Source: Syntrophomonas sp. DTU019 (GTDB lineage: Bacteria; Bacillota; Syntrophomonadia; Syntrophomonadales; Syntrophomonadaceae). Taken from it: DNA of 64,000 nucleotides. The notes beneath the pieces were generated by a model. It searched no databases. It saw only the letters and a list, made by a program, of their open reading frames with translations, and had not been told where the DNA came from. The stretch spans positions 558,001 through 622,000 of the forward strand of contig CAJYDM010000001.1 in NCBI GenBank assembly GCA_913757435.1, written 5' to 3'. The position numbers and the translations under genes are program-made. Shown in pieces: positions 1 to 64,000 of this stretch. The number at the start of each line of letters is the position of its first letter. The first letter of the stretch is position 1.

Positions 1-1369
1 GTGCGTGATTTAACTTGTTTGCTGCCTTTGTTTTGAACTTTAATTTTGAAAACCAATTCATATTGTCGTTTCAGATTGACAACTCTAGTTTTTCGGGCGA
101 TATTTCCAGCTTCACCTTTTCTAACCATTTCGTGGCTACGTTTTGATTCTTGTTCGACAGAAGTTCTAAAGTCGTCTATCTTACTATATACATTTCTTTC
201 AGATTGGTTTTCTTCATGGCTGTGTATCCATTGGTAATTGATTGTTCCGTTTTACTGGGATGCTATGAGTCTTACTGGATTGGTCCATTATTTTATCATT
301 TATCAGTTCATTTAGAACTTGTTATAGCAATGGCGATAGGATTTGGGGTTCCCTTAGGCCTGATAACGTTATCTGGCATTTGGATGGTGCGAAGAATTTT
401 TCGATTATATATAGCAAGGTTTATCCTTATACCCAATGACCACATTATTCATTTCGATGGTTTACATTGTCGAACTTTGATATCGAATCTATAGCGTAAT
501 TAACCCTTGTCGTATATATGATAGTTTGAGCAATAGCCGTTTCACTACTTCTATTGGGTCTGGAACGACCTATCGCTGAATTTTTGTTTCGAGATTGGTT
601 CAAGGACTTTTACATTGCTGTATAACCTGTCCATATACACGGAATTCCTGCGAGTTTTTCTTTCGTTGGGCTTGGGGATATCTTTACGACGGACTGCTCT
701 ATGGTAGTTTTTAGTATTCTCGGACTTATCAACCATTCGGACGGCATTTGCCGACTGATTTATGGTTAATTGTCAGTTCCAGGGGTGTTGCTCCTGGTGC
801 TTTTGATATTCCTATATGCCAAAGTATGTTTTCATGGCTGGTGATGACTTCCATAAGGTTGTCAAAATTTTACCTTCACATTTCTTTATATAGGTTGTCA
901 AAAGTATCCTGGAGTCCATACCGTTGTGCCTAAGATTGTTTATTTTCATAGTATTAAGGATCTACCTCTTTCCTTGTTTTAGAGTGATCCTTTGGTCTTA
1001 CTGTAACCCTTTGTTCATCCATAGTTTTGGTTTGAATGCTAGAGGCTGTTCTTCATCTTCATTACAAGACTTCTTCGGTCGTGCTCCGCTTTCACTCGCC
1101 GATCAACTCATTTTTCTTCGTCAGTTTATTGTTTTCAACTCGGCAGCTTCCTCGTTCCGATAACTTATCTATGCATATCCGGGTTCTGCTTTGAGCCTGT
1201 TAGCATAGTGCCTGTAACACTATGGTGTTCATAACTCAAATTACCCACCACACTAACACAACAGGGTATCATTTCTACACATTTGGCTTTTAGACCACAT
1301 TCGCAGATTCGTCATGTTTTACCAATTCTAACATAGATATTTTGTAGACCCCGGCCTATAGGTAAACCA
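1..1369 (-). other. Unidentified coding remnants in many short frames
   Basis: No intact gene is present. The minus strand carries successive short open stretches of 30-70 codons that hand over from frame to frame: a lysine/arginine-rich piece at about 1-235, a basic piece at 551-736 (contains KDIPKPNERKTRR), one near 735-870 (contains HIGISKAPGATPLEL), and one near 1150-1370 (contains GLQNIYVRIGK). Each is clean within its own frame, which points to many small insertions or deletions rather than to non-coding DNA. I do not recognise the product. It may be a gene downstream of the VWA protein. Confidence 0.4.
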
Positions 1370-3365
1370 TCCACTCCTGACGCTTTCGTATTGATTACTC
1401 AATTCAGTTACTTCAGCCGACTTCTCCGGGCTTCATTTGCCGCTGGAGTATTTCAGGTAGCGTTTCAGGGTCCCCGTCATTCCACCTTTGGGTTATCAGT
1501 TCTCCATCTTGCTATCATGCCTAAACTTTTCATTAGGAACGAGTCGCACTCGAATAGCCATCGCGGTTTCTCATCGCATCAAAATGGGCTATCGGAGACG
1601 AATCTTCGCTGCAATCGATTTGGCTTTTGAGATAGACACTGAGGAGGCGTGGTGCTGCGAAAAACCCGCTGATTTTGTGGGTGATCTTTAACGCCCGGCA
1701 GGTTTCTGATAATACGCAGGTGGCGTTTTTTGCTGATTCCATTCTTGTTCCGGCACCCATTGACCCGGATAAATCTACTAATACAAAGACTGCCAGTTCG
1801 GGGATGTCCCCTGGGATAGTCCGTTTAGTAAATACTGTGGGGTCAGGTATGGCTAGTTTATAAAGCGATCCGGCGTGTAGTCTGCCCCGGTGAAGTCCTC
1901 GGATATCGTAGGATTTCTTGGTTTCATTCTGATTTCAATAAGTTTTGCAATTATTTCGTTGCTTTTTTAATGTGGAGTTATCTGAGGAAAATAATTCGTG
2001 TATATTACTTTTGTGTGGATACCCGTGATGTTTTTCTCTTTGGCAGGGTCAACTTCGCGCTCGGATTCTTTAAGTTCTTTTATGTCGCTAGAGATGATGT
2101 CTAATTCTTCTCTAGCTTTCGTGAGGTCCTCAAAGTCGTCTTTAGGACTTCTGCAGAAAATATTCATCTTCCTTGTTCATCAGATTCTTTCGCTGGGCAT
2201 TCAATGTTTTCACCAGGTTCTTTGTCAGATTCTTCTTGGTTCTTCTTCAGATTCTTCGCCAGGTTCTTCTGCGAGAAAGGGTTTCTTCAGGTTCTTCGTT
2301 CTTCTGCAGATTCGGTTAAGTTTCGCCTGGATATCTTCGTACCAGATTCACTGCTTGAATCACTAAGTGAATTCCTTGCCTGTCTGATCTTCCGATCTTC
2401 TGGAAAAGGCTTTTTCGATTCTTTGATTTTGCTTGGTTGTTCTGGTTCTTCTGAGAAGATTCATCGGATGGAGTTTATCGAAGATGTTTTACTAGAATAA
2501 GTCTCGTTTCGTCTGTTGTATGACTTCTCGATGATTTACCGCCACTTTCCCCGATTTTATCGAGTTCTCCGACCGTATCTTCAGATTCTTTGCCGGATTC
2601 TCCCACCGGTTTATCGGGTTTCTTGTCGGATTTTCTTTTTGATATGATTGTCAAAGCTTTTTCGGCGCGGGATTTGGTTTTTACTGATGGGGTTGATTTC
2701 TCTGGGTTGAGTGTGCCTTTATCTCCTTCTACCGGTTCTGGCGGCATTGACTCCAGAAGCTCTTTGATTTCAGGAATCGTTAGGATTTCCTCTACCACAT
2801 CAAGAACTTCCTCGGTTGAGGCTGCTGCCTTGCCGATATCGACATAGGGCGCGGCCAGTTTGATCAATCTGGTGATCTTGGGGTCTACCTTGGGGATTTG
2901 GCCCACTACTGAGTAAGCGACCAATCCTCCCAAGAATGCCTGGCTTCCAGTCCCGTAGTCTTTACGGTGATTAAAGATGTAGTTATTGTTGAATTTCAAC
3001 CACCTTCCAGCTCCGGGAAGGACTTCTGATATGGCAGCTTCGATTCTGCCGTCTTCTATGATGTTTGTTAAATGCTGAAAGATGGGTCCTTTCTTGCAAG
3101 CTTTTTTCCAGGCTGTAAGGGATGTGTAGCGAATGTGCGAGCCTTCGTGTGCTGTGCAAGCCTTATAAAAAAGATAAAGTTCAGCGAGGCTGGCCTTCAC
3201 TCCCGGAATAATACTGTCCCGAGGATTTAAGGTCACGGTGTTTTTGATATCAGTGGCGATTCTATCGCCAAAGATAATGTATGCTTTCCTGTTCCCGGAA
3301 AGCGCGCGGAGAATGTTCTCCATGCGCGTCCTGAGAATCTCAAAAAAGTGGCGGTCTAGCTTCAT
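1370..3365 (-). pseudogene. CobT/CoxE-like VWA-domain protein, multiply frameshifted
   Basis: The first 296 codons (3365 down to 2475) are open and encode an alpha-helical region with HEGSHIRYTS and IIEDGRIEAA, as in VWA proteins that partner MoxR ATPases, followed by an acidic/lysine-rich linker. After 2475 the reading continues only by switching frames: an EEP/SEEP-rich linker, then at about 1940-1530 a recognisable VWA domain with RGLHRGRLHAG, the MIDAS core VLVDLSGSMGAG, and later AMRNRDGY. I count at least six frame changes between 2480 and 1500. The intact gene would be roughly 650 residues. Either the gene is decayed or this end of the sequence has many indel errors. It lies directly downstream of the MoxR-type ATPase gene, the usual partner. 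Confidence 0.75.
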
Positions 3366-3374
3366 GACTACCTC

Positions 3375-4790
3375 CTATAATCTCATTTCAATCAAATCCT
3401 TAACCTGGGTGCGCTCAGATGCGCTCTCTAAAGATTCAGTCAAACATGAGATGATGATTTCTTTTTGAGAGGCAATCCCCATAGAGATTTCCTCCGCTGC
3501 TCTAAGAAGTGATCTTAAAGATATACAGTTCTCGGACAGGGTGGCTCCTGTGGGGCTGTATACTGATTCGTATAATGCCTCGTATATATCAGCCAGTTTT
3601 CTCGCGGTATCTTCGGCAACTCTTTCTTGCAGCAATTCCATAAGGGTTTCGCGGGAAACACCTTGTACCTGGATGCCACGGAAACGGTCCCTGAAGGCGT
3701 TGTTTAAAGGTCTGGTTCCCATGTAGCCTACGTTCATAGCTGCAACCAGTCTAAAGTCTGGGTGGGCTTTTACTTCGCCCAGACCTGATACAGTGATGGT
3801 GCGCTGCCAATCTAATAAGGTGTGGAGAATGGAAGTTACTTCGGGAATTAAGACATTGATTTCATCTATGAGTATCAATTCACCGTTAGTAATGGCTTCT
3901 AATAGGACACCCGGTTCGTGGGCTACCCTCATGGTGGCGTTTCCGCCAGAGAGTTGCCTTAGTTCTTCGACAGTCAGGGGTTCGCCAACTTTGGCGCAGT
4001 TTACCCCGATCTTGGCGATAAGTTTTGCGGGGGCGGTTTCTTCTGGAATCAATGTCTTGCAGCCTAACAAATAATCTGCATTAATATCTATACCGCCGGA
4101 GATTCTGCAAATAGGGAGATGTAGAATCTCAGCTAAGGCTTCTACCAGAGTGGATTTTCCCGAGCCTTTGGGTCCCATCAAGAGGGGCGGCGACCAAGTA
4201 TCGTACAACAAGGCTGATACTGCATAGGTGACTTCCGCGTTTTGAGGGATGTAGTTTACGTTTTGGGGAATGCGGAGCTTTTGTTCACCAGTAAGTCTTT
4301 GTTCCTGCCGTTCCCGAAATGCGATGACTTTATCTAAAAGTGTTTTCGGCAACCGGAAGCGGCGCAACGATTTATGTTTTTCGGGGATATCTATTTCTGT
4401 CGGGATTGGGTCGGGGCCTTCGATTGAAAGCTCTACGGTTTGAAACTTACCAGGACGGGGCATGAATTCCTGAGTGAGGTCTTTAGTGGCCCAGAACTGG
4501 TCTGGTTCCCCAATAAGGTCGATTTGGCAGGGGCCACTATTATAAAGGATGTCTGATATTGCCAAGTGCCAACAGGCGTTGGCGTAATTGCTTTTTGCGG
4601 CTTGGCAGTTGTGCCAGGCCAAGATTTTGTCTTCTGTGTGCTGGAATATTATCACTTCGGGCTTGCCGTTTGAACGGGAGAGATATTCCACTAGTATTCT
4701 ATCTCCGTTAGCACCGATGGTTAGAATCTGGTCCTCGGCCATTTTGTAATTCGCCAGGGTGATGTTGGCTTTGGTTATACTGACTAACAA
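3375..4790 (-). CDS. MoxR-family AAA+ ATPase
   Basis: About 471 residues. The AAA+ core lies in the second half, with Walker A GPKGSGKST, Walker B LILIDEIN, and a sensor-like RLVAAMNVGYMG followed by NNAFRDRF as arginine finger region. MoxR-type ATPases act with VWA-domain proteins to insert metals or remodel complexes, and the next gene downstream is such a VWA protein. The N-terminal 170 residues are not recognised. I chose the TTG at 4790 because GGAGGTG (4797-4803) sits 6 nt before it. A longer reading from 4838 would run through the GC-rich hairpin at 4811-4834. The substrate is unknown. Confidence 0.85.
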   Translation of the reverse strand: MLVSITKANITLANYKMAEDQILTIGANGDRILVEYLSRSNGKPEVIIFQHTEDKILAWHNCQAAKSNYANACWHLAISDILYNSGPCQIDLIGEPDQFWATKDLTQEFMPRPGKFQTVELSIEGPDPIPTEIDIPEKHKSLRRFRLPKTLLDKVIAFRERQEQRLTGEQKLRIPQNVNYIPQNAEVTYAVSALLYDTWSPPLLMGPKGSGKSTLVEALAEILHLPICRISGGIDINADYLLGCKTLIPEETAPAKLIAKIGVNCAKVGEPLTVEELRQLSGGNATMRVAHEPGVLLEAITNGELILIDEINVLIPEVTSILHTLLDWQRTITVSGLGEVKAHPDFRLVAAMNVGYMGTRPLNNAFRDRFRGIQVQGVSRETLMELLQERVAEDTARKLADIYEALYESVYSPTGATLSENCISLRSLLRAAEEISMGIASQKEIIISCLTESLESASERTQVKDLIEMRL

Positions 4791-4810
4791 TATTTTCACC
4801 TCCGATATTA

Positions 4811-4834
4811 AGCCGCCCCCCGGAGGAGGCGGCT
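4811..4834 (-). terminator. GC-rich hairpin between recT and the MoxR gene
   Basis: AGCCGCC and GGCGGCT form a 7-bp stem around a 10-nt loop, just before the Shine-Dalgarno of the ATPase gene. No U-tract follows, so it may be a partial attenuator or an RNA-stabilising hairpin rather than a full terminator. Confidence 0.45.
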
Positions 4835-4840
4835 GCAAAA

Positions 4841-6034
4841 TTAACTAACTTTTCTGGCTTCGCTGACGAATATCATCAGCTTGTCGTCTTTCTCGATTTG
4901 ATCGGCGATGGTTATGTCGAGGACATCGTGCGGTTTGTGGGCTTTTAAAGCGTTTCCCACAACCAGGGCTTCCCTATCTTTGTATTTGCAGCAAGCCCAA
5001 GGGCGGACGACAACTTCGCCGTTATAGGGGATTTTGCCGTCTTTGGGAGCAGAAGTTAACACCACGACATTACCTATTTCGCCGTCGTTGGTATCGCCAG
5101 CTTCGGTTTCGCTGGTTTCGTCATCATGGACTTTTACTGAAGTGGCAACTAAGATGTTGTCTTTCAACTTACCTGTGACTTCTAAGGCCATCCCTTCGGT
5201 AGTGGTGAGTATTTCACCGATTTTTTGGGAGGCTTTTAAAGTAACAGGGGCATCGCTTTCTGGATAATATAAAACCGCCTGGGCGGTATACTGTTTGCTT
5301 TTTAACACGGGTTTTTCAGTTAGAAGTAAGATGAATTTTTCTTCTTTTGCTGGTGGGGATTCTGGAGAGGCATCTGTTGGCGGTTCCGGGGTCTCCACCG
5401 GGGGTTCCGGGGGTTCCGCCGGTTTTGGGACCTCTGCTGAAGGATTTTCCACCGGTTTCGGGACTTCTGTTGGCGGCTTCGGAGCTTCTGGTGGGGTTTC
5501 TACCGTTTCGATTTCTTCGGCCCCTACCATGCCAGTGATGTTGAATTGGCGTTTAATCGCGCCAATTTCAGCAACTTTCTGTATCATGGCACTGGGATAA
5601 TCTTTCCATACATAACTGGAGCTGTTAGCCTCCATATATTCGTCAAAATCCGCTATAAACATGATTGGATCACGGTTCTTGGCCTTGGCTACAGCCCATC
5701 CTGCTGTGATCTTGCCGCGCTTTGCCCCAAAAGTGTGCTTGAGGGTTCCTTCGGTGGGGTTAATCTCGAATATGTCGCCCTCTTTGACTACTCCGCCGTT
5801 AACTCCGTTGTAGCTGGGGTCTTTCATGGCGGCCTTCAAATAGCCATCGCGGGTAGTAATGATAAGGGGCTTTAGACCGGTTTTAGAAGACCTGATTTCA
5901 AGGACGATTTCTTTAGTAAGAGGGTCTAAGCCGTATTTTTCGGCGTGATAGAGGAATAGTTTGATGTGCGCCTCAGTTGCGCCTTTAGGGATAACGGTTT
6001 TTTTGATAAGTTCGATTGTTGCCGGTGTAAACAT
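4841..6034 (-). CDS. RecT/Bet-family single-strand annealing protein with long C-terminal extension
   Basis: 397 residues. Residues 1-180 match the RecT/Bet annealing family, with FLYHAEKYGLDPLTKEI near the N-terminus, then LIITTRDGYLKAA, and finally YPSAMIQKVAEIGAIKRQF. A proline/glutamate-rich linker (about 185-235) joins this to about 160 further residues that look like beta-rich, OB-like modules, which standard Bet proteins of about 200-260 residues lack. Such proteins anneal complementary single strands and usually work with SSB and a nuclease. SSB is encoded about 700 nt upstream. ATG with AAAGGAGG before it. The linker-plus-tail fusion is unusual. Confidence 0.85.
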   Translation of the reverse strand: MFTPATIELIKKTVIPKGATEAHIKLFLYHAEKYGLDPLTKEIVLEIRSSKTGLKPLIITTRDGYLKAAMKDPSYNGVNGGVVKEGDIFEINPTEGTLKHTFGAKRGKITAGWAVAKAKNRDPIMFIADFDEYMEANSSSYVWKDYPSAMIQKVAEIGAIKRQFNITGMVGAEEIETVETPPEAPKPPTEVPKPVENPSAEVPKPAEPPEPPVETPEPPTDASPESPPAKEEKFILLLTEKPVLKSKQYTAQAVLYYPESDAPVTLKASQKIGEILTTTEGMALEVTGKLKDNILVATSVKVHDDETSETEAGDTNDGEIGNVVVLTSAPKDGKIPYNGEVVVRPWACCKYKDREALVVGNALKAHKPHDVLDITIADQIEKDDKLMIFVSEARKVS

Positions 6035-6054
6035 GATAATCCTCCTTTAGTCAG

Positions 6055-6098
6055 AAACACAAAAAGAGGCCGATAAAAACATCTGGCCTCTGTTGTGT
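6055..6098 (-). terminator. Intrinsic terminator after mazF
   Basis: ACACAAAAAGAGGCC pairs with GGCCTCTGTTGTGT. On the minus strand the stem is followed by TTTTTGTG. It separates the toxin-antitoxin pair from recT. Confidence 0.8.
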
Positions 6099-6117
6099 AA
6101 TCTAAAAATGTTTTTTG

Positions 6118-6453
6118 TTAGGACAAATCTAAACTGAGTTTTATTGCTTGGTTAACTTCTCTCATACGTTCGTTTTCTAGCTTACCTAGCTTTTGAGTCA
6201 AGCGGCTTTTGTCAATAGTTAATATCTGCGCCAAGTTTACTGAACTAGATTTAGGTAGACCGCCCTCGCCAGCGTTTAGATTAACCATGAAGGGGAACGA
6301 CCTATGTGTAGTGGTTATTGTAGCGATAATGGTAGTTGGACTAAATTTATTACCAGTATTGTTTTGAATAACAAGGGCGGGGCTTAAACCCGCCTGCTCG
6401 CTACCTCTTGCTGGACTAAAGTCCACAATATAAATCTCCCCGCGATTAATCAC
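6118..6453 (-). CDS. mazF: MazF/PemK-family endoribonuclease toxin
   Basis: About 111 residues. The N-terminus INRGEIYIVDFSPARGSEQ and the following PALVIQNN, then TTIIATIT and SSVNLAQILTIDKSRL, are diagnostic of the MazF/PemK fold, an mRNA-cleaving toxin. I start at the GTG at 6453, which has GGAGGTGG 7 nt upstream, rather than the longer in-frame 6486. The start overlaps the antitoxin stop by 8 nt, so the pair is translationally coupled. It likely stabilises the element. Confidence 0.9.
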   Translation of the reverse strand: MINRGEIYIVDFSPARGSEQAGLSPALVIQNNTGNKFSPTTIIATITTTHRSFPFMVNLNAGEGGLPKSSSVNLAQILTIDKSRLTQKLGKLENERMREVNQAIKLSLDLS

Positions 6454-6676
6454 GCAGGACCACCTCCGCCTGGGCAGGGAAAGCAAGGTTTGCTTCTTCT
6501 TGGTTAAGAAGTGACATTTCCTTGTATCCCTCGACCATTAGCTGTTCCTGAATCTTTTTCTGATGTTTTTCTAAGATTTTTAACACAGCTCCGCTACGGG
6601 TTGTATCCCATTGTTTGGCTAATTGATTAAGGTATAAAAGTTGTTCTTCAGGCAAACTTACCGTGATTCTCGGCAT
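6446..6676 (-). CDS. MazE-like ribbon-helix-helix antitoxin
   Basis: About 76 residues beginning MPRITVSLPEEQLLYL, a ribbon-helix-helix DNA-binding motif, with a toxin-binding tail. The ATG at 6676 has GGGAGGCG upstream, so the longer in-frame reading from 6745 is not used. It is paired with the overlapping mazF and probably autorepresses the pair. Confidence 0.85.
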   Translation of the reverse strand: MPRITVSLPEEQLLYLNQLAKQWDTTRSGAVLKILEKHQKKIQEQLMVEGYKEMSLLNQEEANLAFPAQAEVVLRD

Positions 6677-6746
6677 CGTTATCGCCTCCCGAACCAATCT
6701 TATCATACCCGATGTATGATTATCAATCATACTAAATTCCCCCAAA

Positions 6747-7091
6747 TTAAAACGGTATTTCTTCCAATTCTTCTGTTTTTGGCTTGTTGCCGAACTGTAC
6801 CTTATCTGCAGCTACATAGGCTTTGCTTCTCCACTTATCGTCCCTGTCTTTCCAGGAATCTACCCGCATGGAGCCGGTAACAGCAACCTCTTGTCCTTTA
6901 ACAAGGTATCTGCCTACATTCTCGGCCTGGACTCCCCAAACTTCGACTAGGATGAAGTCAGTTTTGTCCTTCTGGCCGATACGGTTTACGGCAACGGTCA
7001 TAACTGCCTTGGCGGTGTTCTTTTCCCCGACATAGGATACCTCGGGGTCATTGGTCAGACGACCTACTAGATTGATACTGTTGACATTCAT
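6747..7091 (-). CDS. ssb: Single-stranded DNA-binding protein
   Basis: 114 residues with an OB-fold pattern: NSINLVGRLTNDPE at the start, FILVEVWG, and the acidic tail ELEEIPF, matching the conserved SSB tip that recruits repair proteins. It is shorter than chromosomal SSB (about 150-180 residues), as is common for mobile elements. ATG with GGAGG 8 nt upstream. It works alongside RecT in this block. Confidence 0.93.
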   Translation of the reverse strand: MNVNSINLVGRLTNDPEVSYVGEKNTAKAVMTVAVNRIGQKDKTDFILVEVWGVQAENVGRYLVKGQEVAVTGSMRVDSWKDRDDKWRSKAYVAADKVQFGNKPKTEELEEIPF

Positions 7092-7333
7092 GTCTTGATT
7101 CCTCCTATTATTGATTTTAATGATTTTACTGTGGACGCGTGTCCCATTGAGACTTAATTAATCTCCTTTCTCCCGGATTGTTCCAGGGTACGAATATTTA
7201 TTCCCAGTGTGTACTGAGACAATGGATCATGCGATCCAATTTATATACTGCGCCCAATAAATAAACGGGACGCATGATTAGATTCGCCCGCGCAGGAGGT
7301 CTTAGTGAAACCTTCTGCGCCGGGGAACCCGGC

Positions 7334-7603
7334 TTATTCTCGGACGAACGACCAGACTGTGAAATACGGCTTAAAGACATCAAGAAACAAAACTTTTTGC
7401 CCCGGCTTTAATTCAGGGAACTTATTCATAGCTGGGACCGCGCCTAAGTCTTCGACTAAGTTTTTTGTTCCAGGATGGATAATATAATGACTACTTCCGG
7501 CGATATTAGGGATGGATTTGCTGTAGCCAGTGGTTTTGTACCGGCCTCCCATTATTAGGGAAAGGTCGTCAATTACTGCGGCGTACTTGGTTTGAACTTT
7601 CAT
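7334..7603 (-). CDS. Small hypothetical protein downstream of leader RNA C
   Basis: 89 residues from the ATG at 7603, preceded by GAAAGGAGCTTTTTT. Beta-rich (GGRYKTTGYSKSIPNIAG, LKPGQKVLFLDVFKPYFTVW). No family recognised. The same GGAGCTTTTT-ATG-AAAGT start context occurs at the parR-like gene at 11518. It is the first gene after the conserved attenuator leader at 7626-7835, so its expression is probably conditional. The roughly 230 nt that follow to ssb contain no clear gene, only an inverted repeat around 7290-7320. Confidence 0.6.
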   Translation of the reverse strand: MKVQTKYAAVIDDLSLIMGGRYKTTGYSKSIPNIAGSSHYIIHPGTKNLVEDLGAVPAMNKFPELKPGQKVLFLDVFKPYFTVWSFVRE

Positions 7604-7625
7604 AAAAAAGCTCCTTTCTAATAAC

Positions 7626-7648
7626 AAAAGCCCGCGTTGCGGACTTTT
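7626..7648 (-). terminator. Hairpin terminator just before the 89-residue gene
   Basis: AAAAGCCCGC and GCGGACTTTT pair over 10 bp (one G-U) around a 3-nt loop. The U-rich side lies on the minus strand, 20 nt before the Shine-Dalgarno. Confidence 0.65.
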
Positions 7649-7659
7649 AAGAATACTCC

Positions 7660-7835
7660 ATTGCGACCAGGGGTGTCCGTAGATGCGAATATGGCCACCT
7701 TCCACAAATTGGTTTTGCACATTATTTTAAAGATTTGGAACAAAAAAGAACCTCTGCTGTTACACAAAGGTTCTCTTAAAGCATTATGCACATTATCTTT
7801 TGAAAATTTACCGATTAGTTCCGCTCATCGGTTAT
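7660..7835 (-). ncRNA. Leader RNA copy C (GGAAY hairpin - ATGTGCA - terminator)
   Basis: Minus-strand 5' leader. The ACCGAT/ATCGGT stem (7810-7815 with 7827-7832) closes an 11-nt loop containing GGAAC. After 17 nt comes ATGTGCA, and then a terminator (7741-7773). A second ATGTGCA lies near 7717-7723. The order and spacing match copies A (24.1 kb) and B (41.8 kb). The ligand or bound protein is unknown. Confidence 0.6.
7741..7773 (-). terminator. Intrinsic terminator inside leader C
   Basis: GAACCT (7748-7753) pairs with AGGTTC (7768-7773), followed on the minus strand by TTTTTT. It lies between the leader hairpin and the gene. Confidence 0.65.
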
Positions 7836-7917
7836 TTCTAAGTCCGGCGTGTGCCAGAGTAAGTGATTTTGGGGTGCATTTGAGCACTAATATATTCTGC
7901 ATATAGGATACCACTAT

Positions 7918-8520
7918 TTAAAGGTTATCGCAAGCAAAATATTCTCGATTCCCGCCGGGGAGAATGAAGTGAAAACGGTCTGATAGTAAGTTTTCGTCTA
8001 AGGCTATCCTTACCGGTATGGTGATTTTATCAAACTCGGGGTGGTACTGCTCGGATATGATTATCAGCCTTTCATAGTTACAGGCCATGAACGGCAGCAA
8101 TGACACCGGGTCCCCGTGTCTTAACACGATCACCGGATAGGCGTTGGTATTGATGTATATTACTGAATGGATAATTCCCTCGCCGGGTCTTACCTCTAGA
8201 GGGATATTGAACTGTTTGACAAGCTGGGTAACAATAAGCGACTTGAGGATGTCTTTGACGCTGTTATGGTGTTTGGCTGCTGATACGTTGATTTTCTTTT
8301 CACCCTGAAGCTGATATTTGAAGCATAAACCGGCCCGGTGCAGCGCGTCTAATTTCTGCCGGTCGCGGCCTATAGGCGCGATCTGGAAGTAGGCGGCGGC
8401 CCCCACCTGGGATAAGAAAGCTAAAGTTTTTTTGTCCCATGCGGTGAGGTGACCTGGGGGTCTTATGTTGGTGGGATAGGCTTTAAGTTTGTAGTCTTGC
8501 AGTATAGAAAACTGGGACAT
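7918..8520 (-). CDS. Hypothetical protein, 200 residues
   Basis: Not recognised. A helical N-terminal half (TAWDKKTLAFLSQVGAAAYF) resembles a small winged-helix or DNA-binding region and is followed by a beta-rich half. Its ATG overlaps the stop of the upstream S1 protein (TAATG), so it is translationally coupled to that gene and to the unknown gene at 9328. The three may form one unit near the putative replication/partition region. Confidence 0.6.
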   Translation of the reverse strand: MSQFSILQDYKLKAYPTNIRPPGHLTAWDKKTLAFLSQVGAAAYFQIAPIGRDRQKLDALHRAGLCFKYQLQGEKKINVSAAKHHNSVKDILKSLIVTQLVKQFNIPLEVRPGEGIIHSVIYINTNAYPVIVLRHGDPVSLLPFMACNYERLIIISEQYHPEFDKITIPVRIALDENLLSDRFHFILPGGNREYFACDNL

Positions 8521-9341
8521 TACGCACCTTTGCGAACCAGCCTGGTGATGGCTCCAAATATTTTTTGTTCTTCAGGATTAATACTGATGATGGCAATGGC
8601 GACTAAATCGCCCTTGTTTACCCGACCAGACTTCATATGGCGGCAGAGCGCGTTCACACCTGGTTCTAAATCAACGAAGATTCCATAATCGACCATGCCA
8701 GTGACGGTTCCCACATAGACAGAGTTTTTGATGTATCTATCCGCGCATGAGGGCCAGGGGTTTTCATGGAGTTCTTTTAGGGATAAAAAGACTTTTTGTT
8801 TCTCTTGGTCTGTCTCTTGAACATAAGTGTCTATGGTATCGCCGGGTTGAGCGATAGAGCTGATATCTTCCACCCAGCCGTGGGAGAGTTCATTTACGGG
8901 TATGAAGGTTTCGATGCCGTCAAGCTCTACGACGATGCCGATTTCAACCAGATTTCCTTTGTTGTTTCTTCTGCGGATGATTCTTCTGACTATTGCTGAA
9001 CGGGTTTGTCCGGGCTTTAGATTGAGCCAGGTTTTGGCGGCCTGTTTTTCCATTGCAAGGGCGCGGTCGCCTGTGAAAAGATTATTCTCTTTGTCGATCT
9101 GAGTGACGATGAAGGTCACCGGCTGACCCACTAAAGCCATGATTCGGCCTTTAATGGTCCGGTCATCGCCAATCAGGTTGATGCCAGATTGCTCTAATGG
9201 AATGATGCCTTTGGTGCGGTCCTGGGATACTACCAGGCATAGAGAGTCGTTGTGTTCTTCTACTCCGGTTACAGTCCAAGTCAAGGGGTTTCTGGTTTGC
9301 CGAGATGCGTAAACCTCCGGCCAAATTTCAGTTGTTAGCAT
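8520..9341 (-). CDS. S1 RNA-binding repeat protein
   Basis: 273 residues with three S1-like OB modules, at about 20-90, 108-190 and 205-268. The last, VYVGTVTGMVDYGIFVDLEPGVNALC, is a textbook S1 repeat, and the middle one has ETFIPVNELSHGWV. S1 repeats bind single-stranded RNA, as in ribosomal protein S1. On a mobile element this could aid translation or RNA-based control. ATG with AGGAGAAG upstream. It overlaps the upstream gene by 14 nt and the downstream gene by 1 nt. Confidence 0.8.
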   Translation of the reverse strand: MLTTEIWPEVYASRQTRNPLTWTVTGVEEHNDSLCLVVSQDRTKGIIPLEQSGINLIGDDRTIKGRIMALVGQPVTFIVTQIDKENNLFTGDRALAMEKQAAKTWLNLKPGQTRSAIVRRIIRRRNNKGNLVEIGIVVELDGIETFIPVNELSHGWVEDISSIAQPGDTIDTYVQETDQEKQKVFLSLKELHENPWPSCADRYIKNSVYVGTVTGMVDYGIFVDLEPGVNALCRHMKSGRVNKGDLVAIAIISINPEEQKIFGAITRLVRKGA

Positions 9342-10227
9342 TTAACTTCTCCTTTTCGTAGATTTTAATGTCTGAAAGCGCGATGATTTTCGCCTGGGGA
9401 TAGTGCTTAGAAAAAAGTTCTTGTTGTGATTCCAGGCAGATTATAGTCACTGGCTTTTGCTGGCCTAGATAATAGTAAGCATCCAGCGCACTTCTTTTAG
9501 CCAGGTCGTTAAGGATAAGGATAGTGTAGTAACTCGCCACGGTTTCGTAATGGGCGTGGGGGTGGGTTGATATTACTGCACCATTAGGGATGAATGATTT
9601 TACGTATTCTTGTATCAGCGGGCTAAAGAAGTTTACAAACAGGTTAAGCCCCGTTGGGTATGGCAGCAAAAAGAGTTCTTTCTGATGGAATGTCCCTACA
9701 CCGAATGCGGCCATAACCTTCGGGTTGGGAGCGAATATTACTGCATGGGGTGCAATGTTTGAAACCGATAGCAGTTTTAACTCGGCTTGGACTTGGCCGT
9801 AGTAATTGGCTTTCGCGTCCTCACTCATAATGTAGAGAAAATACTGTTTGCCACCAAAAGGAAATGCGCCCTTGAAAAAGGTTTTTCGATTCAGGTTGTA
9901 TAGGGTGCGTAGAGTGCGGTTGCTTATGAACTCTAACTGAGCCGCCAGGACTATTTCAGACAGTTCGATACTTGTTTCCCGCATATCGGGATTTCGGAAG
10001 CGATATTTGTTCTCACCGATGACCTCGGCTGATTTACTGGTTAGTTCCAAGTATGTGCTTTTTTTCGCAAGGTAGCCGTTAGTACGGAGGCGTTGGACTC
10101 GCTTGTAGTGATACCATTTATTGTCAGCGTTGTAGATTTTGCTGGCCTGGGCCACGGTGCAGCAGCCGGTTGTTGCTATGAGTCTAAATAGGTTGATGTC
10201 GCTGTCTGTTAGTTCGATTGCGTTCAC
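9328..10227 (-). CDS. Winged-helix protein, possibly replication or relaxation related
   Basis: About 299 residues. The N-terminus (LTDSDINLFRLIATTGCCTV, then QASKIY and YKRVQRLRTNGYL) is a winged-helix DNA-binding pattern like that of replication-relaxation-type proteins of Gram-positive elements. The rest is unrecognised. The start is ambiguous: GTG at 10227 lies inside the Shine-Dalgarno AAAGGAGGTG, while an in-frame ATC at 10218 sits 6 nt after it. It heads a coupled trio running to 7918. Confidence 0.6.
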   Translation of the reverse strand: MNAIELTDSDINLFRLIATTGCCTVAQASKIYNADNKWYHYKRVQRLRTNGYLAKKSTYLELTSKSAEVIGENKYRFRNPDMRETSIELSEIVLAAQLEFISNRTLRTLYNLNRKTFFKGAFPFGGKQYFLYIMSEDAKANYYGQVQAELKLLSVSNIAPHAVIFAPNPKVMAAFGVGTFHQKELFLLPYPTGLNLFVNFFSPLIQEYVKSFIPNGAVISTHPHAHYETVASYYTILILNDLAKRSALDAYYYLGQQKPVTIICLESQQELFSKHYPQAKIIALSDIKIYEKEKLNANN

Positions 10228-10709
10228 CTCCTTTATTACTGGCGGGGGCTTGCGGAGCGAGGGGTAATATTACTGACCGGGGGTTACCCTTAATGCGTAT
10301 AACATCTTTACTGATAGGGCGACCTTGCTGAGCGACTTCTGCCTAAATATCGCTACTGAAATACTTCTTCTCCCCGTCCGTTTTAATGACAAATGTCCCT
10401 TGTCCTAATTACTGAGGGGGGAGCCGTAGCTTCGCTTACCGTCTGGGCCAAACCAATAAGGCAGGTTTTTGCCCCGTTAGACTACCCACCACTTTTGGAC
10501 AGTTAAATTTCTGCCTTTTTTCCTTCTCTAAAAAGCTGTCCAATCTAAGAACTATCTAGGGGTTTGCCCAGCGTTTATTTGTCCAAAACCTACTAATTTC
10601 GGACTGTCCTAACCTGCAGAAAATAGAAGTGCGTTTTGGACAGCGATTTGGACAAATTTTTAATGGTTTTTGGACAGCCCTGCAAGATAATTATTGTGGT
10701 TTTATACCT
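10228..10709. other. Gene-free region with repeat cluster
   Basis: No gene is seen. The part nearest 10228 has purine-rich GGGGG stretches. The part from 10490 holds the TTTTGGACAR repeats listed separately. Confidence 0.6.
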
Positions 10710-10745
10710 CTATTTTTTTCGGTGTTTCTGTTCTTTTTTGGACAG
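10493..10745. repeat. Iteron-like TTTTGGACAR cluster
   Basis: Copies on the plus strand at 10493-10502, 10634-10643, 10647-10655, 10668-10677 and 10736-10745. Inverted copies at 10536-10543 and 10579-10588. A related GGACTGTCC lies at 10601-10609. The first three begin exactly 43 nt apart, about four helical turns. The last copy lies inside the end of the RusA-like gene. Candidate origin iterons, a centromere, or operators. Confidence 0.7.
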
Positions 10746-11249
10746 AAAAAACAGAGGTTCTTGGGGATGTTCGAGGATATAGATTTCTGTTCTAGGATTC
10801 TCTGTGTCTATTTCCCCGCCGACTACTAGATATGAAATATTGTTATGGGTGTCATTGGGGATGATTTGTTTGTATCGCAGGGAGTCGATGATAAATTTGT
10901 ATGCCCGGTTATCCGTGTCCCAGTATGACGCTGTACTGATTACTTTAATAACACAGAGAACCTTTTCTGCCTTCCAATCAATGTCTTTCAGCGCATGAAA
11001 CATTAGGCTCAACCAATGCTCCCTCAAGGTCGTTTTAGGTATATCAGCTTCTCGGGGAAGAATGTCTCTAATAGTGATCTTGATATATTCGGGGTAAACA
11101 TCGGTTGCAATCAGTTCATCCAGCAATTCATTAGTAACGGATTCGTCTTTATTTATTGGGTGCATTATCATGTCCATCGTCTTCATTCGGGCTATTTCAA
11201 TTAGCCTGTAGGCTTCCACCATGTCTTTTCTATTAACAGCAAGCAGCAT
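10710..11249 (-). CDS. RusA-like Holliday junction resolvase
   Basis: About 179 residues from the ATG at 11249, which has GAGGAGG 6 nt upstream. The segment with DTDNRAYKFIIDSL and then IIPNDTHNNISYL matches the RusA pattern, where acidic residues around D-x-D-N and a later D-D/N-D coordinate metal for four-way junction cleavage. It is longer than typical RusA (about 120 residues) by an N-terminal helical part. It fits the recombination set of RecT and SSB. The assignment rests on this one motif region. Confidence 0.55.
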   Translation of the reverse strand: MLLAVNRKDMVEAYRLIEIARMKTMDMIMHPINKDESVTNELLDELIATDVYPEYIKITIRDILPREADIPKTTLREHWLSLMFHALKDIDWKAEKVLCVIKVISTASYWDTDNRAYKFIIDSLRYKQIIPNDTHNNISYLVVGGEIDTENPRTEIYILEHPQEPLFFLSKKEQKHRKK

Positions 11250-11263
11250 TAGCCCCTCCTCTC

Positions 11264-11518
11264 TCATTTAAGATTCAAAATATCCATCATAAGTTGGTCT
11301 TTCATGCGTTCATGGTCTACGTCTTTATTGGTTGGGGATGGTGTGCCACCTTCCAGGCGGTTCTCGATACGGGCCAGGCTGTCCTCGATCCGTTGTAGGC
11401 GTTCTCCCCAGCTGTACCAGTCGGAGATAATGCGGTGAATAGTGGCGGCCCGCTTTTTTTTATCAAGCTGAGAAATAGGGTGATTGTCAGGAAAAGATAG
11501 GTTTACTCTAACTTTCAT
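11264..11518 (-). CDS. Small ParR-like ribbon-helix-helix protein
   Basis: 84 residues. KVRVNLSFPDNHPISQLDKKKRAATIHRIISDWY fits a ribbon-helix-helix fold, as in ParR adaptors that link centromere DNA to ParM filaments; the tail is coiled coil (RLQRIEDSLARIENRL). It follows the ParM-like gene by about 180 nt, the normal parM-parR order. ATG with AAGGAGC upstream. Two TTTGTGTCGCAGG repeats lie between the two genes. Confidence 0.6.
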   Translation of the reverse strand: MKVRVNLSFPDNHPISQLDKKKRAATIHRIISDWYSWGERLQRIEDSLARIENRLEGGTPSPTNKDVDHERMKDQLMMDILNLK

Positions 11519-11530
11519 AAAAAGCTCCTT

Positions 11531-11640
11531 TTTGTGTCGCAGGAGAAGTCTTGATACTCCAGGCTTCAAGGTGTTTTTACTTTTCGCTTTGTGTCGCAGG
11601 TTGGCAAAAAACCTGTTGTCATTATTTGTAAGACACAAAC
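11531..11640. repeat. TTTGTGTC repeats between parM-like and parR-like genes
   Basis: TTTGTGTCGCAGG occurs at 11531-11543 and again at 11588-11600, 57 nt apart, with an inverted GACACAAAC at about 11632-11640. A possible ParR operator or centromere site. Confidence 0.5.
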
Positions 11641-11697
11641 TTAGTCGCGAATCGCCTTCTGCCTCCGACTAATCCAGGCTTTCCTTGCGACGCTGTA

Positions 11698-12666
11698 TTA
11701 CCCTACAATGTTAATATCCAGCCTCTTGCTCAGATCATAAAAGCCTATGGCATTAGCAAACTGGGCATCTTCAAGAAACACTATGCCGGGGAACTGTTTG
11801 GTTAGAGTCTTTTTTAGTGCGATACTGCCACCGCCAGCCGCAATGATGTGTGTCCTGCGCTCCTTGCTTGGCCCGTTAAGTTTGTAGGCTTCAGCAATAG
11901 AATCTACAGTTTCACGGCTGATGGTTTCGCTGATTTCTTTGTAACCGTTTCCGTTTAAAAATTCTCTCTCCGCGCTTTCTAATGAGACAGCGAACATTTT
12001 ATTGTCCCCCGCCATCTTGGCAGCCAAAGCTCTGAAGGCAGTCACCATACCAGTGTCGGCAGTGAATGAATGTTCTAGCATGAGTTCGTACTTTTCCCCA
12101 GTGTATTCAAATGTAGCCACATCAGTAGTTCGGTAGCCGATATCCATGATGGTAACTAAATCCCCCGCGCTGATATCGCTGCTGGATTTGTAGTTGGGAT
12201 TGAAAAAAACTCCCGCTGCCTGGGGGAAAACAAATGCCTGCTGGACCCTGATGTGTTTTTCTTCGCCGCCAATCTCAACTCTAGCGGAAAACCCAGTGAG
12301 AAACTTTTGAAATTCTTCTTGAGATGTTCTGTAGGAAGATAGGGGAAGCCCCGTCACCAGCATGACTTCGCTTTCTCCGTTTGTGCTTACCGCCAGCGCG
12401 GTGGCGAGCATGGCTTGGAAAGCGGGGTTGTTAAACCTTTCTGCATCGTCAAAGGCTCTAATGGCGAAACGGCTCTCTTTTGCGGCCATATGGCCTATGT
12501 ACCATGTCTTGTCGTTGATAGTTGATACATAATCACCAGCAGCGGATAGAATCTTATCCATGTTGATCTTCTCTCCCGGTTTTGCCAGGGAGGGGAAGCA
12601 GATTCTTTTACTGCCGGTGATTATCTTGGTATTGCCATACCCAACATCAAGTCCGATTTTATGCAA
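11698..12666 (-). CDS. parM: ParM/StbA-like actin-family ATPase
   Basis: 322 residues with the actin/Hsp70 nucleotide-binding pattern: phosphate-1 IGLDVGYGNTKI near the start, phosphate-2 TIMDIGYRTTDVATF near residue 165, and adenosine-motif HIIAAGGGSIAL near residue 272. ParM-type filaments push plasmid copies apart. A TTG start at 12666 has AAAGGAG upstream and overlaps the end of the HD-GYP gene by 46 nt. The small ParR-like gene is next. This supports an extrachromosomal stage for the element. Confidence 0.85.
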   Translation of the reverse strand: MHKIGLDVGYGNTKIITGSKRICFPSLAKPGEKINMDKILSAAGDYVSTINDKTWYIGHMAAKESRFAIRAFDDAERFNNPAFQAMLATALAVSTNGESEVMLVTGLPLSSYRTSQEEFQKFLTGFSARVEIGGEEKHIRVQQAFVFPQAAGVFFNPNYKSSSDISAGDLVTIMDIGYRTTDVATFEYTGEKYELMLEHSFTADTGMVTAFRALAAKMAGDNKMFAVSLESAEREFLNGNGYKEISETISRETVDSIAEAYKLNGPSKERRTHIIAAGGGSIALKKTLTKQFPGIVFLEDAQFANAIGFYDLSKRLDINIVG

Positions 12667-13226
12667 GGTGTATTTCTCCTTTCTGATGTGAACATGAATG
12701 GCTTTAGTGAATTAAATATGTTCTTGTTATAGATAGCCTTGATAATATAGGGGTCGTATTTGGTTTCAGCGCAGCCTATGATTTCCTTGATCGCATCGTC
12801 CACGCTGATCTGTGTTTTATATGCACGGACAGCAGTCATCGCGTCTAATGAGTCGGCAATAGCGATTATCCGCCCGGTGTAGGGGATTTTCTCCCCTTTA
12901 AGGCCATAGGGGTAACCAGTTCCGTCGAAATTTTCATGGTGGGACACAATGCCCTTTTTAATTTTAGAATCACCTTCGTACATCTTTGCTCCCCATACGG
13001 GGTGCATTTTCATTTCCTCCCATTCGGAATCTGTCAATGGATCGGGGCTATTCAAGACATTTGCGGATATTAGTGTTTTCCCTATATCATGTAAGAATGC
13101 TGATATTACTAGATTCCTTAATTCATTGTGTGTTAGGTCGATCTGCTCACCAATTTGTAAACTCAACTCAGCAACTCTACTGGAGTGTAACAATGTTTGC
13201 GGGTCATGTTGGTGCAGCATTTGCAT
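12621..13226 (-). CDS. HD-GYP domain phosphohydrolase (c-di-GMP phosphodiesterase type)
   Basis: About 201 residues, nearly all one HD-GYP domain: HSSRVAELS, FLHDIGK, HHENFDGTGYPYG, GRIIAIADSLDAMTA. These are the metal ligands and the GYP motif of c-di-GMP phosphodiesterases. No sensor domain is attached. ATG at 13226 is 17 nt from GGAGGGAG, whereas an in-frame ATC at 13238 is at normal distance, so the product may be four residues longer. It could antagonise the GGDEF protein encoded at 39-41 kb. Confidence 0.88.
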   Translation of the reverse strand: MQMLHQHDPQTLLHSSRVAELSLQIGEQIDLTHNELRNLVISAFLHDIGKTLISANVLNSPDPLTDSEWEEMKMHPVWGAKMYEGDSKIKKGIVSHHENFDGTGYPYGLKGEKIPYTGRIIAIADSLDAMTAVRAYKTQISVDDAIKEIIGCAETKYDPYIIKAIYNKNIFNSLKPFMFTSERRNTPCIKSDLMLGMAIPR

Positions 13227-13274
13227 ATACCGGTAGATAATACTCCCTCCTTGCTTTTGTAGAATAGCACCACC

Positions 13275-13303
13275 TAAAAAAAAGAGGGCGTATGCCCCTC
13301 TTT
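13275..13303 (-). terminator. Intrinsic terminator after the 676-residue secreted protein gene
   Basis: AAAGAGGG(C) and GCCCCTCTTT pair, with eight U residues following on the minus strand. Confidence 0.85.
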
Positions 13304-13314
13304 GGAAAATCTGA

Positions 13315-15342
13315 TTAGTTTTCTCTGCCCCTTAAAACTACCGACCAGTTTTCATACATTGACTCGCCGACCCTTACTATTCCTTCAGCCCATTTTCGGT
13401 ATCCCTCCCACTGCCACCACTTGGCGGGCATCTCAGATACAGGAGTATCGTTGAGATACATCAGGTTGGGAATCCCGTCACCGGTGAAATATCCGTTTAC
13501 GATAGTCCCTTCAGGGCATATATCGGGATTCGCTTCAGTATAGAAACTGGCCTCCCACCTGTAGTTACTTCCCTTAGTTTCAATTTTCTTCGGCGGCTCC
13601 ACAATAGTTGATTGTTCAGCAAGATACGGGAATGTAAACCCTGCTGTGCTCACTCCGACACTGTATGCCCTAACCTTCACCAATCCCCCCGCCTTTGTAC
13701 CGGGCAAGAGGTCTTTGGTGCAGTCCTTAGGGGTGAATCCAGATGAAGGCGGAGCAATAACTTCCACATAAGGCCGGTCGAAGGCTATCACGCAGAATTG
13801 TTTCGTACTCGGGTCTGAAGCAACTCCTGCTTCGTCTTTAGTCACAACTTCTGCAGTGAATACATTTGTCCCGGATTCATAAAGTTTCCCGGTATTGCCG
13901 GAATCAACAATATACTCATTGGCAGAGCCGGGGATGTATCCTGAGTCTTCGATTACTACTCCGTTGGCACGGACTATTACCTGGAATCCTCCTTGAGAGT
14001 CTCCCGTATCAGTGTCATTGAATGTCCACCGGATTACGGGAGTAGAATCCAGATAACAGCGGTCAGACCCGGTTGTGGGCGGAGCATCAATCGTGGGTGG
14101 GTTCGGTTTACTGTTTGTCTGTAAGACAATGGTGGGGTAAATAATTGGGGTGTTGTCCCTTTCGGTTGTTTTGAGGACTGCTTTCCACCTTAGTTTTTTG
14201 CCGGGGACAACCTCAGTCCATTTACCCAGCTCGGCCGGCTGCCAGTCGTTCTCCCCGTCCTTGGCGGTAACAAACCAATCTACACTAGTTCCAGCTTGCT
14301 GTGTGTGGCCGATAGGATCGTCAATATAAAGTTTGATATGTGATATATCCTGTACGGAAGAATAGATTTTTGATTCGGCTGCCGCACTAGGTATGTAACT
14401 GCCTAAGTCCTGCAAGCCTGTTATAGTCTTTGACATTGTAGGATTTAATACTAACCCTGTCCCATCCCACATATAATAATTGACAATATTGCCATCGACC
14501 ACAAGGCGGTCATAACTGCCCGGACGAAGCGCAACACAAGTTGGCATAGTAAGACCTGTCGTTATGGACAAAAAAGAGTTCTCCATAAGCGTGTCGTTAA
14601 GTAGATTGTAGTGTTTGACTTGTTTATCAGTTACTATAGCCAGATTCCCTCCATCGGCTGCCGATATACTGAAAGCATTGGTGAGTCCGGTCATCGAATG
14701 AGAAAGGGAGCCGTTCTTGAAGTATTTCACTTCTTCACCGTCTATTACGGCCATGCCGTAATGATCTTTAAACAGTGACATGGCAATAGGGCTGGTTAAG
14801 CCTCCTACGCTGAATGCCTCTGCCATTTCGCTGCCAGTAAAAGCCATGTAGCTTGCTGTGTCGGTTAATACTGCATGATCTAATTCGTTTGTGCTCACGC
14901 TCAGGATTTCCGTGTAGCCCTGCGAAGAAAGGACGGGGTTAACAACATACCCGCTCCCTGTAAAAGAATAACGGGTTACATTACTGCCATGCGCTATCAT
15001 AAAATCGGGGCAATTTGAAGTCCCGGCTATGGCTGATACCGGATTGTCTAACACACTCGCCGCAACTACGGTATCCATACTGCCGTCAGTATTGACTCTT
15101 TTTACGCCTTCTGGAGTCAAGACGATGTATTCAAGGCTATCGCCTAGAAAATCAACCATGTTGGGCATATATTTCGGCAAGTGGATCTCATGTTTTATAA
15201 TATCCACTACTGCAGTGGTCTTGCCCTGGTTGATTCCATCCAACGTATCAATATCGTAACGGTATTCCTCTGCTATGGCTATATTTACTCCTACTATCAT
15301 CGTTGTGATCAAGGCCAAGAGAAACATCAAAATTCGTTTGAT
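13315..15342 (-). CDS. Large secreted protein: propeller-like N-terminus and Ig/FnIII-like C-terminus
   Basis: About 675 residues with a signal peptide (KRILMFLLALITTMIVGVNIAIA). Residues 30-330 contain repeated short beta units of propeller type (AVLTDTASYMAF, LAIVTDKQVKHYN). From about 420 there are Ig/fibronectin-like units (NPPTIDAPPTTG, PVIRWTFNDTDTG). The C-terminal part has several cysteines. It may be a pilus-associated or surface adhesin. Start: GGGGGTG is followed by 5 nt and an in-frame ATC (15342), giving a proper positively charged signal peptide. TTG at 15330 is the nearest canonical codon. Confidence 0.65.
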   Translation of the reverse strand: MKRILMFLLALITTMIVGVNIAIAEEYRYDIDTLDGINQGKTTAVVDIIKHEIHLPKYMPNMVDFLGDSLEYIVLTPEGVKRVNTDGSMDTVVAASVLDNPVSAIAGTSNCPDFMIAHGSNVTRYSFTGSGYVVNPVLSSQGYTEILSVSTNELDHAVLTDTASYMAFTGSEMAEAFSVGGLTSPIAMSLFKDHYGMAVIDGEEVKYFKNGSLSHSMTGLTNAFSISAADGGNLAIVTDKQVKHYNLLNDTLMENSFLSITTGLTMPTCVALRPGSYDRLVVDGNIVNYYMWDGTGLVLNPTMSKTITGLQDLGSYIPSAAAESKIYSSVQDISHIKLYIDDPIGHTQQAGTSVDWFVTAKDGENDWQPAELGKWTEVVPGKKLRWKAVLKTTERDNTPIIYPTIVLQTNSKPNPPTIDAPPTTGSDRCYLDSTPVIRWTFNDTDTGDSQGGFQVIVRANGVVIEDSGYIPGSANEYIVDSGNTGKLYESGTNVFTAEVVTKDEAGVASDPSTKQFCVIAFDRPYVEVIAPPSSGFTPKDCTKDLLPGTKAGGLVKVRAYSVGVSTAGFTFPYLAEQSTIVEPPKKIETKGSNYRWEASFYTEANPDICPEGTIVNGYFTGDGIPNLMYLNDTPVSEMPAKWWQWEGYRKWAEGIVRVGESMYENWSVVLRGREN

Positions 15343-15368
15343 ACTATCACCCCCTTTCTCTTTTGGGG

Positions 15369-16046
15369 CTAAAGGGCCTGCATCGACACAATTTTAAATC
15401 CGTCAACAGTCTTATAATAATGGGCTAGTACCTTAACCTGCCGCCCATCATATGTGTATGTGTGCTTCGCAATCACTAATTTGCTGTTATAAAGAATCTC
15501 TGTGGTCAAGTCTTGTATCTCCGGGGTGGTTTTTAACATCGGCTGGTTTTTGAAAGCAGTTTTGGCCGGTCCAGCCAATAAAGAATCATTGTTTTTAGAT
15601 AACTGTTTAAAGACTTCTTCGTAAAAGCTTCCCAGCTCGGGGGCGTTCCACGGAATACTGAAGGAATTGGTTCTGGGTAAGGTTTCCCTGAAAGAATAGA
15701 CTTTCCATCCGTCATCTTTGATTAATTCCGCTTCATAGAAACCAACATCTATGCTTTTGTCGGGCAGTTGTATTTCAGCTTCGATGTATACCCTACCAAA
15801 ATCCCTGCTATTATCAGTAAGGGTTGTTTTTATCGAAACCGGAGTGGCCTTAGACAGCTCCCTGGTCTTGATACGGAACAGCACATCTCCCGTACAGTAG
15901 TTTTCAGGGTTTTCATTGTTTAGGAGTGCAGTAACAAAGTTATTAGTGGTTGCTGTAATACGGGGGTCGGGGACAGTATAATGGGCAACTCCCCCCACGA
16001 TCAGCAGGGCAAGGATAATTAATGCTATTGCTTTTTTCTGAAACAT
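15369..16046 (-). CDS. Membrane-anchored protein with NTF2-like fold, conjugation-type
   Basis: 225 residues: a single N-terminal membrane segment (IALIILALLIVGGVAHYTV) and an extracytoplasmic domain with beta-strands and a conserved-looking end (HYYKTVDGFKIVSMQAL). The layout resembles TcpC/VirB8-like NTF2-fold transfer proteins. Function is inferred from architecture only. ATG with GGGAGGC upstream. It overlaps the upstream two-helix membrane protein by 22 nt. Confidence 0.5.
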   Translation of the reverse strand: MFQKKAIALIILALLIVGGVAHYTVPDPRITATTNNFVTALLNNENPENYCTGDVLFRIKTRELSKATPVSIKTTLTDNSRDFGRVYIEAEIQLPDKSIDVGFYEAELIKDDGWKVYSFRETLPRTNSFSIPWNAPELGSFYEEVFKQLSKNNDSLLAGPAKTAFKNQPMLKTTPEIQDLTTEILYNSKLVIAKHTYTYDGRQVKVLAHYYKTVDGFKIVSMQAL

Positions 16047-16384
16047 ATAATGCCTCCCATGTAAAAGAAAAACGCGCCTGCGGTGGCGATACCTGAATAT
16101 GTTACCTGCTGGATGGTCAGTGTGCTGAACTGAATCGCCAGGTTAAAAGCTGCCTGGATTATTAATACTGCTGCTGCCGCATATATGATTGGCTTGTTTA
16201 AATGTTCTTTCAGAATCCCAACTTTTGTGTCGGGGTGTTTCTGTCCGATGACTTTTACCAGGGAGTCTATAGACAGGCTCCCTGGTAGTTGCGGGTCGAT
16301 TACGATTTCTTTGGGGTTGTTTTTTTCAAGGTAGTATAGCAGTTCTCCTTGCGAATGGCATCTGGGATTCGGACGATCAGTCAA
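16025..16384 (-). CDS. Small membrane protein with two C-terminal helices
   Basis: 119 residues. The soluble N-terminal half (PKEIVIDPQLPGSLSID) is followed by two hydrophobic helices at about 65-85 and 95-113. No family recognised. A TTG start overlaps the stop of the coiled-coil gene upstream. Confidence 0.5.
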   Translation of the reverse strand: MTDRPNPRCHSQGELLYYLEKNNPKEIVIDPQLPGSLSIDSLVKVIGQKHPDTKVGILKEHLNKPIIYAAAAVLIIQAAFNLAIQFSTLTIQQVTYSGIATAGAFFFYMGGIICFRKKQ

Positions 16385-16643
16385 TATTAAACTTTCCTAT
16401 AGAATTAAATCTCTGGGTTAGTTGCTGCCATTCGATATTTTGGTTAGCCAACTCTTTTGAAAGGCTGACCTCCTCGGCTTGGGTTTCAGCCAGTCTCATA
16501 GATAGGCTCTGGATTTCATCTGCTAACTCACCTTGCCTGGCCTTCTTTTCTTTAATGTTGTGCAGTGATTCCTGCATCTTCCGAAGAATTTCTTCCGCAG
16601 CGACAAACTGGTCTTTTTCTTGATAGTCATTGCTTTCGTTCAT
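16377..16643 (-). CDS. Coiled-coil protein, 88 residues
   Basis: Rich in E, Q, K and L with heptads from about residue 20 to 80 (IQSLSMRLAETQAEEVSLS). ATG with AGGAGG upstream. Part of the same short operon as the two membrane proteins that follow. Function not known. Confidence 0.55.
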   Translation of the reverse strand: MNESNDYQEKDQFVAAEEILRKMQESLHNIKEKKARQGELADEIQSLSMRLAETQAEEVSLSKELANQNIEWQQLTQRFNSIGKFNID

Positions 16644-16691
16644 TTGTTTTCCTCCTAATTTTTTCGTTCCCCGCTTTTGGGGTCCATAAAA

Positions 16692-16720
16692 TAAGCCCTG
16701 GTTTTTAGGCCAGGGCTTTT
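16692..16720 (-). terminator. Terminator after the 256-residue secreted protein gene
   Basis: AGCCCTGG (16694-16701) pairs with CCAGGGCT (16710-16717). A U/A-rich tract follows on the minus strand, and a short one on the plus strand. Confidence 0.7.
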
Positions 16721-16750
16721 GAATGTATTTCCTGAGTTTTTGGGCTGTTC

Positions 16751-17521
16751 TTATAAACTGAATATTGTCATGCTTTTACTCGACACCTTTCCCGCTGCGT
16801 TTCTGGCTTCGACTGTAATTGTTCGAACCCCACTGCTTAAACCGCCCATGCTCATCATGCTGCTCGGTGACCACTCTGTCCATGAGCCTGAATCGCTCTT
16901 TGCTCTGTACTCAATCGCCCCATAAGCCTCAATGTACACCAGGAAACTGCCTGAGGTAGTTGCGGTGGCTCCATTTACTCCCTTCACTGAAATAATTGTG
17001 GGTGTTATTGATTCCTTAATTATCTGTACGTCTGATTTAATAGTTTGCATATCTATGCCCGTTTCGTTTGTGGCGTACTCTAATAACGTTCCTGTTAGAA
17101 GTGGATTTGCTGTATCAACCCCAGTAACAGATGAAATGGTGTTAAGGTTATTGCCATCCAACTCTTGCTCAGCATTAGGTTCATAATAGGTATCCACATG
17201 TTGTATCCAAACATAAACATTCCCATTTGGCAGCTCTCCAAAGGCTCTTATACGCTCGACCTTATCACCATAAGATTTTTCTGCTAATAAGGTGCCTTCG
17301 CTATTATATAATCTTACATATGTGTTGGAATAGTTGTATGCATTGAGCCTTCTGCCATCTGACATTGTTAAATTTTTACTTACCTTATATGGTACTCCAC
17401 TAAAATCTATGTTACATACTCCGCCCAGCGCATTTCCTGTTTGTGATAACAATACTGCCACAGCTATCAAAATGACTAGCAAGAACTTATGTGTTTTATG
17501 CTTGTAATTATTTATTACCAT
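16751..17521 (-). CDS. Secreted protein with Ig-like C-terminus
   Basis: 256 residues with a signal peptide (FLLVILIAVAVLLSQTGNALG). The C-terminal 75 residues form an Ig/bacterial-surface unit (IEYRAKSDSGSWTEWS, VRTITVEARNAAGKVS). The middle contains YVWIQHVDTYY. ATG with GGAGGGCG upstream. Stands alone between a terminator and a roughly 215-nt gene-free stretch (17522-17735) in which I see nothing definite. Possibly a surface or pilus-associated protein. Confidence 0.6.
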   Translation of the reverse strand: MVINNYKHKTHKFLLVILIAVAVLLSQTGNALGGVCNIDFSGVPYKVSKNLTMSDGRRLNAYNYSNTYVRLYNSEGTLLAEKSYGDKVERIRAFGELPNGNVYVWIQHVDTYYEPNAEQELDGNNLNTISSVTGVDTANPLLTGTLLEYATNETGIDMQTIKSDVQIIKESITPTIISVKGVNGATATTSGSFLVYIEAYGAIEYRAKSDSGSWTEWSPSSMMSMGGLSSGVRTITVEARNAAGKVSSKSMTIFSL

Positions 17522-17735
17522 CTTATTCGCCCTCCTAATATTGCCTTAGACGATTTACAAGTAGAGTTTCTAGTTAAACTGTATATTTCCTCACTCCTTT
17601 ACTAATGTAGCCGTCACCATGAGGCCGATAAACTTTTCACCGTTATGTCCTGTTATAATTCTCTATTCTGCAGTACCACTAGCCATTCGCTATACATAGA
17701 ATCCGATATTACCGGGATACTGTCATAAACTGCAG

Positions 17736-18320
17736 TTATCGCAATATTTTTGCTGCAGACCACCGTGCCCCTTCTATCTGGTTTTTGCCCAACACAGGAA
17801 CCATTGTGGTTGAGGTTGTTGCAACGCAGCCAGGTTTGTCTAAAACTATCTTCGTCCCGCTGGCTACACCCATGTCTGAAAGGTTGATTGTGAAAGGAAG
17901 TTTACAGGAGAAGTTTTCATGTCCGGCAGGTGAGTATTTTACCCCTTCGGGTAGTCCATAGTCATTTTCCCCGTTGTATATTATCAAAACATATTCAATA
18001 TCAGTTATCGGTGAATTTGCCCTTGGGGTCATATCCTCGTTGAGTTTCAGATTACTACCCAATATGTCTTTAAAGGCATCGTGGGCGTTGCCTGGATTAA
18101 TCATCGGATTATTATGGGCTTGCGATAGCGGGTTGACCATTAATGCTGCGGATCGGCAAGAATCGTTTAATGCCTGCTGCATATCTAAGTCTGTTCCAAA
18201 TACTGCCCTAGCATGATCGAGTGAAGATATCAAATAGATTGTTAATACTGGCAGCATAAATAAGAACAGTATGGTAGCGGTGTTGCCTTTTTGAGATTTT
18301 AATATCTTACGGGCCGGCAT
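17736..18320 (-). CDS. TadE/TadG-like pseudopilin
   Basis: 194 residues. The N-terminus MPARKILKSQKGNTATILFLFMLPVLTIYL has the Flp/TadG-type leader with glycine before a hydrophobic helix. The glutamate normally at +5 is replaced by isoleucine, so processing may differ. It overlaps the next upstream pseudopilin by 14 nt. The last gene of Tad locus I. Confidence 0.65.
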   Translation of the reverse strand: MPARKILKSQKGNTATILFLFMLPVLTIYLISSLDHARAVFGTDLDMQQALNDSCRSAALMVNPLSQAHNNPMINPGNAHDAFKDILGSNLKLNEDMTPRANSPITDIEYVLIIYNGENDYGLPEGVKYSPAGHENFSCKLPFTINLSDMGVASGTKIVLDKPGCVATTSTTMVPVLGKNQIEGARWSAAKILR

Positions 18321-18714
18321 ATTCGCTTACCACCTTTCCGTAAAACTCAGGTCGGAGTGTATTTTTTTCCCCTAAGAAGAAATCCATCATAAATGGGCTT
18401 TTTTTGAATTCGGTCTTGATATTGAGTTCGACCACCGGGTAATCAGTCAGGCTTCTCGTCAATCTTGTTTCAGGAGCAGTTATCTCAGTAACTTCTAATC
18501 CAATATTGTCCATTTTGAGTTCCATTTCCTCGCGGTCGGAATCGGACAAATACCCTTCTATCCGGCTACGGTCAAGGTAGTAATTCTTGATGTGTTCTCC
18601 CTGCTGAATTCTCACCATAGCCATCCAGTAATCTGCCGCGCCGAATAGAATAACGAATAATAATACTGATATCATAAGAAAATCTATAGTTGCTTGGCCT
18701 TTTTGGTTTTGGAT
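18307..18714 (-). CDS. TadE-like pseudopilin with probable ATC start
   Basis: About 135 residues. The mature part (FLMISVLLFVILFGAADYW, then a soluble domain) fits TadE minor pilins. An ATG at 18675 would delete the leader. Reading back in frame to the ATC at 18714 restores IQNQKGQATIDFLMI, a prepilin leader with G(-1) and acidic residue at +5. GGGGGTG (18720-18726) is 5 nt before that ATC, and no ATG, GTG or TTG lies at that position. Confidence 0.65.
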   Translation of the reverse strand: MQNQKGQATIDFLMISVLLFVILFGAADYWMAMVRIQQGEHIKNYYLDRSRIEGYLSDSDREEMELKMDNIGLEVTEITAPETRLTRSLTDYPVVELNIKTEFKKSPFMMDFFLGEKNTLRPEFYGKVVSEYAGP

Positions 18715-18756
18715 AAAACCACCCCCTTTAAAGAATGTAGGCAGGGTTTCCCCTGC

Positions 18757-18939
18757 CTACATCCCACTTCCCGTTACATTAGTTATACCGTCTATTACCT
18801 TGTCGTGTATATTCTCAACAGGGGTTCTCATAGCATGACTTACTGCCACTGCGATAATAGCCACGCCTACCATGCCTACAAGCAACTCAACTGACGACTG
18901 GCCTTTCTGGGAGCGTAAAATCGCAATGATGTTCCGCAT
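18757..18939 (-). CDS. Flp-type pilin, locus I
   Basis: 60 residues. Leader ends SQKG, cleaved before QSSVELLVGMVGVAIIAVAV, with glutamate at +5 and a hydrophobic assembly helix, as in Flp pilins. The short tail is typical. It abuts another pilin gene upstream with no spacer. Confidence 0.75.
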   Translation of the reverse strand: MRNIIAILRSQKGQSSVELLVGMVGVAIIAVAVSHAMRTPVENIHDKVIDGITNVTGSGM

Positions 18940-19128
18940 TTACTCTAATTCGATTCCATCTGCCAGGGCATCCAATTTCCCGGTCATTTTTCCGGTGATT
19001 CCAGTTTCACCGGTTATCCCGCTTTTCAACCCTGCCGAAACAGCTACCGCTACCACGGCGATACCAACCATAATAACCATGTACTCCCATGTGCCTTGTC
19101 CCTTTTGATTTTTTAAAATTTCCATCAT
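18940..19128 (-). CDS. Flp-type pilin with collagen-like tail, locus I
   Basis: 62 residues. NQKG then QGTWEYMVIMVGIAVVAVAV shows the G(-1)/E(+5)/Y(+6) prepilin signature. The tail has GITGETGITGKMTGK, a short Gly-x-Thr-like repeat uncommon in Flp pilins. Probably a major or minor pilin for the locus I machine. Confidence 0.75.
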   Translation of the reverse strand: MMEILKNQKGQGTWEYMVIMVGIAVVAVAVSAGLKSGITGETGITGKMTGKLDALADGIELE

Positions 19129-19136
19129 ATTGTTTG

Positions 19137-19880
19137 TTAACCTCCTAAAAATTGATTCATTTCGTTGAATATCCTGGTGACTAACATTCCACCAAACATA
19201 CCTACCAACACAACAATGGGCAATAATCGGTATATCAATAAGAAAAGGGGTTTTTGGGCTATCCTTGCCTTGGCTAATGCCTGGCGTTTTTCTTCCATCT
19301 GTTTAGCTTCGGCTTGAATTATGTTTGCCAAGTTTCTTGTCCCAGCCTGGTTGATCTGAATTAACAGAGAAACAAGCTGGTTGCCTTCAGGAAGATTAAT
19401 TAAGTCTTTAAAAAGTTCTAACGCCTGCACATCGCCATGCGGCCATGCGGCTAAAGTTTTATTGATATCAGCAGCTAAAATCGGAGTAAATTCTCTAGCA
19501 TTGGCAAGAGCCTGGGGTATTGAATACCCCGCCTGGGTGAAAATCTCAACTGCGCTAAAAAGTAAAAGACATTCTTGTCTGCGCCTTTCCTCCTTTCCCT
19601 TGTTTAATACGCGGTATGTGGCTTCCGCAACGCCGGCTCCCATGACAGACAGGATGGGAATGGCGGTTGACATATAACTTGTGCCGTTTGTCAGCAGGAT
19701 AGCCCCGATAAGGCCGATCCCCCCGCCGACAACCAGCCGGGTATCATTGTTGGGCTTTGAGACTGAGAATTGCTTACTGACCAACTGGGCCTGAGCTTTG
19801 CTGATGATTACCTCTGTTGAGATGTAAAAACAGACAAAAACCACAACAGCTAGGCCAGCAGCACCTATCACAATGAACAT
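19137..19880 (-). CDS. tadC: TadC-like GspF-domain membrane protein
   Basis: About 247 residues from the ATG at 19880 (GGGAGG upstream). Three to four membrane helices, with a cytoplasmic GspF region (RRRQECLLLFSAVEIFTQAG, QALANAREFTP). TadC and TadB form the inner-membrane platform for Tad pilus assembly. Directly downstream of tadB. Confidence 0.8.
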   Translation of the reverse strand: MFIVIGAAGLAVVVFVCFYISTEVIISKAQAQLVSKQFSVSKPNNDTRLVVGGGIGLIGAILLTNGTSYMSTAIPILSVMGAGVAEATYRVLNKGKEERRRQECLLLFSAVEIFTQAGYSIPQALANAREFTPILAADINKTLAAWPHGDVQALELFKDLINLPEGNQLVSLLIQINQAGTRNLANIIQAEAKQMEEKRQALAKARIAQKPLFLLIYRLLPIVVLVGMFGGMLVTRIFNEMNQFLGG

Positions 19881-19894
19881 GGCGTTTCCTCCCT

Positions 19895-20665
19895 TTAAGA
19901 ATCCAGAATCAGTCTGTCCATGAACATCCACAGAATGATAGCCAGGAGCCAAAGGGTAAAGATAACTCTGCCTGCCGTGGAAGCGGCGAAAATAGCCATC
20001 TCTTGGAATTTGCTGGACAGCAGGAAATAAGCCGGGGCTGGTAGGGCTAAAAGTATTATGTTAGTTATGCGGGTGGCAGATAGTTCAGTGGTCTGAAAGT
20101 TCTGCTGGTCACGGGCAGAGCTTATCTTGTAGCTCAAATCCCGGAATAGGGGTGTAATAGCATCCCCTTGGGTTTCTGCTGAAACTAATAATTTAGCGAA
20201 GATGTACCCATAGGGTATATCTAACCTTTGGGCTATGCTTTCCGAAACCTGTTCAAGGGGGGTATTGAATGTCAATTCTGCATATGCTTTGCGGAAAATC
20301 CCTCCTACCGGATCGGGAATTCTCAATCCAACAGTTTCCAGCGACCGGGGAATACTCTTAGTAATGGTGATTGTATTGGTGAACAGCGACACAGCAGATG
20401 ACAACTGTTCTAACACCCTGGAGCGGTGGCTCTTGTTTTTGTAGTAGGCGATTTGGTGCGGCAGGTAGATTACTATGATCGCTGCGATTAGAGCGGGAGC
20501 AAGGTTTCTTAGCCAGACAAAGACCGCGCCCATCACAACAACCGCTAAGAGATTGATATTCTTGAATTGAGTTGGAAGGGCAGGTTTTTTTATCATCCCT
20601 GTTAGGATGTAAACTAAAATCCCCAGGGCTGTGCCTATTCCAACACCAAGCAGGATTTCGTACAA
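19895..20665 (-). CDS. tadB: TadB-like GspF-domain membrane protein
   Basis: 256 residues with N-terminal helices, a GspF cytoplasmic domain (LEQLSSAVSLFTNTI, AETQGDAITPLFRDL) and C-terminal helices. It starts one base after the ATPase stop and partners TadC in the locus I platform. Confidence 0.82.
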   Translation of the reverse strand: MYEILLGVGIGTALGILVYILTGMIKKPALPTQFKNINLLAVVVMGAVFVWLRNLAPALIAAIIVIYLPHQIAYYKNKSHRSRVLEQLSSAVSLFTNTITITKSIPRSLETVGLRIPDPVGGIFRKAYAELTFNTPLEQVSESIAQRLDIPYGYIFAKLLVSAETQGDAITPLFRDLSYKISSARDQQNFQTTELSATRITNIILLALPAPAYFLLSSKFQEMAIFAASTAGRVIFTLWLLAIILWMFMDRLILDS

Positions 20666-21991
20666 TTAAATCCCCTCCCAGGCTTCATGAATTTCCTGCA
20701 AGGAGACCCCGTATACTTTCATGTTGTTTATACAGCGTTCACTAAGGGGGTTTAATACCTTCCATTCCCCATCCCCGGTATAGTTGTCGCTATAAGCTTC
20801 CCAGGTAACCAAGGGATTGTATCTTGTTTTCCCGTTTTCGATCACCACTTCAGTAATTGAGGTAATCTTCTTAATTCCAGTCCTAGCATCGTTGAAGGTT
20901 TGAATGATAATCTGGAAAGCCTGGGCAACGCGCTCTATCACCAAATCCAGGGGAAGGTGCGCCTTTTCCTTTAGGGCCAGCATAGCAGTGTTTCTAACTG
21001 CTTCTTCTGGAGAAGAAAACGATGAAAAGTGCGCTGTCGCCATAGAACCGTCATGGCCTCGGGTGCAGGCTTCTATAGTTGTCCATACCTCTCCTTTACC
21101 TCTAAACTCCGGCACTATGATAACATCAGGAGTGATTCTTAAAATTTTTGTGAACAGCATCTCCATGTCGGCCCCTACTTCGGGATGAGCCTCTAACTCC
21201 CATATCTCCCTGTCAGGGTGTATTCTCGCCAGTTTTAATTCGTTGTCGGTGTCTAATACCCTTATTGACAACTGGGGATCTAATTGACTCGCTAGTAATC
21301 TTAAAAGGGTCGTCTTGCCGCTGTTTACCCCACCGCATACTAATATGTTTCTTCTGCCCTTAGTGAAGATAGCAAGCATTCGAGCAACCCTCTCGTCAAA
21401 GGTTTTAAGTTTTATAAAGTCTTTTACATTCAGGTTCCCAGGTTTGCGAAGCGCGAAGCAGTACCGTTCTGTAACCGGGCGGCATATGGCGGTTAACCGG
21501 GAGCCGTCAGGTCTTACCAACTCCATAGTCGGGTTGGATTCATCCAGGGATACCCCCATGTCGCTTGCTGGCTTCAAGCGATTTATCATATTCCCTACTT
21601 CAGCGTTGCTAAACTTTATATCAGTTGTCTCCAGTCTTCCTTTAAGGACCACATATACCGTCCCCTGCGGGGTAACTCTTATCTCGTCAATCTCGGGGTC
21701 TTGATAAAAGGAAGTTAATGCTCCTAGGCCGTAACAGTCGTGAAATATATTCACTGCGGCAACAGAATTGTCGTAATCATGGATAGTAATAAGCTGTTCG
21801 GACAACACCTGCTGGATGATTTTTAAACATTCCTCATAAGCCCCAGACACTCCTGACTTGGCAGCTTCAAACATTGCCACCCAGTCGGTGTTTGAAGATT
21901 CAACAAGATGCTGAACAACTCTTTCTTCGGCCTCTTTTAAAGACAAGACAACAGGCGTTATTTCTAATGGTTCTTTATTACGAAAAAACAA
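20666..21991 (-). CDS. tadA: CpaF/TadA secretion ATPase, locus I
   Basis: 441 residues, VirB11/CpaF family. Walker A CGGVNSGKTT, an Asp box near RVLDTDNELKL, Walker B region DVIIVPEFRGKGE (a lysine/glycine variant of the usual GEVRG) and a His box DGSMATAHFSS. It powers pilin assembly. TTG start with AAAGGAGGG upstream. It differs clearly from the second CpaF at 27.7 kb, which has standard motifs. Confidence 0.9.
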   Translation of the reverse strand: MFFRNKEPLEITPVVLSLKEAEERVVQHLVESSNTDWVAMFEAAKSGVSGAYEECLKIIQQVLSEQLITIHDYDNSVAAVNIFHDCYGLGALTSFYQDPEIDEIRVTPQGTVYVVLKGRLETTDIKFSNAEVGNMINRLKPASDMGVSLDESNPTMELVRPDGSRLTAICRPVTERYCFALRKPGNLNVKDFIKLKTFDERVARMLAIFTKGRRNILVCGGVNSGKTTLLRLLASQLDPQLSIRVLDTDNELKLARIHPDREIWELEAHPEVGADMEMLFTKILRITPDVIIVPEFRGKGEVWTTIEACTRGHDGSMATAHFSSFSSPEEAVRNTAMLALKEKAHLPLDLVIERVAQAFQIIIQTFNDARTGIKKITSITEVVIENGKTRYNPLVTWEAYSDNYTGDGEWKVLNPLSERCINNMKVYGVSLQEIHEAWEGI

Positions 21992-21992
21992 T

Positions 21993-22673
21993 TTAACGCC
22001 CTCCTTTGACTTCTACCACTGGATCAATGGTTTCTTTGGTCTTTTTGGACAGCGATAAATAGCTTTGTTCTGCCGAACCCTGAATTACATAAGGAACTTC
22101 CTGGGGACTCACAAGCAGGTATACTATGCGCGGCGGCTTGGTCAGATTCGCGCTTGCAGCAGCACTCTGAACTACTGAAACTCCCCTTGTAGAAACGCCT
22201 TTATCGTCTGTTACTCTCAATACCCGGCAATTCTGCGCGATCTTGGGTGCAGCCTCGCCCTGGCTGGTGGGAGAAATCCTGTAGATATCTACCAAATCGC
22301 CTTCGTTTACACCAGCGCATCTAGCCGGGTCAATATATACCCCTACTACTTGCTTTTCTTCAAGGTCTTCTGCTTTGCTGATGACTGTTCTTATGTCGAT
22401 GGGCTTTCCAGCATATAAAGGTGCAACGGCGATCCTGTCTTCTATCTGTTCGGGCGAAAGGGCAGTATTTTCATCGGTTATATTCGGGGGTACTGCTATA
22501 GTGGTCAAATTATCACTTGTCACTACTGAATAGGCTTCGATTGTATCCTTTGGAACCAGAACTCGAACCGTGGTAGTAGATGCTTCTATGTGCTGTTGGA
22601 TTTTGGCATAAGAAAACCCAAAGGCCGCCAAGCTAATAATCAGAGCAAAAATCAATGAAACTCTCTTGTTCAA
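21993..22673 (-). CDS. CpaB/RcpC-like SAF-domain pilus protein, locus I
   Basis: 226 residues. One N-terminal membrane helix, a SAF domain (VLVPKDTIEAYSVVTSDNL, LYAGKPIDIRTV) and an RcpC-like segment (GVYIDPARCAGVNEGDLVDIY). In Tad systems this protein contacts the cell envelope; without an outer membrane it probably binds the wall. One base separates it from the ATPase gene. Confidence 0.85.
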   Translation of the reverse strand: MNKRVSLIFALIISLAAFGFSYAKIQQHIEASTTTVRVLVPKDTIEAYSVVTSDNLTTIAVPPNITDENTALSPEQIEDRIAVAPLYAGKPIDIRTVISKAEDLEEKQVVGVYIDPARCAGVNEGDLVDIYRISPTSQGEAAPKIAQNCRVLRVTDDKGVSTRGVSVVQSAAASANLTKPPRIVYLLVSPQEVPYVIQGSAEQSYLSLSKKTKETIDPVVEVKGGR

Positions 22674-22687
22674 TTTGAATCCCCTTT

Positions 22688-23482
22688 CTACGAGAAATAC
22701 CCGAATAGCCTGCGTTTTTCGGGGTATAGTGGCTGCAGTATTTTACTTACCTGCTTCTGGTACTTTCCGGGGTTGATGCCGTGCAGTTCAGTAATATGTC
22801 CAGCGACTTTTGCTCTGGTGAATTCTTTTAATACTGAATTATACCGAGTGTTCTGTCCCATCCATATGAACTGCGTTTTTTCCTCATATTTTTTATACTG
22901 GGTCAGTAACAGTCTGGCGAAATAAACCCCGGCTAGATTATCTGCGATTGGCAGATAGACGATATCGGACAGACCACATACCATGTCTAATAATTCCAAC
23001 GGCGTGTTTATGATTACGGTAGGAAAGGAATTTAAAACTCCTGATATCAGAGAGAGTTTTCTCTCGCGTGGCGGCATGAAATAGATACACATATCCCGGT
23101 AGGGTTTTTTGTCGGAGAATTCTTCCCAAAGGACGTTGGTGTATTGCGGAATCTCGTCTATACTCATGCCAAAGTAAAGCGGCAAAACCGAAAACTTTTC
23201 TAAGTCTATTGCTGCAACAGGATTGTGGCCGGACACATACATGGTAATCTCTGCGGCCAGGGCGGGATTTTGCAAAATAGAGATCACCCGCCCCCGGTTA
23301 ACAATTTGTTTCTCGACAACCTTTATAGCCATCAAAGGGTCATATCCGGCTAAATCATTTTCGTTAACAGTGCCTTCAAGGACGCTATTAACCAAATCTA
23401 GCGGGATAGATAAGGTTTCGGCAATGTCATCGACTTCTACATGGTGAGATAAGCTGCGGATTTTATCGGCAAGATTCAACAC
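22688..23482 (-). CDS. TadZ-like protein without P-loop (uncertain)
   Basis: About 264 residues. The N-terminal helical region (SLSHHVEVDDIAETLSIPLDL) resembles a small HTH. The remainder has alternating strands and helices as in CpaE/TadZ (FPTVIINTPLELLDMVCGLSDIVYLPI), but no Walker A. Position between cpaB and the peptidase supports a TadZ role in localising the pilus. GTG at 23482 with GGGGGC upstream overlaps the peptidase stop. Confidence 0.5.
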   Translation of the reverse strand: MLNLADKIRSLSHHVEVDDIAETLSIPLDLVNSVLEGTVNENDLAGYDPLMAIKVVEKQIVNRGRVISILQNPALAAEITMYVSGHNPVAAIDLEKFSVLPLYFGMSIDEIPQYTNVLWEEFSDKKPYRDMCIYFMPPRERKLSLISGVLNSFPTVIINTPLELLDMVCGLSDIVYLPIADNLAGVYFARLLLTQYKKYEEKTQFIWMGQNTRYNSVLKEFTRAKVAGHITELHGINPGKYQKQVSKILQPLYPEKRRLFGYFS

Positions 23483-23985
23483 ATCGCCCCCTTCTGTATA
23501 AAAAATACGATCCACGCCGCGATAACCAGAAACGTCCCAAACGGGACAGAATCTTCAGATAGATCATGCTGGGGAATCGCGTCCGCTTTATACAAGACCT
23601 TTAAAAGAACCCCTCTGAAGAATATAACCATACGCTTCGCGAAGCTTCTTTTTTTAATAAGGCCAATCGCTCCCCAAATAAAACCCAATAAAGCCCCCAG
23701 ACCCATGACGTAAATTATGGCCGGACAGCCGAACCATATCGCCAGGGCAGCGGTAAACTTCACATCGCCGCCTGCTATTCCACCCTTTAGGGCCATAAAA
23801 AATAAAAAAGCGAATATGACTGCTGCGGTGAGGATGTTAGCTAACGCGCCCGTGTAGATCGAGTATCCCATTCCCAGAAGAAAAACAGGAATGGTTACAT
23901 AATCATACAAATCCCTCTTGGTAGCGTCTGTGTAAGCTGAGTAAGTAAACGGCAACAAGCATCCATAAATAATAATTAAAATCAC
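23476..23985 (-). CDS. tadV: Prepilin peptidase, TadV/CpaA type
   Basis: About 169 residues, A24 family of membrane aspartyl proteases: YTDATKRDLYDY and GGIAGGDVKFTAAL hold the two catalytic aspartates, with six or so helices. The only prepilin peptidase in the window, so it probably processes pilins of both Tad loci. The GTG at 23985 is part of its own Shine-Dalgarno GGGGGTG; an in-frame ATT at 23976 is 6 nt beyond. Preceded by leader RNA A. Confidence 0.9.
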   Translation of the reverse strand: MILIIIYGCLLPFTYSAYTDATKRDLYDYVTIPVFLLGMGYSIYTGALANILTAAVIFAFLFFMALKGGIAGGDVKFTAALAIWFGCPAIIYVMGLGALLGFIWGAIGLIKKRSFAKRMVIFFRGVLLKVLYKADAIPQHDLSEDSVPFGTFLVIAAWIVFFIQKGAMC

Positions 23986-23995
23986 CCCCTTTATG

Positions 23996-24026
23996 AAAAG
24001 AGAAAACCCGGACTTTTTGGTCCGGG
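23996..24026 (-). terminator. Intrinsic terminator in leader A
   Basis: CCCGGAC (24007-24013) pairs with GTCCGGG (24020-24026), 7 bp with a T-rich 6-nt loop, followed by TTTTCTCTTTT on the minus strand. It sits 7 nt before the Shine-Dalgarno of the peptidase gene. Confidence 0.85.
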
Positions 24027-24110
24027 CTGAGTGGGGTTGTATTGGGGGTTTAAGTGATTCTGCACATTATTTAATCCGGGTTTAACCGCCGTGTTCCCTG
24101 CGGTTTGTTC
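24005..24110 (-). ncRNA. Leader RNA copy A upstream of the Tad locus I operon
   Basis: Minus-strand 5' leader. Stem AACCGC/GCGGTT (24084-24089 with 24100-24105) around a loop containing GGAAC, 18 nt, then ATGTGCA and the terminator above. AACCCGGA in the spacer (24075-24082) is perfectly complementary to TCCGGGTT of the terminator's 3' arm (24005-24012). The hairpin starts about 10-15 nt after the predicted transcription start. Confidence 0.65.
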
Positions 24111-24118
24111 TTGTTATT

Positions 24119-24146
24119 ATTATAACACTTTTCTCATGGTTTTTAA
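24119..24146 (-). promoter_or_regulatory. Promoter for leader A
   Basis: Minus-strand -10 TATAAT (24119-24124) with a weak -35 TTAAAA (24141-24146), 16-nt spacing. Confidence 0.55.
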
Positions 24147-24189
24147 TCATTTTTCTGCCTAAAGGTTATGAAATTACTGCAATTTTGGA

Positions 24190-25257
24190 TTAGTGCGCTA
24201 CTGACCTTGTGAAAAGGGGCTTTAGCTTTTGCATCGGATTAGCGAACTTACTAAAGAAGCCCTTGGGTTCGGTTTTTTGTATTAAACCAAGCTTGGCATA
24301 TACCTCAGAGCATACATCCTCCCAGACTTCTTTGTTTAATATAGTGGCGCGATAACCAGCCTTTACTTGTTCTTCCCATGCTTCGGGGATATGAGCAACT
24401 ACTTTAGGCAGTGTCCGGGATTCTTTTTTAAACCCCGAACAGAAGGCATCCAGTATTTTTCTCGGACTGGCATGACGAGAGTTGTAGCGGTTGATGATTA
24501 TTCGCATTTTCTCCGGCGGAACTCCCATTGCGACCAAGGTAATCCCGAATCTTTTAGTTTCGCTCACAGAAAACAAAGACTGGTCTACTACAGAATAAAC
24601 TAGATCACTGCGCTCAAACAAACTATGCAGGTACGGTAAATCCCATGGCGCAGGCGGAGTGTCGCCTACTATAACCTGAAAGTTCATCGAGTCTATTATC
24701 TCAGTGATTTGTTCTCCCTTGATAGAACCCCTCGGGATGTTCTCTTTTGGGGCGGGGAGAACATACAGGTTGTTTTTGACCTTGATGGGCTTGACCGGGC
24801 CTTCAAAATAATTATTCGTTTCTACTGAATAGAAGGCTCCAATGTTTGGCCCGGCGTAATCGAAGTCACACAATAAGGTTTTTACATTCTCCGATAATAC
24901 TTCGGCGAGTGATATAGCGGTGGTGGTTTTACCCACCCCACCTTTGTTAGCATAGCTTAACAATAATAGTTTGTCTTTGGGTTCAAATATTTCCTCGGGT
25001 TCCTCCGAGGTTTTTATTAAGCCGACCGCTTCTTCTATGGTGTTTACAAACTTTGCATCAGGGCGTGACTGTTTGGCCGCCCAGTCGGATACTGTCCCAG
25101 ATAGAATGATTATCGCTTCATTATCCTTTGGGATAGCTTGCGTGTTTATTGCGTCTGCTATTGTATAGTGCGCATCAAAGGGGTCAAGGGTAATTGAATG
25201 GCCTTTTCTTATTACTGCCTCTGTATAGTCGGGGTTACCTAAAATCATTACTTTCAA
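24190..25257 (-). CDS. ParA/TadZ-like ATPase
   Basis: About 355 residues. A 90-residue N-terminal domain (LSGTVSDWAAKQSRPDAKF) precedes a ParA/MinD ATPase with deviant Walker A YANKGGVGKTTTA, and LLCDFDYAGPNIG and VIVGDTPPAP as later motifs. Such proteins place Tad pili at a cell site. TTG at 25257 with GAAGGGGG upstream. Its N-terminal module recurs in the GGDEF fusion protein at 39-41 kb. Last gene of Tad locus II. Confidence 0.8.
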   Translation of the reverse strand: MKVMILGNPDYTEAVIRKGHSITLDPFDAHYTIADAINTQAIPKDNEAIIILSGTVSDWAAKQSRPDAKFVNTIEEAVGLIKTSEEPEEIFEPKDKLLLLSYANKGGVGKTTTAISLAEVLSENVKTLLCDFDYAGPNIGAFYSVETNNYFEGPVKPIKVKNNLYVLPAPKENIPRGSIKGEQITEIIDSMNFQVIVGDTPPAPWDLPYLHSLFERSDLVYSVVDQSLFSVSETKRFGITLVAMGVPPEKMRIIINRYNSRHASPRKILDAFCSGFKKESRTLPKVVAHIPEAWEEQVKAGYRATILNKEVWEDVCSEVYAKLGLIQKTEPKGFFSKFANPMQKLKPLFTRSVAH

Positions 25258-25271
25258 AACAAATACCCCCT

Positions 25272-25508
25272 TCAAGAGCTAATTACTGTGCCTGGTGCTT
25301 TCCAGTGAGTCCCCCGCAGTAGTGTATCGAACTTCGCGCCCCCCTGAACGTAGGTGGTTTCATCTTTTGTGTTGGTAATTCTAAGCGAGCCATCACTATC
25401 TGCCCATAATATATAATCTGGTTTTTCTTCTTCTGAGCAGTCCCAGCTTTGTCCAGACACCAACCTTACTTTATGCGGTGTGATATATCCAGGAATGAAT
25501 GTTTTCAA
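25272..25508 (-). CDS. Small hypothetical protein
   Basis: 78 residues from the TTG at 25508 (AAAGGAG upstream). Beta-rich (KPDYILWADSDGSLRITN). No family recognised. Lies between two TadZ-like genes. Confidence 0.5.
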   Translation of the reverse strand: MKTFIPGYITPHKVRLVSGQSWDCSEEEKPDYILWADSDGSLRITNTKDETTYVQGGAKFDTLLRGTHWKAPGTVISS

Positions 25509-25521
25509 CGAATTCTCCTTT

Positions 25522-26664
25522 CTATAAACTGGCAACAAATTCCTCAATGGAAAGTGCCTTGGGGACTCCGGCCTTATATGCAGATAGTGTGCTATTAGAG
25601 TCGGGTATGACCGCATCCAGTTTAAAGCCACTGGCGGCCCAGTCTTTTACTGCCTGCATCCCGAGTTCGACATTAGCGCAGCAAACATGGATTATCTTTG
25701 AAGCCTGAGTATAAACCGCTTCCATAGCGTTGGTTATCTGCGCATCAACTTCGACTATAAGTCTGTCGGGGGTAAAGTTAGCATTGTAGTTTACGATGTT
25801 CCCGTCAGAATAAGCGTTTTCGGTTGTGCTTTTCATAAGCTGCGATCCGACTTTTAAATACCCGGCGTTTGATCTTTGCGCGATCTCCTGCGCGACTGCT
25901 TCGCTGTTAGCGTTGGGAGTGGATTTGAATACCGCGATGATTTCTTTATTATTGATAAAGCTATTAAAATCAATCTGCGCAGGCGAATATTCCTGCTGGG
26001 GCTGTACCGGTTCAGGCATGGGTCTTATATTTTGCTGGGGCTGTTGCTGCACAGGTTCCCTTATGGGTTGAATATTCGGTTTCACGGGTTTCTTTCGGGG
26101 TTGCCAAACATAAATATTGGGACAGATTTGGTTCTCGTTTATGAATTGGCATATCTCATTGAGGGTCTGTATCGTAAGTCCTTCAGAAATAGAAAAGACT
26201 CTTTCGTCAGAGTGCATTTTGCCATTGGAATAATAAATCACTGCGGCAGGAGAGAGGTATTTAAGGGCCTCTTGATGACACTGAGAGTCTTTCTCGGTGA
26301 TTACTGCCATAGGTATCTGCATCTTGATAGCCTTATAAATATCCTGGGTATTGTCCAGAACCACTGCCACATCTCCAGCAGCGGGGCGATCAAATTTGCT
26401 GAATGACATAACAGGAATACTGCTTAACGGAGCATATGCCTTGATTTCTTCCGGTGATTGATTAATGAAAGTACGGATAAGACCACTTCCTTTCTTATTA
26501 CCAAGAAAAATTTTTTCGCTTACTTCGGCTAGTCTCAGTTGAATATCATACATTCTTTGTTGAAAATATACTGAATTCAAAAGTGCGACTGCTGCTATGA
26601 ATCCAGCAAAACTTACGCCCCAGAACAAACCCCAAGATATCCGGGGCGGCTGGGGCGGTGACAA
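25522..26664 (-). CDS. Membrane-anchored protein with TadZ-like C-terminus
   Basis: 380 residues: one membrane helix (LFWGVSFAGFIAAVALLN), a REC-like region, a Pro/Gln-rich linker with REPVQQQPQQ, and a C-terminal alpha/beta domain (IIAVFKSTPNANSEAVAQEIA to VKDWAASGFKLDAVIPD) resembling a CpaE/ParA fold with a changed P-loop. A TTG start with no good Shine-Dalgarno; it overlaps the broken J-domain frame and may be coupled to it. Function unknown. Confidence 0.5.
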   Translation of the reverse strand: MSPPQPPRISWGLFWGVSFAGFIAAVALLNSVYFQQRMYDIQLRLAEVSEKIFLGNKKGSGLIRTFINQSPEEIKAYAPLSSIPVMSFSKFDRPAAGDVAVVLDNTQDIYKAIKMQIPMAVITEKDSQCHQEALKYLSPAAVIYYSNGKMHSDERVFSISEGLTIQTLNEICQFINENQICPNIYVWQPRKKPVKPNIQPIREPVQQQPQQNIRPMPEPVQPQQEYSPAQIDFNSFINNKEIIAVFKSTPNANSEAVAQEIAQRSNAGYLKVGSQLMKSTTENAYSDGNIVNYNANFTPDRLIVEVDAQITNAMEAVYTQASKIIHVCCANVELGMQAVKDWAASGFKLDAVIPDSNSTLSAYKAGVPKALSIEEFVASL

Positions 26665-26870
26665 AAATCATAGTATTCTTGATTTGCTGAATATGTTTCC
26701 CGGTATTTGCTAAGTTCTTCGTGGGCGATTTTGACGCGCAGAAATTATTTAGGGTCGTGCCCTAAGTCAGGGTGGTGTTGTTTTATAAGCTGCCTCCAGC
26801 GAGTTTTTAGTTCTTCTTCGGTGAAAAATGGACTGATCCCAAAGATCAAAAGAGCTTCGCTTCGGTTCAC
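26613..26870 (-). pseudogene. J-domain protein interrupted by one in-frame TAA
   Basis: A GTG at 26870 (GGGGGCC upstream) opens EALLIFGISPFFTEEEL and then RWRQLIKQHHPDLGHDPK, the J-domain with its HPD loop. A TAA follows at 26745-26747. The same frame then continues FLRVKIAHEELSKYRETY, the expected last J-domain helix, to a stop at 26613. With the TAA read through, the product would be 85 residues. Only one codon is wrong, so either a recent nonsense mutation or read-through. J-domains stimulate DnaK. Confidence 0.7.
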
Positions 26871-26882
26871 GCTAGGCCCCCT

Positions 26883-27737
26883 TTAATTCAGGATGTTCTC
26901 GGCCATTTTAGCTCCTACTTTGTTACCAATAACTATAAGCCCGACAATGATTACTGAAACGATAATCCCCCCGGTGGTGTGGAACAAAGGCGCGATAAAA
27001 TCAGGAGCAAAAAAGCGCATAAATATAATCAGGGCAAACGGAAGAACCGACAAAACAACCATTGTAGCACGAACAACCATTGTCATTGCTGAGACTTGCT
27101 TCCTATCTCCCCTGCGGTCATAGGCGGCCTGTAAAAGATGGTTGCAAGCTTGAATTAGGTTGCTGCCAGTGCGGTCATATAACCGAAAAGCCATCTCTAG
27201 CTGTTTCAGGGTGGGCCAGTTGTATTCTTTGGCGGCGATCCCTAATGCTTCGTGGTAATTTGTCCCGGTGCGGTTTTTGCGCAGGATTTCCAAAAAAATA
27301 TCCTTGGCGGGATTTTTAATACTCATAGCGGTTTCTTCCAGGGCTTGGTAGGGGTTAGCCCCGCCTTGCAGAGACGAAACGATAGAGGTTAGTACCTGGA
27401 TGTATTGTTCTTCTAATATCTCTCGCTGTTTGTTCTGTTTACTGTTTATCTGCCAGTTAGATATGAAATATGCGCTTAAAACTCCGATTATCAGTGTTAT
27501 AAGGGGCTGTCCAGTAACCAAGTACCCGGCGATGGTCCCAACTATAAGCCCGAATGCCAGCGATTTATAGCGGGCAGTTAACTGAGGCTCAGAAGATACG
27601 AGTTTTTCATTCTTTATTGCTACGCCGTGGTTGAAATAACTAACCCCAAACATAGCAAAGGCTACGAATAACAATATACAAGCTATTAGTATCGTGGCCT
27701 CCACCCCCCCTCCCTCAATTTGTTTTCGAGCCGCCAT
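26883..27737 (-). CDS. TadB/TadC-like GspF-domain protein, locus II
   Basis: About 284 residues. Membrane helices at the N-terminus and C-terminus, with a cytoplasmic GspF domain between (LTSIVSSLQGGANPYQALEETA, LQAAYDRRGDRKQV). The true start is likely inside the reading, at the GTG or ATA after GGGGGGGTGGAGG near 27704, because the first residues overlap the end of the ATPase gene by 52 nt. Part of the locus II platform with the protein at 31.3 kb. Confidence 0.78.
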   Translation of the reverse strand: MAARKQIEGGGVEATILIACILLFVAFAMFGVSYFNHGVAIKNEKLVSSEPQLTARYKSLAFGLIVGTIAGYLVTGQPLITLIIGVLSAYFISNWQINSKQNKQREILEEQYIQVLTSIVSSLQGGANPYQALEETAMSIKNPAKDIFLEILRKNRTGTNYHEALGIAAKEYNWPTLKQLEMAFRLYDRTGSNLIQACNHLLQAAYDRRGDRKQVSAMTMVVRATMVVLSVLPFALIIFMRFFAPDFIAPLFHTTGGIIVSVIIVGLIVIGNKVGAKMAENILN

Positions 27738-29011
27738 TCATTGGCGCACCATTCCCAAGCGTTGTCCCGATATTCCCACAATCGGCGGCTCTCAATTTCG
27801 ATCGTGCGACCATCGGCAGCTCTAACAGGGCCCACCACTTCAGCAATATGATCTAATCTTCGGTGGTCGTCCTTTTGAACGACATAGATAACCAAATCTA
27901 CAATGTCTGCTATTTGTTCCAAGATTGCATCATTGGAAAGCCCCATATTTGCCATACGGATCATGTTTGGTAGACGCTTATTTAACAGATGTTCTGCATT
28001 GTTGGCGTGGCCTGTTCCAAGCGAGCCTGTATGCCCGGTCCCCATAGCCTGCAGGAGGTCAAAAGCTTCTTCCCGTCTGACTTCCCCTACTATGATTATG
28101 TCTGGGGCCATGCGGAGCGCGCTCTTGATCGCGTCTGACAATGTGAATATTCCTTTGCCTTCAATGTTGGCATCTCTTGCTTCTAGCCTTCTTACATCCG
28201 GGTGCTGAAGTTTAAGTTCTGCCGGGTCCTCGATAGTAAGGATAGAAAGAGAAGAGTCTATAAAACCTGCCAGCACATTAAGCCAGGTAGTCTTGCCAGA
28301 TGATGTCCCCCCGGCGATGAATATATTTAACCTCCGTTTGATAGCGGCTTCCAAAAATAACATCACTTCAGAGGATACTGCCCCGTTTGCAATCAATGCT
28401 GAACAATCTATGTCTTGTCTGAAGCGGCGGATGGAAATGAGTAAGCCATCAACCGCATATGGCGAGATGTGCGCCATCATACGGGAGCCGTCATGCAACC
28501 GTGCGCTAACCATTGGCTCGGCCTGGTCAATGCGTTTCCCGGTCTTGGCAATCATCCTTCTAACAAGGTCCACTCCCTGTTCGATACTGTCAAACTTTTC
28601 GGCGACTTCTATTTCTGCGCCATGTTTTTCAACTCTTATTGTTAAGCCGTTTACCTTAATCTCTGTCACATCGGGATCATTGAAGTATTTCTCTAATGGT
28701 CCGTAACCAAGAATGTCAGAGAACAATTGTTCGGTTACGCTGTTGGTGTCTATATCAAGACGAAGGTTTTTGATTTGATATTCCACGATATTGTAGAACT
28801 TGTTTTTAACCGATGGGTTACGGGCCTGTTGAGGGTCGGTTTCCGCAAGGGTCATCTGTTTTCTAGTCGCAGACTGCACCGCATCCCTTAACTGGAGGTA
28901 TAATTCGCGTGCGACTTCCTCTTTTTGGGTTTCTACTTTAGGTATTTCGATAACTTCTTCGATTAGGCGGTGTCTTACCGCAAGTGAGCTTACAAGATTA
29001 ATGTCAAGCAT
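27686..29011 (-). CDS. CpaF/TadA secretion ATPase, locus II
   Basis: About 441 residues from the ATG at 29011 (AAGGAGG, 6 nt). Classical CpaF motifs: Walker A IAGGTSSGKTTWLN, Asp box LTIEDPAELKL, Walker B PDIIIVGEVRREEAFD, His box GHTGSLGTGHANNAE. It powers the second Tad machine. The upstream TadZ-like gene overlaps its start by 8 nt. Confidence 0.93.
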   Translation of the reverse strand: MLDINLVSSLAVRHRLIEEVIEIPKVETQKEEVARELYLQLRDAVQSATRKQMTLAETDPQQARNPSVKNKFYNIVEYQIKNLRLDIDTNSVTEQLFSDILGYGPLEKYFNDPDVTEIKVNGLTIRVEKHGAEIEVAEKFDSIEQGVDLVRRMIAKTGKRIDQAEPMVSARLHDGSRMMAHISPYAVDGLLISIRRFRQDIDCSALIANGAVSSEVMLFLEAAIKRRLNIFIAGGTSSGKTTWLNVLAGFIDSSLSILTIEDPAELKLQHPDVRRLEARDANIEGKGIFTLSDAIKSALRMAPDIIIVGEVRREEAFDLLQAMGTGHTGSLGTGHANNAEHLLNKRLPNMIRMANMGLSNDAILEQIADIVDLVIYVVQKDDHRRLDHIAEVVGPVRAADGRTIEIESRRLWEYRDNAWEWCANEWRLENKLREGGWRPRY

Positions 29012-29741
29012 CGTCAACCTCCTTGAAAAGAGTTAGCATAGGGTTTTTAATAGTTCGGTCGGGAACTAAATCCCGCTTGTTTGCTGATTCTGCAATGTTT
29101 TTACTGTAGGGAATTTCTGCATCCGGCATAAAATATTTGCCTGCATCTTTGGCATTAATACTGCCCTGGTAGTTTTGCTGATTTAATATCACCCTTACTC
29201 GGTCCTCACAGCCCAATCGGTTTAGGATGTCTGCTGTTTCAACGAATGCGTCCATGTTGGGGCGGTCCGGGCGAACAACCACGCAGATTAAATCTGATAA
29301 TTGTGCTACAATCCAGCTTGGCCCGTATAGCGGGCCGAGGTTAGCCACAGTGAGAGGGCTTGTCTGTTTTAAAAAAGTAGTCGCTTTCAAGAGTAGTTTT
29401 GCATCTATCATAGAAGCATCCAATATTCTATGCGGTACTCCCGGAAATACTTTTATTCCTGAAGCGTGGACTTCGCTGGCAGTATAAATCATGTCCGGGG
29501 AGAATATGCTTTGTATGTCTAATATCGAAGCCGGGGTTTCCCTTCCAGTGGGGTATCCCATATAAGAGCGAACTTTGCTTTCAGAATTGAAGTCAATTAA
29601 GGATACGTCTTTTTTAATCCCAGCTAAAGTATGGGCGGCAAGGCAGGCTAAAGTGCTTGCCCCCGCGCCCTGCTTTACAGAAAGAAAAGAGATTAAAACT
29701 CCCTTGCCGGCTTCTTGTGGCGTGGTAGGAAACGGCAGCAT
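29004..29741 (-). CDS. CpaE/TadZ-like ParA-family protein, locus II
   Basis: About 245 residues. A ParA-type P-loop in altered form (FLSVKQGAGASTLACLAA), then VSLIDFNSESKVRSYMG and TVANLGPLYGPSWIVAQLSDLICVVV. ATG at 29741 with AGGAGGGG upstream. It overlaps cpaB upstream by 2 nt less than a codon block apart and the ATPase downstream by 8 nt, so it is tightly coupled. It likely positions the locus II pilus. Confidence 0.8.
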   Translation of the reverse strand: MLPFPTTPQEAGKGVLISFLSVKQGAGASTLACLAAHTLAGIKKDVSLIDFNSESKVRSYMGYPTGRETPASILDIQSIFSPDMIYTASEVHASGIKVFPGVPHRILDASMIDAKLLLKATTFLKQTSPLTVANLGPLYGPSWIVAQLSDLICVVVRPDRPNMDAFVETADILNRLGCEDRVRVILNQQNYQGSINAKDAGKYFMPDAEIPYSKNIAESANKRDLVPDRTIKNPMLTLFKEVDDA

Positions 29742-29742
29742 T

Positions 29743-30369
29743 TTACCCCTCCTGTTCTTCGGGTGTTTCAATATGGGTTTCGATGTTGGTTTCCGATGGC
29801 AAGGATATCGTAATTGGCTTCCCTCTTACCATCACTTCAGCAATAACTGCCGAATAGTTGTCCGGCACCGCGATAATATACTGAGCGTAATCCCCTTCGG
29901 GTACGCTTAACACGACCGCTCCTTTGACGATCTCAGCGACACCTGCAGGGGTTTCTCCAAATATATTTACAGAATCTCCTTTGCGGACCCCCAATAGGCC
30001 GTACCCAACCCCTTCGGGTAATTCTAGTGCTGTCCATCCTTCGGGGGCATAGCTTTTAAGAGAGGCCATTAAAGAGCCTTCCAGCGACAAATGTTCGCTG
30101 CGCATCATATCTCCCCGGACTATGGGGCCGTTGATGAGCGTTTTGCCGACCACATCAGAAGCAGAAGTAAAAGCGGTTAACGGAACGACCTTGGGCGGCA
30201 GTGATATAGTTGCCAGGTGTTCTTTAGAGATAACGGTACCTACTTTTATGTTTTGATTGGCTACGATTACTGAAGCCGTGGGCGACATTGATTTAATGCT
30301 GAAAAATACAATCGCTGCTGCTAGGGCGGCGATCACAACTGGAACTGCAAACATCATCTTTTTATTCAT
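29743..30369 (-). CDS. CpaB/RcpC-like SAF-domain pilus protein, locus II
   Basis: 208 residues with an N-terminal membrane helix, SAF domain (IVANQNIKVGTVISKEHLATI) and an RcpC-type part (VGYGLLGVRKGDSVNIFG). Overlaps the VKOR-like gene upstream by 8 nt. ATG with AAAGGAG. Second copy in the element; sequence is quite different from that of locus I. Confidence 0.85.
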   Translation of the reverse strand: MNKKMMFAVPVVIAALAAAIVFFSIKSMSPTASVIVANQNIKVGTVISKEHLATISLPPKVVPLTAFTSASDVVGKTLINGPIVRGDMMRSEHLSLEGSLMASLKSYAPEGWTALELPEGVGYGLLGVRKGDSVNIFGETPAGVAEIVKGAVVLSVPEGDYAQYIIAVPDNYSAVIAEVMVRGKPITISLPSETNIETHIETPEEQEG

Positions 30370-31060
30370 GCTGACTCCTTTCTAATTTTGCCGGGGTAAT
30401 TTCCTTGCCCCGGTATAATTGGTCTTTAAGCTGCAAAACGGGTACAAATTTTGTTGGAGATGTAGGTGCTGAGATAACCTCTCCGGTATAACCTTTTTCT
30501 CTTAGAATCATTTCCCCCCTTGCAAGCGAAGTGTGCGGAGTTACAACCGGCTGCCATAGCAAACCTTGCGGATCAGCTTCTATAAATTGCTGAAGTGCGT
30601 CATTACAGGAATGGCAGTCGGGAGAAAAGTACAACCGAGGCTTTTCGTTGATGGCCTGGGCTACTACTGTTTGTTGCGCTATAATCGGCGATTGGCTGAA
30701 GTCTGGCATAAGGTTAATGAGCAGTGCGACACTAACAAGGGATAATCCCAGCAGAGGGGCGATGAATGGTGTTTTGGGTTCGATGATAAACCCCATCAAT
30801 CCCCCCAGCATAAACAGCGTGGCCGCCAGGGTGCAATACGGGCAAAACACCGTAAGCGTCTGGGCCAAGAAACTGCCTGCCGCAGCAATCAGTGCTATGA
30901 TAGCCGTCATATGATAGCGTTTTTTGTAAATACAATAGACACACGCTAGGGCCATTATTATGCCTGGGATAGTCAAAAGGCCGAAAGTGTTTATAAGTAA
31001 AACGATCAAAGTTCCAATAAAAAAGAGGGTATTAATAATACCCTCTTTTGTGACCGGCAT
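30362..31060 (-). CDS. VKOR-like membrane oxidoreductase with thioredoxin-like tail
   Basis: 232 residues. Five hydrophobic segments in the first 130, one with FCPYCTLAA, the CxxC typical of VKOR/DsbB-type quinone-linked disulfide formation. The C-terminal part has FSPDCHSCNDALQQF, a thioredoxin-like CxxC. Bacterial VKORs are often fused to a thioredoxin domain. It may oxidise cysteines of surface proteins such as the Cys-rich TadG-like protein at 32.7-33.9 kb. Coupled to the pilin gene by TAATG. The usual extra loop cysteines are not evident. Confidence 0.6.
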   Translation of the reverse strand: MPVTKEGIINTLFFIGTLIVLLINTFGLLTIPGIIMALACVYCIYKKRYHMTAIIALIAAAGSFLAQTLTVFCPYCTLAATLFMLGGLMGFIIEPKTPFIAPLLGLSLVSVALLINLMPDFSQSPIIAQQTVVAQAINEKPRLYFSPDCHSCNDALQQFIEADPQGLLWQPVVTPHTSLARGEMILREKGYTGEVISAPTSPTKFVPVLQLKDQLYRGKEITPAKLERSQHE

Positions 31061-31260
31061 TATAGGCCGCCTCCGCCGCCACTAGCGGGCTTGGCACTCT
31101 CAATTTCTTTTTGTACGTCAAAGAATTTTTCAGAGATGGTCGGCCCAAGAACAAGTAAAGCTCCTATGGCTATGACAGCAATCAGTGCGATAATAAGCCC
31201 GTACTCGACCAGCCCTTGACCGTTCTGGTTCATTAAGATGTTTTTTGTTTTTTGCAGCAT
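31060..31260 (-). CDS. flp: Flp/Fap major pilin, locus II
   Basis: 66 residues. Leader ends NQNG, with mature QGLVEYGLIIALIAVIAIGALLV, a canonical Flp pilin with E(+5) and Y(+6). The tail ends in a glycine run. Probably the main pilin of the locus II machine. Confidence 0.92.
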   Translation of the reverse strand: MLQKTKNILMNQNGQGLVEYGLIIALIAVIAIGALLVLGPTISEKFFDVQKEIESAKPASGGGGGL

Positions 31261-31273
31261 TTAGTTTCCTCCT

Positions 31274-32077
31274 TTACAGTGCGCTTAACAGCGAAACAAT
31301 TGACGGATATCCAATCGTCATCAACAACGGAATAAGCATAAAAAATGTCACCACAAAAATTAGCTTGATTGATAGCTTTCCTGCCGCCTCCATCAGTTCG
31401 TACCGTTTTGTCATGCGAATTTGGTCGGCGTATTCCTTCATTTTCTCTGCCGCCGGTGCGCCTTTAACATAAATTTGGTTTATCGCACTCACCAGAGTTC
31501 CTATTTCGGCTACATCTATGCGGTAGGCCCAATCATAAAGAGCATCGGAGAGGTTTTTCCCGGAAGCGTTTTCTTTGATTACTTTTTCTATCTCAGCTTG
31601 GTAGACCCCGCCCGTGGCGTTTCCTGCTTCATATAAAGCAGAACCGATGTCTGGCATGGAATTTAAAGCTGTAGACAGATAAGTTGCAAAGTCGTCCAGC
31701 TTGCTTTTAACTTCGGACTGTCTGGCACTAATTGTTTTGTCGAGCCTTATGTTTGGGTAAATCCATCCGATGGCAGCTCCGGGAAGCAAGAGAATGAAAG
31801 CAATGAGCGGTAAAGAGAACAGAATACTGATGACTGCCAATACTGCTAAGTATCCTGCCGCTAGAACAACTTTCATCCCATAGTGATATTCTGGCGAAAT
31901 ATCTAGCCCGGCGCGTGTGATTTTTAGCTGAATAAGGGATTTTTCTTCTTCGTTGATTATCCTTAACCCGGTTCTACACAATACCTCCTCTGTGTCAATT
32001 TTAGGTTTGAATTTTAGGTATAATGGCATACCTACTGCGGTTCCTACTAGTAAACTAGCGATTACTGCTGAGTCCAA
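31274..32077 (-). CDS. TadB/TadC-like GspF-domain protein, locus II
   Basis: 267 residues with membrane helices near 5-20, 70-110 and 240-260 and a GspF domain (LDDFATYLSTALNSMPDIGSALYEAG). A TTG start with AAGGTG 5 nt upstream. Together with the protein at 26.9-27.7 kb it supplies the two platform subunits of locus II. Confidence 0.8.
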   Translation of the reverse strand: MDSAVIASLLVGTAVGMPLYLKFKPKIDTEEVLCRTGLRIINEEEKSLIQLKITRAGLDISPEYHYGMKVVLAAGYLAVLAVISILFSLPLIAFILLLPGAAIGWIYPNIRLDKTISARQSEVKSKLDDFATYLSTALNSMPDIGSALYEAGNATGGVYQAEIEKVIKENASGKNLSDALYDWAYRIDVAEIGTLVSAINQIYVKGAPAAEKMKEYADQIRMTKRYELMEAAGKLSIKLIFVVTFFMLIPLLMTIGYPSIVSLLSAL

Positions 32078-32092
32078 TGTCGCACCTTCTTT

Positions 32093-32296
32093 CTATTCTG
32101 ACTTGGCGGGGGAGGTTAGCGACCAAATTAAAGACCCAAACCAGCCAAGAACTGTCCAGCCCGCAAGGATGTTCAGCACAATGATGGCAACCTTATTGTG
32201 GTGGTTCCTAAATCCTGCGATGATGGCCGGAATCAGATACAAGGCTAGGCCAAACAGTATTGCCAGGATGAAAATAAAGCCTGCTAAAAAGTCCAT
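32093..32296 (-). CDS. Superinfection-immunity-like small membrane protein
   Basis: 67 residues from the ATG at 32296 (GGAGAA upstream). Two helices with LALYLIPAIIAGFRNHHNK and LNILAGWTVLGWFGSLIW, matching the phage T4 Imm-type superinfection immunity family, which blocks DNA entry. Inside a pilus operon it might exclude phage or incoming DNA. Family fit is good; the role is inferred. Confidence 0.75.
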   Translation of the reverse strand: MDFLAGFIFILAILFGLALYLIPAIIAGFRNHHNKVAIIVLNILAGWTVLGWFGSLIWSLTSPAKSE

Positions 32297-32310
32297 TGTA
32301 TTCTCCTTTC

Positions 32311-32652
32311 TTAATGAATTGCTACTAACCGGTCGTTCAATTTCAGGTCCATGACCTGGATCGTGCCTTCCGGGACTTCCAATACATGAGCAGCATCTCG
32401 GACAAGAGGACTGCACTTGAAAGGCTTCATGCTTTGGACCAGGTGGGCGACACGGTATTCTTCCGTCAGAAACACAACATCAAATAAAAACTCCATGAAC
32501 AGCGAATGAACCTGTTTACAAGGAGTGATTAAAAGTCCTGTATTTGCAGGCAGTTCTTTGTATCTAAGAAGCCCCACAAAGCGTTTGAAAAACGTATCGG
32601 CCTTCTGGATATCGGCGATTACTGCTCCGTTTCTTTGGTTAACTAATTGCAA
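32311..32652 (-). CDS. DUF192 family protein
   Basis: 113 residues. KADTFFKRFVGLLRYKELPANTGLLI, then HSLFMEFLFDVVFL and VLEVPEGTIQVMDLKLNDRL, the conserved pattern of DUF192. Function unknown. Often found beside Tad pseudopilins in Gram-positive elements, as here. Confidence 0.85.
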   Translation of the reverse strand: MQLVNQRNGAVIADIQKADTFFKRFVGLLRYKELPANTGLLITPCKQVHSLFMEFLFDVVFLTEEYRVAHLVQSMKPFKCSPLVRDAAHVLEVPEGTIQVMDLKLNDRLVAIH

Positions 32653-32664
32653 TCCGCGTACCTC

Positions 32665-33864
32665 CTAATCTTGCCAGCAGGCTTCAGCAGGGACTTTGCT
32701 CCACTTGCCATCGGACAACGGGCCATAAAGTCTGCCCTTTCCTGTGGCCTGGTCTTTTGCGTCCCGGTAAGATGAAATCCCCTGGGCGCATACGTTGGTG
32801 GTGAAGTAAAAATCATCTCCGGGCTGGTAGTCTTTTTTGAACCATTGCGGGAAAAGGCTCTTAATATGAGATGTGGCATAAACGACTACTGAAGGGTAAT
32901 AGGGGCTGTCTTTTTTGTCGTAGCCGTATACTTCTAACTTGGTGATACCTGAAGCTTCAGCATTCCCCGGCAGGTTGACATTAAAATACTGCCCTGCTGC
33001 ACCGGTGTACTGAGCATCTATTCCTGGGGTTTTTTTAAGGTTAGTGTTATACTGACGCATATTTGTTAAGGTTTCGATAAAATCCCCCGCAATAGACTTG
33101 TTTTTTATACTGTTGTAAGCATCTATGCCTTTTGCCTGCCATTGCCGACATTCCCATCCGATAGACGGATCAAAATTTGATTTAGGGCATTCATAATAGT
33201 AGCCGCCCACCCGCATCCAACTAGACAGCCAATAGTTTGAGTTGTTCAACAGGCGGTCTATGCTCTGCAAGGACAGCCCTTCCATCATGCGGCTTATCGA
33301 GTTTCGGTTATCATATGAAAAATACGGGATTATCTGTCTGGTCGTAGAAGTCAATTGTTTCTCGATATCATTGATGTTTTCTGCTTCAGTGCCCCAACTC
33401 ATAGAGTGGGTATCATACGTCAATTCTCGATTAACTAACTGATACCAACAGTCGCCACGGGAGCCTTCACACCCCCCACACCTGGGTGCGCAGTATTGCT
33501 TCCAGCCCCCATTATCAAGCAAATCGACTTCATTGCCGACTACTCTTATAGGCGGTACCATCCCGCAATCTTCACACCAGCAATAGGATTTACCGTCTTC
33601 GTCTTCTTCACATATTCTTTCGGGGCCGAGGTCTGTTATGACATTAATTGTCACATACCTATGCGTCCCACTTCCGGCCGCTGCAAGCGCGGCGGCATCG
33701 GTTGCGGTTTGCAGTTGTTCCCGGACAATCATAATGCGCCCGAATTCCACCATCCCAGCGAAAAGAATACAGATAAATAAGATAAGGAATACTCCTATTA
33801 TCAGAATATTTCCGTCCTGGTTATTAAGGATTTTCCTCCCCCCAGGGATAAATTGCTCTGGCAT
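32665..33864 (-). CDS. TadG-like cysteine-rich pseudopilin
   Basis: 399 residues. An N-terminal TadE/G segment (NNQDGNILIIGVFLILFICILFAGMVEFGRIMIVREQLQTATDAAALAAA), then a large extracellular domain with several CxxC pairs (CWCEDCG, CGGCEGSRGDCW). ATG with GGGGGTGG 6 nt upstream. Overlaps the TadE-like gene upstream by 41 nt. It probably caps or anchors the pilus; its cysteines may be oxidised by the VKOR-like protein. Confidence 0.75.
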   Translation of the reverse strand: MPEQFIPGGRKILNNQDGNILIIGVFLILFICILFAGMVEFGRIMIVREQLQTATDAAALAAAGSGTHRYVTINVITDLGPERICEEDEDGKSYCWCEDCGMVPPIRVVGNEVDLLDNGGWKQYCAPRCGGCEGSRGDCWYQLVNRELTYDTHSMSWGTEAENINDIEKQLTSTTRQIIPYFSYDNRNSISRMMEGLSLQSIDRLLNNSNYWLSSWMRVGGYYYECPKSNFDPSIGWECRQWQAKGIDAYNSIKNKSIAGDFIETLTNMRQYNTNLKKTPGIDAQYTGAAGQYFNVNLPGNAEASGITKLEVYGYDKKDSPYYPSVVVYATSHIKSLFPQWFKKDYQPGDDFYFTTNVCAQGISSYRDAKDQATGKGRLYGPLSDGKWSKVPAEACWQD

Positions 33865-34210
33865 TTAAGTCCACCCCCCCGTAACCTGTTTTGTTTAAGA
33901 AAGAAAAATGCTTGTGAGAATAAAAGACTTCAAAGACTATGTTGTTGTTATTAGGATAAGGATGTACTGTTGGCTTGTTTGTAGCAAAATACTGCTGTAT
34001 GCAGTCCTCGGCCATATTCCTCCCGGCATCAAGGTTGTTTGTAATGGCAGCCTCCCTCGCGCCTTCGCGGGCAACCTTGTGAATGTAAATATCAGCCCGA
34101 ACTATGTTGATAACCTCTACCGCGCACAACATCAGAACTACCAATATTAAACAAGTGAAGACCAACTCGATCATTATGGAGCCTTTCTCGGATTTAAAAA
34201 GTTTTTGCAT
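33824..34210 (-). CDS. TadE-like pseudopilin, locus II
   Basis: About 128 residues from the ATG at 34210 (GGAGGGGG upstream). Leader SEKG then SIMIELVFTCLILVVLMLCAVEV with E(+5). A soluble tail follows. Minor pilin candidate. Confidence 0.78.
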   Translation of the reverse strand: MQKLFKSEKGSIMIELVFTCLILVVLMLCAVEVINIVRADIYIHKVAREGAREAAITNNLDAGRNMAEDCIQQYFATNKPTVHPYPNNNNIVFEVFYSHKHFSFLNKTGYGGVDLNARAIYPWGEENP

Positions 34211-34220
34211 GACCCCCTCC

Positions 34221-34625
34221 TTACTTTTTGCCGATGTATTTTTCCGGGTAGCGGATATAATATTCCATCGTGGCCTGCGAATACTTCGATATTGCAGGCA
34301 TCTTAAAAACAAACAAATCCTCAATCCTGGGAATGGCTGTGACTACTGCTGTTGCTTTGTCGCCTTCTCTGGAAATGCTTATCTGCGTGTCTTTGATGAA
34401 AATATATCCCCATCTATCCATATAGGTTTTCCCGAAAGTTTCGGCTCTTTCTTTGTTTTCTGTGACTGCGTATTTCCTGGCTGTCTCATGGGCTATTTCC
34501 TGTGTCAGGAAACTTGCCGTTCCCCAGTAAGTAGAACCTATAAGACCGAAGCAGAACAAAAATAAGATAATGATTGATATGCTAAATTCTATGATTGCCT
34601 GGCCTTTCTGGTTTTTGAGTATCAT
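34221..34625 (-). CDS. TadE-like pseudopilin, first gene of Tad locus II
   Basis: 134 residues. NQKG then QAIIEFSISIIILFLFCFGLIG, with E(+5)F(+6), and a short soluble tail ending YYIRYPEKYIGKK. It follows a terminator, so the locus II operon probably starts here. Confidence 0.8.
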   Translation of the reverse strand: MILKNQKGQAIIEFSISIIILFLFCFGLIGSTYWGTASFLTQEIAHETARKYAVTENKERAETFGKTYMDRWGYIFIKDTQISISREGDKATAVVTAIPRIEDLFVFKMPAISKYSQATMEYYIRYPEKYIGKK

Positions 34626-34654
34626 ATAATCCCACCTTTATAAAAATGGTCATT

Positions 34655-34680
34655 AAAAAACCCCGCCGAAGCGGGGCTTT
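34655..34680 (-). terminator. Terminator after the RelE/Phd module
   Basis: CCCCGC (34661-34666) pairs with GCGGGG (34671-34676) around CGAA; TTTTTT follows on the minus strand. Confidence 0.85.
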
Positions 34681-34727
34681 GACTAATATTTTCCTGGGTG
34701 CTATCATTTATTTTCTGAGCGTGATGA

Positions 34728-34805
34728 CTCCCCACGGCTTGGGCGGGGAATAGGGTTTATTAGTTTGCGAAGAACACCCGTGACTTCAGTCGTGAGTAGT
34801 TCACA
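34728..34805. mobile_element. Possible IS200/IS605-type end remnant
   Basis: TCCCCACGGCTTGGGCGGGGA followed 35 nt later by GACTTCAGTCGTGAGTAGTTCAC, like the palindromic ends next to tnpB-type elements. No transposase or tnpB is present. A similar palindrome lies on the far side of the toxin-antitoxin pair at 35698-35735. Confidence 0.35.
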
Positions 34806-34822
34806 GAGACTTAGGAAGGTTT

Positions 34823-35191
34823 TTATTCCGGTGGGTGAAGCCGCAGAATTGCCTTTTTATAAACTTGCATATTATCCCTCGGACCGATTGCTATAATATC
34901 CATCTGGATTATCCCGGTTGTTAACTTAACCGGTTTATATATAATCCGCAGATTAAGGTTTTTACTTTTTATTTTGGCGTAATCATGTAGCTGGCCTTCG
35001 CACCGATTGGCATTACCATCTGGTTTGAATAATGCTCCTTTTTCGGCTTGCTTAATAATTAACTTCAGAATATCCTGTCTTTTGCCAGACGTAAATGACT
35101 TGTAATCCTGAACGGCACTTGGGGAGAACATAACCTGGGTTCGGTATTGATCCAGCAGAAACTTGTTAAGCTGTTCAATTTTATCTGCCAT
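34823..35191 (-). CDS. RelE-family toxin
   Basis: 122 residues. FSPSAVQDYKSFTSGKRQDIL, then NLNLRIIYKPV and MDIIAIGPRD, the RelE/ParE fold pattern of ribosome-dependent mRNA-cleaving toxins. It follows the Phd/YefM-like antitoxin by 2 nt. A stability module. Confidence 0.78.
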   Translation of the reverse strand: MADKIEQLNKFLLDQYRTQVMFSPSAVQDYKSFTSGKRQDILKLIIKQAEKGALFKPDGNANRCEGQLHDYAKIKSKNLNLRIIYKPVKLTTGIIQMDIIAIGPRDNMQVYKKAILRLHPPE

Positions 35192-35193
35192 TA

Positions 35194-35586
35194 TTAATCC
35201 TCGTCTAGTTTGGTGTTGGGCAGAGATTTCACCAAATCATCAAAGTCAAAATCGCTATTATCAAGCACCTTGCTCAGTGGTATATCTGCTTTTTCGTTGA
35301 TTCTTTCTATGGCAATTTCGTACATAATTTCGTCAGTTGATCGCTCTACGGCTTCTTGGATTTTTAGAAGACGCTCATAATGTTCTAAATCAACAAGAAC
35401 CCCAATAGCGTTACGATTTTTATGGTTTTGAATCACATAGATTTCCGGGGTTTCTTCCCCTGCATACTGGTTTAATATTTCAGATAGTTTATTTGTTCTG
35501 GTTAATTCTGTAACGCTTAAAACATTCTCTTTCAAGAATCTAAAGGTGCTGGATGTAGGCTTTTTGTTCACTCTAATCGCGCTCAC
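35194..35586 (-). CDS. Phd/YefM-like antitoxin
   Basis: 130 residues. ENVLSVTELTRTNKLSEILNQ and IYVIQNHKNRNAIGVLVDLEHYERLL match the Phd/YefM DNA-binding antitoxin fold. The acidic C-terminus would neutralise the RelE-type toxin. A GTG start with GGGAAGG upstream; a strong promoter precedes it. Confidence 0.82.
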   Translation of the reverse strand: MSAIRVNKKPTSSTFRFLKENVLSVTELTRTNKLSEILNQYAGEETPEIYVIQNHKNRNAIGVLVDLEHYERLLKIQEAVERSTDEIMYEIAIERINEKADIPLSKVLDNSDFDFDDLVKSLPNTKLDED

Positions 35587-35612
35587 TTTCTAACCTTCCC
35601 TTCAGTTATTAT

Positions 35613-35641
35613 ATGATAATGTGCGCTGTTTTATGTGTCAA
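35613..35641 (-). promoter_or_regulatory. Promoter of the Phd/RelE module
   Basis: -35 TTGACA (35636-35641) and -10 TATCAT (35613-35618) with 17-nt spacing on the minus strand. Confidence 0.75.
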
Positions 35642-35697
35642 TTATAACACATATGGTGCCTACAAAAAAATACCTATTTGCCAACTATCAGTGAAGG

Positions 35698-35735
35698 AGA
35701 CTAAAATTCCCCGGCTTGGGGCGGGGATTTTAGTC
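35698..35735. terminator. Long bidirectional hairpin
   Basis: AGACTAAAAT(T)CCCCG pairs with CGGGGATTTTAGTCT, about 15 bp with one bulge. It begins within the stop codon of the 476-residue secreted protein gene. A/T flanks on both sides allow termination in either direction, but it also resembles an IS605-type palindrome. Confidence 0.7.
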
Positions 35736-37160
35736 TCGTAGGTCTACTCTTGTTTCTCTGTCGGGGTTTAGTTTCTCTGCGGGATAGTCTTTCTCTTGGT
35801 ATATCGTAACAGTGGTTTCGCCGTAGTTATTAGACGGGTTTATATCTATCCCGTTAAGTAGATTTACTTGTCCGGTGAATTTATATGTCCCAGGGCCTAG
35901 ACTGTATTTACTGTCGTAAAACTGGAAGCTCTTTTCGCCTTGTTCGTTTCTATATAGGGTAGTATGTTCGGTTTTGCTGCCACCTGGATAAGTGAGGACG
36001 GTTTCAACTTCTGCCAACGGGGAAAAGTCATGTTTTTGCACCGTGGCGGTGATGGTGAAGTTAGTTTTCTGCCCCGGTTTGACTGTCTTGCTGAAATCGA
36101 GGGGCATTCTTATACCTACATCTATCCCGTCTGGAATAATGCCTATCGCCATGAGGTTGTTGTCCTGGTTTATCTCTGTGGCAGGGGTAAGTCCGTCTAT
36201 ATTGGCCTTGAAGAATAATCTCCTGGGGTGTTCGGGTACGGTTACGGTTACATCAAATGTCTTTGATTCGCCTTTGGCTAGTTCGATCGGTTCAGTCTGC
36301 CAAGGGGAATTAGTTCCCTTCCAGCCTGTAACAGGGTCTTGCCCATCGCGTTCCCAAACTGCTTTAAAGTCGGTTATTGCTTTTGCGCCGCAGTTATATA
36401 AAGTAACCGGGAATGTAATCGGTTCGCCTTCCTTGCCTTCGTAAATCTTAGCAAGGTTTTTGTATTCTTCTTTGTATTCGTTAGAGCCTTCAGGGGTGGG
36501 GTAGAAATCGGGGGCTTCCCCTCCTACTTCAACCACCGCTTCGGTAAAATACCAAAAAACACCTTTAGGGAAGTTTTTATTGTTGTAGCTGATACTCCTC
36601 ACGTTGCCGTTGGTTGACCAGTTTGTAGCACCTTCTATGCAGGGCGCGTTATCAGCTACGCAGAGGAATATCTCGTATGTGCCTTCTTTTTCAAGGTTCA
36701 GATTTTCGATAATGTTCTTTACTTTCCCAAAGTCTCCTACGATGGCAGATTTGATCTCGTGCTTATGCCTGTCTTCTCCCTGAGGTGTAAAACGGTACTG
36801 AATGTCGTAATAAATTAAACTACTGCCGCTGCCTGGGCTGCTCAGGTCGCTGATAAGTATTTTATCCCCGATCGATGCATTGATCACCGGGGAATCTTGT
36901 TCGGGGACAATGCGGCTCTGATCGTTGCCTATCTCGGCTGAGTCAAGAACAGTTGGTAGCAGGGTTTCCCCTGATTTAATCTGCAACGAAAAACCTGCTG
37001 ATGGGTGTACCAGGTTGGGGTCAGTGCTAATTTGGGCCTTGCGATAGTCAACCACCCCAGGATAATTACTAACTTCATCATTGCCGATACCATCAGCATA
37101 AGCGGGTACGGCAGAAAAAAGAAACACTAGCATTAAAGCTAGTGAAAGTATTTTTTTCAT
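35730..37160 (-). CDS. Secreted protein with CARDB-like repeats
   Basis: 476 residues with a signal peptide (MKKILSLALMLVFLFSAVPAYA). From about residue 245 two Ig-like CARDB-type units appear (ITFPVTLYNCGAKAITDFKAVWERDG, TNFTITATVQKHDFSPLAEVETVL, ending with DINPSNNYGETTVTI). Such units occur in cell-surface adhesins. Next to a copper-amine-oxidase-N protein. ATG with GGAGGT upstream. Confidence 0.65.
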   Translation of the reverse strand: MKKILSLALMLVFLFSAVPAYADGIGNDEVSNYPGVVDYRKAQISTDPNLVHPSAGFSLQIKSGETLLPTVLDSAEIGNDQSRIVPEQDSPVINASIGDKILISDLSSPGSGSSLIYYDIQYRFTPQGEDRHKHEIKSAIVGDFGKVKNIIENLNLEKEGTYEIFLCVADNAPCIEGATNWSTNGNVRSISYNNKNFPKGVFWYFTEAVVEVGGEAPDFYPTPEGSNEYKEEYKNLAKIYEGKEGEPITFPVTLYNCGAKAITDFKAVWERDGQDPVTGWKGTNSPWQTEPIELAKGESKTFDVTVTVPEHPRRLFFKANIDGLTPATEINQDNNLMAIGIIPDGIDVGIRMPLDFSKTVKPGQKTNFTITATVQKHDFSPLAEVETVLTYPGGSKTEHTTLYRNEQGEKSFQFYDSKYSLGPGTYKFTGQVNLLNGIDINPSNNYGETTVTIYQEKDYPAEKLNPDRETRVDLRD

Positions 37161-37169
37161 GGCTACCTC

Positions 37170-37988
37170 CTATGGTAAGGTCTTGGTGACGGTCACTAAG
37201 AGAGTTTCCTGGCCGCTCACTTTACCGTAAACATCGAAAGTCACTACGTCTCCGGATTTGGGTTCGGGGGTATATCCCTCATGGAATAACATATAACTCT
37301 TGGTCCAAACGTCTACGGGTTGTACCATGTGAGTTCCATCCCACATTAACCTATTGTTTTTATTCCATTCGGGGTGGCTGGTGCAGACTACACGGATTTC
37401 TTTTTGGGGAAAGCTCGCATCACTCATACCAAACCACATAGTAGGGTCATCGTAGTTATTGCTTATCCGAAGATCATAATCGCCAACCTTAATAAAATCC
37501 CTTCTTGCCGGGTCATTAGATTTCTCTAAAACAACAGTTTTTGCTGCGCCATTGGTTGCACCAGTAGTCGAGATCAACACTGTATAAGTATTCGGATCCC
37601 AGTCTACTCTTGCGCCAATGGCTTCTGCCGCAAACCGGATGGGGATGCAAGTTCTGTCTCCGGTGATGATCGCCTGGGTGTCCATAGTCTTGTTTACGCC
37701 GTTTACAGTGTAGGTTTTACTGCCGATAGTGAATACTGCAATGGTTCCGTCTTTCTCGAAGATAGCCTGTCTGGTGTTATCGTTCCAGTCTACGGTTGCT
37801 CCCATGGCTTCCATAGGTGCGCGCATGGGTACTAAGGTACGGTTGTTGCTGTCGATGTAGGCTCCCTGGTCGGGGAATGATAATACAGCCCCATCAATCT
37901 TCACAGTTACATCGGGAGCTGCCCCTGCGGGCAATACCATCGCCATCAATAAAATTGCCATCAGTGCTATTAGTTTTATTTTCTTCAT
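37170..37988 (-). CDS. Secreted protein with copper-amine-oxidase-N (PF07833) domain
   Basis: 272 residues with a signal peptide. Two copies of the beta-repeat with TLVPMRAPMEAMGATVDWND and CIPIRFAAEAIGARVDWD, the hallmark of PF07833, common in surface proteins of anaerobic Firmicutes. The C-terminal 110 residues are unrecognised. Probably cell-wall associated. ATG with AAGGAGG upstream. Confidence 0.85.
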   Translation of the reverse strand: MKKIKLIALMAILLMAMVLPAGAAPDVTVKIDGAVLSFPDQGAYIDSNNRTLVPMRAPMEAMGATVDWNDNTRQAIFEKDGTIAVFTIGSKTYTVNGVNKTMDTQAIITGDRTCIPIRFAAEAIGARVDWDPNTYTVLISTTGATNGAAKTVVLEKSNDPARRDFIKVGDYDLRISNNYDDPTMWFGMSDASFPQKEIRVVCTSHPEWNKNNRLMWDGTHMVQPVDVWTKSYMLFHEGYTPEPKSGDVVTFDVYGKVSGQETLLVTVTKTLP

Positions 37989-38013
37989 GAAAAATTCCTC
38001 CTTGTAGTATTAA

Positions 38014-38040
38014 AAGAAAAACCCTCCAGCGAGGGGGGTT
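38014..38040 (-). terminator. Terminator after the coiled-coil gene
   Basis: CCCTC/GAGGG stem in AACCCCCCTCGCTGGAGGG with TTTTTCTTTT on the minus strand. A second hairpin (CCACAAG/CCTGTGG) lies at 38052-38069. Confidence 0.75.
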
Positions 38041-38072
38041 AAAGTTTGCTCCCACAAGACTTCCTGTGGCTT

Positions 38073-38678
38073 TTATTTAACCTTGCGTTTATTGCTTTTG
38101 GTTCGATCTAATACTTCGATTTGTATGTCGTGGGATTCGATCTTTTCTTCGATTCGCTCCAGGCGTTTAGTATGACCGTCAATCTTGTTGGCAACCGTAT
38201 TCATGGTGCTGGCTAGAAATTTTATGCTTTCATCGGTAGAAGCCTGCCGGTTAGTTAGCTCTATTACGTTTTCTGACAAAATGCGAATTGGAGCAAAAGC
38301 TTCGTTTTCTAATCTAAGCTCTAGGTTTTTTTGCCCATCTTTTACTGAAATGATATCTGATTGTGCCGATATCATGTCAGTACGCATCGCACCTATGTCT
38401 GATTGTACCGAGGTTATATCAGAACGCATCGCACCTATGTCTGATTGTACCGATATCATGTCAGAACGCATCGTGCCTATGTCTGATTGTACCGATATCA
38501 TGTCAGAACGCATCGTGCCTATGTCTGATTGTACCGAAGTTATGTCAGTACGCATCGTGCCTATGTCTGATTGTATTGAAGTTATGTCAGTACGCATCGT
38601 GCCTAGGTCTGATTGTATTCCGGTTATGTTGGATTGCATCATTTCAAGCATCTGCAATATTTTGGTTTCGTTGTCCAT
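38073..38678 (-). CDS. Coiled-coil protein with tandem 14-residue repeats
   Basis: 201 residues. Residues 14-112 are about seven copies of a 14-residue unit with consensus (S/T)xQSDIGxMRxDI, two heptads each, forming a long parallel coiled coil. The C-terminal part is also helical (IDGHTKRLERIEEKIESHDIQ) and ends strongly basic (KSNKRKVK). The DNA repeats are 42 nt and nearly identical, so copy number could vary. ATG with AGGAGG upstream. Role unknown. Confidence 0.7.
   Translation of the reverse strand: MDNETKILQMLEMMQSNITGIQSDLGTMRTDITSIQSDIGTMRTDITSVQSDIGTMRSDMISVQSDIGTMRSDMISVQSDIGAMRSDITSVQSDIGAMRTDMISAQSDIISVKDGQKNLELRLENEAFAPIRILSENVIELTNRQASTDESIKFLASTMNTVANKIDGHTKRLERIEEKIESHDIQIEVLDRTKSNKRKVK
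38370..38640. repeat. 42-nt tandem repeats coding for heptads
   Basis: About six and a half direct copies of a 42-nt unit containing CGCATCG and TATGTCTGATTGTA. In frame with the coiled-coil gene. Confidence 0.85.
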
Positions 38679-38726
38679 GTTAATACCTCCTGATAAAGGC
38701 TGTGTGAGATAATTTTACCATATTCT

Positions 38727-39056
38727 TTAACTAACGGGCTTAGCTTCTCTCTGCGCCGTGATGGCTAACTCTCCCCAAGTTAAATTAGGATTGTTCCGCA
38801 GGGATTCCTGGAAATACTGTTCCCGTTCGAGGGTTCCCAACAAATCAGTCTTTCCTACATAGGTGGTCATGTAGGCATGAAATACCCGAAGCGCGTTCCC
38901 ATGATCTGCTACTCTATCCGTCCCCGGAGGCCACTGGCGTTGAGGCTGGCTTACTTCCGGTGATTCAACGGCGACTATTCTAATGGGCAGCTTGGTATAC
39001 AGATAACCTATGCCTAAGCATATCGCGACAATAATTAACTGAATGTTTACATCCAC
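38727..39056 (-). CDS. Small membrane-anchored protein
   Basis: About 109 residues from the GTG at 39056 (GGAGGAAC upstream). One N-terminal helix (IQLIIVAICLGIGYLYTKLPI), then a soluble helical part with ALRVFHAYMTTYVGKTDLLG. Overlaps no conserved domain I know. The gene overlaps or abuts the end of the GGDEF fusion gene and is likely in its operon. Confidence 0.5.
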   Translation of the reverse strand: MDVNIQLIIVAICLGIGYLYTKLPIRIVAVESPEVSQPQRQWPPGTDRVADHGNALRVFHAYMTTYVGKTDLLGTLEREQYFQESLRNNPNLTWGELAITAQREAKPVS

Positions 39057-39078
39057 GATTGTTCCTCCTTTCTTGTTT

Positions 39079-41403
39079 CTAACCGAACCTCTGCGATGCT
39101 TCGCTGGTTCGGCCAATAATGTATCCGTTGTTTGCTTTTTTTAATGCTGGACCCTCCGAAGGGTTTACTACTGCCACATTGGGGCCGCCGTAGGTCTTTA
39201 ACCACTGTTGGGTGAGTTGGTCGGAAGCATCCCCTTCGCGGGCTAAGACTAATATGCCTTCATCTCTGGCTACCCGAGAACACATATCTAAACTCGAGGC
39301 ACAGTCGATGATAACCAATGAAAAACGACTCTTGATTTGATCTGCAAGGTTTTTGGCATCAGATAATGTGTTGACATACTTATAGGGGTCAATAGGCCAC
39401 ACCATAACCCCGTTGTGTTCTATGGGAGCCTGACCTCCTGGAAATCTCCAATCTGAAACCACTAACTTTTCAGGAGGGATTCCTAACGATACTGCCGCCA
39501 TGCTCTCCGGAGAGGCGCATACCAGCGCGGTGTTGTCTTCACATAATGCTGCGGCTATCTCTCCTGCAAGGGCAGGCCGCGACGGAGAAACGACATACAA
39601 AGCTCCGTGAATCGGTATGGTCATGCCGTGGTCGTTGCCTCTCGCGCCGGGAAGAACAGCGAGCTTGGGCTTTACAATCAGATTAACCGCTTCAGTAATA
39701 TTCTCACAGAATACTGCATCGGGTCTGATTTTCTTTGCCACCCAGTCATCTGCCGCCCCGGACGGGATCACATACAAAGGAAGGCCGGGGGCGAATTTGA
39801 CATTATTAGGGGAACTTATCGCCGCGATTGCCTCATTGGGATCGCTCGTTGCCTGCATCCTGTTGTCGTTTAACATAAAGTCGCCCAAAAGTAGAACTTT
39901 CGGCCCGGTGCTGGCGCATACCCTATTCCGGCCTTCGCTCTTAGCTTCGTAAAGCCTTTTATCGGCTTCAGCTAGCACGTTCCGGCTCTGGGGCCATTCG
40001 GCTATGCCAGCGGAATAGGTACAGGAAATTATACTGCCGTCTTCTAGTGTGATTTTTCTTGAACTCCAGTTTTTGCGGAGGCGGTCGATGACGATATAGC
40101 CCTCTTGAATCGTAGTGTCCGGCAGGCAAATAACAAATTCTTCACCGCCATACCTACACGCAATATCGCCAAAACGGAGGTTTTGCTTTAAAAAGCCCCC
40201 TAGTAAAGACAAGACCATATCTCCCGCCTGGTGTCCGTAGGTGTCGTTTACGGCCTTAAATTTATCAATGTCCAATATTACTGCCGAGTAGGGGTTTTCC
40301 CTCTCCCTCATCCATGCGGTTAAAAAATCTCTAGTGTATAACCCGGTCAGGGGGTCGGTTTCAACTTTAGACCAGAGGTGTTTCATTCTTTCTGAAAGAC
40401 TAACAGCTTCGGATATTACCTGGGAGTTTATTTTTTTCACACACCGGTCGGCTCCAGCCTTCAGGTGTTCAGTTCTCCCTCCCAGTACAAACATCGGAAC
40501 AAGAGGATACTCTCTCCGGAAGTCCTTTATAAATTTTGTCCCCCAGGAAGCTGAGATAATAATGCCGTCGGCATCCGCCGCGCCATCTTTGATCCTGTCT
40601 TTTGAAAGTTTGATGAATTCCCCATCGCGCATCTGCCCGGACTTCCCAAAGAGGTTCTTCCCGCCTGCGCCAAACAATGCTTTTCTCCCTTTTTTAAGCT
40701 GGGGGAGCTGCGGCAATTTGACTTGAAGTTTAATTTTATCTTCTATTTTGATCCCATCAAACATTAAACTAAGGATTTCTGCCATGTATGAACTATCAGG
40801 AGTCTTTGGGATTTTCTTTTCCGCGTCAGGGAAGTATGGCAAAGTAAAAACGTTTTTTGTTTGCTCCGATAATTCCCGTGCAATCTGGGACTCGGTGTAG
40901 TAGCTCTTCTTTTCGCGTGAGTTTACAACCAAAGTCCAGTCTTTGTTAGTTGGCCGGGAGTTCAGGAATTCTCTCAGCCTTACCAAGGCTTTCTCATCGC
41001 AATCGGATACTAATAAAGTAAGGTCGGCTTGGTTGATGATGGTTTCCCAGTGTTGTTGCTTATGATCAGTCCCTAAGTCAGCCACAACTAAATCGAAATC
41101 TGTTGCTGAAGAAAGTAAATCGGCTGCGTCTATGGTTTCGTGCAGCATATTAGGTTTGGGCAGTATGTATGTTCCTGCGGCGGACTTGACACAATCTTGC
41201 CATTGAAAGTCTTTATATGTTCCCAATGTGGGGTAGATATGCTGCGGGGAAACCCCGAAGACTCTTAGAGAATCTCCTACGGGGTTGTCAAAGTCAACAA
41301 AAAGAGTTTTTAGATTCTGCTGGGTGGCGGCTTCTGCAATTCCTACGGCTATGAATGTCTTGCCTGCGTCAGTCGCAGGTGATGTTATCGCTATGAGTTT
41401 CAA
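39079..41403 (-). CDS. ParA-like / GGDEF fusion protein
   Basis: 774 residues. Residues 1-230: a MinD/ParA-like domain with P-loop SPATDAGKTFIAVG and LFVDFDNPVG. 270-345: a receiver-like piece. 350-510: GGDEF domain with TDPLTGLYTRDFL and RYGGEEF; RFGD five residues before it matches the RxxD inhibitory site, so a c-di-GMP-regulated diguanylate cyclase is likely active. 515-774: a DWVAKKIRPDAVF module shared with the TadZ-like protein at 24-25 kb plus a ParA-like region lacking a P-loop. TTG start with GGAGGGGA upstream. Confidence 0.8.
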   Translation of the reverse strand: MKLIAITSPATDAGKTFIAVGIAEAATQQNLKTLFVDFDNPVGDSLRVFGVSPQHIYPTLGTYKDFQWQDCVKSAAGTYILPKPNMLHETIDAADLLSSATDFDLVVADLGTDHKQQHWETIINQADLTLLVSDCDEKALVRLREFLNSRPTNKDWTLVVNSREKKSYYTESQIARELSEQTKNVFTLPYFPDAEKKIPKTPDSSYMAEILSLMFDGIKIEDKIKLQVKLPQLPQLKKGRKALFGAGGKNLFGKSGQMRDGEFIKLSKDRIKDGAADADGIIISASWGTKFIKDFRREYPLVPMFVLGGRTEHLKAGADRCVKKINSQVISEAVSLSERMKHLWSKVETDPLTGLYTRDFLTAWMRERENPYSAVILDIDKFKAVNDTYGHQAGDMVLSLLGGFLKQNLRFGDIACRYGGEEFVICLPDTTIQEGYIVIDRLRKNWSSRKITLEDGSIISCTYSAGIAEWPQSRNVLAEADKRLYEAKSEGRNRVCASTGPKVLLLGDFMLNDNRMQATSDPNEAIAAISSPNNVKFAPGLPLYVIPSGAADDWVAKKIRPDAVFCENITEAVNLIVKPKLAVLPGARGNDHGMTIPIHGALYVVSPSRPALAGEIAAALCEDNTALVCASPESMAAVSLGIPPEKLVVSDWRFPGGQAPIEHNGVMVWPIDPYKYVNTLSDAKNLADQIKSRFSLVIIDCASSLDMCSRVARDEGILVLAREGDASDQLTQQWLKTYGGPNVAVVNPSEGPALKKANNGYIIGRTSEASQRFG

Positions 41404-41692
41404 AATCTCCCCTCCTATGTGGGTGGACGCGCGTCCGGTATTTTGGCTTGATGATTTTTGCTTTTTTCTCGTATTTGCACAACCAACAGTTACATGACAG
41501 GTTGTATTTTGAGAGTTGCCCGACAGGAAGGGGCGGAGCGGTTTTCCAAATCTCCGTGATAATCCGACCGCGCCTCTTAATATAGCGTTGTCTTTGGTGT
41601 CTGTTTTCTGTAAGGGTTTTGTGATGTCTGCGCTGTTCGCAGATCGGGCAGGTATTATTCCAAGTCTCGGAAAAACACAAAATACACTGCAT
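41369..41692 (-). CDS. Cysteine-rich zinc-ribbon-like protein
   Basis: 107 residues. MQCILCFSETWNNTCPICEQ at the start and a later CNCWLC give three CxxC-type pairs, suggesting zinc binding. The rest is basic. ATG with AAAGGAGGAATTGT upstream. It overlaps the start of the GGDEF fusion gene by 35 nt and is the first gene after leader RNA B. Possibly a nucleic-acid-binding regulator. Confidence 0.55.
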   Translation of the reverse strand: MQCILCFSETWNNTCPICEQRRHHKTLTENRHQRQRYIKRRGRIITEIWKTAPPLPVGQLSKYNLSCNCWLCKYEKKAKIIKPKYRTRVHPHRRGDFETHSDNITCD

Positions 41693-41713
41693 ACAATTCC
41701 TCCTTTAAAGACT

Positions 41714-41740
41714 TTAAGGCCCAGACTTTCGTCTGGGCCT
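41714..41740 (-). terminator. Terminator in leader B
   Basis: AGGCCCAGAC (41717-41726) and GTCTGGGCCT (41731-41740), a perfect 10-bp stem with TTTC loop. The U-tract is weak (TTAAAGTCTTT). Confidence 0.75.
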
Positions 41741-41820
41741 AGAATGTTGCTATATTGGGCTTTTGGGGGTTTTGCACATCTTTTTATTGGGGCTTAACCG
41801 CTGTATTCCTCGGCGATTTC
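41714..41820 (-). ncRNA. Leader RNA copy B upstream of the zinc-ribbon/GGDEF operon
   Basis: Minus-strand leader: AATCGC/GCGGTT stem (41813-41818 with 41796-41801, one G-U where copy A has C-G), 11-nt loop with GGAAT, 18 nt, ATGTGCA, then the terminator. Spacer TTAAGCCCCA (41788-41797) is complementary at 9 of 10 positions to the terminator 3' side TGGGCCTTAA (41714-41723). Confidence 0.65.
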
Positions 41821-41828
41821 TTAATATT

Positions 41829-41856
41829 AATATACCACCTTTAAATAGAAATGCAA
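41829..41856 (-). promoter_or_regulatory. Promoter for leader B
   Basis: -35 TTGCAT (41851-41856) and -10 TATATT (41829-41834), 16-nt spacing, minus strand. Confidence 0.55.
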
Positions 41857-41871
41857 GTGTTTTCCGTCTTT

Positions 41872-43032
41872 TTAGTAGTTTATATTCCCCGGCATCCCTG
41901 GGGCTTTTAACCATGTCGCGGGGTTGCAGAGTTGGCCGTTGACCTCGACCTCAAAATGTAAATGAGGCCCGGTGCTATTGCCTGTATTGCCTGAAAGACC
42001 TATTACTTGCCCCTGGCTGATATATTCCCCGGCTCGAACACCCAAGGTAGACAGATGAGCATATCTCACTATGGTTCCGTATCCATCGGCTAATACTATT
42101 AATCCTCCGTATTCGCCTGCTGGACCAGCGAAGATTACCTTTCCGTCAAATACTGCATACAGGGGGCTGTCTTCAGGACAGGCGATGTCTAATCCAGTGT
42201 GTCCGTTTTTCCATAACGGGCCTGTGCGCCCAAACTCAGCAGTAATAGGCCACTGGGGGTCACAGGGCCATGATCCGTCTGATGACGGCATTTGAAATTC
42301 GCACATAGCATCGGCTCGGGCTGCGACAGCCATTACATAATTTCTATCTCCGTTGCAATAAATGCTTAAAGCGTTATCATAATGTCCATCTTTAAGATTG
42401 GCCTGTAGCATTTTGGCTGCCGAGAAAATAGCATCAACAGGATTAAACGGGTCCGCGTATCCATCACCATCGCCATCGGTTCCATAACCGCCATATTCAG
42501 CAATATTTTCAGGATCGGTGTCATAAGGCAAATCCACATAAGGGGGCGGCAGGTTGTCTTTGTTATAAGGCGACATATCGGCAATAATACCACTTGAGTT
42601 TTTAAAGCCTTTGGGGTTTTCCCAGCCCGACCATGTGCCGGGCATAAACTGCATAAACCCTACCGCGCCCGCAGGAGAGACTATCCCTGACGGGTAAGTG
42701 CCGTTGGTTGATTCCTTCTCCGCTATAGCGGCCAAGATAGCCCAGGAGACATTATATCGCTCTTGGGCCTGCATATATATAGGAAAATACTCTCCGGTTA
42801 TCTGCATCCCGTAGCTTGTGGGTGTGCCTGCTAATTTATCAAAATCGCTGGTGAATGTGCTTGCTAAACCGACAATACCTAAAAATCCGGTAAATACCAC
42901 CAAGAGAGGGAATAGAATTATTGCTCCAATTAATGTAGAAATAAGAAGTTTAGTTTCCGGGCTAGAATCTAATGCTTTATCGAGGAGTTTTCTTTTAATA
43001 AATTCTTTTGCCAATACTGTTGTCGCGGCCAT
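41872..43032 (-). CDS. Lytic transglycosylase / M23 endopeptidase of the conjugation system
   Basis: About 386 residues from the ATG at 43032 (AAAGGAGG). One membrane helix, then an SLT-type transglycosylase (ILAAIAEKESTNG with catalytic Glu, GAVGFMQFMPGTW), then an M23 peptidase (GHTGLDIACPEDSPLYAV, NSTGPHLHFEVEV). Opens the peptidoglycan for the transfer channel, like VirB1/Orf14-type proteins. It follows the VirB6-like gene, from which a terminator separates it. Confidence 0.92.
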   Translation of the reverse strand: MAATTVLAKEFIKRKLLDKALDSSPETKLLISTLIGAIILFPLLVVFTGFLGIVGLASTFTSDFDKLAGTPTSYGMQITGEYFPIYMQAQERYNVSWAILAAIAEKESTNGTYPSGIVSPAGAVGFMQFMPGTWSGWENPKGFKNSSGIIADMSPYNKDNLPPPYVDLPYDTDPENIAEYGGYGTDGDGDGYADPFNPVDAIFSAAKMLQANLKDGHYDNALSIYCNGDRNYVMAVAARADAMCEFQMPSSDGSWPCDPQWPITAEFGRTGPLWKNGHTGLDIACPEDSPLYAVFDGKVIFAGPAGEYGGLIVLADGYGTIVRYAHLSTLGVRAGEYISQGQVIGLSGNTGNSTGPHLHFEVEVNGQLCNPATWLKAPGMPGNINY

Positions 43033-43050
43033 CAGATTACCTCCTTTCCT

Positions 43051-43079
43051 AACAAAAACCACCCTATTAAAAGGGTGGT
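43051..43079 (-). terminator. Terminator between virB6-like and hydrolase genes
   Basis: CCACCCT (43059-43065) pairs with AGGGTGG (43072-43078); TTTTTGTT follows on the minus strand. Probably reduces rather than blocks hydrolase expression. Confidence 0.75.
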
Positions 43080-43085
43080 CAATGC

Positions 43086-45257
43086 TTAACTCTCAGGTGA
43101 ATTTTTAGTTGGTGGCGGCGGTTCTTTTGTTGGTGGCTTCTTTTGTTCCGGCGTTTGGTGGGGCGGTGATGATTTTGGGATAGGAGGATTTGTCCTGAAT
43201 GAACCATCTGCTGCCCCAGGTGGTTCGTTAAAACCCCGCTTTGGAGGTTCCTGGGTCCAGAATGAATCATCTGCTGTCACAATTCCAGGGGGTTCATTGA
43301 CATCTCTCTTTGGAGGTTCCTGTGTCCAGAATGAATCATCGGTTGTCACAATCCCAGGAGGTTCGTTGAAATCTCTCTTTGGGGGTTCCTGGTTTTCGCT
43401 TCTCCAAAACGAATCATCGGCTGTCACAATCCCAGGCGGTTCATTGAAATCTCTCTTTGGAGGTCCCTGAGTCCTGGATGAATCATCTGTTGTTTTGGGC
43501 GGCTTGTTGAAATTCCGCTTTGGAGGGGGTGGATTGTTTGATAGCTGAGGGCCTTGAGAGCTTTTTGCGGAGCCTTCTTGTTTATCTTGCTGGCGATAGG
43601 TCGGGCTGGGATTGGAAGATGTTTGTGTGCTATTAATCCTATTATTCTTTCTAGCTTTTTGGATTATCCTGCCGGCCACGAATCCTTTTATAAGGCCCTT
43701 CGCATCAACCCCGTAATTATGGGGAGGTTCAAAAGATAATAGCCCAATTACTCCCTCAAAAAACCTTTTTCTGAATATTAGCGCAAGTCCCAATATAACG
43801 CTGATGAGAAAACCGCTCAACATGAAGTTGTTTTGAACAAAAGACACCTGGGTTAAAGATACTGTAGATAATAAAACAAAGCTCATGTAAAACCCGTAGA
43901 TGATTTTAGAGGCCGCAGCCCCTAACAGGTGTTTTAAATACAGTATGGTGGTCTGTATGCCTTTTTCTCCCGCCACGCCCATCAATAAAGCAAAAGGCAA
44001 GAGAATTAATAAGAACAGTAAAATAAACTGCGCCACTAGAATCGGCAGGCCGACAAAGACTGAAAACAGCAAGAATAAAAACGCCGGGATTAAGGTTAAT
44101 ATCGCTGTTCCCATGTGGAGCGTTGATGATGTCATTCCTTGGCCTACAGTATATAATACTGCGGTGTTATCAGACTCATATCGTTCCTGCGTCCCGGTTA
44201 TAGCCTGTAGCATGGATTGTCTCACATCGTTACTACTAGCCAGCCAAACAGAGTCCATATAAGATTCTTCTGGGATTCCTTTGTTTTTGAATAAAGCCTC
44301 CCAGTCCATATCAACATTTATAAGTCCGTCTGAGCCTAGCAGTTTAATGGAGAATGTCTTATTAATATCTTTATTGATTGCTGCAACCTCGCTCGGCAAG
44401 AGTTTTAGGTTATTCGGGTCCCCGCTGCCGAACATCCCGTTGGCCCAAGGCGCACCAACTGTAATGTGCCACATGGCGTTAGTAGTTTCTATTAAGCCTT
44501 GTTGTAATAAGGTAGTCTCCCCTACTAATGAGTCGATCTCAACCGCTTCGTCTTCAGGAATGTCTTTCATATAGGACGTAGCCATCAATGCCATCCCAGT
44601 AGCTTGGTTGGTAAAGTTCATTATTGCTGGGACTATTTTATCTACATTAAGAGAATAAGCGGTGATGCAGGCAATACATAATGCCGCAACTAATACCGAT
44701 GAAAAAGCTCGCATTAGCTGCGCCCTTACAAGGTGGAGAATAATAGCAATGCCTAATATTATCATCATTAGCAGCAACATAAGGGAGAATAATCCGCCGT
44801 TTTCATAAGAGGTTAACGCGCCCACTATTGTCCCTATAGATTTGAACATTCCGTCAGTAAGAAAATTGTCGAACACTAACAAGATTATGTTGTTTGCCAG
44901 CATAGCAGCGACTTTACTAAAAGAAAAGAAGATATTCGCCATTGAGTCTTGAATTGCTGTGCTTGCATCTTCCATCTTGTTTGAAAAGAAGTTCTGATCC
45001 ACCGTAGGTGCGGTGCGGAACTGATAATTGTTGGCCGGGTATCTTAACCAGATAAATTCATCGGAATCGAAGCTCTCCAGTATTATAGGCAGAGTGGAAA
45101 CCTGCACGGTTAGCGCATCTTCGATTTTGCCCTGGCGACCTACTATATAGTCGTCAGGCGGTTCATCACCGATATATTTACGCTCTGCTAATGCGAACGA
45201 AGGCAAAGAGAGCAATATGGTAAATGCAAGAATGATCGAAATTAGTTTTTTCGGCAT
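43086..45257 (-). CDS. VirB6/TrbL-like channel protein with proline-rich repeat tail
   Basis: 723 residues. Signal peptide, extracellular segment with DDYIVGRQGKIEDALTVQ, then about seven membrane helices (LMLLLMMIILGIAIILHLV, ILVAQFILLFLLILLPFALLMG). The cytoplasmic tail from about 560 has four to five repeats of PPKRDFNEPPGIVTADDSFW type, ending in a Pro/Lys-rich stretch. Resembles the VirB6/TrbL channel of Gram-positive type IV secretion systems. ATG; two nt separate it from virB4. Confidence 0.8.
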   Translation of the reverse strand: MPKKLISIILAFTILLSLPSFALAERKYIGDEPPDDYIVGRQGKIEDALTVQVSTLPIILESFDSDEFIWLRYPANNYQFRTAPTVDQNFFSNKMEDASTAIQDSMANIFFSFSKVAAMLANNIILLVFDNFLTDGMFKSIGTIVGALTSYENGGLFSLMLLLMMIILGIAIILHLVRAQLMRAFSSVLVAALCIACITAYSLNVDKIVPAIMNFTNQATGMALMATSYMKDIPEDEAVEIDSLVGETTLLQQGLIETTNAMWHITVGAPWANGMFGSGDPNNLKLLPSEVAAINKDINKTFSIKLLGSDGLINVDMDWEALFKNKGIPEESYMDSVWLASSNDVRQSMLQAITGTQERYESDNTAVLYTVGQGMTSSTLHMGTAILTLIPAFLFLLFSVFVGLPILVAQFILLFLLILLPFALLMGVAGEKGIQTTILYLKHLLGAAASKIIYGFYMSFVLLSTVSLTQVSFVQNNFMLSGFLISVILGLALIFRKRFFEGVIGLLSFEPPHNYGVDAKGLIKGFVAGRIIQKARKNNRINSTQTSSNPSPTYRQQDKQEGSAKSSQGPQLSNNPPPPKRNFNKPPKTTDDSSRTQGPPKRDFNEPPGIVTADDSFWRSENQEPPKRDFNEPPGIVTTDDSFWTQEPPKRDVNEPPGIVTADDSFWTQEPPKRGFNEPPGAADGSFRTNPPIPKSSPPHQTPEQKKPPTKEPPPPTKNSPES
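43190..43510. repeat. Imperfect repeats coding for the proline-rich tail
   Basis: Four to five in-frame copies of a unit of about 60-70 nt containing GGAGGTTCCTG on the plus strand. Confidence 0.75.
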
Positions 45258-45258
45258 T

Positions 45259-47553
45259 CTACACTCCTTTCTGAATTAGTGCGTTGGGTTTAGAGTTGAA
45301 TATTTCATCAACCAGGTATTGCGGCCTCACCACTACCTGTAGCCACCCGATTCGGTTCTCGTTGTCCCTGAACAAACAAACCCCTGGCGGGAGCTTGGCG
45401 AAAGTCTCAGGAGGAACCGCTTCTTCATCAGCTCCCAACACCCGAAGTCCTGCTCTGGTTTCATCGGCTGATAAAGCCCTGAAGCAGAACACCTGGCTGC
45501 TGTTGTTGACGAAGACGGGCTTTTCTAGATCAGTTATGTTTTGGGATATTAAAACCGGGATTAGGTTGTAGGACCTCCCCACGCGGATGATTTCATCCAG
45601 CAGGCGTTCGCCTTCAGATATAGAGGCCATTACCCAGGCTTCATCAAAAATCAGCATTTTTACTGCGCTCCTGGGGAGTCCGAAGGCGGTTTCTCGTGCG
45701 ATGGCTGAGATTAAGAATATCAGGGCCAATCCCTGGCGTTCGGTTTCGGTGTATCTCGATGGGTCGGTGTTTATGGAAGGCCGGGGGATTTCTTTGATGT
45801 TGATCACCACCATGCGTTCATTGTCGCCAAAGAACCTCATGTTTTCTTTCCCAAATACCATCCTGCCGATGTCGGTTCGTTGCATTGACTCCAACAAGAA
45901 TGCGCTTTGCTGGGCTTCTTCTTTAATGGCCGCATTGGGATTATCTCTGGAGACTTCTTCTAAACATCGTATAAACCTGTTCATGTTTCTTTCCTGCCGG
46001 GGGAGTAAGTACAATCTTTCTAATGCCTGGGAAATTGCTAAAAGCCTGGCTTCTTTTCCGGTTGCGTTGAGAGCGATTACTAAGAAGTTTTGGGCTATCG
46101 ACTGTGCGGTTATTTCCACATCAGAAAATATAAAAGGATTTAACGCTATCCCCCCGCGTGGGCTTAAATCTACGACATTAACATGGTCTTTGTATAAAAG
46201 CTTAAACGGCCAGTATTCTTCTTTAGGGTCTATCGCTAAAACATATCCCCCGTTCATAAGGGTGAAGTTCGCTAATGACTTGGACAATACAGATTTCCCG
46301 CCGCCCAGGGAACCGGAGATAAGCATTGCATTGGTTTTGTTTAATTCCCTGGCAGCGCGGCCTGGCTCCCAATAGATAGGGGTGTGTCCCGACCATCCCA
46401 AAAAGAACCCCTTCGGGTCACCGGTTTCAAAAGCGAATGTCGGCCCCAGCGCGGCTATGAATCCCGGATCGCATTCAACCGTGGGAGCTGAAGGGCTTGA
46501 ACCGGGGAGAAAAGATATGAGCGATTCAAGCTGCTTTGAGGACGGCCTCACCACCCGGAAGTGCTTGGCGGTAAAACTGGACTGTAATTGTGCTATCCGG
46601 GCGTTTAGTTCTCTTAAATCAATGTGGGATACTGCCATGCAGATAGAAATGCTGGCTAATGATTTGCCGCTTTCAAGTTTTTCTGCCAGTGTGCGGCTTA
46701 CACTGAGTCCTTTTTCATCGGAAATACCGATGTCGTCCCCACCTTGCAGTGCTTCCTGGGCCTGACCCAATAATAATCTTCTTTTGGCCTCGGTCTTCTG
46801 CAAGGCCGTATGCGGGGGCAAAATGTTAAAATGTATCACAGTATCAAATGGAAATGAAAAGTCGCTCTGGAACAAGTTAAGCCCGTATTCACTGATATTC
46901 TCCGGGTAGTCTACAAAGTGGACAAAACTTTGCAGGTGCGAGTTGTTAATGTTATCAGATACTGTCAAATAGTTAACTGATTCGTTGATGACATTCCCAT
47001 CAGTAAATGCTACGATTGCCGCCGGGGTGAAAATTGTTTCTCTTTTGTCGGGCAGGGGCGGCGGCAGCGGGCCTAATCTTTGCGATGTCTTGCGTATAAT
47101 AAAATCTAAATCTTGAAAGGCGGCCCTCGTAATAGAGTATTTTCTCAGCCTGCCGAACAGTTCTTTCTCTGCCGATATGGCGTGTTCTTTTATAGAGTCT
47201 GGCAACAAAGGGCGCATGGTCATCATGGTTTTTAAGATGATGTCCCTGGAATACTGAAGGAATTCAGCCACCGTTGACACCGAAGCATTGAGGGGTAGTT
47301 CCATTAAGATGTACCTTTTCAGGACCCTGGCTCCGCTGATAATGGCTTCGTTCACCGCCTTGGTGTGATTGATCATCTCTGTTCCAAAAATGCCTTCGCT
47401 CACGCTGTTGCTGTGGAGATAACTGTTTTCGTTCATTTCAAGTTCGTTCCATAACAATAAAATCTGCCCCTGGCCGTGGAATGTGCCTAAGATTTCTTCC
47501 ATCGTGGAAACGGCTACTTTCTTGCGCTCCAGTGAGAAAAAATTATACGGCAT
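45259..47553 (-). CDS. VirB4/TraE-family conjugation ATPase
   Basis: 764 residues. Walker A GSLGGGKSVLSK near 415, YVLAIDPKEEYWP, Walker B LIFDEAWVMAS near 637, then VLISQNITDLE. VirB4 ATPases energise the type IV secretion channel. The ATG at 47553 lacks a Shine-Dalgarno; GGAGG lies at 47643-47647, followed by a short frame (47637-47563) that may couple translation. Preceded by a leader with a terminator. Confidence 0.93.
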   Translation of the reverse strand: MPYNFFSLERKKVAVSTMEEILGTFHGQGQILLLWNELEMNENSYLHSNSVSEGIFGTEMINHTKAVNEAIISGARVLKRYILMELPLNASVSTVAEFLQYSRDIILKTMMTMRPLLPDSIKEHAISAEKELFGRLRKYSITRAAFQDLDFIIRKTSQRLGPLPPPLPDKRETIFTPAAIVAFTDGNVINESVNYLTVSDNINNSHLQSFVHFVDYPENISEYGLNLFQSDFSFPFDTVIHFNILPPHTALQKTEAKRRLLLGQAQEALQGGDDIGISDEKGLSVSRTLAEKLESGKSLASISICMAVSHIDLRELNARIAQLQSSFTAKHFRVVRPSSKQLESLISFLPGSSPSAPTVECDPGFIAALGPTFAFETGDPKGFFLGWSGHTPIYWEPGRAARELNKTNAMLISGSLGGGKSVLSKSLANFTLMNGGYVLAIDPKEEYWPFKLLYKDHVNVVDLSPRGGIALNPFIFSDVEITAQSIAQNFLVIALNATGKEARLLAISQALERLYLLPRQERNMNRFIRCLEEVSRDNPNAAIKEEAQQSAFLLESMQRTDIGRMVFGKENMRFFGDNERMVVINIKEIPRPSINTDPSRYTETERQGLALIFLISAIARETAFGLPRSAVKMLIFDEAWVMASISEGERLLDEIIRVGRSYNLIPVLISQNITDLEKPVFVNNSSQVFCFRALSADETRAGLRVLGADEEAVPPETFAKLPPGVCLFRDNENRIGWLQVVVRPQYLVDEIFNSKPNALIQKGV

Positions 47554-47562
47554 AGGGTCGAG

Positions 47563-47637
47563 CTTATATAAAGCGAATGCTTTTCCAGTGGTAAAAATAA
47601 TATTTTGGTAAAAGGCTGTAATTGGGAAATTTATGAT
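47563..47637 (-). CDS. Possible 24-codon leader peptide before virB4
   Basis: AAAAGGAGG (47643 onward) is followed by 5 nt and then ATC at 47637, opening a 24-codon frame (INFPITAFLPKYYFYHW) that ends 10 nt before the virB4 ATG. It could bring ribosomes to virB4, which has no Shine-Dalgarno of its own. Speculative. Confidence 0.3.
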
Positions 47638-47674
47638 ACTCTCCTCCTTTTCAGAATTTCAGAAAAATAGGCAT

Positions 47675-47700
47675 TAAAAAACCCCGCGTAAAGCGGGGTT
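47675..47700 (-). terminator. Terminator in the virB4 leader
   Basis: AACCCCGC (47680-47687) pairs with GCGGGGTT (47693-47700); TTTTTT follows on the minus strand. It lies downstream of the promoter at 47756-47784, so it acts within the virB4 leader. Confidence 0.85.
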
Positions 47701-47755
47701 TCTTTCCTAGCGTATATCGCCAGATTTTTGCGGCCCGTAATTCGAGCCTGGGTAC

Positions 47756-47784
47756 ACTATAACATTTTTTACTAAATTGTTCAA
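47756..47784 (-). promoter_or_regulatory. Promoter of the virB4 operon
   Basis: -35 TTGAAC (47779-47784), 17-nt spacer, -10 TATAGT (47756-47761) on the minus strand, right after the tcpE stop. Confidence 0.8.
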
Positions 47785-47798
47785 TAATATAGACCAAA

Positions 47799-48170
47799 TT
47801 AGTCTGAAAGGCTCATTGTGTCCCAGAATAATTTGAGTTTCCGGCGTTTTGGGGCAGCCCTGAATGTAAAGTCCCTATGCTGCGGGCCGATCAGGTACCT
47901 AAAAAAGTCAAACAAGAAAACTATAAATGGCCTTCCTTGCGGATCAAATTTATTGAACAGGTACGAAAGCGCGGCTGTGAATAATAGAGCAACGCCCCAA
48001 AAGGGTTGATTTAGTATTGGCGCGGTTGGTTTGGCTAGTAATGCCCCCAATGGGAGCAGCACAACAAACATAACAATCATGTCTAACGGAATCGGTCTAG
48101 GTAGCGGTTTATCACCTATGGAGTAGATTTTCCACTGGATTTTAAATAAAGATTTGTAGCTTGAGTACAT
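47799..48170 (-). CDS. TcpE-family conjugation membrane protein
   Basis: About 123 residues from the ATG overlapping the tcpC stop (TGATG). YKSLFKIQWKIYSIGDKPLPRPIPLDMIV and two helices match TcpE, an integral membrane subunit of Tn916/pCW3-type transfer systems. Confidence 0.85.
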   Translation of the reverse strand: MYSSYKSLFKIQWKIYSIGDKPLPRPIPLDMIVMFVVLLPLGALLAKPTAPILNQPFWGVALLFTAALSYLFNKFDPQGRPFIVFLFDFFRYLIGPQHRDFTFRAAPKRRKLKLFWDTMSLSD

Positions 48171-49012
48171 CAGTATGCCCCCAGTCGAATTAATTGCCAC
48201 TTATTGGTTTTTTGGGCTTCTAAAAAGATATATTGTTCCATGTCTTTTACTGCTGGATGTTCGCCGGCTTGTGTAATTGTTATTTTAAAAAGTGATTTAC
48301 CATCTTCGTATCCGGTTAGTTCACAGCTTTTAAGAACATATCCCCCCAAAGAGGGGATTTCTTCTTCAGTGTAGTTAGATAGGTCTTCTCCTCTGAAGTA
48401 CAGGTCAATCATCTGTTTACCAAAGGTAGCGAAGCCTTCGGGCGGGGTGTTGTTGCCTAGTACGGTTTCAGCCATGTTTGGATTCGTATTAGGGACCAAC
48501 ACCGGGTAACCGATAATAGCCTGGTCTTTAATAGTCACCTCTACGGTTTCTTGAGTATTTTTCCATACTGTAGCCAGTGGGGATTCCCTTTTGATAACGA
48601 GTTCTCTAGGCATCAGGTGTGCTTGGTCATCAGGGATAGTAGTGACTCTTGAGATGTTGGCTTTTAGTTTCACCCGGTATAAATCTTCTTCTTGGGATAC
48701 CTCTAATACCTCTACTGAGTTGCATTTCTGATTACTGCCTAATGTGTAACTGTCGCCCTTGCCGAAAGGTTTGAGGCGGTTTTGGTAGTCCTGCTGGTCC
48801 CCGTTATAAGTAGCCCAATTGAACACGAAGCCGCGCGCGGTTTCCGCTACAAATCTTTCGGTTTGAATTTGCACAGGCGATACTGCGCCGTCTTTTATTA
48901 ATTTAAGATTAGTGGACATAAGGCCATTGGCGCGGATCATGGTAAAAAAGCATAGAATAAGCATCCCCCAAAGGAGGGATGCTACCACTCCCCGAATGAT
49001 ATTAGAACGCAA
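48170..49012 (-). CDS. TcpC-like conjugation protein
   Basis: 280 residues: N-terminal membrane helix, then two NTF2-like domains (FVAETARGFVFNWATYNGDQQDY, FATFGKQMIDLYFRGEDLSNYT). TcpC is the Gram-positive VirB8 counterpart that anchors the channel. It begins right after the stop of the preceding gene. Confidence 0.85.
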   Translation of the reverse strand: MRSNIIRGVVASLLWGMLILCFFTMIRANGLMSTNLKLIKDGAVSPVQIQTERFVAETARGFVFNWATYNGDQQDYQNRLKPFGKGDSYTLGSNQKCNSVEVLEVSQEEDLYRVKLKANISRVTTIPDDQAHLMPRELVIKRESPLATVWKNTQETVEVTIKDQAIIGYPVLVPNTNPNMAETVLGNNTPPEGFATFGKQMIDLYFRGEDLSNYTEEEIPSLGGYVLKSCELTGYEDGKSLFKITITQAGEHPAVKDMEQYIFLEAQKTNKWQLIRLGAY

Positions 49013-50431
49013 CTAAATTCCCCCTTTGAAAATTAACTCACGGATCAAGTTTAGTAAGTGGTTGTATTGATGTTTAGTGATGATGTGGTCTGGGCTGATG
49101 TAGTGACCGACCAGGGTTACTGTGGTGGTGCTGTCCCCATGCGTAAACATGCCTTCTTCCATATTTCCGCGCCGGACATGGCTTATGCTGGTGGAGCATT
49201 CTGTTTCGCCGTCTTCGTTGGTAGTGCAGGTGGTGATTTCGTATACTAATACTCTGGTTCCGGTCATCCAGACGTTTTGCCCTTCATATTGGGAATACTG
49301 CTGCGGGGTGAAACCGGGATAGAGAGTCCCCTGCCCCTGCCAACCAATGGGCCAGGATTCAAATATTGCATGAGTGGTTTCGATGGCTTTTACCAAAGAT
49401 TCAGGCTTGTCCTCAGAAAAATAAGGCCCGGTGAAATACGGGGTGATGTATTCTTCACCTTCAAGTAGCGGCTGTGGCCTGGGGGTGGTTGCTAAATAGG
49501 TTTCGTTGTTGGGTGTGCCGGATATCCTGCCGTAGAATACTGCTGGTGTGGCCCAGTCGGTGAATTCTACCGGAGACTGAGTTTCGACCAGAGTCATAAA
49601 TTTATCCATGTCGGGCCTGATCGCTGGGACACCTTCCAATAGGTTGTTTGCTTTCCCAGATAAACCGGTGATGTAAACAAAACCTCCGTGGGCGCGATTC
49701 ATTTGGGCGTAGGCTTTTTGGCTCTGTTCGATCTGGTAGCCTTGCTTGAAGTTCGCCTGCCAGAAGTTACGAATTGGGGCTAAGTAAGCCGGGTTATCTG
49801 GAGTAAAGGCGGTTTTAATACCTGTCAGGGCTGATACAGCTTCGCTTAGTTCAAATTTTTTCTTGGTAGCGGGGTCGCAGAAGTAAGTTTCATTATTAAC
49901 AGTGCAGATAGTTCTGGGTAAGATGTCGGCAAAGTCTGCTAAAGTGTTAATGACATCGGTTGATTTGTTTAACTTTGTGGTGTTTGCCCGGTATTGATCT
50001 TGAGCTACTCCAAAACCTATCCATTTATGAGGTCCGGCTTCTCCGTAGGCGGGTTCCATCACCCCGTAATCGTCCTGGGGGTTATATTCGGTTATGGTGT
50101 TTGAATAAAGGATTTCTGAAGATCCTTTCAGTAATTCAAGCGTACCGAAGGCTTTGACCCCTTGGCCTATCCTCTGTTGCAGGTAAAACTTACTGTCGCT
50201 GTCGGTTGGTTGGACGTAAAAAAACTTGCCAGTCTGATACACTTTGTACCCGTCTGATGTCGCCATGCTCAGTCTGCCGTAGATAATATACTGTTCAGTG
50301 ATATCCGACTGGCAGATGACTTTGCCAACCACCGCGCCCTGGCTGGATTGAAACCCACTGGACGCATAGATTGGTTGTACTAAAATCACCGTCATCAACA
50401 GGGTTAGAATAAAGACTTTAAGATTTTGCAT
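49013..50431 (-). CDS. Secreted protein, first gene of the conjugation operon
   Basis: About 472 residues from the ATG at 50431 (TGGAGGTG upstream). Signal peptide (VFILTLLMTVILVQPIYA). A mostly beta extracellular protein with no family recognised. Segments such as YITGLSGKANNLLEGVPAIRPD and EYITPYFTGPYFSEDKPE are visible. Placed ahead of tcpC/tcpE, so probably a surface part of the transfer apparatus. Confidence 0.6.
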   Translation of the reverse strand: MQNLKVFILTLLMTVILVQPIYASSGFQSSQGAVVGKVICQSDITEQYIIYGRLSMATSDGYKVYQTGKFFYVQPTDSDSKFYLQQRIGQGVKAFGTLELLKGSSEILYSNTITEYNPQDDYGVMEPAYGEAGPHKWIGFGVAQDQYRANTTKLNKSTDVINTLADFADILPRTICTVNNETYFCDPATKKKFELSEAVSALTGIKTAFTPDNPAYLAPIRNFWQANFKQGYQIEQSQKAYAQMNRAHGGFVYITGLSGKANNLLEGVPAIRPDMDKFMTLVETQSPVEFTDWATPAVFYGRISGTPNNETYLATTPRPQPLLEGEEYITPYFTGPYFSEDKPESLVKAIETTHAIFESWPIGWQGQGTLYPGFTPQQYSQYEGQNVWMTGTRVLVYEITTCTTNEDGETECSTSISHVRRGNMEEGMFTHGDSTTTVTLVGHYISPDHIITKHQYNHLLNLIRELIFKGGI

Positions 50432-50442
50432 TATAACACCTC

Positions 50443-50514
50443 CAATAAAAAAACCCGGCATGTGCCGGGTCTTTTATAGACAGGGTGCGAAAGTCAACGA
50501 AAAGCTGACCGGCA
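50443..50514 (-). promoter_or_regulatory. Attenuator-like leader of the conjugation operon
   Basis: A terminator (ACCCGGCA 50453-50460 with TGCCGGGT 50463-50470, then TTTTTTT on the minus strand) lies just before the Shine-Dalgarno. The upstream TGCCGG (50509-50514) can pair with the CCGGCA terminator arm, and a GTCAGC/GTTGAC hairpin lies between. This is a classic antiterminator layout but not the GGAAY type. Confidence 0.6.
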
Positions 50515-50533
50515 GGTGTTTGATGCCCCGAGT

Positions 50534-50875
50534 CTATTTATATAGCGACGAGTGTGTAAAATAAATTGTGCTTCTGCTCTTTCCGAATATAAAATGAAAC
50601 GGAAAGGCAGGAATACATATGGAGAAGATGCTCAGCAAATCCAATAGCTCGGCCAGCCATTGCGGGTATTGGTCCGAATCAATATCCAAACGGTATTCCT
50701 CACTGTTGCCCGCTTCCCCGAGTATATCCACCGCAAATACGTGGAATTTATCTGCCAGAGTCGGTATATCACCGAGCCATGCGGCACTGTTACTGCACGA
50801 GCCGTGTAGCAGTATCACAGCAGGGTTTTCAACCTTTCCGGCTTCCAGCACGAACCAGTCTCGAAATATTTAAAT
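50534..50875 (-). pseudogene. Alpha/beta hydrolase, truncated
   Basis: Contains the start of an alpha/beta-fold hydrolase (AVILLHGSCSNSAAWLGDIPTLA, HVFAVDILGEAGNSEEY, WLAELLDLL) of about 80 residues, then unrelated residues and a stop. The catalytic Ser region and the rest are missing; family members are about 250-300 residues. The break is about 100-150 nt from the conjugation operon's leader. Confidence 0.7.
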
Positions 50876-50884
50876 AAATTACAT

Positions 50885-51131
50885 CTAAGACTTTAATATT
50901 GAGTACACCTTCAAGTCCTTATGTTGCCCTTTGACATACATTACTTTTCTACTTATACCTTCAAAAGACATACCTAACTTTTCCATTACACGCTCTGAGC
51001 CCTTGTTTTCCAAAAAACATCTTGCCTGAATACGAACCAAGTTCATTCTTTCAAAACCAAAAGAAATGATTGCCATTGCTGCTTCGCTAACTAATCCTTT
51101 GCCCCAGTATTCTTTAGATATATACAGAATT
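50885..51131 (-). pseudogene. RimJ/RimL-type GNAT acetyltransferase, N-terminus missing
   Basis: The frame reads YWGKGLVSEAAMAIISFGFE, then RIQARCFLENKGSERVMEKLGMSFEG, the acetyl-CoA-binding end of a GNAT, ending at 50885. An in-frame stop lies just upstream at about 51130 and the first 90 or so residues are gone. Confidence 0.75.
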
Positions 51132-51197
51132 TATCGACTGATAATAATTCTATCATTTTAAAGTGACGCCCTGCACCGGGCCGTTAGGAAACAAAGA

Positions 51198-51226
51198 TTA
51201 AAAATAGTCGAAGCTCATGGTATAAT
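51198..51226 (+). promoter_or_regulatory. Promoter of the MBL-fold gene
   Basis: -10 TATAAT (51221-51226) with weak -35 TTAAAA (51198-51203), 17-nt spacing, plus strand. Confidence 0.6.
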
Positions 51227-51265
51227 ATGTAAATAACCCAACTTAAGTATTGAGGAGACTGCATA

Positions 51266-52006
51266 ATGAATATACAGTTGCAATTCCTGGGAAGTGGCGA
51301 TGCGTTTGGCAGTGGTACTCGATTACAAAGCTGCATTTATGTGAAAACAGATAGCTGCCAAATATTGATTGACTGCGGAGCCACTGCGATGGTAGGGCTG
51401 AGTCAGTATCAAGTTCGGCCAAATGACATCGGGCTTATTCTTGTCTCTAACCTGCATGGAGATCATTTTGGAGGAGTCCCATATTTCATTGTTGACGCCC
51501 AATTAAACCAGAAGCGGAAACGCCCTCTGATAATAGCCGGGCCGTCAGGAACTACAGAAAAACTCCATAGTCTTATGGATGCGACTTTCCCCGGCTCGTC
51601 AACGCTGAAAACGAGTTTTAGCCTTGAAATAATGGAATTGGAGATTGGCACCCGCTATCATTTTGGAGATGTAAAGGTACTTCCCTGGTCGGTTGTTCAT
51701 GCTCCAGAAGATCCGCACCATGCCCTGCGCTTAGAATGTGGAGACAAAATTATTGCCTATACCGGGGATACCGGCTGGACTGAAAACCTGCTACCTTTAG
51801 CCGCCCATGCGGATTTGCTTATTATCGAATCCTACTTCTACCTAAAAACAGTCAAATACCACCTGGATTACAAAACCATCGCGGCCAATGCTGCTAACCT
51901 GCAGTCAAAAAGAGTCGTTTTGACCCATATGAGTGAAGATATGTTGAGAAATCTAGATAACAGCGCATTTGAATATGCGGAGGATGGCAGCATATTTGAA
52001 ATGTAG
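51266..52006 (+). CDS. MBL-fold metallo-hydrolase, RNase Z-like
   Basis: 246 residues. FLGSGDAFGSGTRLQSC, LIDCGAT, the metal motif SNLHGDHFGG (HxHxDH with the first His replaced by Asn), VVHAPEDPHHALRL, YTGDTGWTE and VLTHMS give the RNase Z/ElaC-like beta-lactamase fold. Substrate unknown. The plus strand orientation and own promoter mark the end of the conjugation block. ATG with GAGGAG upstream. Confidence 0.85.
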   Translation: MNIQLQFLGSGDAFGSGTRLQSCIYVKTDSCQILIDCGATAMVGLSQYQVRPNDIGLILVSNLHGDHFGGVPYFIVDAQLNQKRKRPLIIAGPSGTTEKLHSLMDATFPGSSTLKTSFSLEIMELEIGTRYHFGDVKVLPWSVVHAPEDPHHALRLECGDKIIAYTGDTGWTENLLPLAAHADLLIIESYFYLKTVKYHLDYKTIAANAANLQSKRVVLTHMSEDMLRNLDNSAFEYAEDGSIFEM

Positions 52007-52076
52007 CGGCATTACAGGGGGAGAGACACATTAGCAGTGCTGCCAAGTATCCTGAATTTATACGAATTGCACCTGC

Positions 52077-52967
52077 CTACGAAACACAATCGCATTTGAC
52101 AGCGGTTACTATGGCATATACATCTGAAATCGGCCTATTGGGTACCACGGGTTTAAAATACAGCTCATATAGCTTCTGCGGCGGAAAATCTTCCACCTGG
52201 TCAAACCCCAGGGAGCACAAAAAGCTTTGCGCCTGGCCGTATTCGATACCAAATAATACCGGTTCATTGAAGATAAACTTCAAGGAATTCATGTGGCGGG
52301 TAATCCTGCTTTGCAGGCGTCCATCGAGGGCGGCGGCGAAAATATAGTCCAGAATTACGCAGGAAGCAGGCCCTGAATTTATCTGGATTAAGCTCAAAGT
52401 TTCCCTGAGGGCTTCTTCAGGCAAGTACATGCTAACCCCTTCCATGGTGAACATGGTAGGAAGGCAGAGGTCAAAACCGGCTTTTTCCAGACATTCCACC
52501 AGATTATCTATGGTAAAGTCAACCGGAACATAATTAACGTTTCCGGGCAGCTCTCCGAAGTAACGACTTAATCTCTGCTTTTTTACCTCCTGGGATAGAG
52601 GATGATCAACCTCAAATATTTTTATATCGTTTAATTGTTGGGCAAACCGATATGGTCGAGAGTCCAAACCGGCACCAAGAATAACAAATTGTTTCATTCC
52701 CGCCGACGCTTTTTCCAGTACAAAATCATCAAAAACTCTGGTACGCACAGCTAAGAATCCTGAAACCCCTCGGCCCTTCTTCTCAAAAGCCCGGTCCATA
52801 AATGATGATGGCAAAGGGGCACATATCCTAGCTACAAGTTTAACCCACCAGGCCGTTAGATGATAAGCCAGATAATCATTACAAATCCTCTGTTTGGTGG
52901 GCCGCAATGATTCATAGTAGCGCATATAGGCAGTTCCCTCAGCAGTTCCGCTGGCTAGATTTTTCAT
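52077..52967 (-). CDS. LCM-family S-adenosylmethionine methyltransferase
   Basis: 296 residues. VRTRVFDDF, FVILGAGLDSRPYRFA, IFEVDHPLSQ, MFTMEGVSMYLPEEAL are the signature of the leucine carboxyl methyltransferase-type (PPM1/TrmO-neighbour) family, often involved in polyketide or small-molecule methylation. ATG with AAGGAGG upstream. The 250 nt after its start (52968-53221) hold no gene. Confidence 0.85.
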   Translation of the reverse strand: MKNLASGTAEGTAYMRYYESLRPTKQRICNDYLAYHLTAWWVKLVARICAPLPSSFMDRAFEKKGRGVSGFLAVRTRVFDDFVLEKASAGMKQFVILGAGLDSRPYRFAQQLNDIKIFEVDHPLSQEVKKQRLSRYFGELPGNVNYVPVDFTIDNLVECLEKAGFDLCLPTMFTMEGVSMYLPEEALRETLSLIQINSGPASCVILDYIFAAALDGRLQSRITRHMNSLKFIFNEPVLFGIEYGQAQSFLCSLGFDQVEDFPPQKLYELYFKPVVPNRPISDVYAIVTAVKCDCVS

Positions 52968-53221
52968 AGCAATGCCTCCTTAATTAGAATTATGTCATTT
53001 CTAATCACTCTAATATAGGAAAACCTAGACAACGGTATCTGGTGTGTCCTTCTGCCTTTGTCGTCAACATGCTTAGTTAAACTGTTGAAGTGGTGCCACC
53101 GTTCACCCTCAATATAATAGCCATTCTCTCAGGTACATATACCGGTGCGGAAAATTCGCGGGGGGAATTGAACCTCCGAGAAGATATCCAAAGTTACAGA
53201 GCTTTTAACATAGCTGATTCA

Positions 53222-54019
53222 TCATTTGAATCTTATTCTATCCTTATCAGAGGGAACTCCGTTATATACTGTTTTCCATGCACCATCTTGAAATAATTCA
53301 TACTGCTCAAAAGCACAAGGGATACCCTTTGCTGAGAGCAAATTACTGCTATCCATAAGCTGGAAATGCAAATGCGGAGCTGTTGAATTCCCTGAATGCC
53401 CTACTTTCCCTAATACTTCGCCTCTTATTACAGCCTGACCTGCGGATACCTTAACGGACCCTTTTTGCAAATGTGCGAATGCGGCGTAAACATGATCGGA
53501 GCATTTCATAATTACGTAGTTGCCGGCAACAGATCTAATGTCATCTTTTTCTGGGTTAAAAGCAGCAGCATGCTTGAGAGCGACAAACAAATCAGAAGCC
53601 AAATGAACTCTCAATCTTTCTTTATAACCGTCTTCGGCTTTGATAATTTCCCCGTCACAAGGCGCATAGACTTTCTGACCCCAACAATAACACTTGTTTA
53701 AGGGAACGCCAAATAAGAGATACTCCGGCAGATTGGTCCGATAAAAAGGCTTGCTTTTTCTTTCCCAATCAACCTGTAAAAAGTCAAAGGCATAGCGCTC
53801 TCCCAATTGATCTGTTCCATGACTGGGAATTCTTTTCGCCGGAGTGGTGGGCGCCAGCCACTCTCCTCTTAATGGGAATTCTATAATTACAGGATCATTG
53901 AATCCTTTCACTTCATCACTCCCAGTTCCTGACTGCAAAACATTACCCGCCATATCTGTCAGTAGAATAAAAAATACCGTGAGCATCAATCCTGCGGTCA
54001 AATATTTTTGCATGTTCAT
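53222..54019 (-). CDS. Secreted M23-family peptidase
   Basis: 265 residues with signal peptide (LMLTVFFILLTDMAGNV). M23 motifs GTDQLGERYAFDF (H and D), VYAPCDGEIIKAEDG, and HSGNSTAPHLHFQLMD. Cleaves peptidoglycan cross-bridges. It stands alone, unlike the M23 domain in the conjugation hydrolase. Confidence 0.85.
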   Translation of the reverse strand: MNMQKYLTAGLMLTVFFILLTDMAGNVLQSGTGSDEVKGFNDPVIIEFPLRGEWLAPTTPAKRIPSHGTDQLGERYAFDFLQVDWERKSKPFYRTNLPEYLLFGVPLNKCYCWGQKVYAPCDGEIIKAEDGYKERLRVHLASDLFVALKHAAAFNPEKDDIRSVAGNYVIMKCSDHVYAAFAHLQKGSVKVSAGQAVIRGEVLGKVGHSGNSTAPHLHFQLMDSSNLLSAKGIPCAFEQYELFQDGAWKTVYNGVPSDKDRIRFK

Positions 54020-54022
54020 ACC

Positions 54023-54166
54023 CTATAAGCAGTTGAGCATCCCCAGATAAAGGTAACCTGCCGGCACGCTGACGCGGTTCACCCAATCCTGATTATAAAA
54101 CGCGTTGATCTCCCTTATGTAATGATCGTTACCTCTCACTGCTGCCGGGTCAAATCCGGCTTGCAC
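54023..54166 (-). pseudogene. Short C-terminal gene fragment
   Basis: A 47-codon frame (AGFDPAAVRGNDHYIREINAF, ending VSVPAGYLYLGMLNCL) with no start apart from a GTG in its own GGGAGGTG. It looks like the tail of a larger gene. Not identified. Confidence 0.35.
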
Positions 54167-54275
54167 CTCCCAGAATTTAACATTCTTCTTACTATAATGT
54201 TATGGCCATTACATATGCATAGTCAACGCCTATTTGGCTACTATCTGGTGACATCAATGTGGTAAAAGGCGCCGG

Positions 54276-54554
54276 TTGCAGCGGGAAAGTTCAGCTATGG
54301 GATGCGTAGGTTTGGATGCAGCTTTACAGCAAAGCGCTGTAATCTTGGATTTTAAAGGTATCACCATAATAGGGCAACCATTCGCAGACGAGGTATTTCG
54401 GGTTTTTCAGAACGCACATCCTAATACGCTGAATATTTCAGTGGTGCGGAGCCGCCGGATTAGTTTAATCAGAGCCAGTGAGTTAACATTTCAGAACCAC
54501 CATATTAATAGGGAGAGCCACCCGGCAGAGTGCCGGATGGCCAAGAAAGATTAG
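54276..54554 (+). pseudogene. DUF4325 (STAS-like) fragment
   Basis: VILDFKGITIIGQPFADEVFRVFQNAHPNTLNISVV matches DUF4325, a STAS-like domain. The N-terminal lead-in is disordered and a likely normal start is missing, so this is probably a remnant of a longer protein. Confidence 0.6.
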
Positions 54555-54572
54555 GAAGAGAAATCCTTTTTC

Positions 54573-55000
54573 TTAACGCCCTTTCTTGCGCATTGAATCC
54601 TTAACTTCAATCAAGATCTCGTATGAATCGTGTACGATTCGGTCAAGAATAGCATCTGCAATAGTGCTCTCATTAAGGTTGGCATACCACCCGGATGGTG
54701 CAAATTGGGAAATAAAAATCGTTGAAGCAAGTTGATAGCGTGCTTCGATGATTTCCAACAGGTCTCTTGATTCGGTCATGTTGAGTGGGACCAGAAGCCA
54801 TTCATCCAAAATGAGCAGACTGGCTTTTTTGTAGGTAGCCACAGCCTGCTTGTAGGTCCCGTTTCCACGCGCAATAGCCAGTTCTGTGAGAAGTTCTGGG
54901 AGCCTTACACGGTGTTTCGGGAGCATTGTAGACTGGATGCAATACTTCGCTGGCTGAACCCAAGACTATGCAGTCTTAGGATCTCCCGGTACTTGGTCAA
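54573..55000 (-). mobile_element. IS21-family remnant with internal deletion
   Basis: 54905-55000: a TTG start with GAGGAGG opens LTKYREILRLHSLGFSQRSI, the IstA N-terminal HTH, and stops after 31 codons. 54573-54926: the C-terminal third of IstB (LILDEWLLVPL, RYQLASTIFISQFAPSGWYA, DRIVHDSYEILIEVKDSMRKK). The bulk of istA and the istB P-loop part are deleted, joined near 54910. Cannot transpose. Confidence 0.85.
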
Positions 55001-55004
55001 ATTG

Positions 55005-55480
55005 ATGACCTCCTCAAAAATGTATTTACACCATCAGGTGCATTGATACATTTTATCGGCTAAAACAATTTAAACGGTTTCCACCTGCGGTACAGCGGTT
55101 TCCATTAGAACGGATTGATGGTTTCCAACTTTCCGGAACTGCGGCTCCGCCGCACCGGAATATGCATTTGTACTAACATTCTGCCTTATATATGGCGTTC
55201 GTTTTATTCGGGATAAGTGCCATTTACAAGGTTTTATACAATCTCATGGCAGTCATTTTTGGATTGAGACTAAGTATTCCTCCAGCCCATAGTAGAAACG
55301 AGTTTGCTGGCAAAATGAATCAGGATATTGTACGCCATACATAACCCCGTAACGGTCATTCATACCCCCACAGCGGTCGTTCATGACTCATTTGCAGCAG
55401 TTTGTGCCTTTATGCAGGTTTATGCAAAAATATGTTGAAATGGTTACTTCTGGAAGTAAAATTTTGCTGTTTGAGGGGGA
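55005..55480. other. Gene-free stretch
   Basis: No gene recognised. It may hold the outer end of the IS21 element. Two similar CGGTCRTTCAT motifs are near 55355 and 55375. Confidence 0.4.
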
Positions 55481-55481
55481 T

Positions 55482-55835
55482 ATGATGATAAATTTCTGCT
55501 ATTTGCACAAACAAAAGTGCCTGATTGCCGCGTTGCTTGTCGTAATACAGTGCTTTTGCATTGTCATCCCGGCTGAGGCAATTTCTTATACTTACGATGC
55601 TGCCAACCGCATCAGCTCGATTACCTTTGACCAGGGCGAAACAGAATTATTTCAATTCGATAATAACGGCAATATGACCGGCAAAGGGTGCGACAAACCT
55701 CTGACTTCACCCAGGGCAATATTGCTGCAGGTTATCAGCACACGGTAGTTTTGAACGATGACGGGTTTGGGGAACAACTATTCTGGTCAGCTGGGTGACG
55801 GGACTACAGTAAATAAGAAAAATCCCATAGATTGA
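55482..55835 (+). pseudogene. RCC1/YD-repeat secreted protein, decayed
   Basis: Signal peptide (KQKCLIAALLVVIQCFCIVIPAEA), one YD-type unit (YTYDAANRISSITFDQ, NGNMTGKG), then frame changes into NIAAGYQHTVVLNDDG and NNYSGQLGDGTTVNKK, one RCC1 repeat. It is a broken, shortened relative of the gene at 63112. The next gene starts 55 nt later. Confidence 0.75.
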
Positions 55836-55889
55836 AAAGTATCATTAAAAAAACCTCTCCCTAAAAATCAAAGGAAGGTAGAGATATCC

Positions 55890-58800
55890 ATGAAAAATAT
55901 TAAAAAAGCAATTTCATTCATATTGATCTTGTCTTTATTTACAGGCTTCGTCCCCTTATCTACGCTGGCAGACGAAGGGGAGCAGTCAGCACCGCCATCA
56001 CCGATCACAACAGTATTGGAGGAAGCCGCTGATATTGATAGTGATATTGATATTGACGCTGCAGGTGAGATGTATACGAGGGCTGAACAAGAATTTAAAC
56101 AAGAATTTGAACGGGAATTAGAACAGGAAGAGAAAATATCACTGAAAAAACCTGAAAAGAGCGTTACCATTACCCAGAATTTTAATTTGGAGGATTATCT
56201 GTACGGACATTCAACCTACTATAATGAACTGAAAAAAGCAGGCAGATTAGATTTAATCCAGAACCGCATTGAGGATACAGCAGCGGAAATTGAAGTGGTA
56301 GAACCCGAAAAAATCCCCGAAATAGAAGAACCGTTATTAGAAAAACCAACGCTTGAAGAACCAGTGGTTGAAGAACCAGTAGAAAAACCGGTAGCAGAAG
56401 AACCAGCAGCAGAAGAACCAGCAGTAGAAGAACCAGTAGTAGAAGAACCAATGGTAGAAGAGCCGATGGTTGAAGACCCAGTGATAGAAGAACCGGTGGT
56501 TGAAGAGCCGATGGTTGAAGACCCAGTGATAGAAGAACCGGTGGTTGAAGAGCCGATGGTTGAAGAACCAGTGATAGAAGAACCGGTGGTTGAAGAGCCG
56601 GTGGTAGAAGAACCAGTGATAGAAGAACCGGTGGTTGAAGAGCCGGTGGTTGAAGAACCGATGCTTGAAGAACCTGGGATAGAGGAGCCATTCATAGACG
56701 AAGCAGCCCTGGATAAACAAGTAATAGACGAACAATTCCTAAGAGATACCCTGGGAGAAGAGTTTATAGAAGCAGCCCTCAGCAGCGCTTCCACCCGGGA
56801 GTATTACAACACCCTGGTGGGTCCCTCGGCTATGAACAATTTGAGCAATACCCAGTATTCGGCCTGGCAGAACATGGAGGAAATCATTTCCCCGGAAACC
56901 GGGGACCTGACTTTAAAATTGACCGATATAAGCCTGCCCGGCCGAAACGGGCTGGACTTAGACATCGCCCGCATCTACCAAAGCAATCAAAGTCATTTTG
57001 GCGACAAGAAGATCTCTGGAGATTTGACCTATAGTTATGAAGATTACTCAACCTATTCTGTAAACCGCTATAATCTGGGCATGGGGTGGATGTTCAACTT
57101 CCCCTCCGTGCAGATCGAACAAGAGGGAAGTACCAAAGAACTGTATTATCATCTGGGAGACGGAACCGTCTATCATGTCAATTTCACTTCCAGCACCTCG
57201 GACAGCAACCTGGAGAAATATTTTAAAAAAGACGCTGTGTTTAATAATGACAGCAGCTACAGCAACGGTCAGGTTGACTCAGCCTATGTGTTTACAACCG
57301 CCGACCAGACCAAACGCTATTTCGCAGCCGACGGCCGCCTGCTGGGAATAGTGGACCGTTTTGGCAACGAAATCAAATTCGAGCATATTGAAAAACCGGT
57401 GAGCAACCGTTCTCCCAACAACGATTTTGAAAACCCTGAAAATGAAGAGGTATGGACCACCAATAGCTACTACTCCTATGATACCGGTTTTGGTAAAGAC
57501 GATAGTACATCCTACAAGTTTTATCGTGCCTCCGCCACCACCCAGAGCGGGCTGTCCAAATATATAGAAGCCCTGCCTAATACCAAATACTACCTAGGCG
57601 GCTATATCAACGATCAGTTGACCGCCGGCACCGCCTCCCTCACCTGGCGGGAATATGACCAAAATTACAGCCTGATCCGTCAAGGCGCTTTAAACAGCGC
57701 CACCATCAAAGATGACTGGCAGCATGTGGAGCAATATTTTACCACCCATAGCAATACCCGCTATATCAGGATTGAATTCAAAAATACCAGCGCCCAGGGG
57801 AATTCCTGGGTAGACAAAGTAGTATTTGACCGGGCCTGGCCTTTGATATCCAAAATAACGGACAGCATAGGTCGGGAAATAGATTTCTCCTACACCGATA
57901 CCCTCTATGAGGAGTATCCTGATGAGAAAGTGACTATTACTGTTAACGACCCTGTCGATTCAGACAACCTGATATTAACCTATGAAAAAATCTATTGGAA
58001 TTTCAATTTTACCTGGAGATTCACCGATGAAGACAACTGGACGGAGCAAAGAAAGTGCCCAGGACTGTGGTTATTTTCCAATGGAGTTGAAAGCCAGTAT
58101 TATTGTTCGGATAGCTATCCTTCCGGTGCAGGCGACTATGAATACTATTCATTCTGGGAGAAAACCCAAAGCTCATACAGTGGCTGGACATGTGCTCCTT
58201 TGTTGCATCAACTGGATATGCGAAATTCCACCATTTTTTATGATTACGCACCAAAAACCAATCATTTGGGAACGGACGGCTTCATCCAGACCCATAGAAT
58301 CGTGGAACGCTATGAAAGATTCTGCACTTCCGGCGGATGGTCCACCGAGCAGCAAAACCGGCAGCAATATAGCTACAGCGGAGTCAGCGGCAGTAAAACC
58401 TTTGACAACGAGAGCGGTTATCCCCATACCAGTATATCTCCTACCAGTACATCATTCTATTTTACCTGTACCATGGTACAGGACAACGGGCTGCAAACCG
58501 AGCAGAAATTTCGAGGCAGCAGCATTGGCTTGCGCAAGTACAGCGACCGCTCCATTCTGGCTTCAGGGGAAGAAAAAGCCGTCTACTATGACAGCTATGA
58601 CAGCAGCTATCCCAATCAGCCCACCGTCATACGAACGGCGGATATAACCCCAGGGGCCGGTACCCAGATCCTTTATCAGGGTTACACCTACAATACCTGG
58701 GGCGGGCTGGCTACGGAAATCCGCCCCCTGACCCAGGCCCAGTGGAACAACGCCGCTACCAAGCAAAAAAACACCATTTCCTATACCTATGACGCAACTT

Positions 58801-61800
58801 ATAAATTCCTGGATTCCAAAAGCTATTATCAGGATGAAAACACCCAGTTAAGCATGAGCCATGATTACGATTCCATGGGCCGGCTGATATCAAGCACCAA
58901 CGAGAAAGGCGAGACCACAGAATTCTTCTACGAAGACAGCAGCCATCCCGGTAACTTGACTGAAACCAGTATTGATCTGCCCGGGGGCGAAAGCAGCATC
59001 GTTGCCTATGACTACAGCGACTCCTCCAACACCTATGCCTATCCCACCGCAGTGACCCAATATTATAACCGGAATGGCAGCCCTGCAAGCAGTACCACAG
59101 TCAACCAGTATGAATACCTCTTCGGCAATGTCATCAGCAAAGAGGATGGGGAAGGAAACCAAACCGCTTATGAATATGATGCCATTGGCAGACTGGTGAA
59201 GGTTACCCATCCCCCTTCAAGCGGGGCAACCGGGCCGTACACTCTTGAGGACCGTTATGTCTACAGACAAAGCCTGTACCCTGCGGAATTAAACGGACGA
59301 AGAGCTTTTTACGTATACTACTATCGCAGCAAGATTGTCGGCGGCAACCCCTCCACCATTGAAAGACAATATACATATTATGATGACCATGGCAATTTGC
59401 TGTTGAGCAAACGCTGGTATTTCGAAACCTATTCCTATATGGTCGATCAATATACGCTCAATGATTATGGCCAATACACATCCCATCAGGATGCCCGGGG
59501 CAACACCACCAGCTGGGAAACCGATCCCTGGAACAGGCTGTTGAGCATTACCGACCCCCAGGGCAGCCGGCAGCTCTATGAATACAATAATTATTACCGC
59601 ACCGTCAGCTCTCATTTTGTTCCTCAGGATACCGGCATCCCTGAAAACCATCACCAGGAAGCCTTTGACCAGTGGGGCCGCGTCATATCTCAAAAAGGCT
59701 TTCCCTCCGGCATAAGCCAGGCTGCCATAGAACAGACCTACCAATATGACCTGGTAGGGAATCTGACCGAAACAACCGACGGCCGGGGCAATACCACCAT
59801 TTACCGCTACGACTCCTTAAACCGCCTGGTGGGCGTCACCGACGCCCTGGAGCAGGATACCGACTATGAATACAACCGCCTGGGTCAGCTGGCGCAGGTC
59901 TCCCAGTATGAAGACCAGCAAGAATTCATTACCGCCAAAGAATACGATGAAAGAGGATTGGTCACTCAGCACACCGCACCAAGAGGAGAGAAGACCAGAT
60001 ATACCTATAACGCTAACGGCCTGCCCGTAGAGATCATAAATCCATCCGGCAAAACAACTACCCTGGATTACGATGCTAATAACCGCCTCAGCCACATAGC
60101 CGTGGAAGACCAGCAGATCGACTATTACTATCATCACCTGGGAGGCGTGGAGAAATATGACGTTTCCGGGGCTGGGGAAGACCTCTGGTACAATTATTAC
60201 TCCACCGGACTGACCAGCCAGAGAAAAGTGGGCAGCTTCGAAACAGACTTCTCTTACGATTTCCTGGGCAACCGCACCCAGATAAGCGACCCTTTCGGCC
60301 TGGCAGTCAGCTATCAATACGACAGCCTGAACCGGATTTCAAACATTCAGGTGGACGGCAAGACCTTCGGCTACGAATACTGCGCCGACGGCATGATCAA
60401 AGCGGTCAATTATCCCAACGGCTTAAGGACCGAATATGCTTATGACAACATGAACCGCTTAACGTCCCTGGTCAACAAACGCGGCGGTGCGACCCTGTCC
60501 CAATTCGGCTATGCATATGACGGCAACAGCAATATCGTATCCGTAAACGCAAATGGGCAGACCACCACCTATCAGTATGACGCCTTAAACCGGCTGACAG
60601 GAATCAGCAGACCGGGCGGCGAAACCATAACCTATCAATACGACAGCCGAGGCAACCGCACCGAGCTGACCGGCATTGACGCCGGCAGGGATAACTTCAC
60701 CCCCGGCCGCTTTACTTACAACAGCTGGGATGAGATGAGCAGCTTCAGCCCCACAGAAGGCGGGGCCACTACCTACCAATACGACCCGGAAGGCGTCAGG
60801 ACCCAAAAAACTACCCTGCAAGCAAGCATTCGCTACCATTGCGACGACAACGGCCTGGTGATCGCCGAATCAAATGGAACCAGCCAGGTCACCGCCCAGA
60901 ACATCTGGGGGCACAAACCTCTGGCCCGGAAAGTGGGCGGCAGCTATTACTACTACCTCTACAACGGCCACGGGGACGTCATAGCCCTGACCGATGAAAG
61001 CGGCAACATCGTCAACGCCTATGAATATGACGAGTGGGGCAACATCCTTAGTGAAACCGAGCAAATAGATAACCCCATCCGCTATGCCGGAGAATACTAC
61101 GACGAAGAAAGCGGGCTGTATTATCTCAGAGCCCGGTATTACGACCCGGTACTGGGGCGGTTTATATCCAATGATCCGTATGAGGGAGATATTACCGATC
61201 CCTTAAGCAGGAACGCATATATCTATTGCGCCAATAATCCGCTTATCTACGTTGACCCGGAAGGGAAATTCCTGGTTGCTTTAGGATATTTTGCGGCAGC
61301 AGTGGCAGGTGCAGTGGCGGTGACCGGGGCAACCGCCAAAGTAGCGGATACAATCAGCGGTACGAATTCATCCGGTAAAGTCTACAGTGATACCAAGACC
61401 TATTTGAGTTCAAGCGAAGCCCAGAAAGCTTATATTGCTACCGGCGCGGCAGTGGCGACTACCGGAATGGCCAGATTTTCCTTTAGCGGCGGGGTTGCTT
61501 ACCTGGAACAAATGGTGCAAAGGTTTCAGAACCTTCCAGTAATAAAAACTATACAGAAAGAAGTTATTAGCATAGGTTATAAAAACTTAGATAAAATAAT
61601 TGTCGCCCAGCAAACAGTGGATGATCTTATTAAACCTGGTGTTCCTCAATCAATATTGGGAAAAGGCAAAGTGGTTTATGATGCCATTAAGCCAGCAGTA
61701 AATTATGCGAAAGAAAACACCCCCAAAGTAATCAACCGGGCCAAACAATCTTACGTACAGGTAAAAACGACGGTGGAAAAGCAACTGAATAATGCGCAAG

Positions 61801-61919
61801 TCTTTATCCAGCAAAAAAGTGAACAGATCAAGGCCAGTGTGAATAACGCGGCCGAGTCGGTCAAGCAGGGATTTCAAAACGCCCGGCAGTCCGCCTCAAA
61901 CTGGATTAAGAGCCTGTGG
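55890..61919 (+). CDS. RHS-repeat polymorphic toxin-like protein
   Basis: 2010 residues, signal peptide first. 150-270: about 25 EEP-type repeats forming a stiff acidic spacer (56320-56700). Then an RHS/YD shell of many YDxxGN-type units from about 350 to 1750. The core-ending box YYDEESGLYYLRARYYDPVLGRF and YVDPEG ends near 1790. The last 225 residues are unique: a hydrophobic part (ALGYFAAAVAGAVAVTGATA) and long amphipathic helices (QQKSEQIKASVNNAAESVKQ). No nuclease motif seen, so possible pore former or scaffold. Cargo toxin role is inferred. Confidence 0.85.
56320..56700. repeat. EEP-coding repeat block
   Basis: Short near-identical units coding for EEPVVEEPMVEEP-type repeats. Within the RHS gene; length may vary. 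Confidence 0.85.
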
Positions 61920-61936
61920 TAACAGGGAGGGAGCTA

Positions 61937-62926
61937 ATGGAAAACGAATTCCTTTTCGAAGTAGTGGAAGAGTATTTTAAAGTACATAACACTGGCCCCC
62001 GGAAATGGAATTTTCATGATTTCTGGTATTGGAAGAATGTTCCCCCCAAGCGTCTTAAACAGGCCAGAAAATATTTTGCTCCTTATAATGAAAGGTTGGA
62101 ACGACCTTTATTATTAATGACCGAAAATCCTCTAGGGAAACTTCATAGTGGAATTCTGATTACTAATATAAAGCTATACTATCATTTAAATCTTGATGAC
62201 TCTGCCTTCTGGGGAGTCAAAAGAAAAAAGGGGATAATGACCCTTTCTAATATACGCTGTATTGATATTGAACCTAAAAAATATGGTGCATGGTTTATTG
62301 TAGATAACAATAAGGAGGCCTATTTCGCAAGCTACTCAGAAGGTATGGTCGACGAAGATTGTGCCACTCCCTTCAAAAACGCAGTGAACCATGTATTGCA
62401 AGCCCTTCACGAAAGGAAGCCGAAGGAGATAATCTTGGAAAACGGGTTCCTTTTAGATGTGGTAAAAGAGTATTTTAGAGTGCATAATACTGGCCACGGC
62501 AAGTGGCCTTTCCGCACATTCTGGTACTGGGAAAACATCACACCCGAGCGTCTTAAGCAGTTCAGGGAACACTTTGCGCCTTATGATGAAGAACTGGAGC
62601 GGCCATTAATAGCTATGAGCGATAATTGGCTTTGGAAAATATCCCGGGGAATCTTAATTACCAATGTAAAGCTTTATTATTGTTTACATCTTGATGACTC
62701 TGTTGGGGGAAGAAAGGAGAACAAGGGAATAGTGACTCTTTCCAGTATAAGCTGTATTGATATTAAACCAGAAGATGATGGTGCATGGTTAATAATTAAT
62801 GATAATAAAGTGGCCTATTTCTCGCGTTATAGAGCAGGTAAAGTAAACGAGAGGGAGGCCACTCCATTCAAAAATGCAGTGAACCATGTATTGCAAGCTC
62901 TTCACGCAAGAAGGGCGGAACAGTAA
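61937..62926 (+). CDS. Duplicated-domain protein, candidate RHS immunity partner
   Basis: About 329 residues from the ATG at 61937 (GGGAGGGAG upstream), 15 nt after the RHS stop. Two tandem copies of about 165 residues (first VVEEYFKVHNTG, HDFWYWKNV, HSGILITNIKLYYHL, GIMTLSNIRCIDIE; second VVKEYFRVHNTG, RTFWYWENI, SRGILITNVKLYYCL, GIVTLSSISCIDIK). The second half of each resembles a bacterial PH domain. Location suggests neutralising the RHS C-terminus. Confidence 0.6.
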   Translation: MENEFLFEVVEEYFKVHNTGPRKWNFHDFWYWKNVPPKRLKQARKYFAPYNERLERPLLLMTENPLGKLHSGILITNIKLYYHLNLDDSAFWGVKRKKGIMTLSNIRCIDIEPKKYGAWFIVDNNKEAYFASYSEGMVDEDCATPFKNAVNHVLQALHERKPKEIILENGFLLDVVKEYFRVHNTGHGKWPFRTFWYWENITPERLKQFREHFAPYDEELERPLIAMSDNWLWKISRGILITNVKLYYCLHLDDSVGGRKENKGIVTLSSISCIDIKPEDDGAWLIINDNKVAYFSRYRAGKVNEREATPFKNAVNHVLQALHARRAEQ

Positions 62927-62984
62927 GACTTTGGAGGTTCCCCCGCTGCTGAAAGAGGCAATCAACAGTTTCCAGCAGCAACCA

Positions 62985-63062
62985 GACTAATTATCATTAC
63001 GATGAAATGAACCCCATTAAACAGATGAAAGACGCTTTAGGCAACCGGCACGACTTAAATTA
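62985..63062 (+). pseudogene. Orphan YD-repeat fragment
   Basis: NYHYDEMNPIKQMKDALGN, then a stop, is one RHS-type YD unit with no gene around it, left from another RHS gene. Confidence 0.6.
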
Positions 63063-63111
63063 AACAGACAAAATAGGCGGGATATACCACTAATGAAAAG
63101 GAGAGAAATAC

Positions 63112-64000
63112 ATGAAATCAGTTTCTAAAAGTAAGTTGTTTATGGCTTTATTGATTCTATTTCAATGTATAGCTTTTACAAGCTATGCTCAGGCAACAAC
63201 TTACACCTATGATGCCTCCAACCGGATTACTTCGATTGATTTCGGTGAGGGGGATATTACATATTTCCGCTTTGACAAGAACGGCAATATGATCAAAAGG
63301 GGATGGAATGATATTTCTTCTATAGCTGCAGGCGCAAATCACACAATGGTAATGAAGCAGGATGGAACCGTATGGGCTTGGGGAAATAATGTTTATGGCC
63401 AGCTAGGTGTCGGTTCTACTACTAATAAAACTACTCCGGTACAGGTGAGTGACATAAGTGGGGTTAAAGCCGTTGCTGCAGGTGACAGTCATTCAATAGC
63501 TGTAAAAAACGATGGAACGGTATGGACTTGGGGAAGAAACAATTATGGTCAGCTAGGTATCGGAAACACGATTAGTAAAACTAAGCCAGTACAGGTGAGT
63601 GGTTTAACTGGAGTTAAAGCTGTTGCTGCAGGCGGTTATCATGCGATTGCCTTAAAGGAAGACGGAACGGTCTGGACTTGGGGATATAATTATTATGGCC
63701 AGCTCGGTGACGGAACCACGATTAATAGGATTACACCTGTACAGGTAAGTGGCATAAGTGGAGTTCAAACCATTGCCGCAGGTAAATATCACACAGTAGT
63801 AATCAATTATGACGGAACCGTATGGGCATGGGGATTCAATAATTGTGGTCAGCTAGGTGACGGCTCCACTACTACCAAGACTACTCCAATACAGGTAAGT
63901 GGTTTAACCGGAGTCAGAAAAATTTCCGCTGGTCGGTACCATACAGCAGCAGTGAAGAATGATGGAACGGCATGGACCTGGGGAAGTAATGATTTTGGCC
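63112..64000 (+). CDS. Secreted RCC1-repeat protein, cut off at the right edge
   Basis: At least 296 residues. ATG with AAAGGAG upstream, signal peptide (KLFMALLILFQCIAFTSYAQA), one YD unit (YTYDASNRITSIDFG), then tandem RCC1 repeats of about 50 residues with NNYGQLGxGxTT and DGTVWxWG. At least five are visible. RCC1 repeats form a beta-propeller. Intact version of the gene remnant at 55482. Confidence 0.85.
   Translation, partial: MKSVSKSKLFMALLILFQCIAFTSYAQATTYTYDASNRITSIDFGEGDITYFRFDKNGNMIKRGWNDISSIAAGANHTMVMKQDGTVWAWGNNVYGQLGVGSTTNKTTPVQVSDISGVKAVAAGDSHSIAVKNDGTVWTWGRNNYGQLGIGNTISKTKPVQVSGLTGVKAVAAGGYHAIALKEDGTVWTWGYNYYGQLGDGTTINRITPVQVSGISGVQTIAAGKYHTVVINYDGTVWAWGFNNCGQLGDGSTTTKTTPIQVSGLTGVRKISAGRYHTAAVKNDGTAWTWGSNDFG

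Follow-up and report, generated by a model that had tools for sequence, protein, structure and literature searches.

Terminator read-through systems have been described for two Gram-positive conjugative elements, namely conAn in pLS20 (PMC8955417) and canT in Tn916 (PMC11658703). Both are single longer RNAs located at the start of one operon (PMC8955417, PMC11658703), canT being 452 bp long (PMC11658703) and conAn including a protein as well (PMC8955417). In the case of LoaP, antitermination involves a UNCG-type dfn hairpin (PMC12691694). The leaders examined here differ in layout from conAn, canT, LoaP and lambda-type nut sites; the kind of device, if confirmed, is already known. Compared with conAn and canT, boxes of ~ 45 nt are found at five operon heads, which sets them apart from the descriptions of both RNAs, and Rfam gave no match. 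As in lambda-type nut sites (boxA/boxB), a linear box and a usually hairpin-borne box stand in the leader before terminators and are repeated at the operon heads of one mobile element. However, the hairpin comes first here, in reversed order, no boxA-like sequence is seen, the spacing is fixed at ~ 30 nt, one copy has no hairpin and no N-like protein was identified. With LoaP/NusG-paralog antitermination the leaders share a small hairpin upstream of a terminator, but a system of this type was rejected since the genome has no NusG paralog (a single PF02357 match, outside the element, and no NusG-like frame within it) and since none of the hairpin loops (GAGCGGAACTA, AGGGAACACG and CGAGGAATACA) is of the UNCG type.

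The window, meaning the whole stretch of 64,000 nt that was analysed, corresponds to positions 558001-622000 of contig C1 in the 17-contig genome of Syntrophomonas sp. DTU019. It belongs to an integrated element of the Tad/T4SS conjugative type of ~ 122 kb (about C1:540.5-663 kb), whose genes encode VirD4 (CD1115 family), a VirB4/TcpF-like ATPase, an EF1877-like membrane protein and an M23/SLT hydrolase, together with two Tad gene sets, ParM, SSB, RecT, a DNA polymerase III alpha subunit, an S1-domain protein and recombinases. The element is flanked by an ispE-like gene at 538.5 kb and by veg-like and rsmA-like genes at 666-667 kb. Given the gene order rsmA-yabG-veg-sspF-ispE of B. subtilis, these flanking genes suggest an insertion between veg and ispE. 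The syntenic relatives of the element are plasmids (Brevibacillus pAZOBL1, a Brevibacillus marinus plasmid and Thermoanaerobacterium pMU3262), which have VirB4, M23, CpaB, TadA, ParM, S1 and SSB in common with it. Among the genes of the B. marinus plasmid is one for a divergent NusG-family protein, detected by a Pfam model, whereas the element has none; hence antitermination may have a precedent in this plasmid family, by different means.

On the minus strand of the window, three leaders (A, B and C) display the common layout reported in a preliminary description of this DNA. Each has a hairpin (7832-7810, 24105-24084 and 41818-41796 respectively) with GGAA(C/T) in the loop, and ATGTGCA downstream. 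Leader A precedes an ssb/recT cluster, leader B the Tad I operon and leader C a zinc-ribbon/GGDEF operon (with Tad II). The features of the window are the following:

7933-7905, minus strand: leader A, best promoter, TTGCGA-17-TATCCT, read by eye
7810-7832, minus strand: leader A, hairpin ACCGAT-GAGCGGAACTA-ATCGGT, from sequence and fold
7808-7822, minus strand: leader A, box 1 GGAACTAATCGGTAA, from pattern and model matches
7783-7793, minus strand: leader A, first copy of box 2 ATGTGCATAAT, from motif searches and weight matrix
7741-7776, minus strand: leader A, terminator 1, 12-bp stem and T6, from fold
7712-7722, minus strand: leader A, second copy of box 2 (A2) ATGTGCAAAAC, without box 1, from box-2 search and weight matrix
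7625-7650, minus strand: leader A, terminator 2 (AAAGTCCGCAACGCGGGCTTTTG), immediately 5' of the Shine-Dalgarno, from fold
24119-24146, minus strand: leader B, promoter TTAAAA-16-TATAAT with extended -10, from consensus scan (10/12 matches)
24084-24105, minus strand: leader B, hairpin AACCGC-AGGGAACACG-GCGGTT, from sequence and fold
24083-24097, minus strand: leader B, box 1 GGAACACGGCGGTTA, from pattern and model matches
24057-24067, minus strand: leader B, box 2 ATGTGCAGAAT, from motif searches and weight matrix
23996-24028, minus strand: leader B, intrinsic terminator 5' of the Tad locus I operon, from fold and terminator scan
41829-41856, minus strand: leader C, candidate promoter TTGCAT-16-TATATT, by eye, absent from the consensus scan list
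41796-41818, minus strand: leader C, hairpin AATCGC-CGAGGAATACA-GCGGTT, from sequence and fold
41795-41809, minus strand: leader C, box 1 GGAATACAGCGGTTA, from pattern and model matches
41769-41779, minus strand: leader C, box 2 ATGTGCAAAAC, from motif searches and weight matrix
41715-41740, minus strand: leader C, terminator-like hairpin with a strong 10-bp stem and a poor U tract (GCCTTAAAGTCTTT), from fold
41369-41692, minus strand: small basic zinc-ribbon-like protein, first gene after leader C
8520-9341, minus strand: element-encoded S1-domain RNA-binding protein, putative candidate for a trans factor

In leader A, terminator 1 is followed by the second box 2 and then by terminator 2. Some details of the first account had to be corrected. 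The hairpin of leader A, said to lie near the 5' end, is ~ 70 nt away from the end set by the best promoter (by eye), and in each of the three leaders 16 nt, rather than 17 or 18 nt, separate the 3' arm from ATGTGCA. Likewise, the C-G to U-G change placed between A and B is found between B (AACCGC) and C (AATCGC) and is one-sided.

Outside the boxes the leaders are dissimilar, the boxes alone being kept, and their conserved core is a linear two-box sequence composed of box 1, GGAAY-N4-CGGTWA, and then box 2, ATGTGCANAAY. The spacing from GGAA to ATG is 29, 30, 30 and 29 nt in the four two-box copies, including the copy D described below. In the 3.2-Mb genome the two-box pattern has 3 matches, or 4 in a slightly looser form, compared to 0 for the reversed control, while the pattern GGAAYNNNNCGGTNAAN{5,20}ATGTGCA matches exactly three times (A, B and C). 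By itself, ATGTGCA shows no enrichment in the window (5 observed vs 7.8 expected); the extended boxes do. Indeed, the minus strand of the element has 6 occurrences of the core ATGTGCANAAY and its plus strand 0, against a mean of 0.58 and a maximum of 3 in shuffles of the element (n=60). On a weight-matrix scan of 137 kb the four two-box copies score 40-47 bits and the next candidate 24 bits, the six box-2 copies score 20-23.6 bits and the runner-up 15.7, and all copies lie on the minus strand. With a sequence model, copies A, B, C and D reach 35-37 bits compared to 13.7 bits for the next match in the same genome. A search using the surroundings of box 2 gave 39 genome matches vs 2 for the reversed control; five of the 39 are copies of one repeat (AAAATGTGCAGAGC) and the others are mostly isolated and coding-like, while 5 of the 6 exact matches fall in the neighbourhood of the window, A2 and the copies D and E described below among them. 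All six box-2 copies point the same way as the downstream gene; the distance from box to start codon ranges from 30 to 190 nt. The two-box arrangement is far above chance. ATGTGCA was also considered as the start of a conserved leader peptide and rejected, as the frames differ in length and have no consistent Shine-Dalgarno. Box 2 contains ATG TGC / GTG CAA AAC.

The shared leader, first noticed before three operons, extends to five operon heads over ~ 110 kb. Copy D is a fourth, complete two-box copy (C1:655313-655272, GGAACCTGGCGGTAAC-AATACGAAAAAAA-ATGTGCAAAACCC) and precedes an XRE gene followed by virD4. Its GGAAC begins 5 nt beyond the stop codon of the HTH gene that precedes it (C1:655318-656112), two HTH genes flank it and the site abuts the Shine-Dalgarno; no promoter is visible alongside and no terminator directly behind. 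Copy E (C1:546916) is a box 2 without box 1 that precedes dnaE, with terminators between a candidate promoter and dnaE and a divergent gene upstream. The boxes are taken to be transcribed, given that B and E, and on visual reading also C, have a promoter immediately 5' of them.

In A, B and C, GGAAY sits in the loop of a 6-bp stem. In copy D the 5' arm (ACCG) is missing and GGAAC comes after an unrelated 8-bp stem; the hairpin is thus not a constant part of the motif, D being the one copy of the four that breaks the stem. Moreover, the hairpin regions of A, B and C show no extra stability compared to shuffles (z of -1.56, -0.40 and +0.40 respectively). Pair changes are few and mostly one-sided, covariation beyond the C-G to U-G change being observed only in inner pairs, for A vs B/C. 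The hairpin that had been proposed as the conserved core therefore holds for A, B and C, but not for D. It may nevertheless matter, as 6-bp stems in all three by chance would be unlikely. The features common to all four two-box copies are the linear sequence and the 29-30 nt spacing.

Every one of the five operon heads (A to E) has a terminator-like hairpin between box 2 and the main genes. Behind box 2, stem-loops with T tails stand singly in B and as tandem pairs in A and E, while the T tract is poor in C. In copy D, the terminator (CAGGACGCGCGTCCTGTTTTTTT) is behind the small XRE gene, directly 5' of virD4. The terminator claimed before the Shine-Dalgarno is hence confirmed as a terminator-like hairpin before each coding region, although the U tract of C falls short. 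The first terminator lies 2 nt away from box 2 in E, 12 in A, ~ 32 in B and C and ~ 370 nt in D. When pairing of the leader with the 3' arm of the terminator was compared to shuffles, p values of 0.018 in B, 0.70 in A, 0.51 in C and 0.71 in E were obtained. No consistent antiterminator pairing was found among these four leaders, B alone being slightly above shuffles, with a tail (AAACCCGGA) able to pair with the terminator arm. The variable distance and the shuffle-level pairing argue against mutually exclusive hairpins and for a site acting at a distance. Together with the missing hairpin of D, they also leave the attenuator first proposed, a folded RNA switching the terminator, unsupported, and the anatomy fits a factor-recruitment site better. 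Operons studded with terminators had seemed a convincing mark of processive antitermination but failed the control with host DNA. Indeed, intrinsic terminators between co-oriented genes are not enriched in the element (10/98 pairs) compared to host DNA (16/167), so that terminator counts give no support to processivity across whole operons.

In Rfam 15 at the gathering score, no match to the leaders was found, a group II intron being the sole match in the window, in agreement with the earlier impression that c-di-GMP-I/II, T-box and preQ1 did not match. Across the phylum, the two-box motif gave 0 matches in 397 further genomes, whether sought with the pattern or with the sequence model, and no relatives in 54 family genomes, where three extra pattern matches are due to chance. 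GTDB r220 contigs yielded only four chance-consistent matches in unrelated phyla; viral contigs had no relatives of the motif, and in the three related plasmids, unlike the element, it was not found. Upon inspection, extra matches were mostly inside open reading frames or isolated AT-rich ATGTGCA, and an ATGTGCA before an XRE gene of pAZOBL1 (L097:39223) was set aside as probably chance. Furthermore, no box adjoins the HTH orthologs in two other genomes, and in another genome the two genes of a related peptidase/MinD pair have no leader separating them. With homologs sought in these collections and found in none outside the element, a class is not shown. What is established is that the motif is confined to the element, on which strand and where it lies, and that terminators follow it. 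No trans factor for the boxes was found.

The best explanation, which we hold tentatively, is a nut-like recruitment site in the nascent RNA through which a putative factor would allow read-through of the leader terminators. The two-box cis-acting site would mark the heads of operons that belong to a single large integrative Tad/T4SS element; RNA polymerase would leave the promoter and transcribe the boxes, and a trans factor, which the element itself probably encodes, would bind them in the nascent transcript. The polymerase so modified would pass the terminators before dnaE, the ssb/recT cluster, Tad I, zinc-ribbon/GGDEF/Tad II and virD4, while most transcripts would end in the leader when the factor is absent. 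Candidate factors would be the S1 protein (8520-9341), the zinc-ribbon protein (41369-41692) and the HTH protein (C1:655318-656112). We infer three things here, namely action as RNA, binding of a factor and termination as the controlled step. The boxes do stand upstream of terminator-like hairpins at five of five heads, and would there recruit the factor. The common signal, its orientation and the terminator downstream suggest that the element turns on five widely spaced clusters together. Action as RNA is favoured by the orientation with the gene in 6/6 copies, the position behind promoters and the terminators downstream, whereas action as DNA is favoured by the constant spacing and the hairpin missing in D. 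Counted against antitermination are a trans factor looked for and not found (the genome has one NusG, outside the element), copy D without promoter or near terminator, the poor U tract of C, terminators not enriched and a spacing near three DNA helical turns that also suits a DNA-binding protein. That the boxes form a compact nut-like antitermination signal of an undescribed kind, by which a factor other than a NusG paralog co-activates five or more operons over 110 kb, seems to us rather doubtful.

The main rival, which we judge unlikely, is a regulon at the DNA level, with the boxes as a bipartite directional site for an element-encoded DNA-binding protein such as the HTH protein encoded beside copy D or the XRE protein encoded after that copy. 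This protein would repress or activate from just downstream of the promoters, or act in a Q- or AlpA-like manner on the early elongation complex. Such a site would account for the constant spacing of about three helical turns, the linear conservation without a constant hairpin and the two HTH genes flanking D. However, dyad symmetry is absent within and between the boxes, E and A2 carry box 2 only, D has no adjoining promoter, the sites are downstream of promoters wherever promoters are visible, and all six sites face the same way with respect to the gene, for which the chance would be ~ 0.03 with free orientation. Post-transcriptional control ranks third and appears improbable; here the boxes would bind an RNA-binding protein or a small RNA controlling translation or mRNA stability, the terminators being incidental. 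Given that GGA is found in the hairpin loops of A, B and C, host CsrA, whose gene is present, could be the binder, or else the S1-domain protein of the element, which is conserved in the related plasmids, and D abuts the Shine-Dalgarno. Yet D has no GGA in a hairpin loop, the CsrA feature is absent from box 2, the distance from box to start codon ranges widely as given above, and no outstanding antisense box 2 exists on the plus strand of the element. A CsrA target as such was rejected, since the loop GGA would be required in every copy.

Ordinary junctions, in which the terminators would end upstream operons and the boxes would be functionless remnants of promoter-region duplication or of mobile sequence, are very improbable. 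The host is also rich in terminators in 101-300-nt gaps between co-oriented genes (8/34), and A, B, C and D may be paralogous, but against this stand the dissimilarity of the leaders outside the boxes, as the boxes alone were kept, and the promoter upstream of the terminators in B and E. Least probable of all is a classical cis attenuator or riboswitch, with alternative hairpins set by a ligand or by the ribosome position on a leader peptide. The promoter-leader-terminator layout and the pairing capacity of the leader B tail are what such a device would show, but in A, C and E the pairing does not exceed that of shuffles, the hairpins are weak and missing in D, Rfam gave no match, and the short frames, differing in length and sequence, have no consistent Shine-Dalgarno.

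Should the boxes be a DNA operator, the master regulon of the element would still be defined by them. If, on the other hand, they recruit an antitermination factor, they would provide a read-through signal, short and portable, by which genes for replication, pilus and transfer are expressed jointly. Antitermination of this kind, if true, would represent a third design beside the longer conAn and canT RNAs and would explain the chromosomal silence of the element despite its internal promoters.

The element carries replication and nucleotide genes, an intron RNA match and a large secreted protein, at the following positions:

Contig CAJYDM010000001.1, 543823-546798 and 548621-550681 (in sequence stretch L053): a DNA polymerase III alpha subunit encoded by the element itself, plus a putative ribonucleotide reductase-like gene
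Window 1341-1504, minus strand: group II intron RNA match (D1-D4-5)
Window 55890-61922, plus strand: secreted repeat protein of very large size (2010 aa) in which the motif EEPVVEEP recurs

Integrated conjugative elements do not usually carry genes like the first pair, in which the ribonucleotide reductase-like identity is judged by sequence. The repeat protein gene is bordered by transfer genes on one side and by an IS-rich region on the other. The element has two copies of a three-gene module encoding a coiled-coil protein, a copper amine oxidase N-terminal-like protein and a surface protein (window 35730-38678; contig 648091-650817). Within the ssb/recT cluster, two small overlapping genes (window 6118-6745) resemble, when read by eye, a toxin-antitoxin pair with a MazF-type toxin.

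The element also encodes a ribosomal protein S1-related protein (window 8520-9341), which is unusual cargo for a conjugative element and has full-length counterparts on Brevibacillus plasmids (33-35% identity). A relative of the element, a Brevibacillus marinus plasmid, encodes a divergent NusG-family protein (NZ_CP034542.1 96644-97480; 26644-27480 of stretch L099) adjoined by a sigma-like HTH protein. This NusG-family protein is a plausible candidate for a plasmid-specific antitermination factor.

Follow-up and report, generated by a model that had tools for sequence, protein, structure and literature searches.

A MinD/ParA-like protein with a built-in, PleD-like GGDEF domain in a Tad pilus and transfer gene cluster of Syntrophomonas sp. 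DTU019

In Caulobacter, the dynamics of the Tad pilus are reported to be controlled by c-di-GMP, and FimX, whose GGDEF domain has been solved structurally, is described as a GGDEF-bearing regulator at the pilus pole (PMC6581867). In the cellulose secretion system, the MinD-like protein BcsQ binds BcsE, in which a receiver is joined to a GGDEF domain devoid of cyclase activity (PMC7439463), and mobile elements of the SXT/R391 type have been described to carry a diguanylate cyclase of their own (PMC10672970, PMC2791158). Here, we analyzed a 64,000-nt stretch of DNA from Syntrophomonas sp. DTU019 (GCA_913757435.1, contig CAJYDM010000001.1, positions 558,001-622,000 of the forward strand), referred to as a whole as the window, whose minus-strand gene at 39079..41403 encodes a protein of 774 amino acids. 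Its domains are, in order, a MinD/ParA domain, a degenerate receiver, a GGDEF domain, a second receiver-like domain and a second MinD/ParA-fold domain without a P-loop (ParA-REC-GGDEF-REC-pseudoParA). FimX is not known to possess ParA domains and works with type IVa pili, and to the best of our knowledge neither a ParA fusion nor a pilus hub is known for the SXT/R391-type cyclases. The initial annotation of the window protein knew of no described protein with this exact architecture; this holds for the open-access papers searched, in which titles and abstract openings yielded no description of a ParA-GGDEF-pseudoParA chain, but the architecture is not unique, as the ParA-GGDEF-pseudoParA order is also found in the genus of Moorella and in two further genomes (G393 and G259).

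Three further described systems are close to the window protein. The TadZ/CpaE proteins likewise possess a receiver-like domain followed by a MinD/ParA fold and are encoded beside Tad genes, and the solved structure 3fkq, which we take to be the TadZ protein of E. rectale, can be aligned with both C-terminal domains. However, the C-terminal P-loop of the window protein is lost, the chain is fused to a second ParA domain and a GGDEF domain, and a separate TadZ-like gene is present. With PleD-type proteins it shares a receiver immediately before an intact GGDEF domain with an I-site, and its model aligns with PleD over residues 255-494; in contrast to PleD, the receiver looks unphosphorylatable and ParA-fold domains are found on both flanks. 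With BcsE and BcsQ, too, a MinD-like protein works at a secretion machine together with a receiver-GGDEF unit that is degenerate, but they are two proteins of a cellulose system, whereas a single chain is encoded here among Tad and T4SS genes, and the GGDEF domain of BcsE is described as catalytically dead (PMC7439463) while the GGEEF and active-site motifs of the window protein are intact. We see about an even chance that the 774-aa protein serves as an assembly or positioning hub of a Tad and VirB4/Tcp-type, probably conjugative, element and carries a built-in PleD-like cyclase. A positioned cyclase is the best reading because the fusion recurs, its location at Tad/T4SS genes is fixed and the active site is intact.

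The reading frame contains no internal stop and begins with a TTG codon at position 41403, about 7 nt after the Shine-Dalgarno sequence AGGAGGGG with its clear AGGAGG. The gene is part of a tight series of minus-strand genes. Its start overlaps by 35 nt with the gene of a small Cys-rich, zinc-ribbon-like protein (41369..41692, minus strand) that has its own Shine-Dalgarno sequence, and its end overlaps by 38 nt with that of a small protein with one membrane span as judged by eye (38727..39116, minus strand), for which no relative was found in the compared loci of related genomes. The predicted model of the full-length protein is weak (pLDDT 68, pTM 0.35), which speaks against the hub reading. 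The presence of MinD/ParA, receiver-like, GGDEF and TadZ-like parts in one chain, as proposed in the initial annotation, is borne out by Pfam, by fold alignments and by the open 774-aa frame.

The N-terminal MinD/ParA-like domain (residues 1-215; 40759..41403, minus strand) carries the Walker A sequence SPATDAGKT. Pfam matched CbiA at residues 4-41 (E 1.4e-5) and, below its cut-off, AAA_31 at residues 1-72; motif, profile and model alignment all indicate a GK[ST] Walker A and a MinD/ParA fold. The signature lysine of the deviant Walker A motif (KGGxGKT) is missing, with Lys changed to Ala in the window's ATDAGKT. The model of residues 1-186 aligned with the ParA structure 3ea0 with a Z of 14.9, and a profile of the window domain and its Moorella counterpart matched FleN (5j1j, E 3.3e-9), BY-kinases and MinD among solved structures. 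The domain can probably bind ATP. The degenerate receiver that follows (residues about 255-340; 40384..40641, minus strand) was delimited by the alignment with PleD, and by inspection its beta3 does not end in a phosphoacceptor Asp; the model of the REC-GGDEF unit aligned with PleD (1w25) over 198 residues with an rmsd of 4.4 and a Z of 16.5.

The GGDEF diguanylate cyclase domain (residues 346-497; 39913..40368, minus strand) is assigned through Pfam, its motifs and the PleD-like model, with PF00990 matching residues 349-494 at an E of 1.5e-35 (122.8 bits compared to a cut-off of 23.8). An intact GGEEF and a correctly placed RxxD inhibitory site had been claimed for it before, and both are there: GGEEF occupies residues 419-423 and RFGD residues 410-413, exactly the 5-residue spacing of an I-site, while DIDKFKAVNDTYGHQAGD and LYEAKSEGRN are also present. 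In its primary structure, the domain has every motif of an active, product-inhibited cyclase. GG[DE]EF is intact in all nine fused GGDEF domains (window and eight relatives), and the metal and GTP motifs DIDxFKxxND, YGHxxGD and AKxxGRN are intact in all seven fused members tested, window included. RxxD is kept in eight of the nine, the exception being L048 with KGAD. This retention of the I-site would also suit a BcsE-like c-di-GMP receptor, in which binding at the I-site signals to the machine and catalysis is of minor importance, and a receiver-GGDEF unit beside a MinD-like partner is indeed the arrangement described for BcsE and BcsQ (PMC7439463). Yet the GGDEF domain of BcsE is degenerate while the GGEEF and the metal and substrate motifs of the window protein are complete, and we regard a receptor of this kind as distinctly unlikely.

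The C-terminal half consists of a second receiver-like domain (residues 500-577; 39673..39906, minus strand), which is 36% identical over 80 residues to the TadZ-like paralog of the window, and of the pseudo-ParA domain (residues 594-770; 39094..39624, minus strand), which combines a MinD/ParA fold with a conserved DWR motif and reads SPSRPALAGE at the position of the missing P-loop. No Pfam or NCBIfam family matched the last 270 residues, no solved structure matched the sequence of the C-terminal half with an E better than 0.28, and Foldseek alone gave no match at E <= 0.001; the assignment of the MinD/ParA fold draws on structural alignments and on the order of the Foldseek ranks. Folded alone from eight sequences, residues 500-774 yielded a model with a pLDDT of 80.8 that aligned with 1g3q (Z 12.5 over 158 residues) and 3ea0 (Z 12.4 over 156 residues). 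The structure 3fkq spans both domains (model residues 1-263; Z 10.3, 227 residues), and the rmsd of 14.1 indicates that the two domains are arranged differently with respect to each other. At the profile level, hhalign aligned the pseudo-ParA part with the TadZ-like protein with a probability of 61.5 and an E of 7.8e-5 over 74 columns. The alignments with 3fkq and with MinD/ParA chains agree with the earlier description of a TadZ-like C-terminus and refine it: as modeled, it pairs a receiver-like domain with a ParA-fold domain from which the P-loop has disappeared.

Transfer-type genes precede the 774-aa gene, and Tad genes follow it, all of them on the minus strand. The order begins with a TcpC-like gene (48170..49012; Pfam match below cut-off), a TcpE family gene (47799..48200; Pfam) and the gene of a VirB4/TcpF-like ATPase (AAA_10; 45259..47553; match to the TcpF model below cut-off). 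Next are a membrane protein gene whose product we take to be VirB6-like (43086..45257; no Pfam match, with relatives near VirB4 in G158, G420, G393 and G259), a gene for an SLT transglycosylase plus M23 peptidase, i.e., a conjugation-type wall hydrolase, which is also found immediately upstream in relatives (41872..43062), and the Cys-rich ORF. Behind the 774-aa gene and a few unrelated genes lie TadE/TadG-like pilus genes (32665..34625), a first Tad block (26883..32077, with TadC-like T2SSF at 31274, SAF/CpaB-like at 29743, CbiA-like at 29004, TadA at 27686 and TadB-like T2SSF at 26883) and the separate TadZ-like gene with an intact KGGVGKT (24190..25275). These are followed by a second Tad block (19137..22673, with CpaB-like at 21993, TadA at 20666 and TadB/TadC-like genes at 19895 and 19137), the gene of an HD-GYP phosphodiesterase (12621..13226; HD_5 E 3.1e-33, with HDIGK and HHENFDGTGYPYGL visible) and that of an actin-like protein of the ALP/ParM type (11698..12666). 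The proposed link to a pilus and transfer gene cluster stands, and it extends to relatives: in G158, G393 and G259, T4SS-like genes and SLT/M23 lie directly before the ParA-GGDEF gene and Tad genes after it. The HD-GYP gene, already reported at 12.6 kb, is conserved in one related element, that of the Syntrophomonas MAG G020, whose Tad block is colinear over some twenty genes, the last of them coding for the HD-GYP (39.5% identity) and actin-like (45.6%) proteins. G158 possesses an actin-like gene, and no HD-GYP match was found there in the 20 kb searched past the second Tad block. The HD-GYP protein of the window is likely the counter-enzyme of the fused cyclase.

The VirB4-type ATPase, TcpC/TcpE and the wall hydrolase represent conjugative-element genes (TcpC and TcpF with matches below cut-offs), and no relaxase or coupling protein was present among the window and flank ORFs scanned with Pfam; the genes likely belong to a conjugative element. 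A ParA fold and an actin-like gene of the plasmid-partition type in the same element might alternatively speak for a ParA devoted to partition of DNA or of the element, with the cyclase coupling segregation to c-di-GMP. We attach very little credence to this: the best solved matches of the N-terminus are not plasmid ParA proteins, no adjacent ParB-like gene was seen, and the gene context is Tad/T4SS.

The two TadA-type ATPases (20666-21991 and 27686-29017) are only 28% identical and each has TadB/TadC-like neighbors, which suggests that a single element possesses two motors for pili or secretion; a doubling of TadA was also seen in G020 and G158. The flank L043, which adjoins the window, encodes DNA polymerase III alpha and anaerobic ribonucleotide reductase (L043:5823-8798 and 10621-12681), a DNA methylase and a PD-(D/E)XK nuclease; the polymerase and reductase genes possibly belong to the element. 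A three-gene block at 35730-38678, presumably CARDB-like and copper-amine-oxidase-N-like genes beside a coiled-coil repeat protein, is duplicated about 54 kb away at L045:6091-8817 (G000:C1, about 648.1-650.8 kb) with 77-93% protein identity. Its coiled-coil-like protein (38073-38678) contains tandem units like SDIGTMRTDITSIQ and is shorter in the L045 copy. The gene pair at 34823-35586, which we assume to be toxin-antitoxin-like, has a 69%/61% identical pair near a short homolog in L039/L049. At L008:3279-4651, 3' of a Syntrophomonas homolog, we find what are presumably a macro-domain protein and a DarT-like protein, and these genes indicate that the slot after the homolog gene collects cargo. 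The window also holds a group II intron D1-D4-5 match (RF02004, 72.5 bits) at 1341-1504 on the minus strand and, at 55890-61922, the gene of a 2010-aa RHS-repeat protein in which a long EEPVVEEP-type repeat lies close to the N-terminus.

Fused GGDEF domains were detected in eight relatives, all from Bacillota. The ParA-GGDEF-pseudoParA order is present in three: L090:9832-12342 (G158, the genus of Moorella thermoacetica; ParA-REC-GGDEF-pseudoParA), L105:11825-13525 (G393) and L106:9499-11325 (G259, a genome in a single contig). Among the proteins compared, only that of the window unites a second receiver, an N-terminal ParA and a GGDEF domain. The DWR motif is common to the C-termini of these three and of the window, the two C-terminal profiles aligned with an hhalign probability of 95.9 (E 5.5e-9), and direct HMMER scores were 32.4, 9.2 and 12.7 bits (L090, L105 and L106) compared to a best score of 2.3 in 200 shuffled controls. 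That the four chains share both this domain order and the T4SS/Tad location supports the hub reading.

Within the order, three of the 62 other genomes searched encode near full-length relatives that start at residues 209, 252 and 229, extend to near the end and are 48-56% identical, and a fourth holds a fragment only; they belong to Syntrophomonas palmitatica, a Gelria MAG and Syntrophomonas MAGs. The N-terminus of the closest relatives (L046-L048) is receiver-like by inspection and lacks ParA, and in L046-L048, L094 and L095 the N-terminal ParA has been replaced. A 998-aa protein of Moorella thermoacetica has an N-terminus 39% identical to the window ParA and the same C-terminal domain, with receiver-like parts and no GGDEF between these ends. 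The divergent N-terminus of L046-L048 is what one might expect if chance or an assembly artefact had joined a ParA gene to a GGDEF gene, an explanation that we give virtually no weight. The single open frame has a ribosome site, the Moorella protein offers a counterpart of the N-terminus on a chain with the same C-terminal domain, and three other genomes, one of them in a single contig, show the fused order as well; because unrelated assemblies hold relatives with an identical domain order, chance or misassembly appears very unlikely as the origin of the fusion.

The GGDEF domain is absent from five of the 14 proteins compared (L050, L051, L052, L091 and L092), of which at least four are surrounded by comparable genes. 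L091:8389-10782 (G158), which has ParA domains in tandem and two GK[ST] sites but lacks a GGDEF domain, shares its genome with a ParA-GGDEF chain and thus offers a natural control for what the cyclase contributes. The N-terminal profile matched 15 genomes in a sample of 398 from the phylum; the ORFs of eight were read and the other seven contain open frames of 420-502 aa. Seven loci in genome contigs were recovered with the C-terminal profile and none with the single protein as query. The family counts exclude L049 and L096, whose ORFs are short (250 and 305 aa), and L099, a brief match within a different ORF; the L095 ORF extends past the end of its contig. A broad profile (A8) matched 237 of the 398 genomes, exceeding 300 bits for only four, its own building sequences; the remaining matches look like ordinary CpaE/MinD proteins, judged by frame length alone. 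No relative covering 80% of the query was found among plasmids (best 39% among the matches listed, over the GGDEF) or phages (best 29% among the matches listed, over the GGDEF), and the C-terminal profile found none in viral contigs.

The host genome encodes four GGDEF proteins. Since the other three carry HD-GYP in the same frame, the window protein is the only one that has no phosphodiesterase domain attached, which we count in favor of the hub reading. The host genome encodes two PilZ proteins outside the window; no PilZ domain was detected among the window ORFs scanned with Pfam, and no c-di-GMP riboswitch within the window, and these two negative results speak against the hub reading. As the only GGDEF protein of the host free of HD-GYP, the fused protein could also set the global c-di-GMP level, and this, together with the relatives devoid of a GGDEF domain, would favor a TadZ-like pilus landmark whose GGDEF can be dispensed with and, as a mere passenger, tunes the global c-di-GMP level from any location. 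We consider this unlikely, as the fused GGDEFs have stayed intact in every member across deep divergence and an HD-GYP gene is kept in two related elements.

In a GGDEF tree, the window and five further fused members form one group (90/78), while the GGDEFs of Moorella, G393 and G259 form another (96/82). Both groups fall inside a larger clade (98/97) together with L010 and L018, which are not known to be fused. The group of seven members labeled as fused, to which the GGDEFs of G393 and G259 were not assigned, needs two changes. GGDEF presence does not form one clade in the pseudo-ParA tree, which has many open forks. A single origin of the fused GGDEFs as an established fact was rejected in view of the two changes and the missing pseudo-ParA clade.

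Local c-di-GMP synthesis at a pilus machine, as considered in the initial annotation, would agree with the surrounding genes. If the protein is a positioned cyclase, its N-terminal domain would bind ATP, and its C-terminal ParA-fold domain, with the nucleotide site lost, would dock on the pilus or secretion machine, as the resemblance to TadZ suggests. Dimerisation of the flanking domains, driven by ATP or by a partner, would pair two GGDEFs; the pair would make c-di-GMP at the machine, with the I-site checking synthesis and the HD-GYP enzyme of the element removing the product, and c-di-GMP may in turn affect pili or transfer. In the families known so far, ParA and receiver domains act as modules of regulated dimerisation, and GGDEF domains require dimerisation; for these reasons the N-terminal slot may be a switch, and its occupation by either ParA or a receiver in relatives fits an input or dimerisation module. 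As the five GGDEF-less relatives indicate, the hub can do without cyclase activity. Three of the four ParA-GGDEF chains (L090, L105 and L106) no longer possess the Walker A lysine, and hence ATP control holds for some members at most; considering also the five relatives with a replaced ParA, an ATP switch is not general. The lack of the signature lysine of MinD/ParA dimers in the window protein likewise weighs against this model.

A wider proposal, possible but doubtful, is that Tad/T4SS elements of Bacillota carry a spatial c-di-GMP module of their own, comprising a tandem MinD-fold hub, an N-terminal input, either an ATP-driven ParA or, in relatives, a receiver, that dimerises the cyclase at the pilus or transfer machine, and an HD-GYP eraser, so that the element and not the host decides on the timing of attachment and transfer. 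The fused protein would be the only dedicated diguanylate cyclase of the host, and the element would therefore decide on this switching. If true, there would be a direct link between c-di-GMP and the pilus and transfer machines of a mobile element, and since the cyclase comes with a positioning ATPase fold of its own, the concept of local c-di-GMP pools could be put to the test in a single polypeptide. It would also suggest that a ParA fold and a receiver can stand in for each other as inputs of a cyclase.
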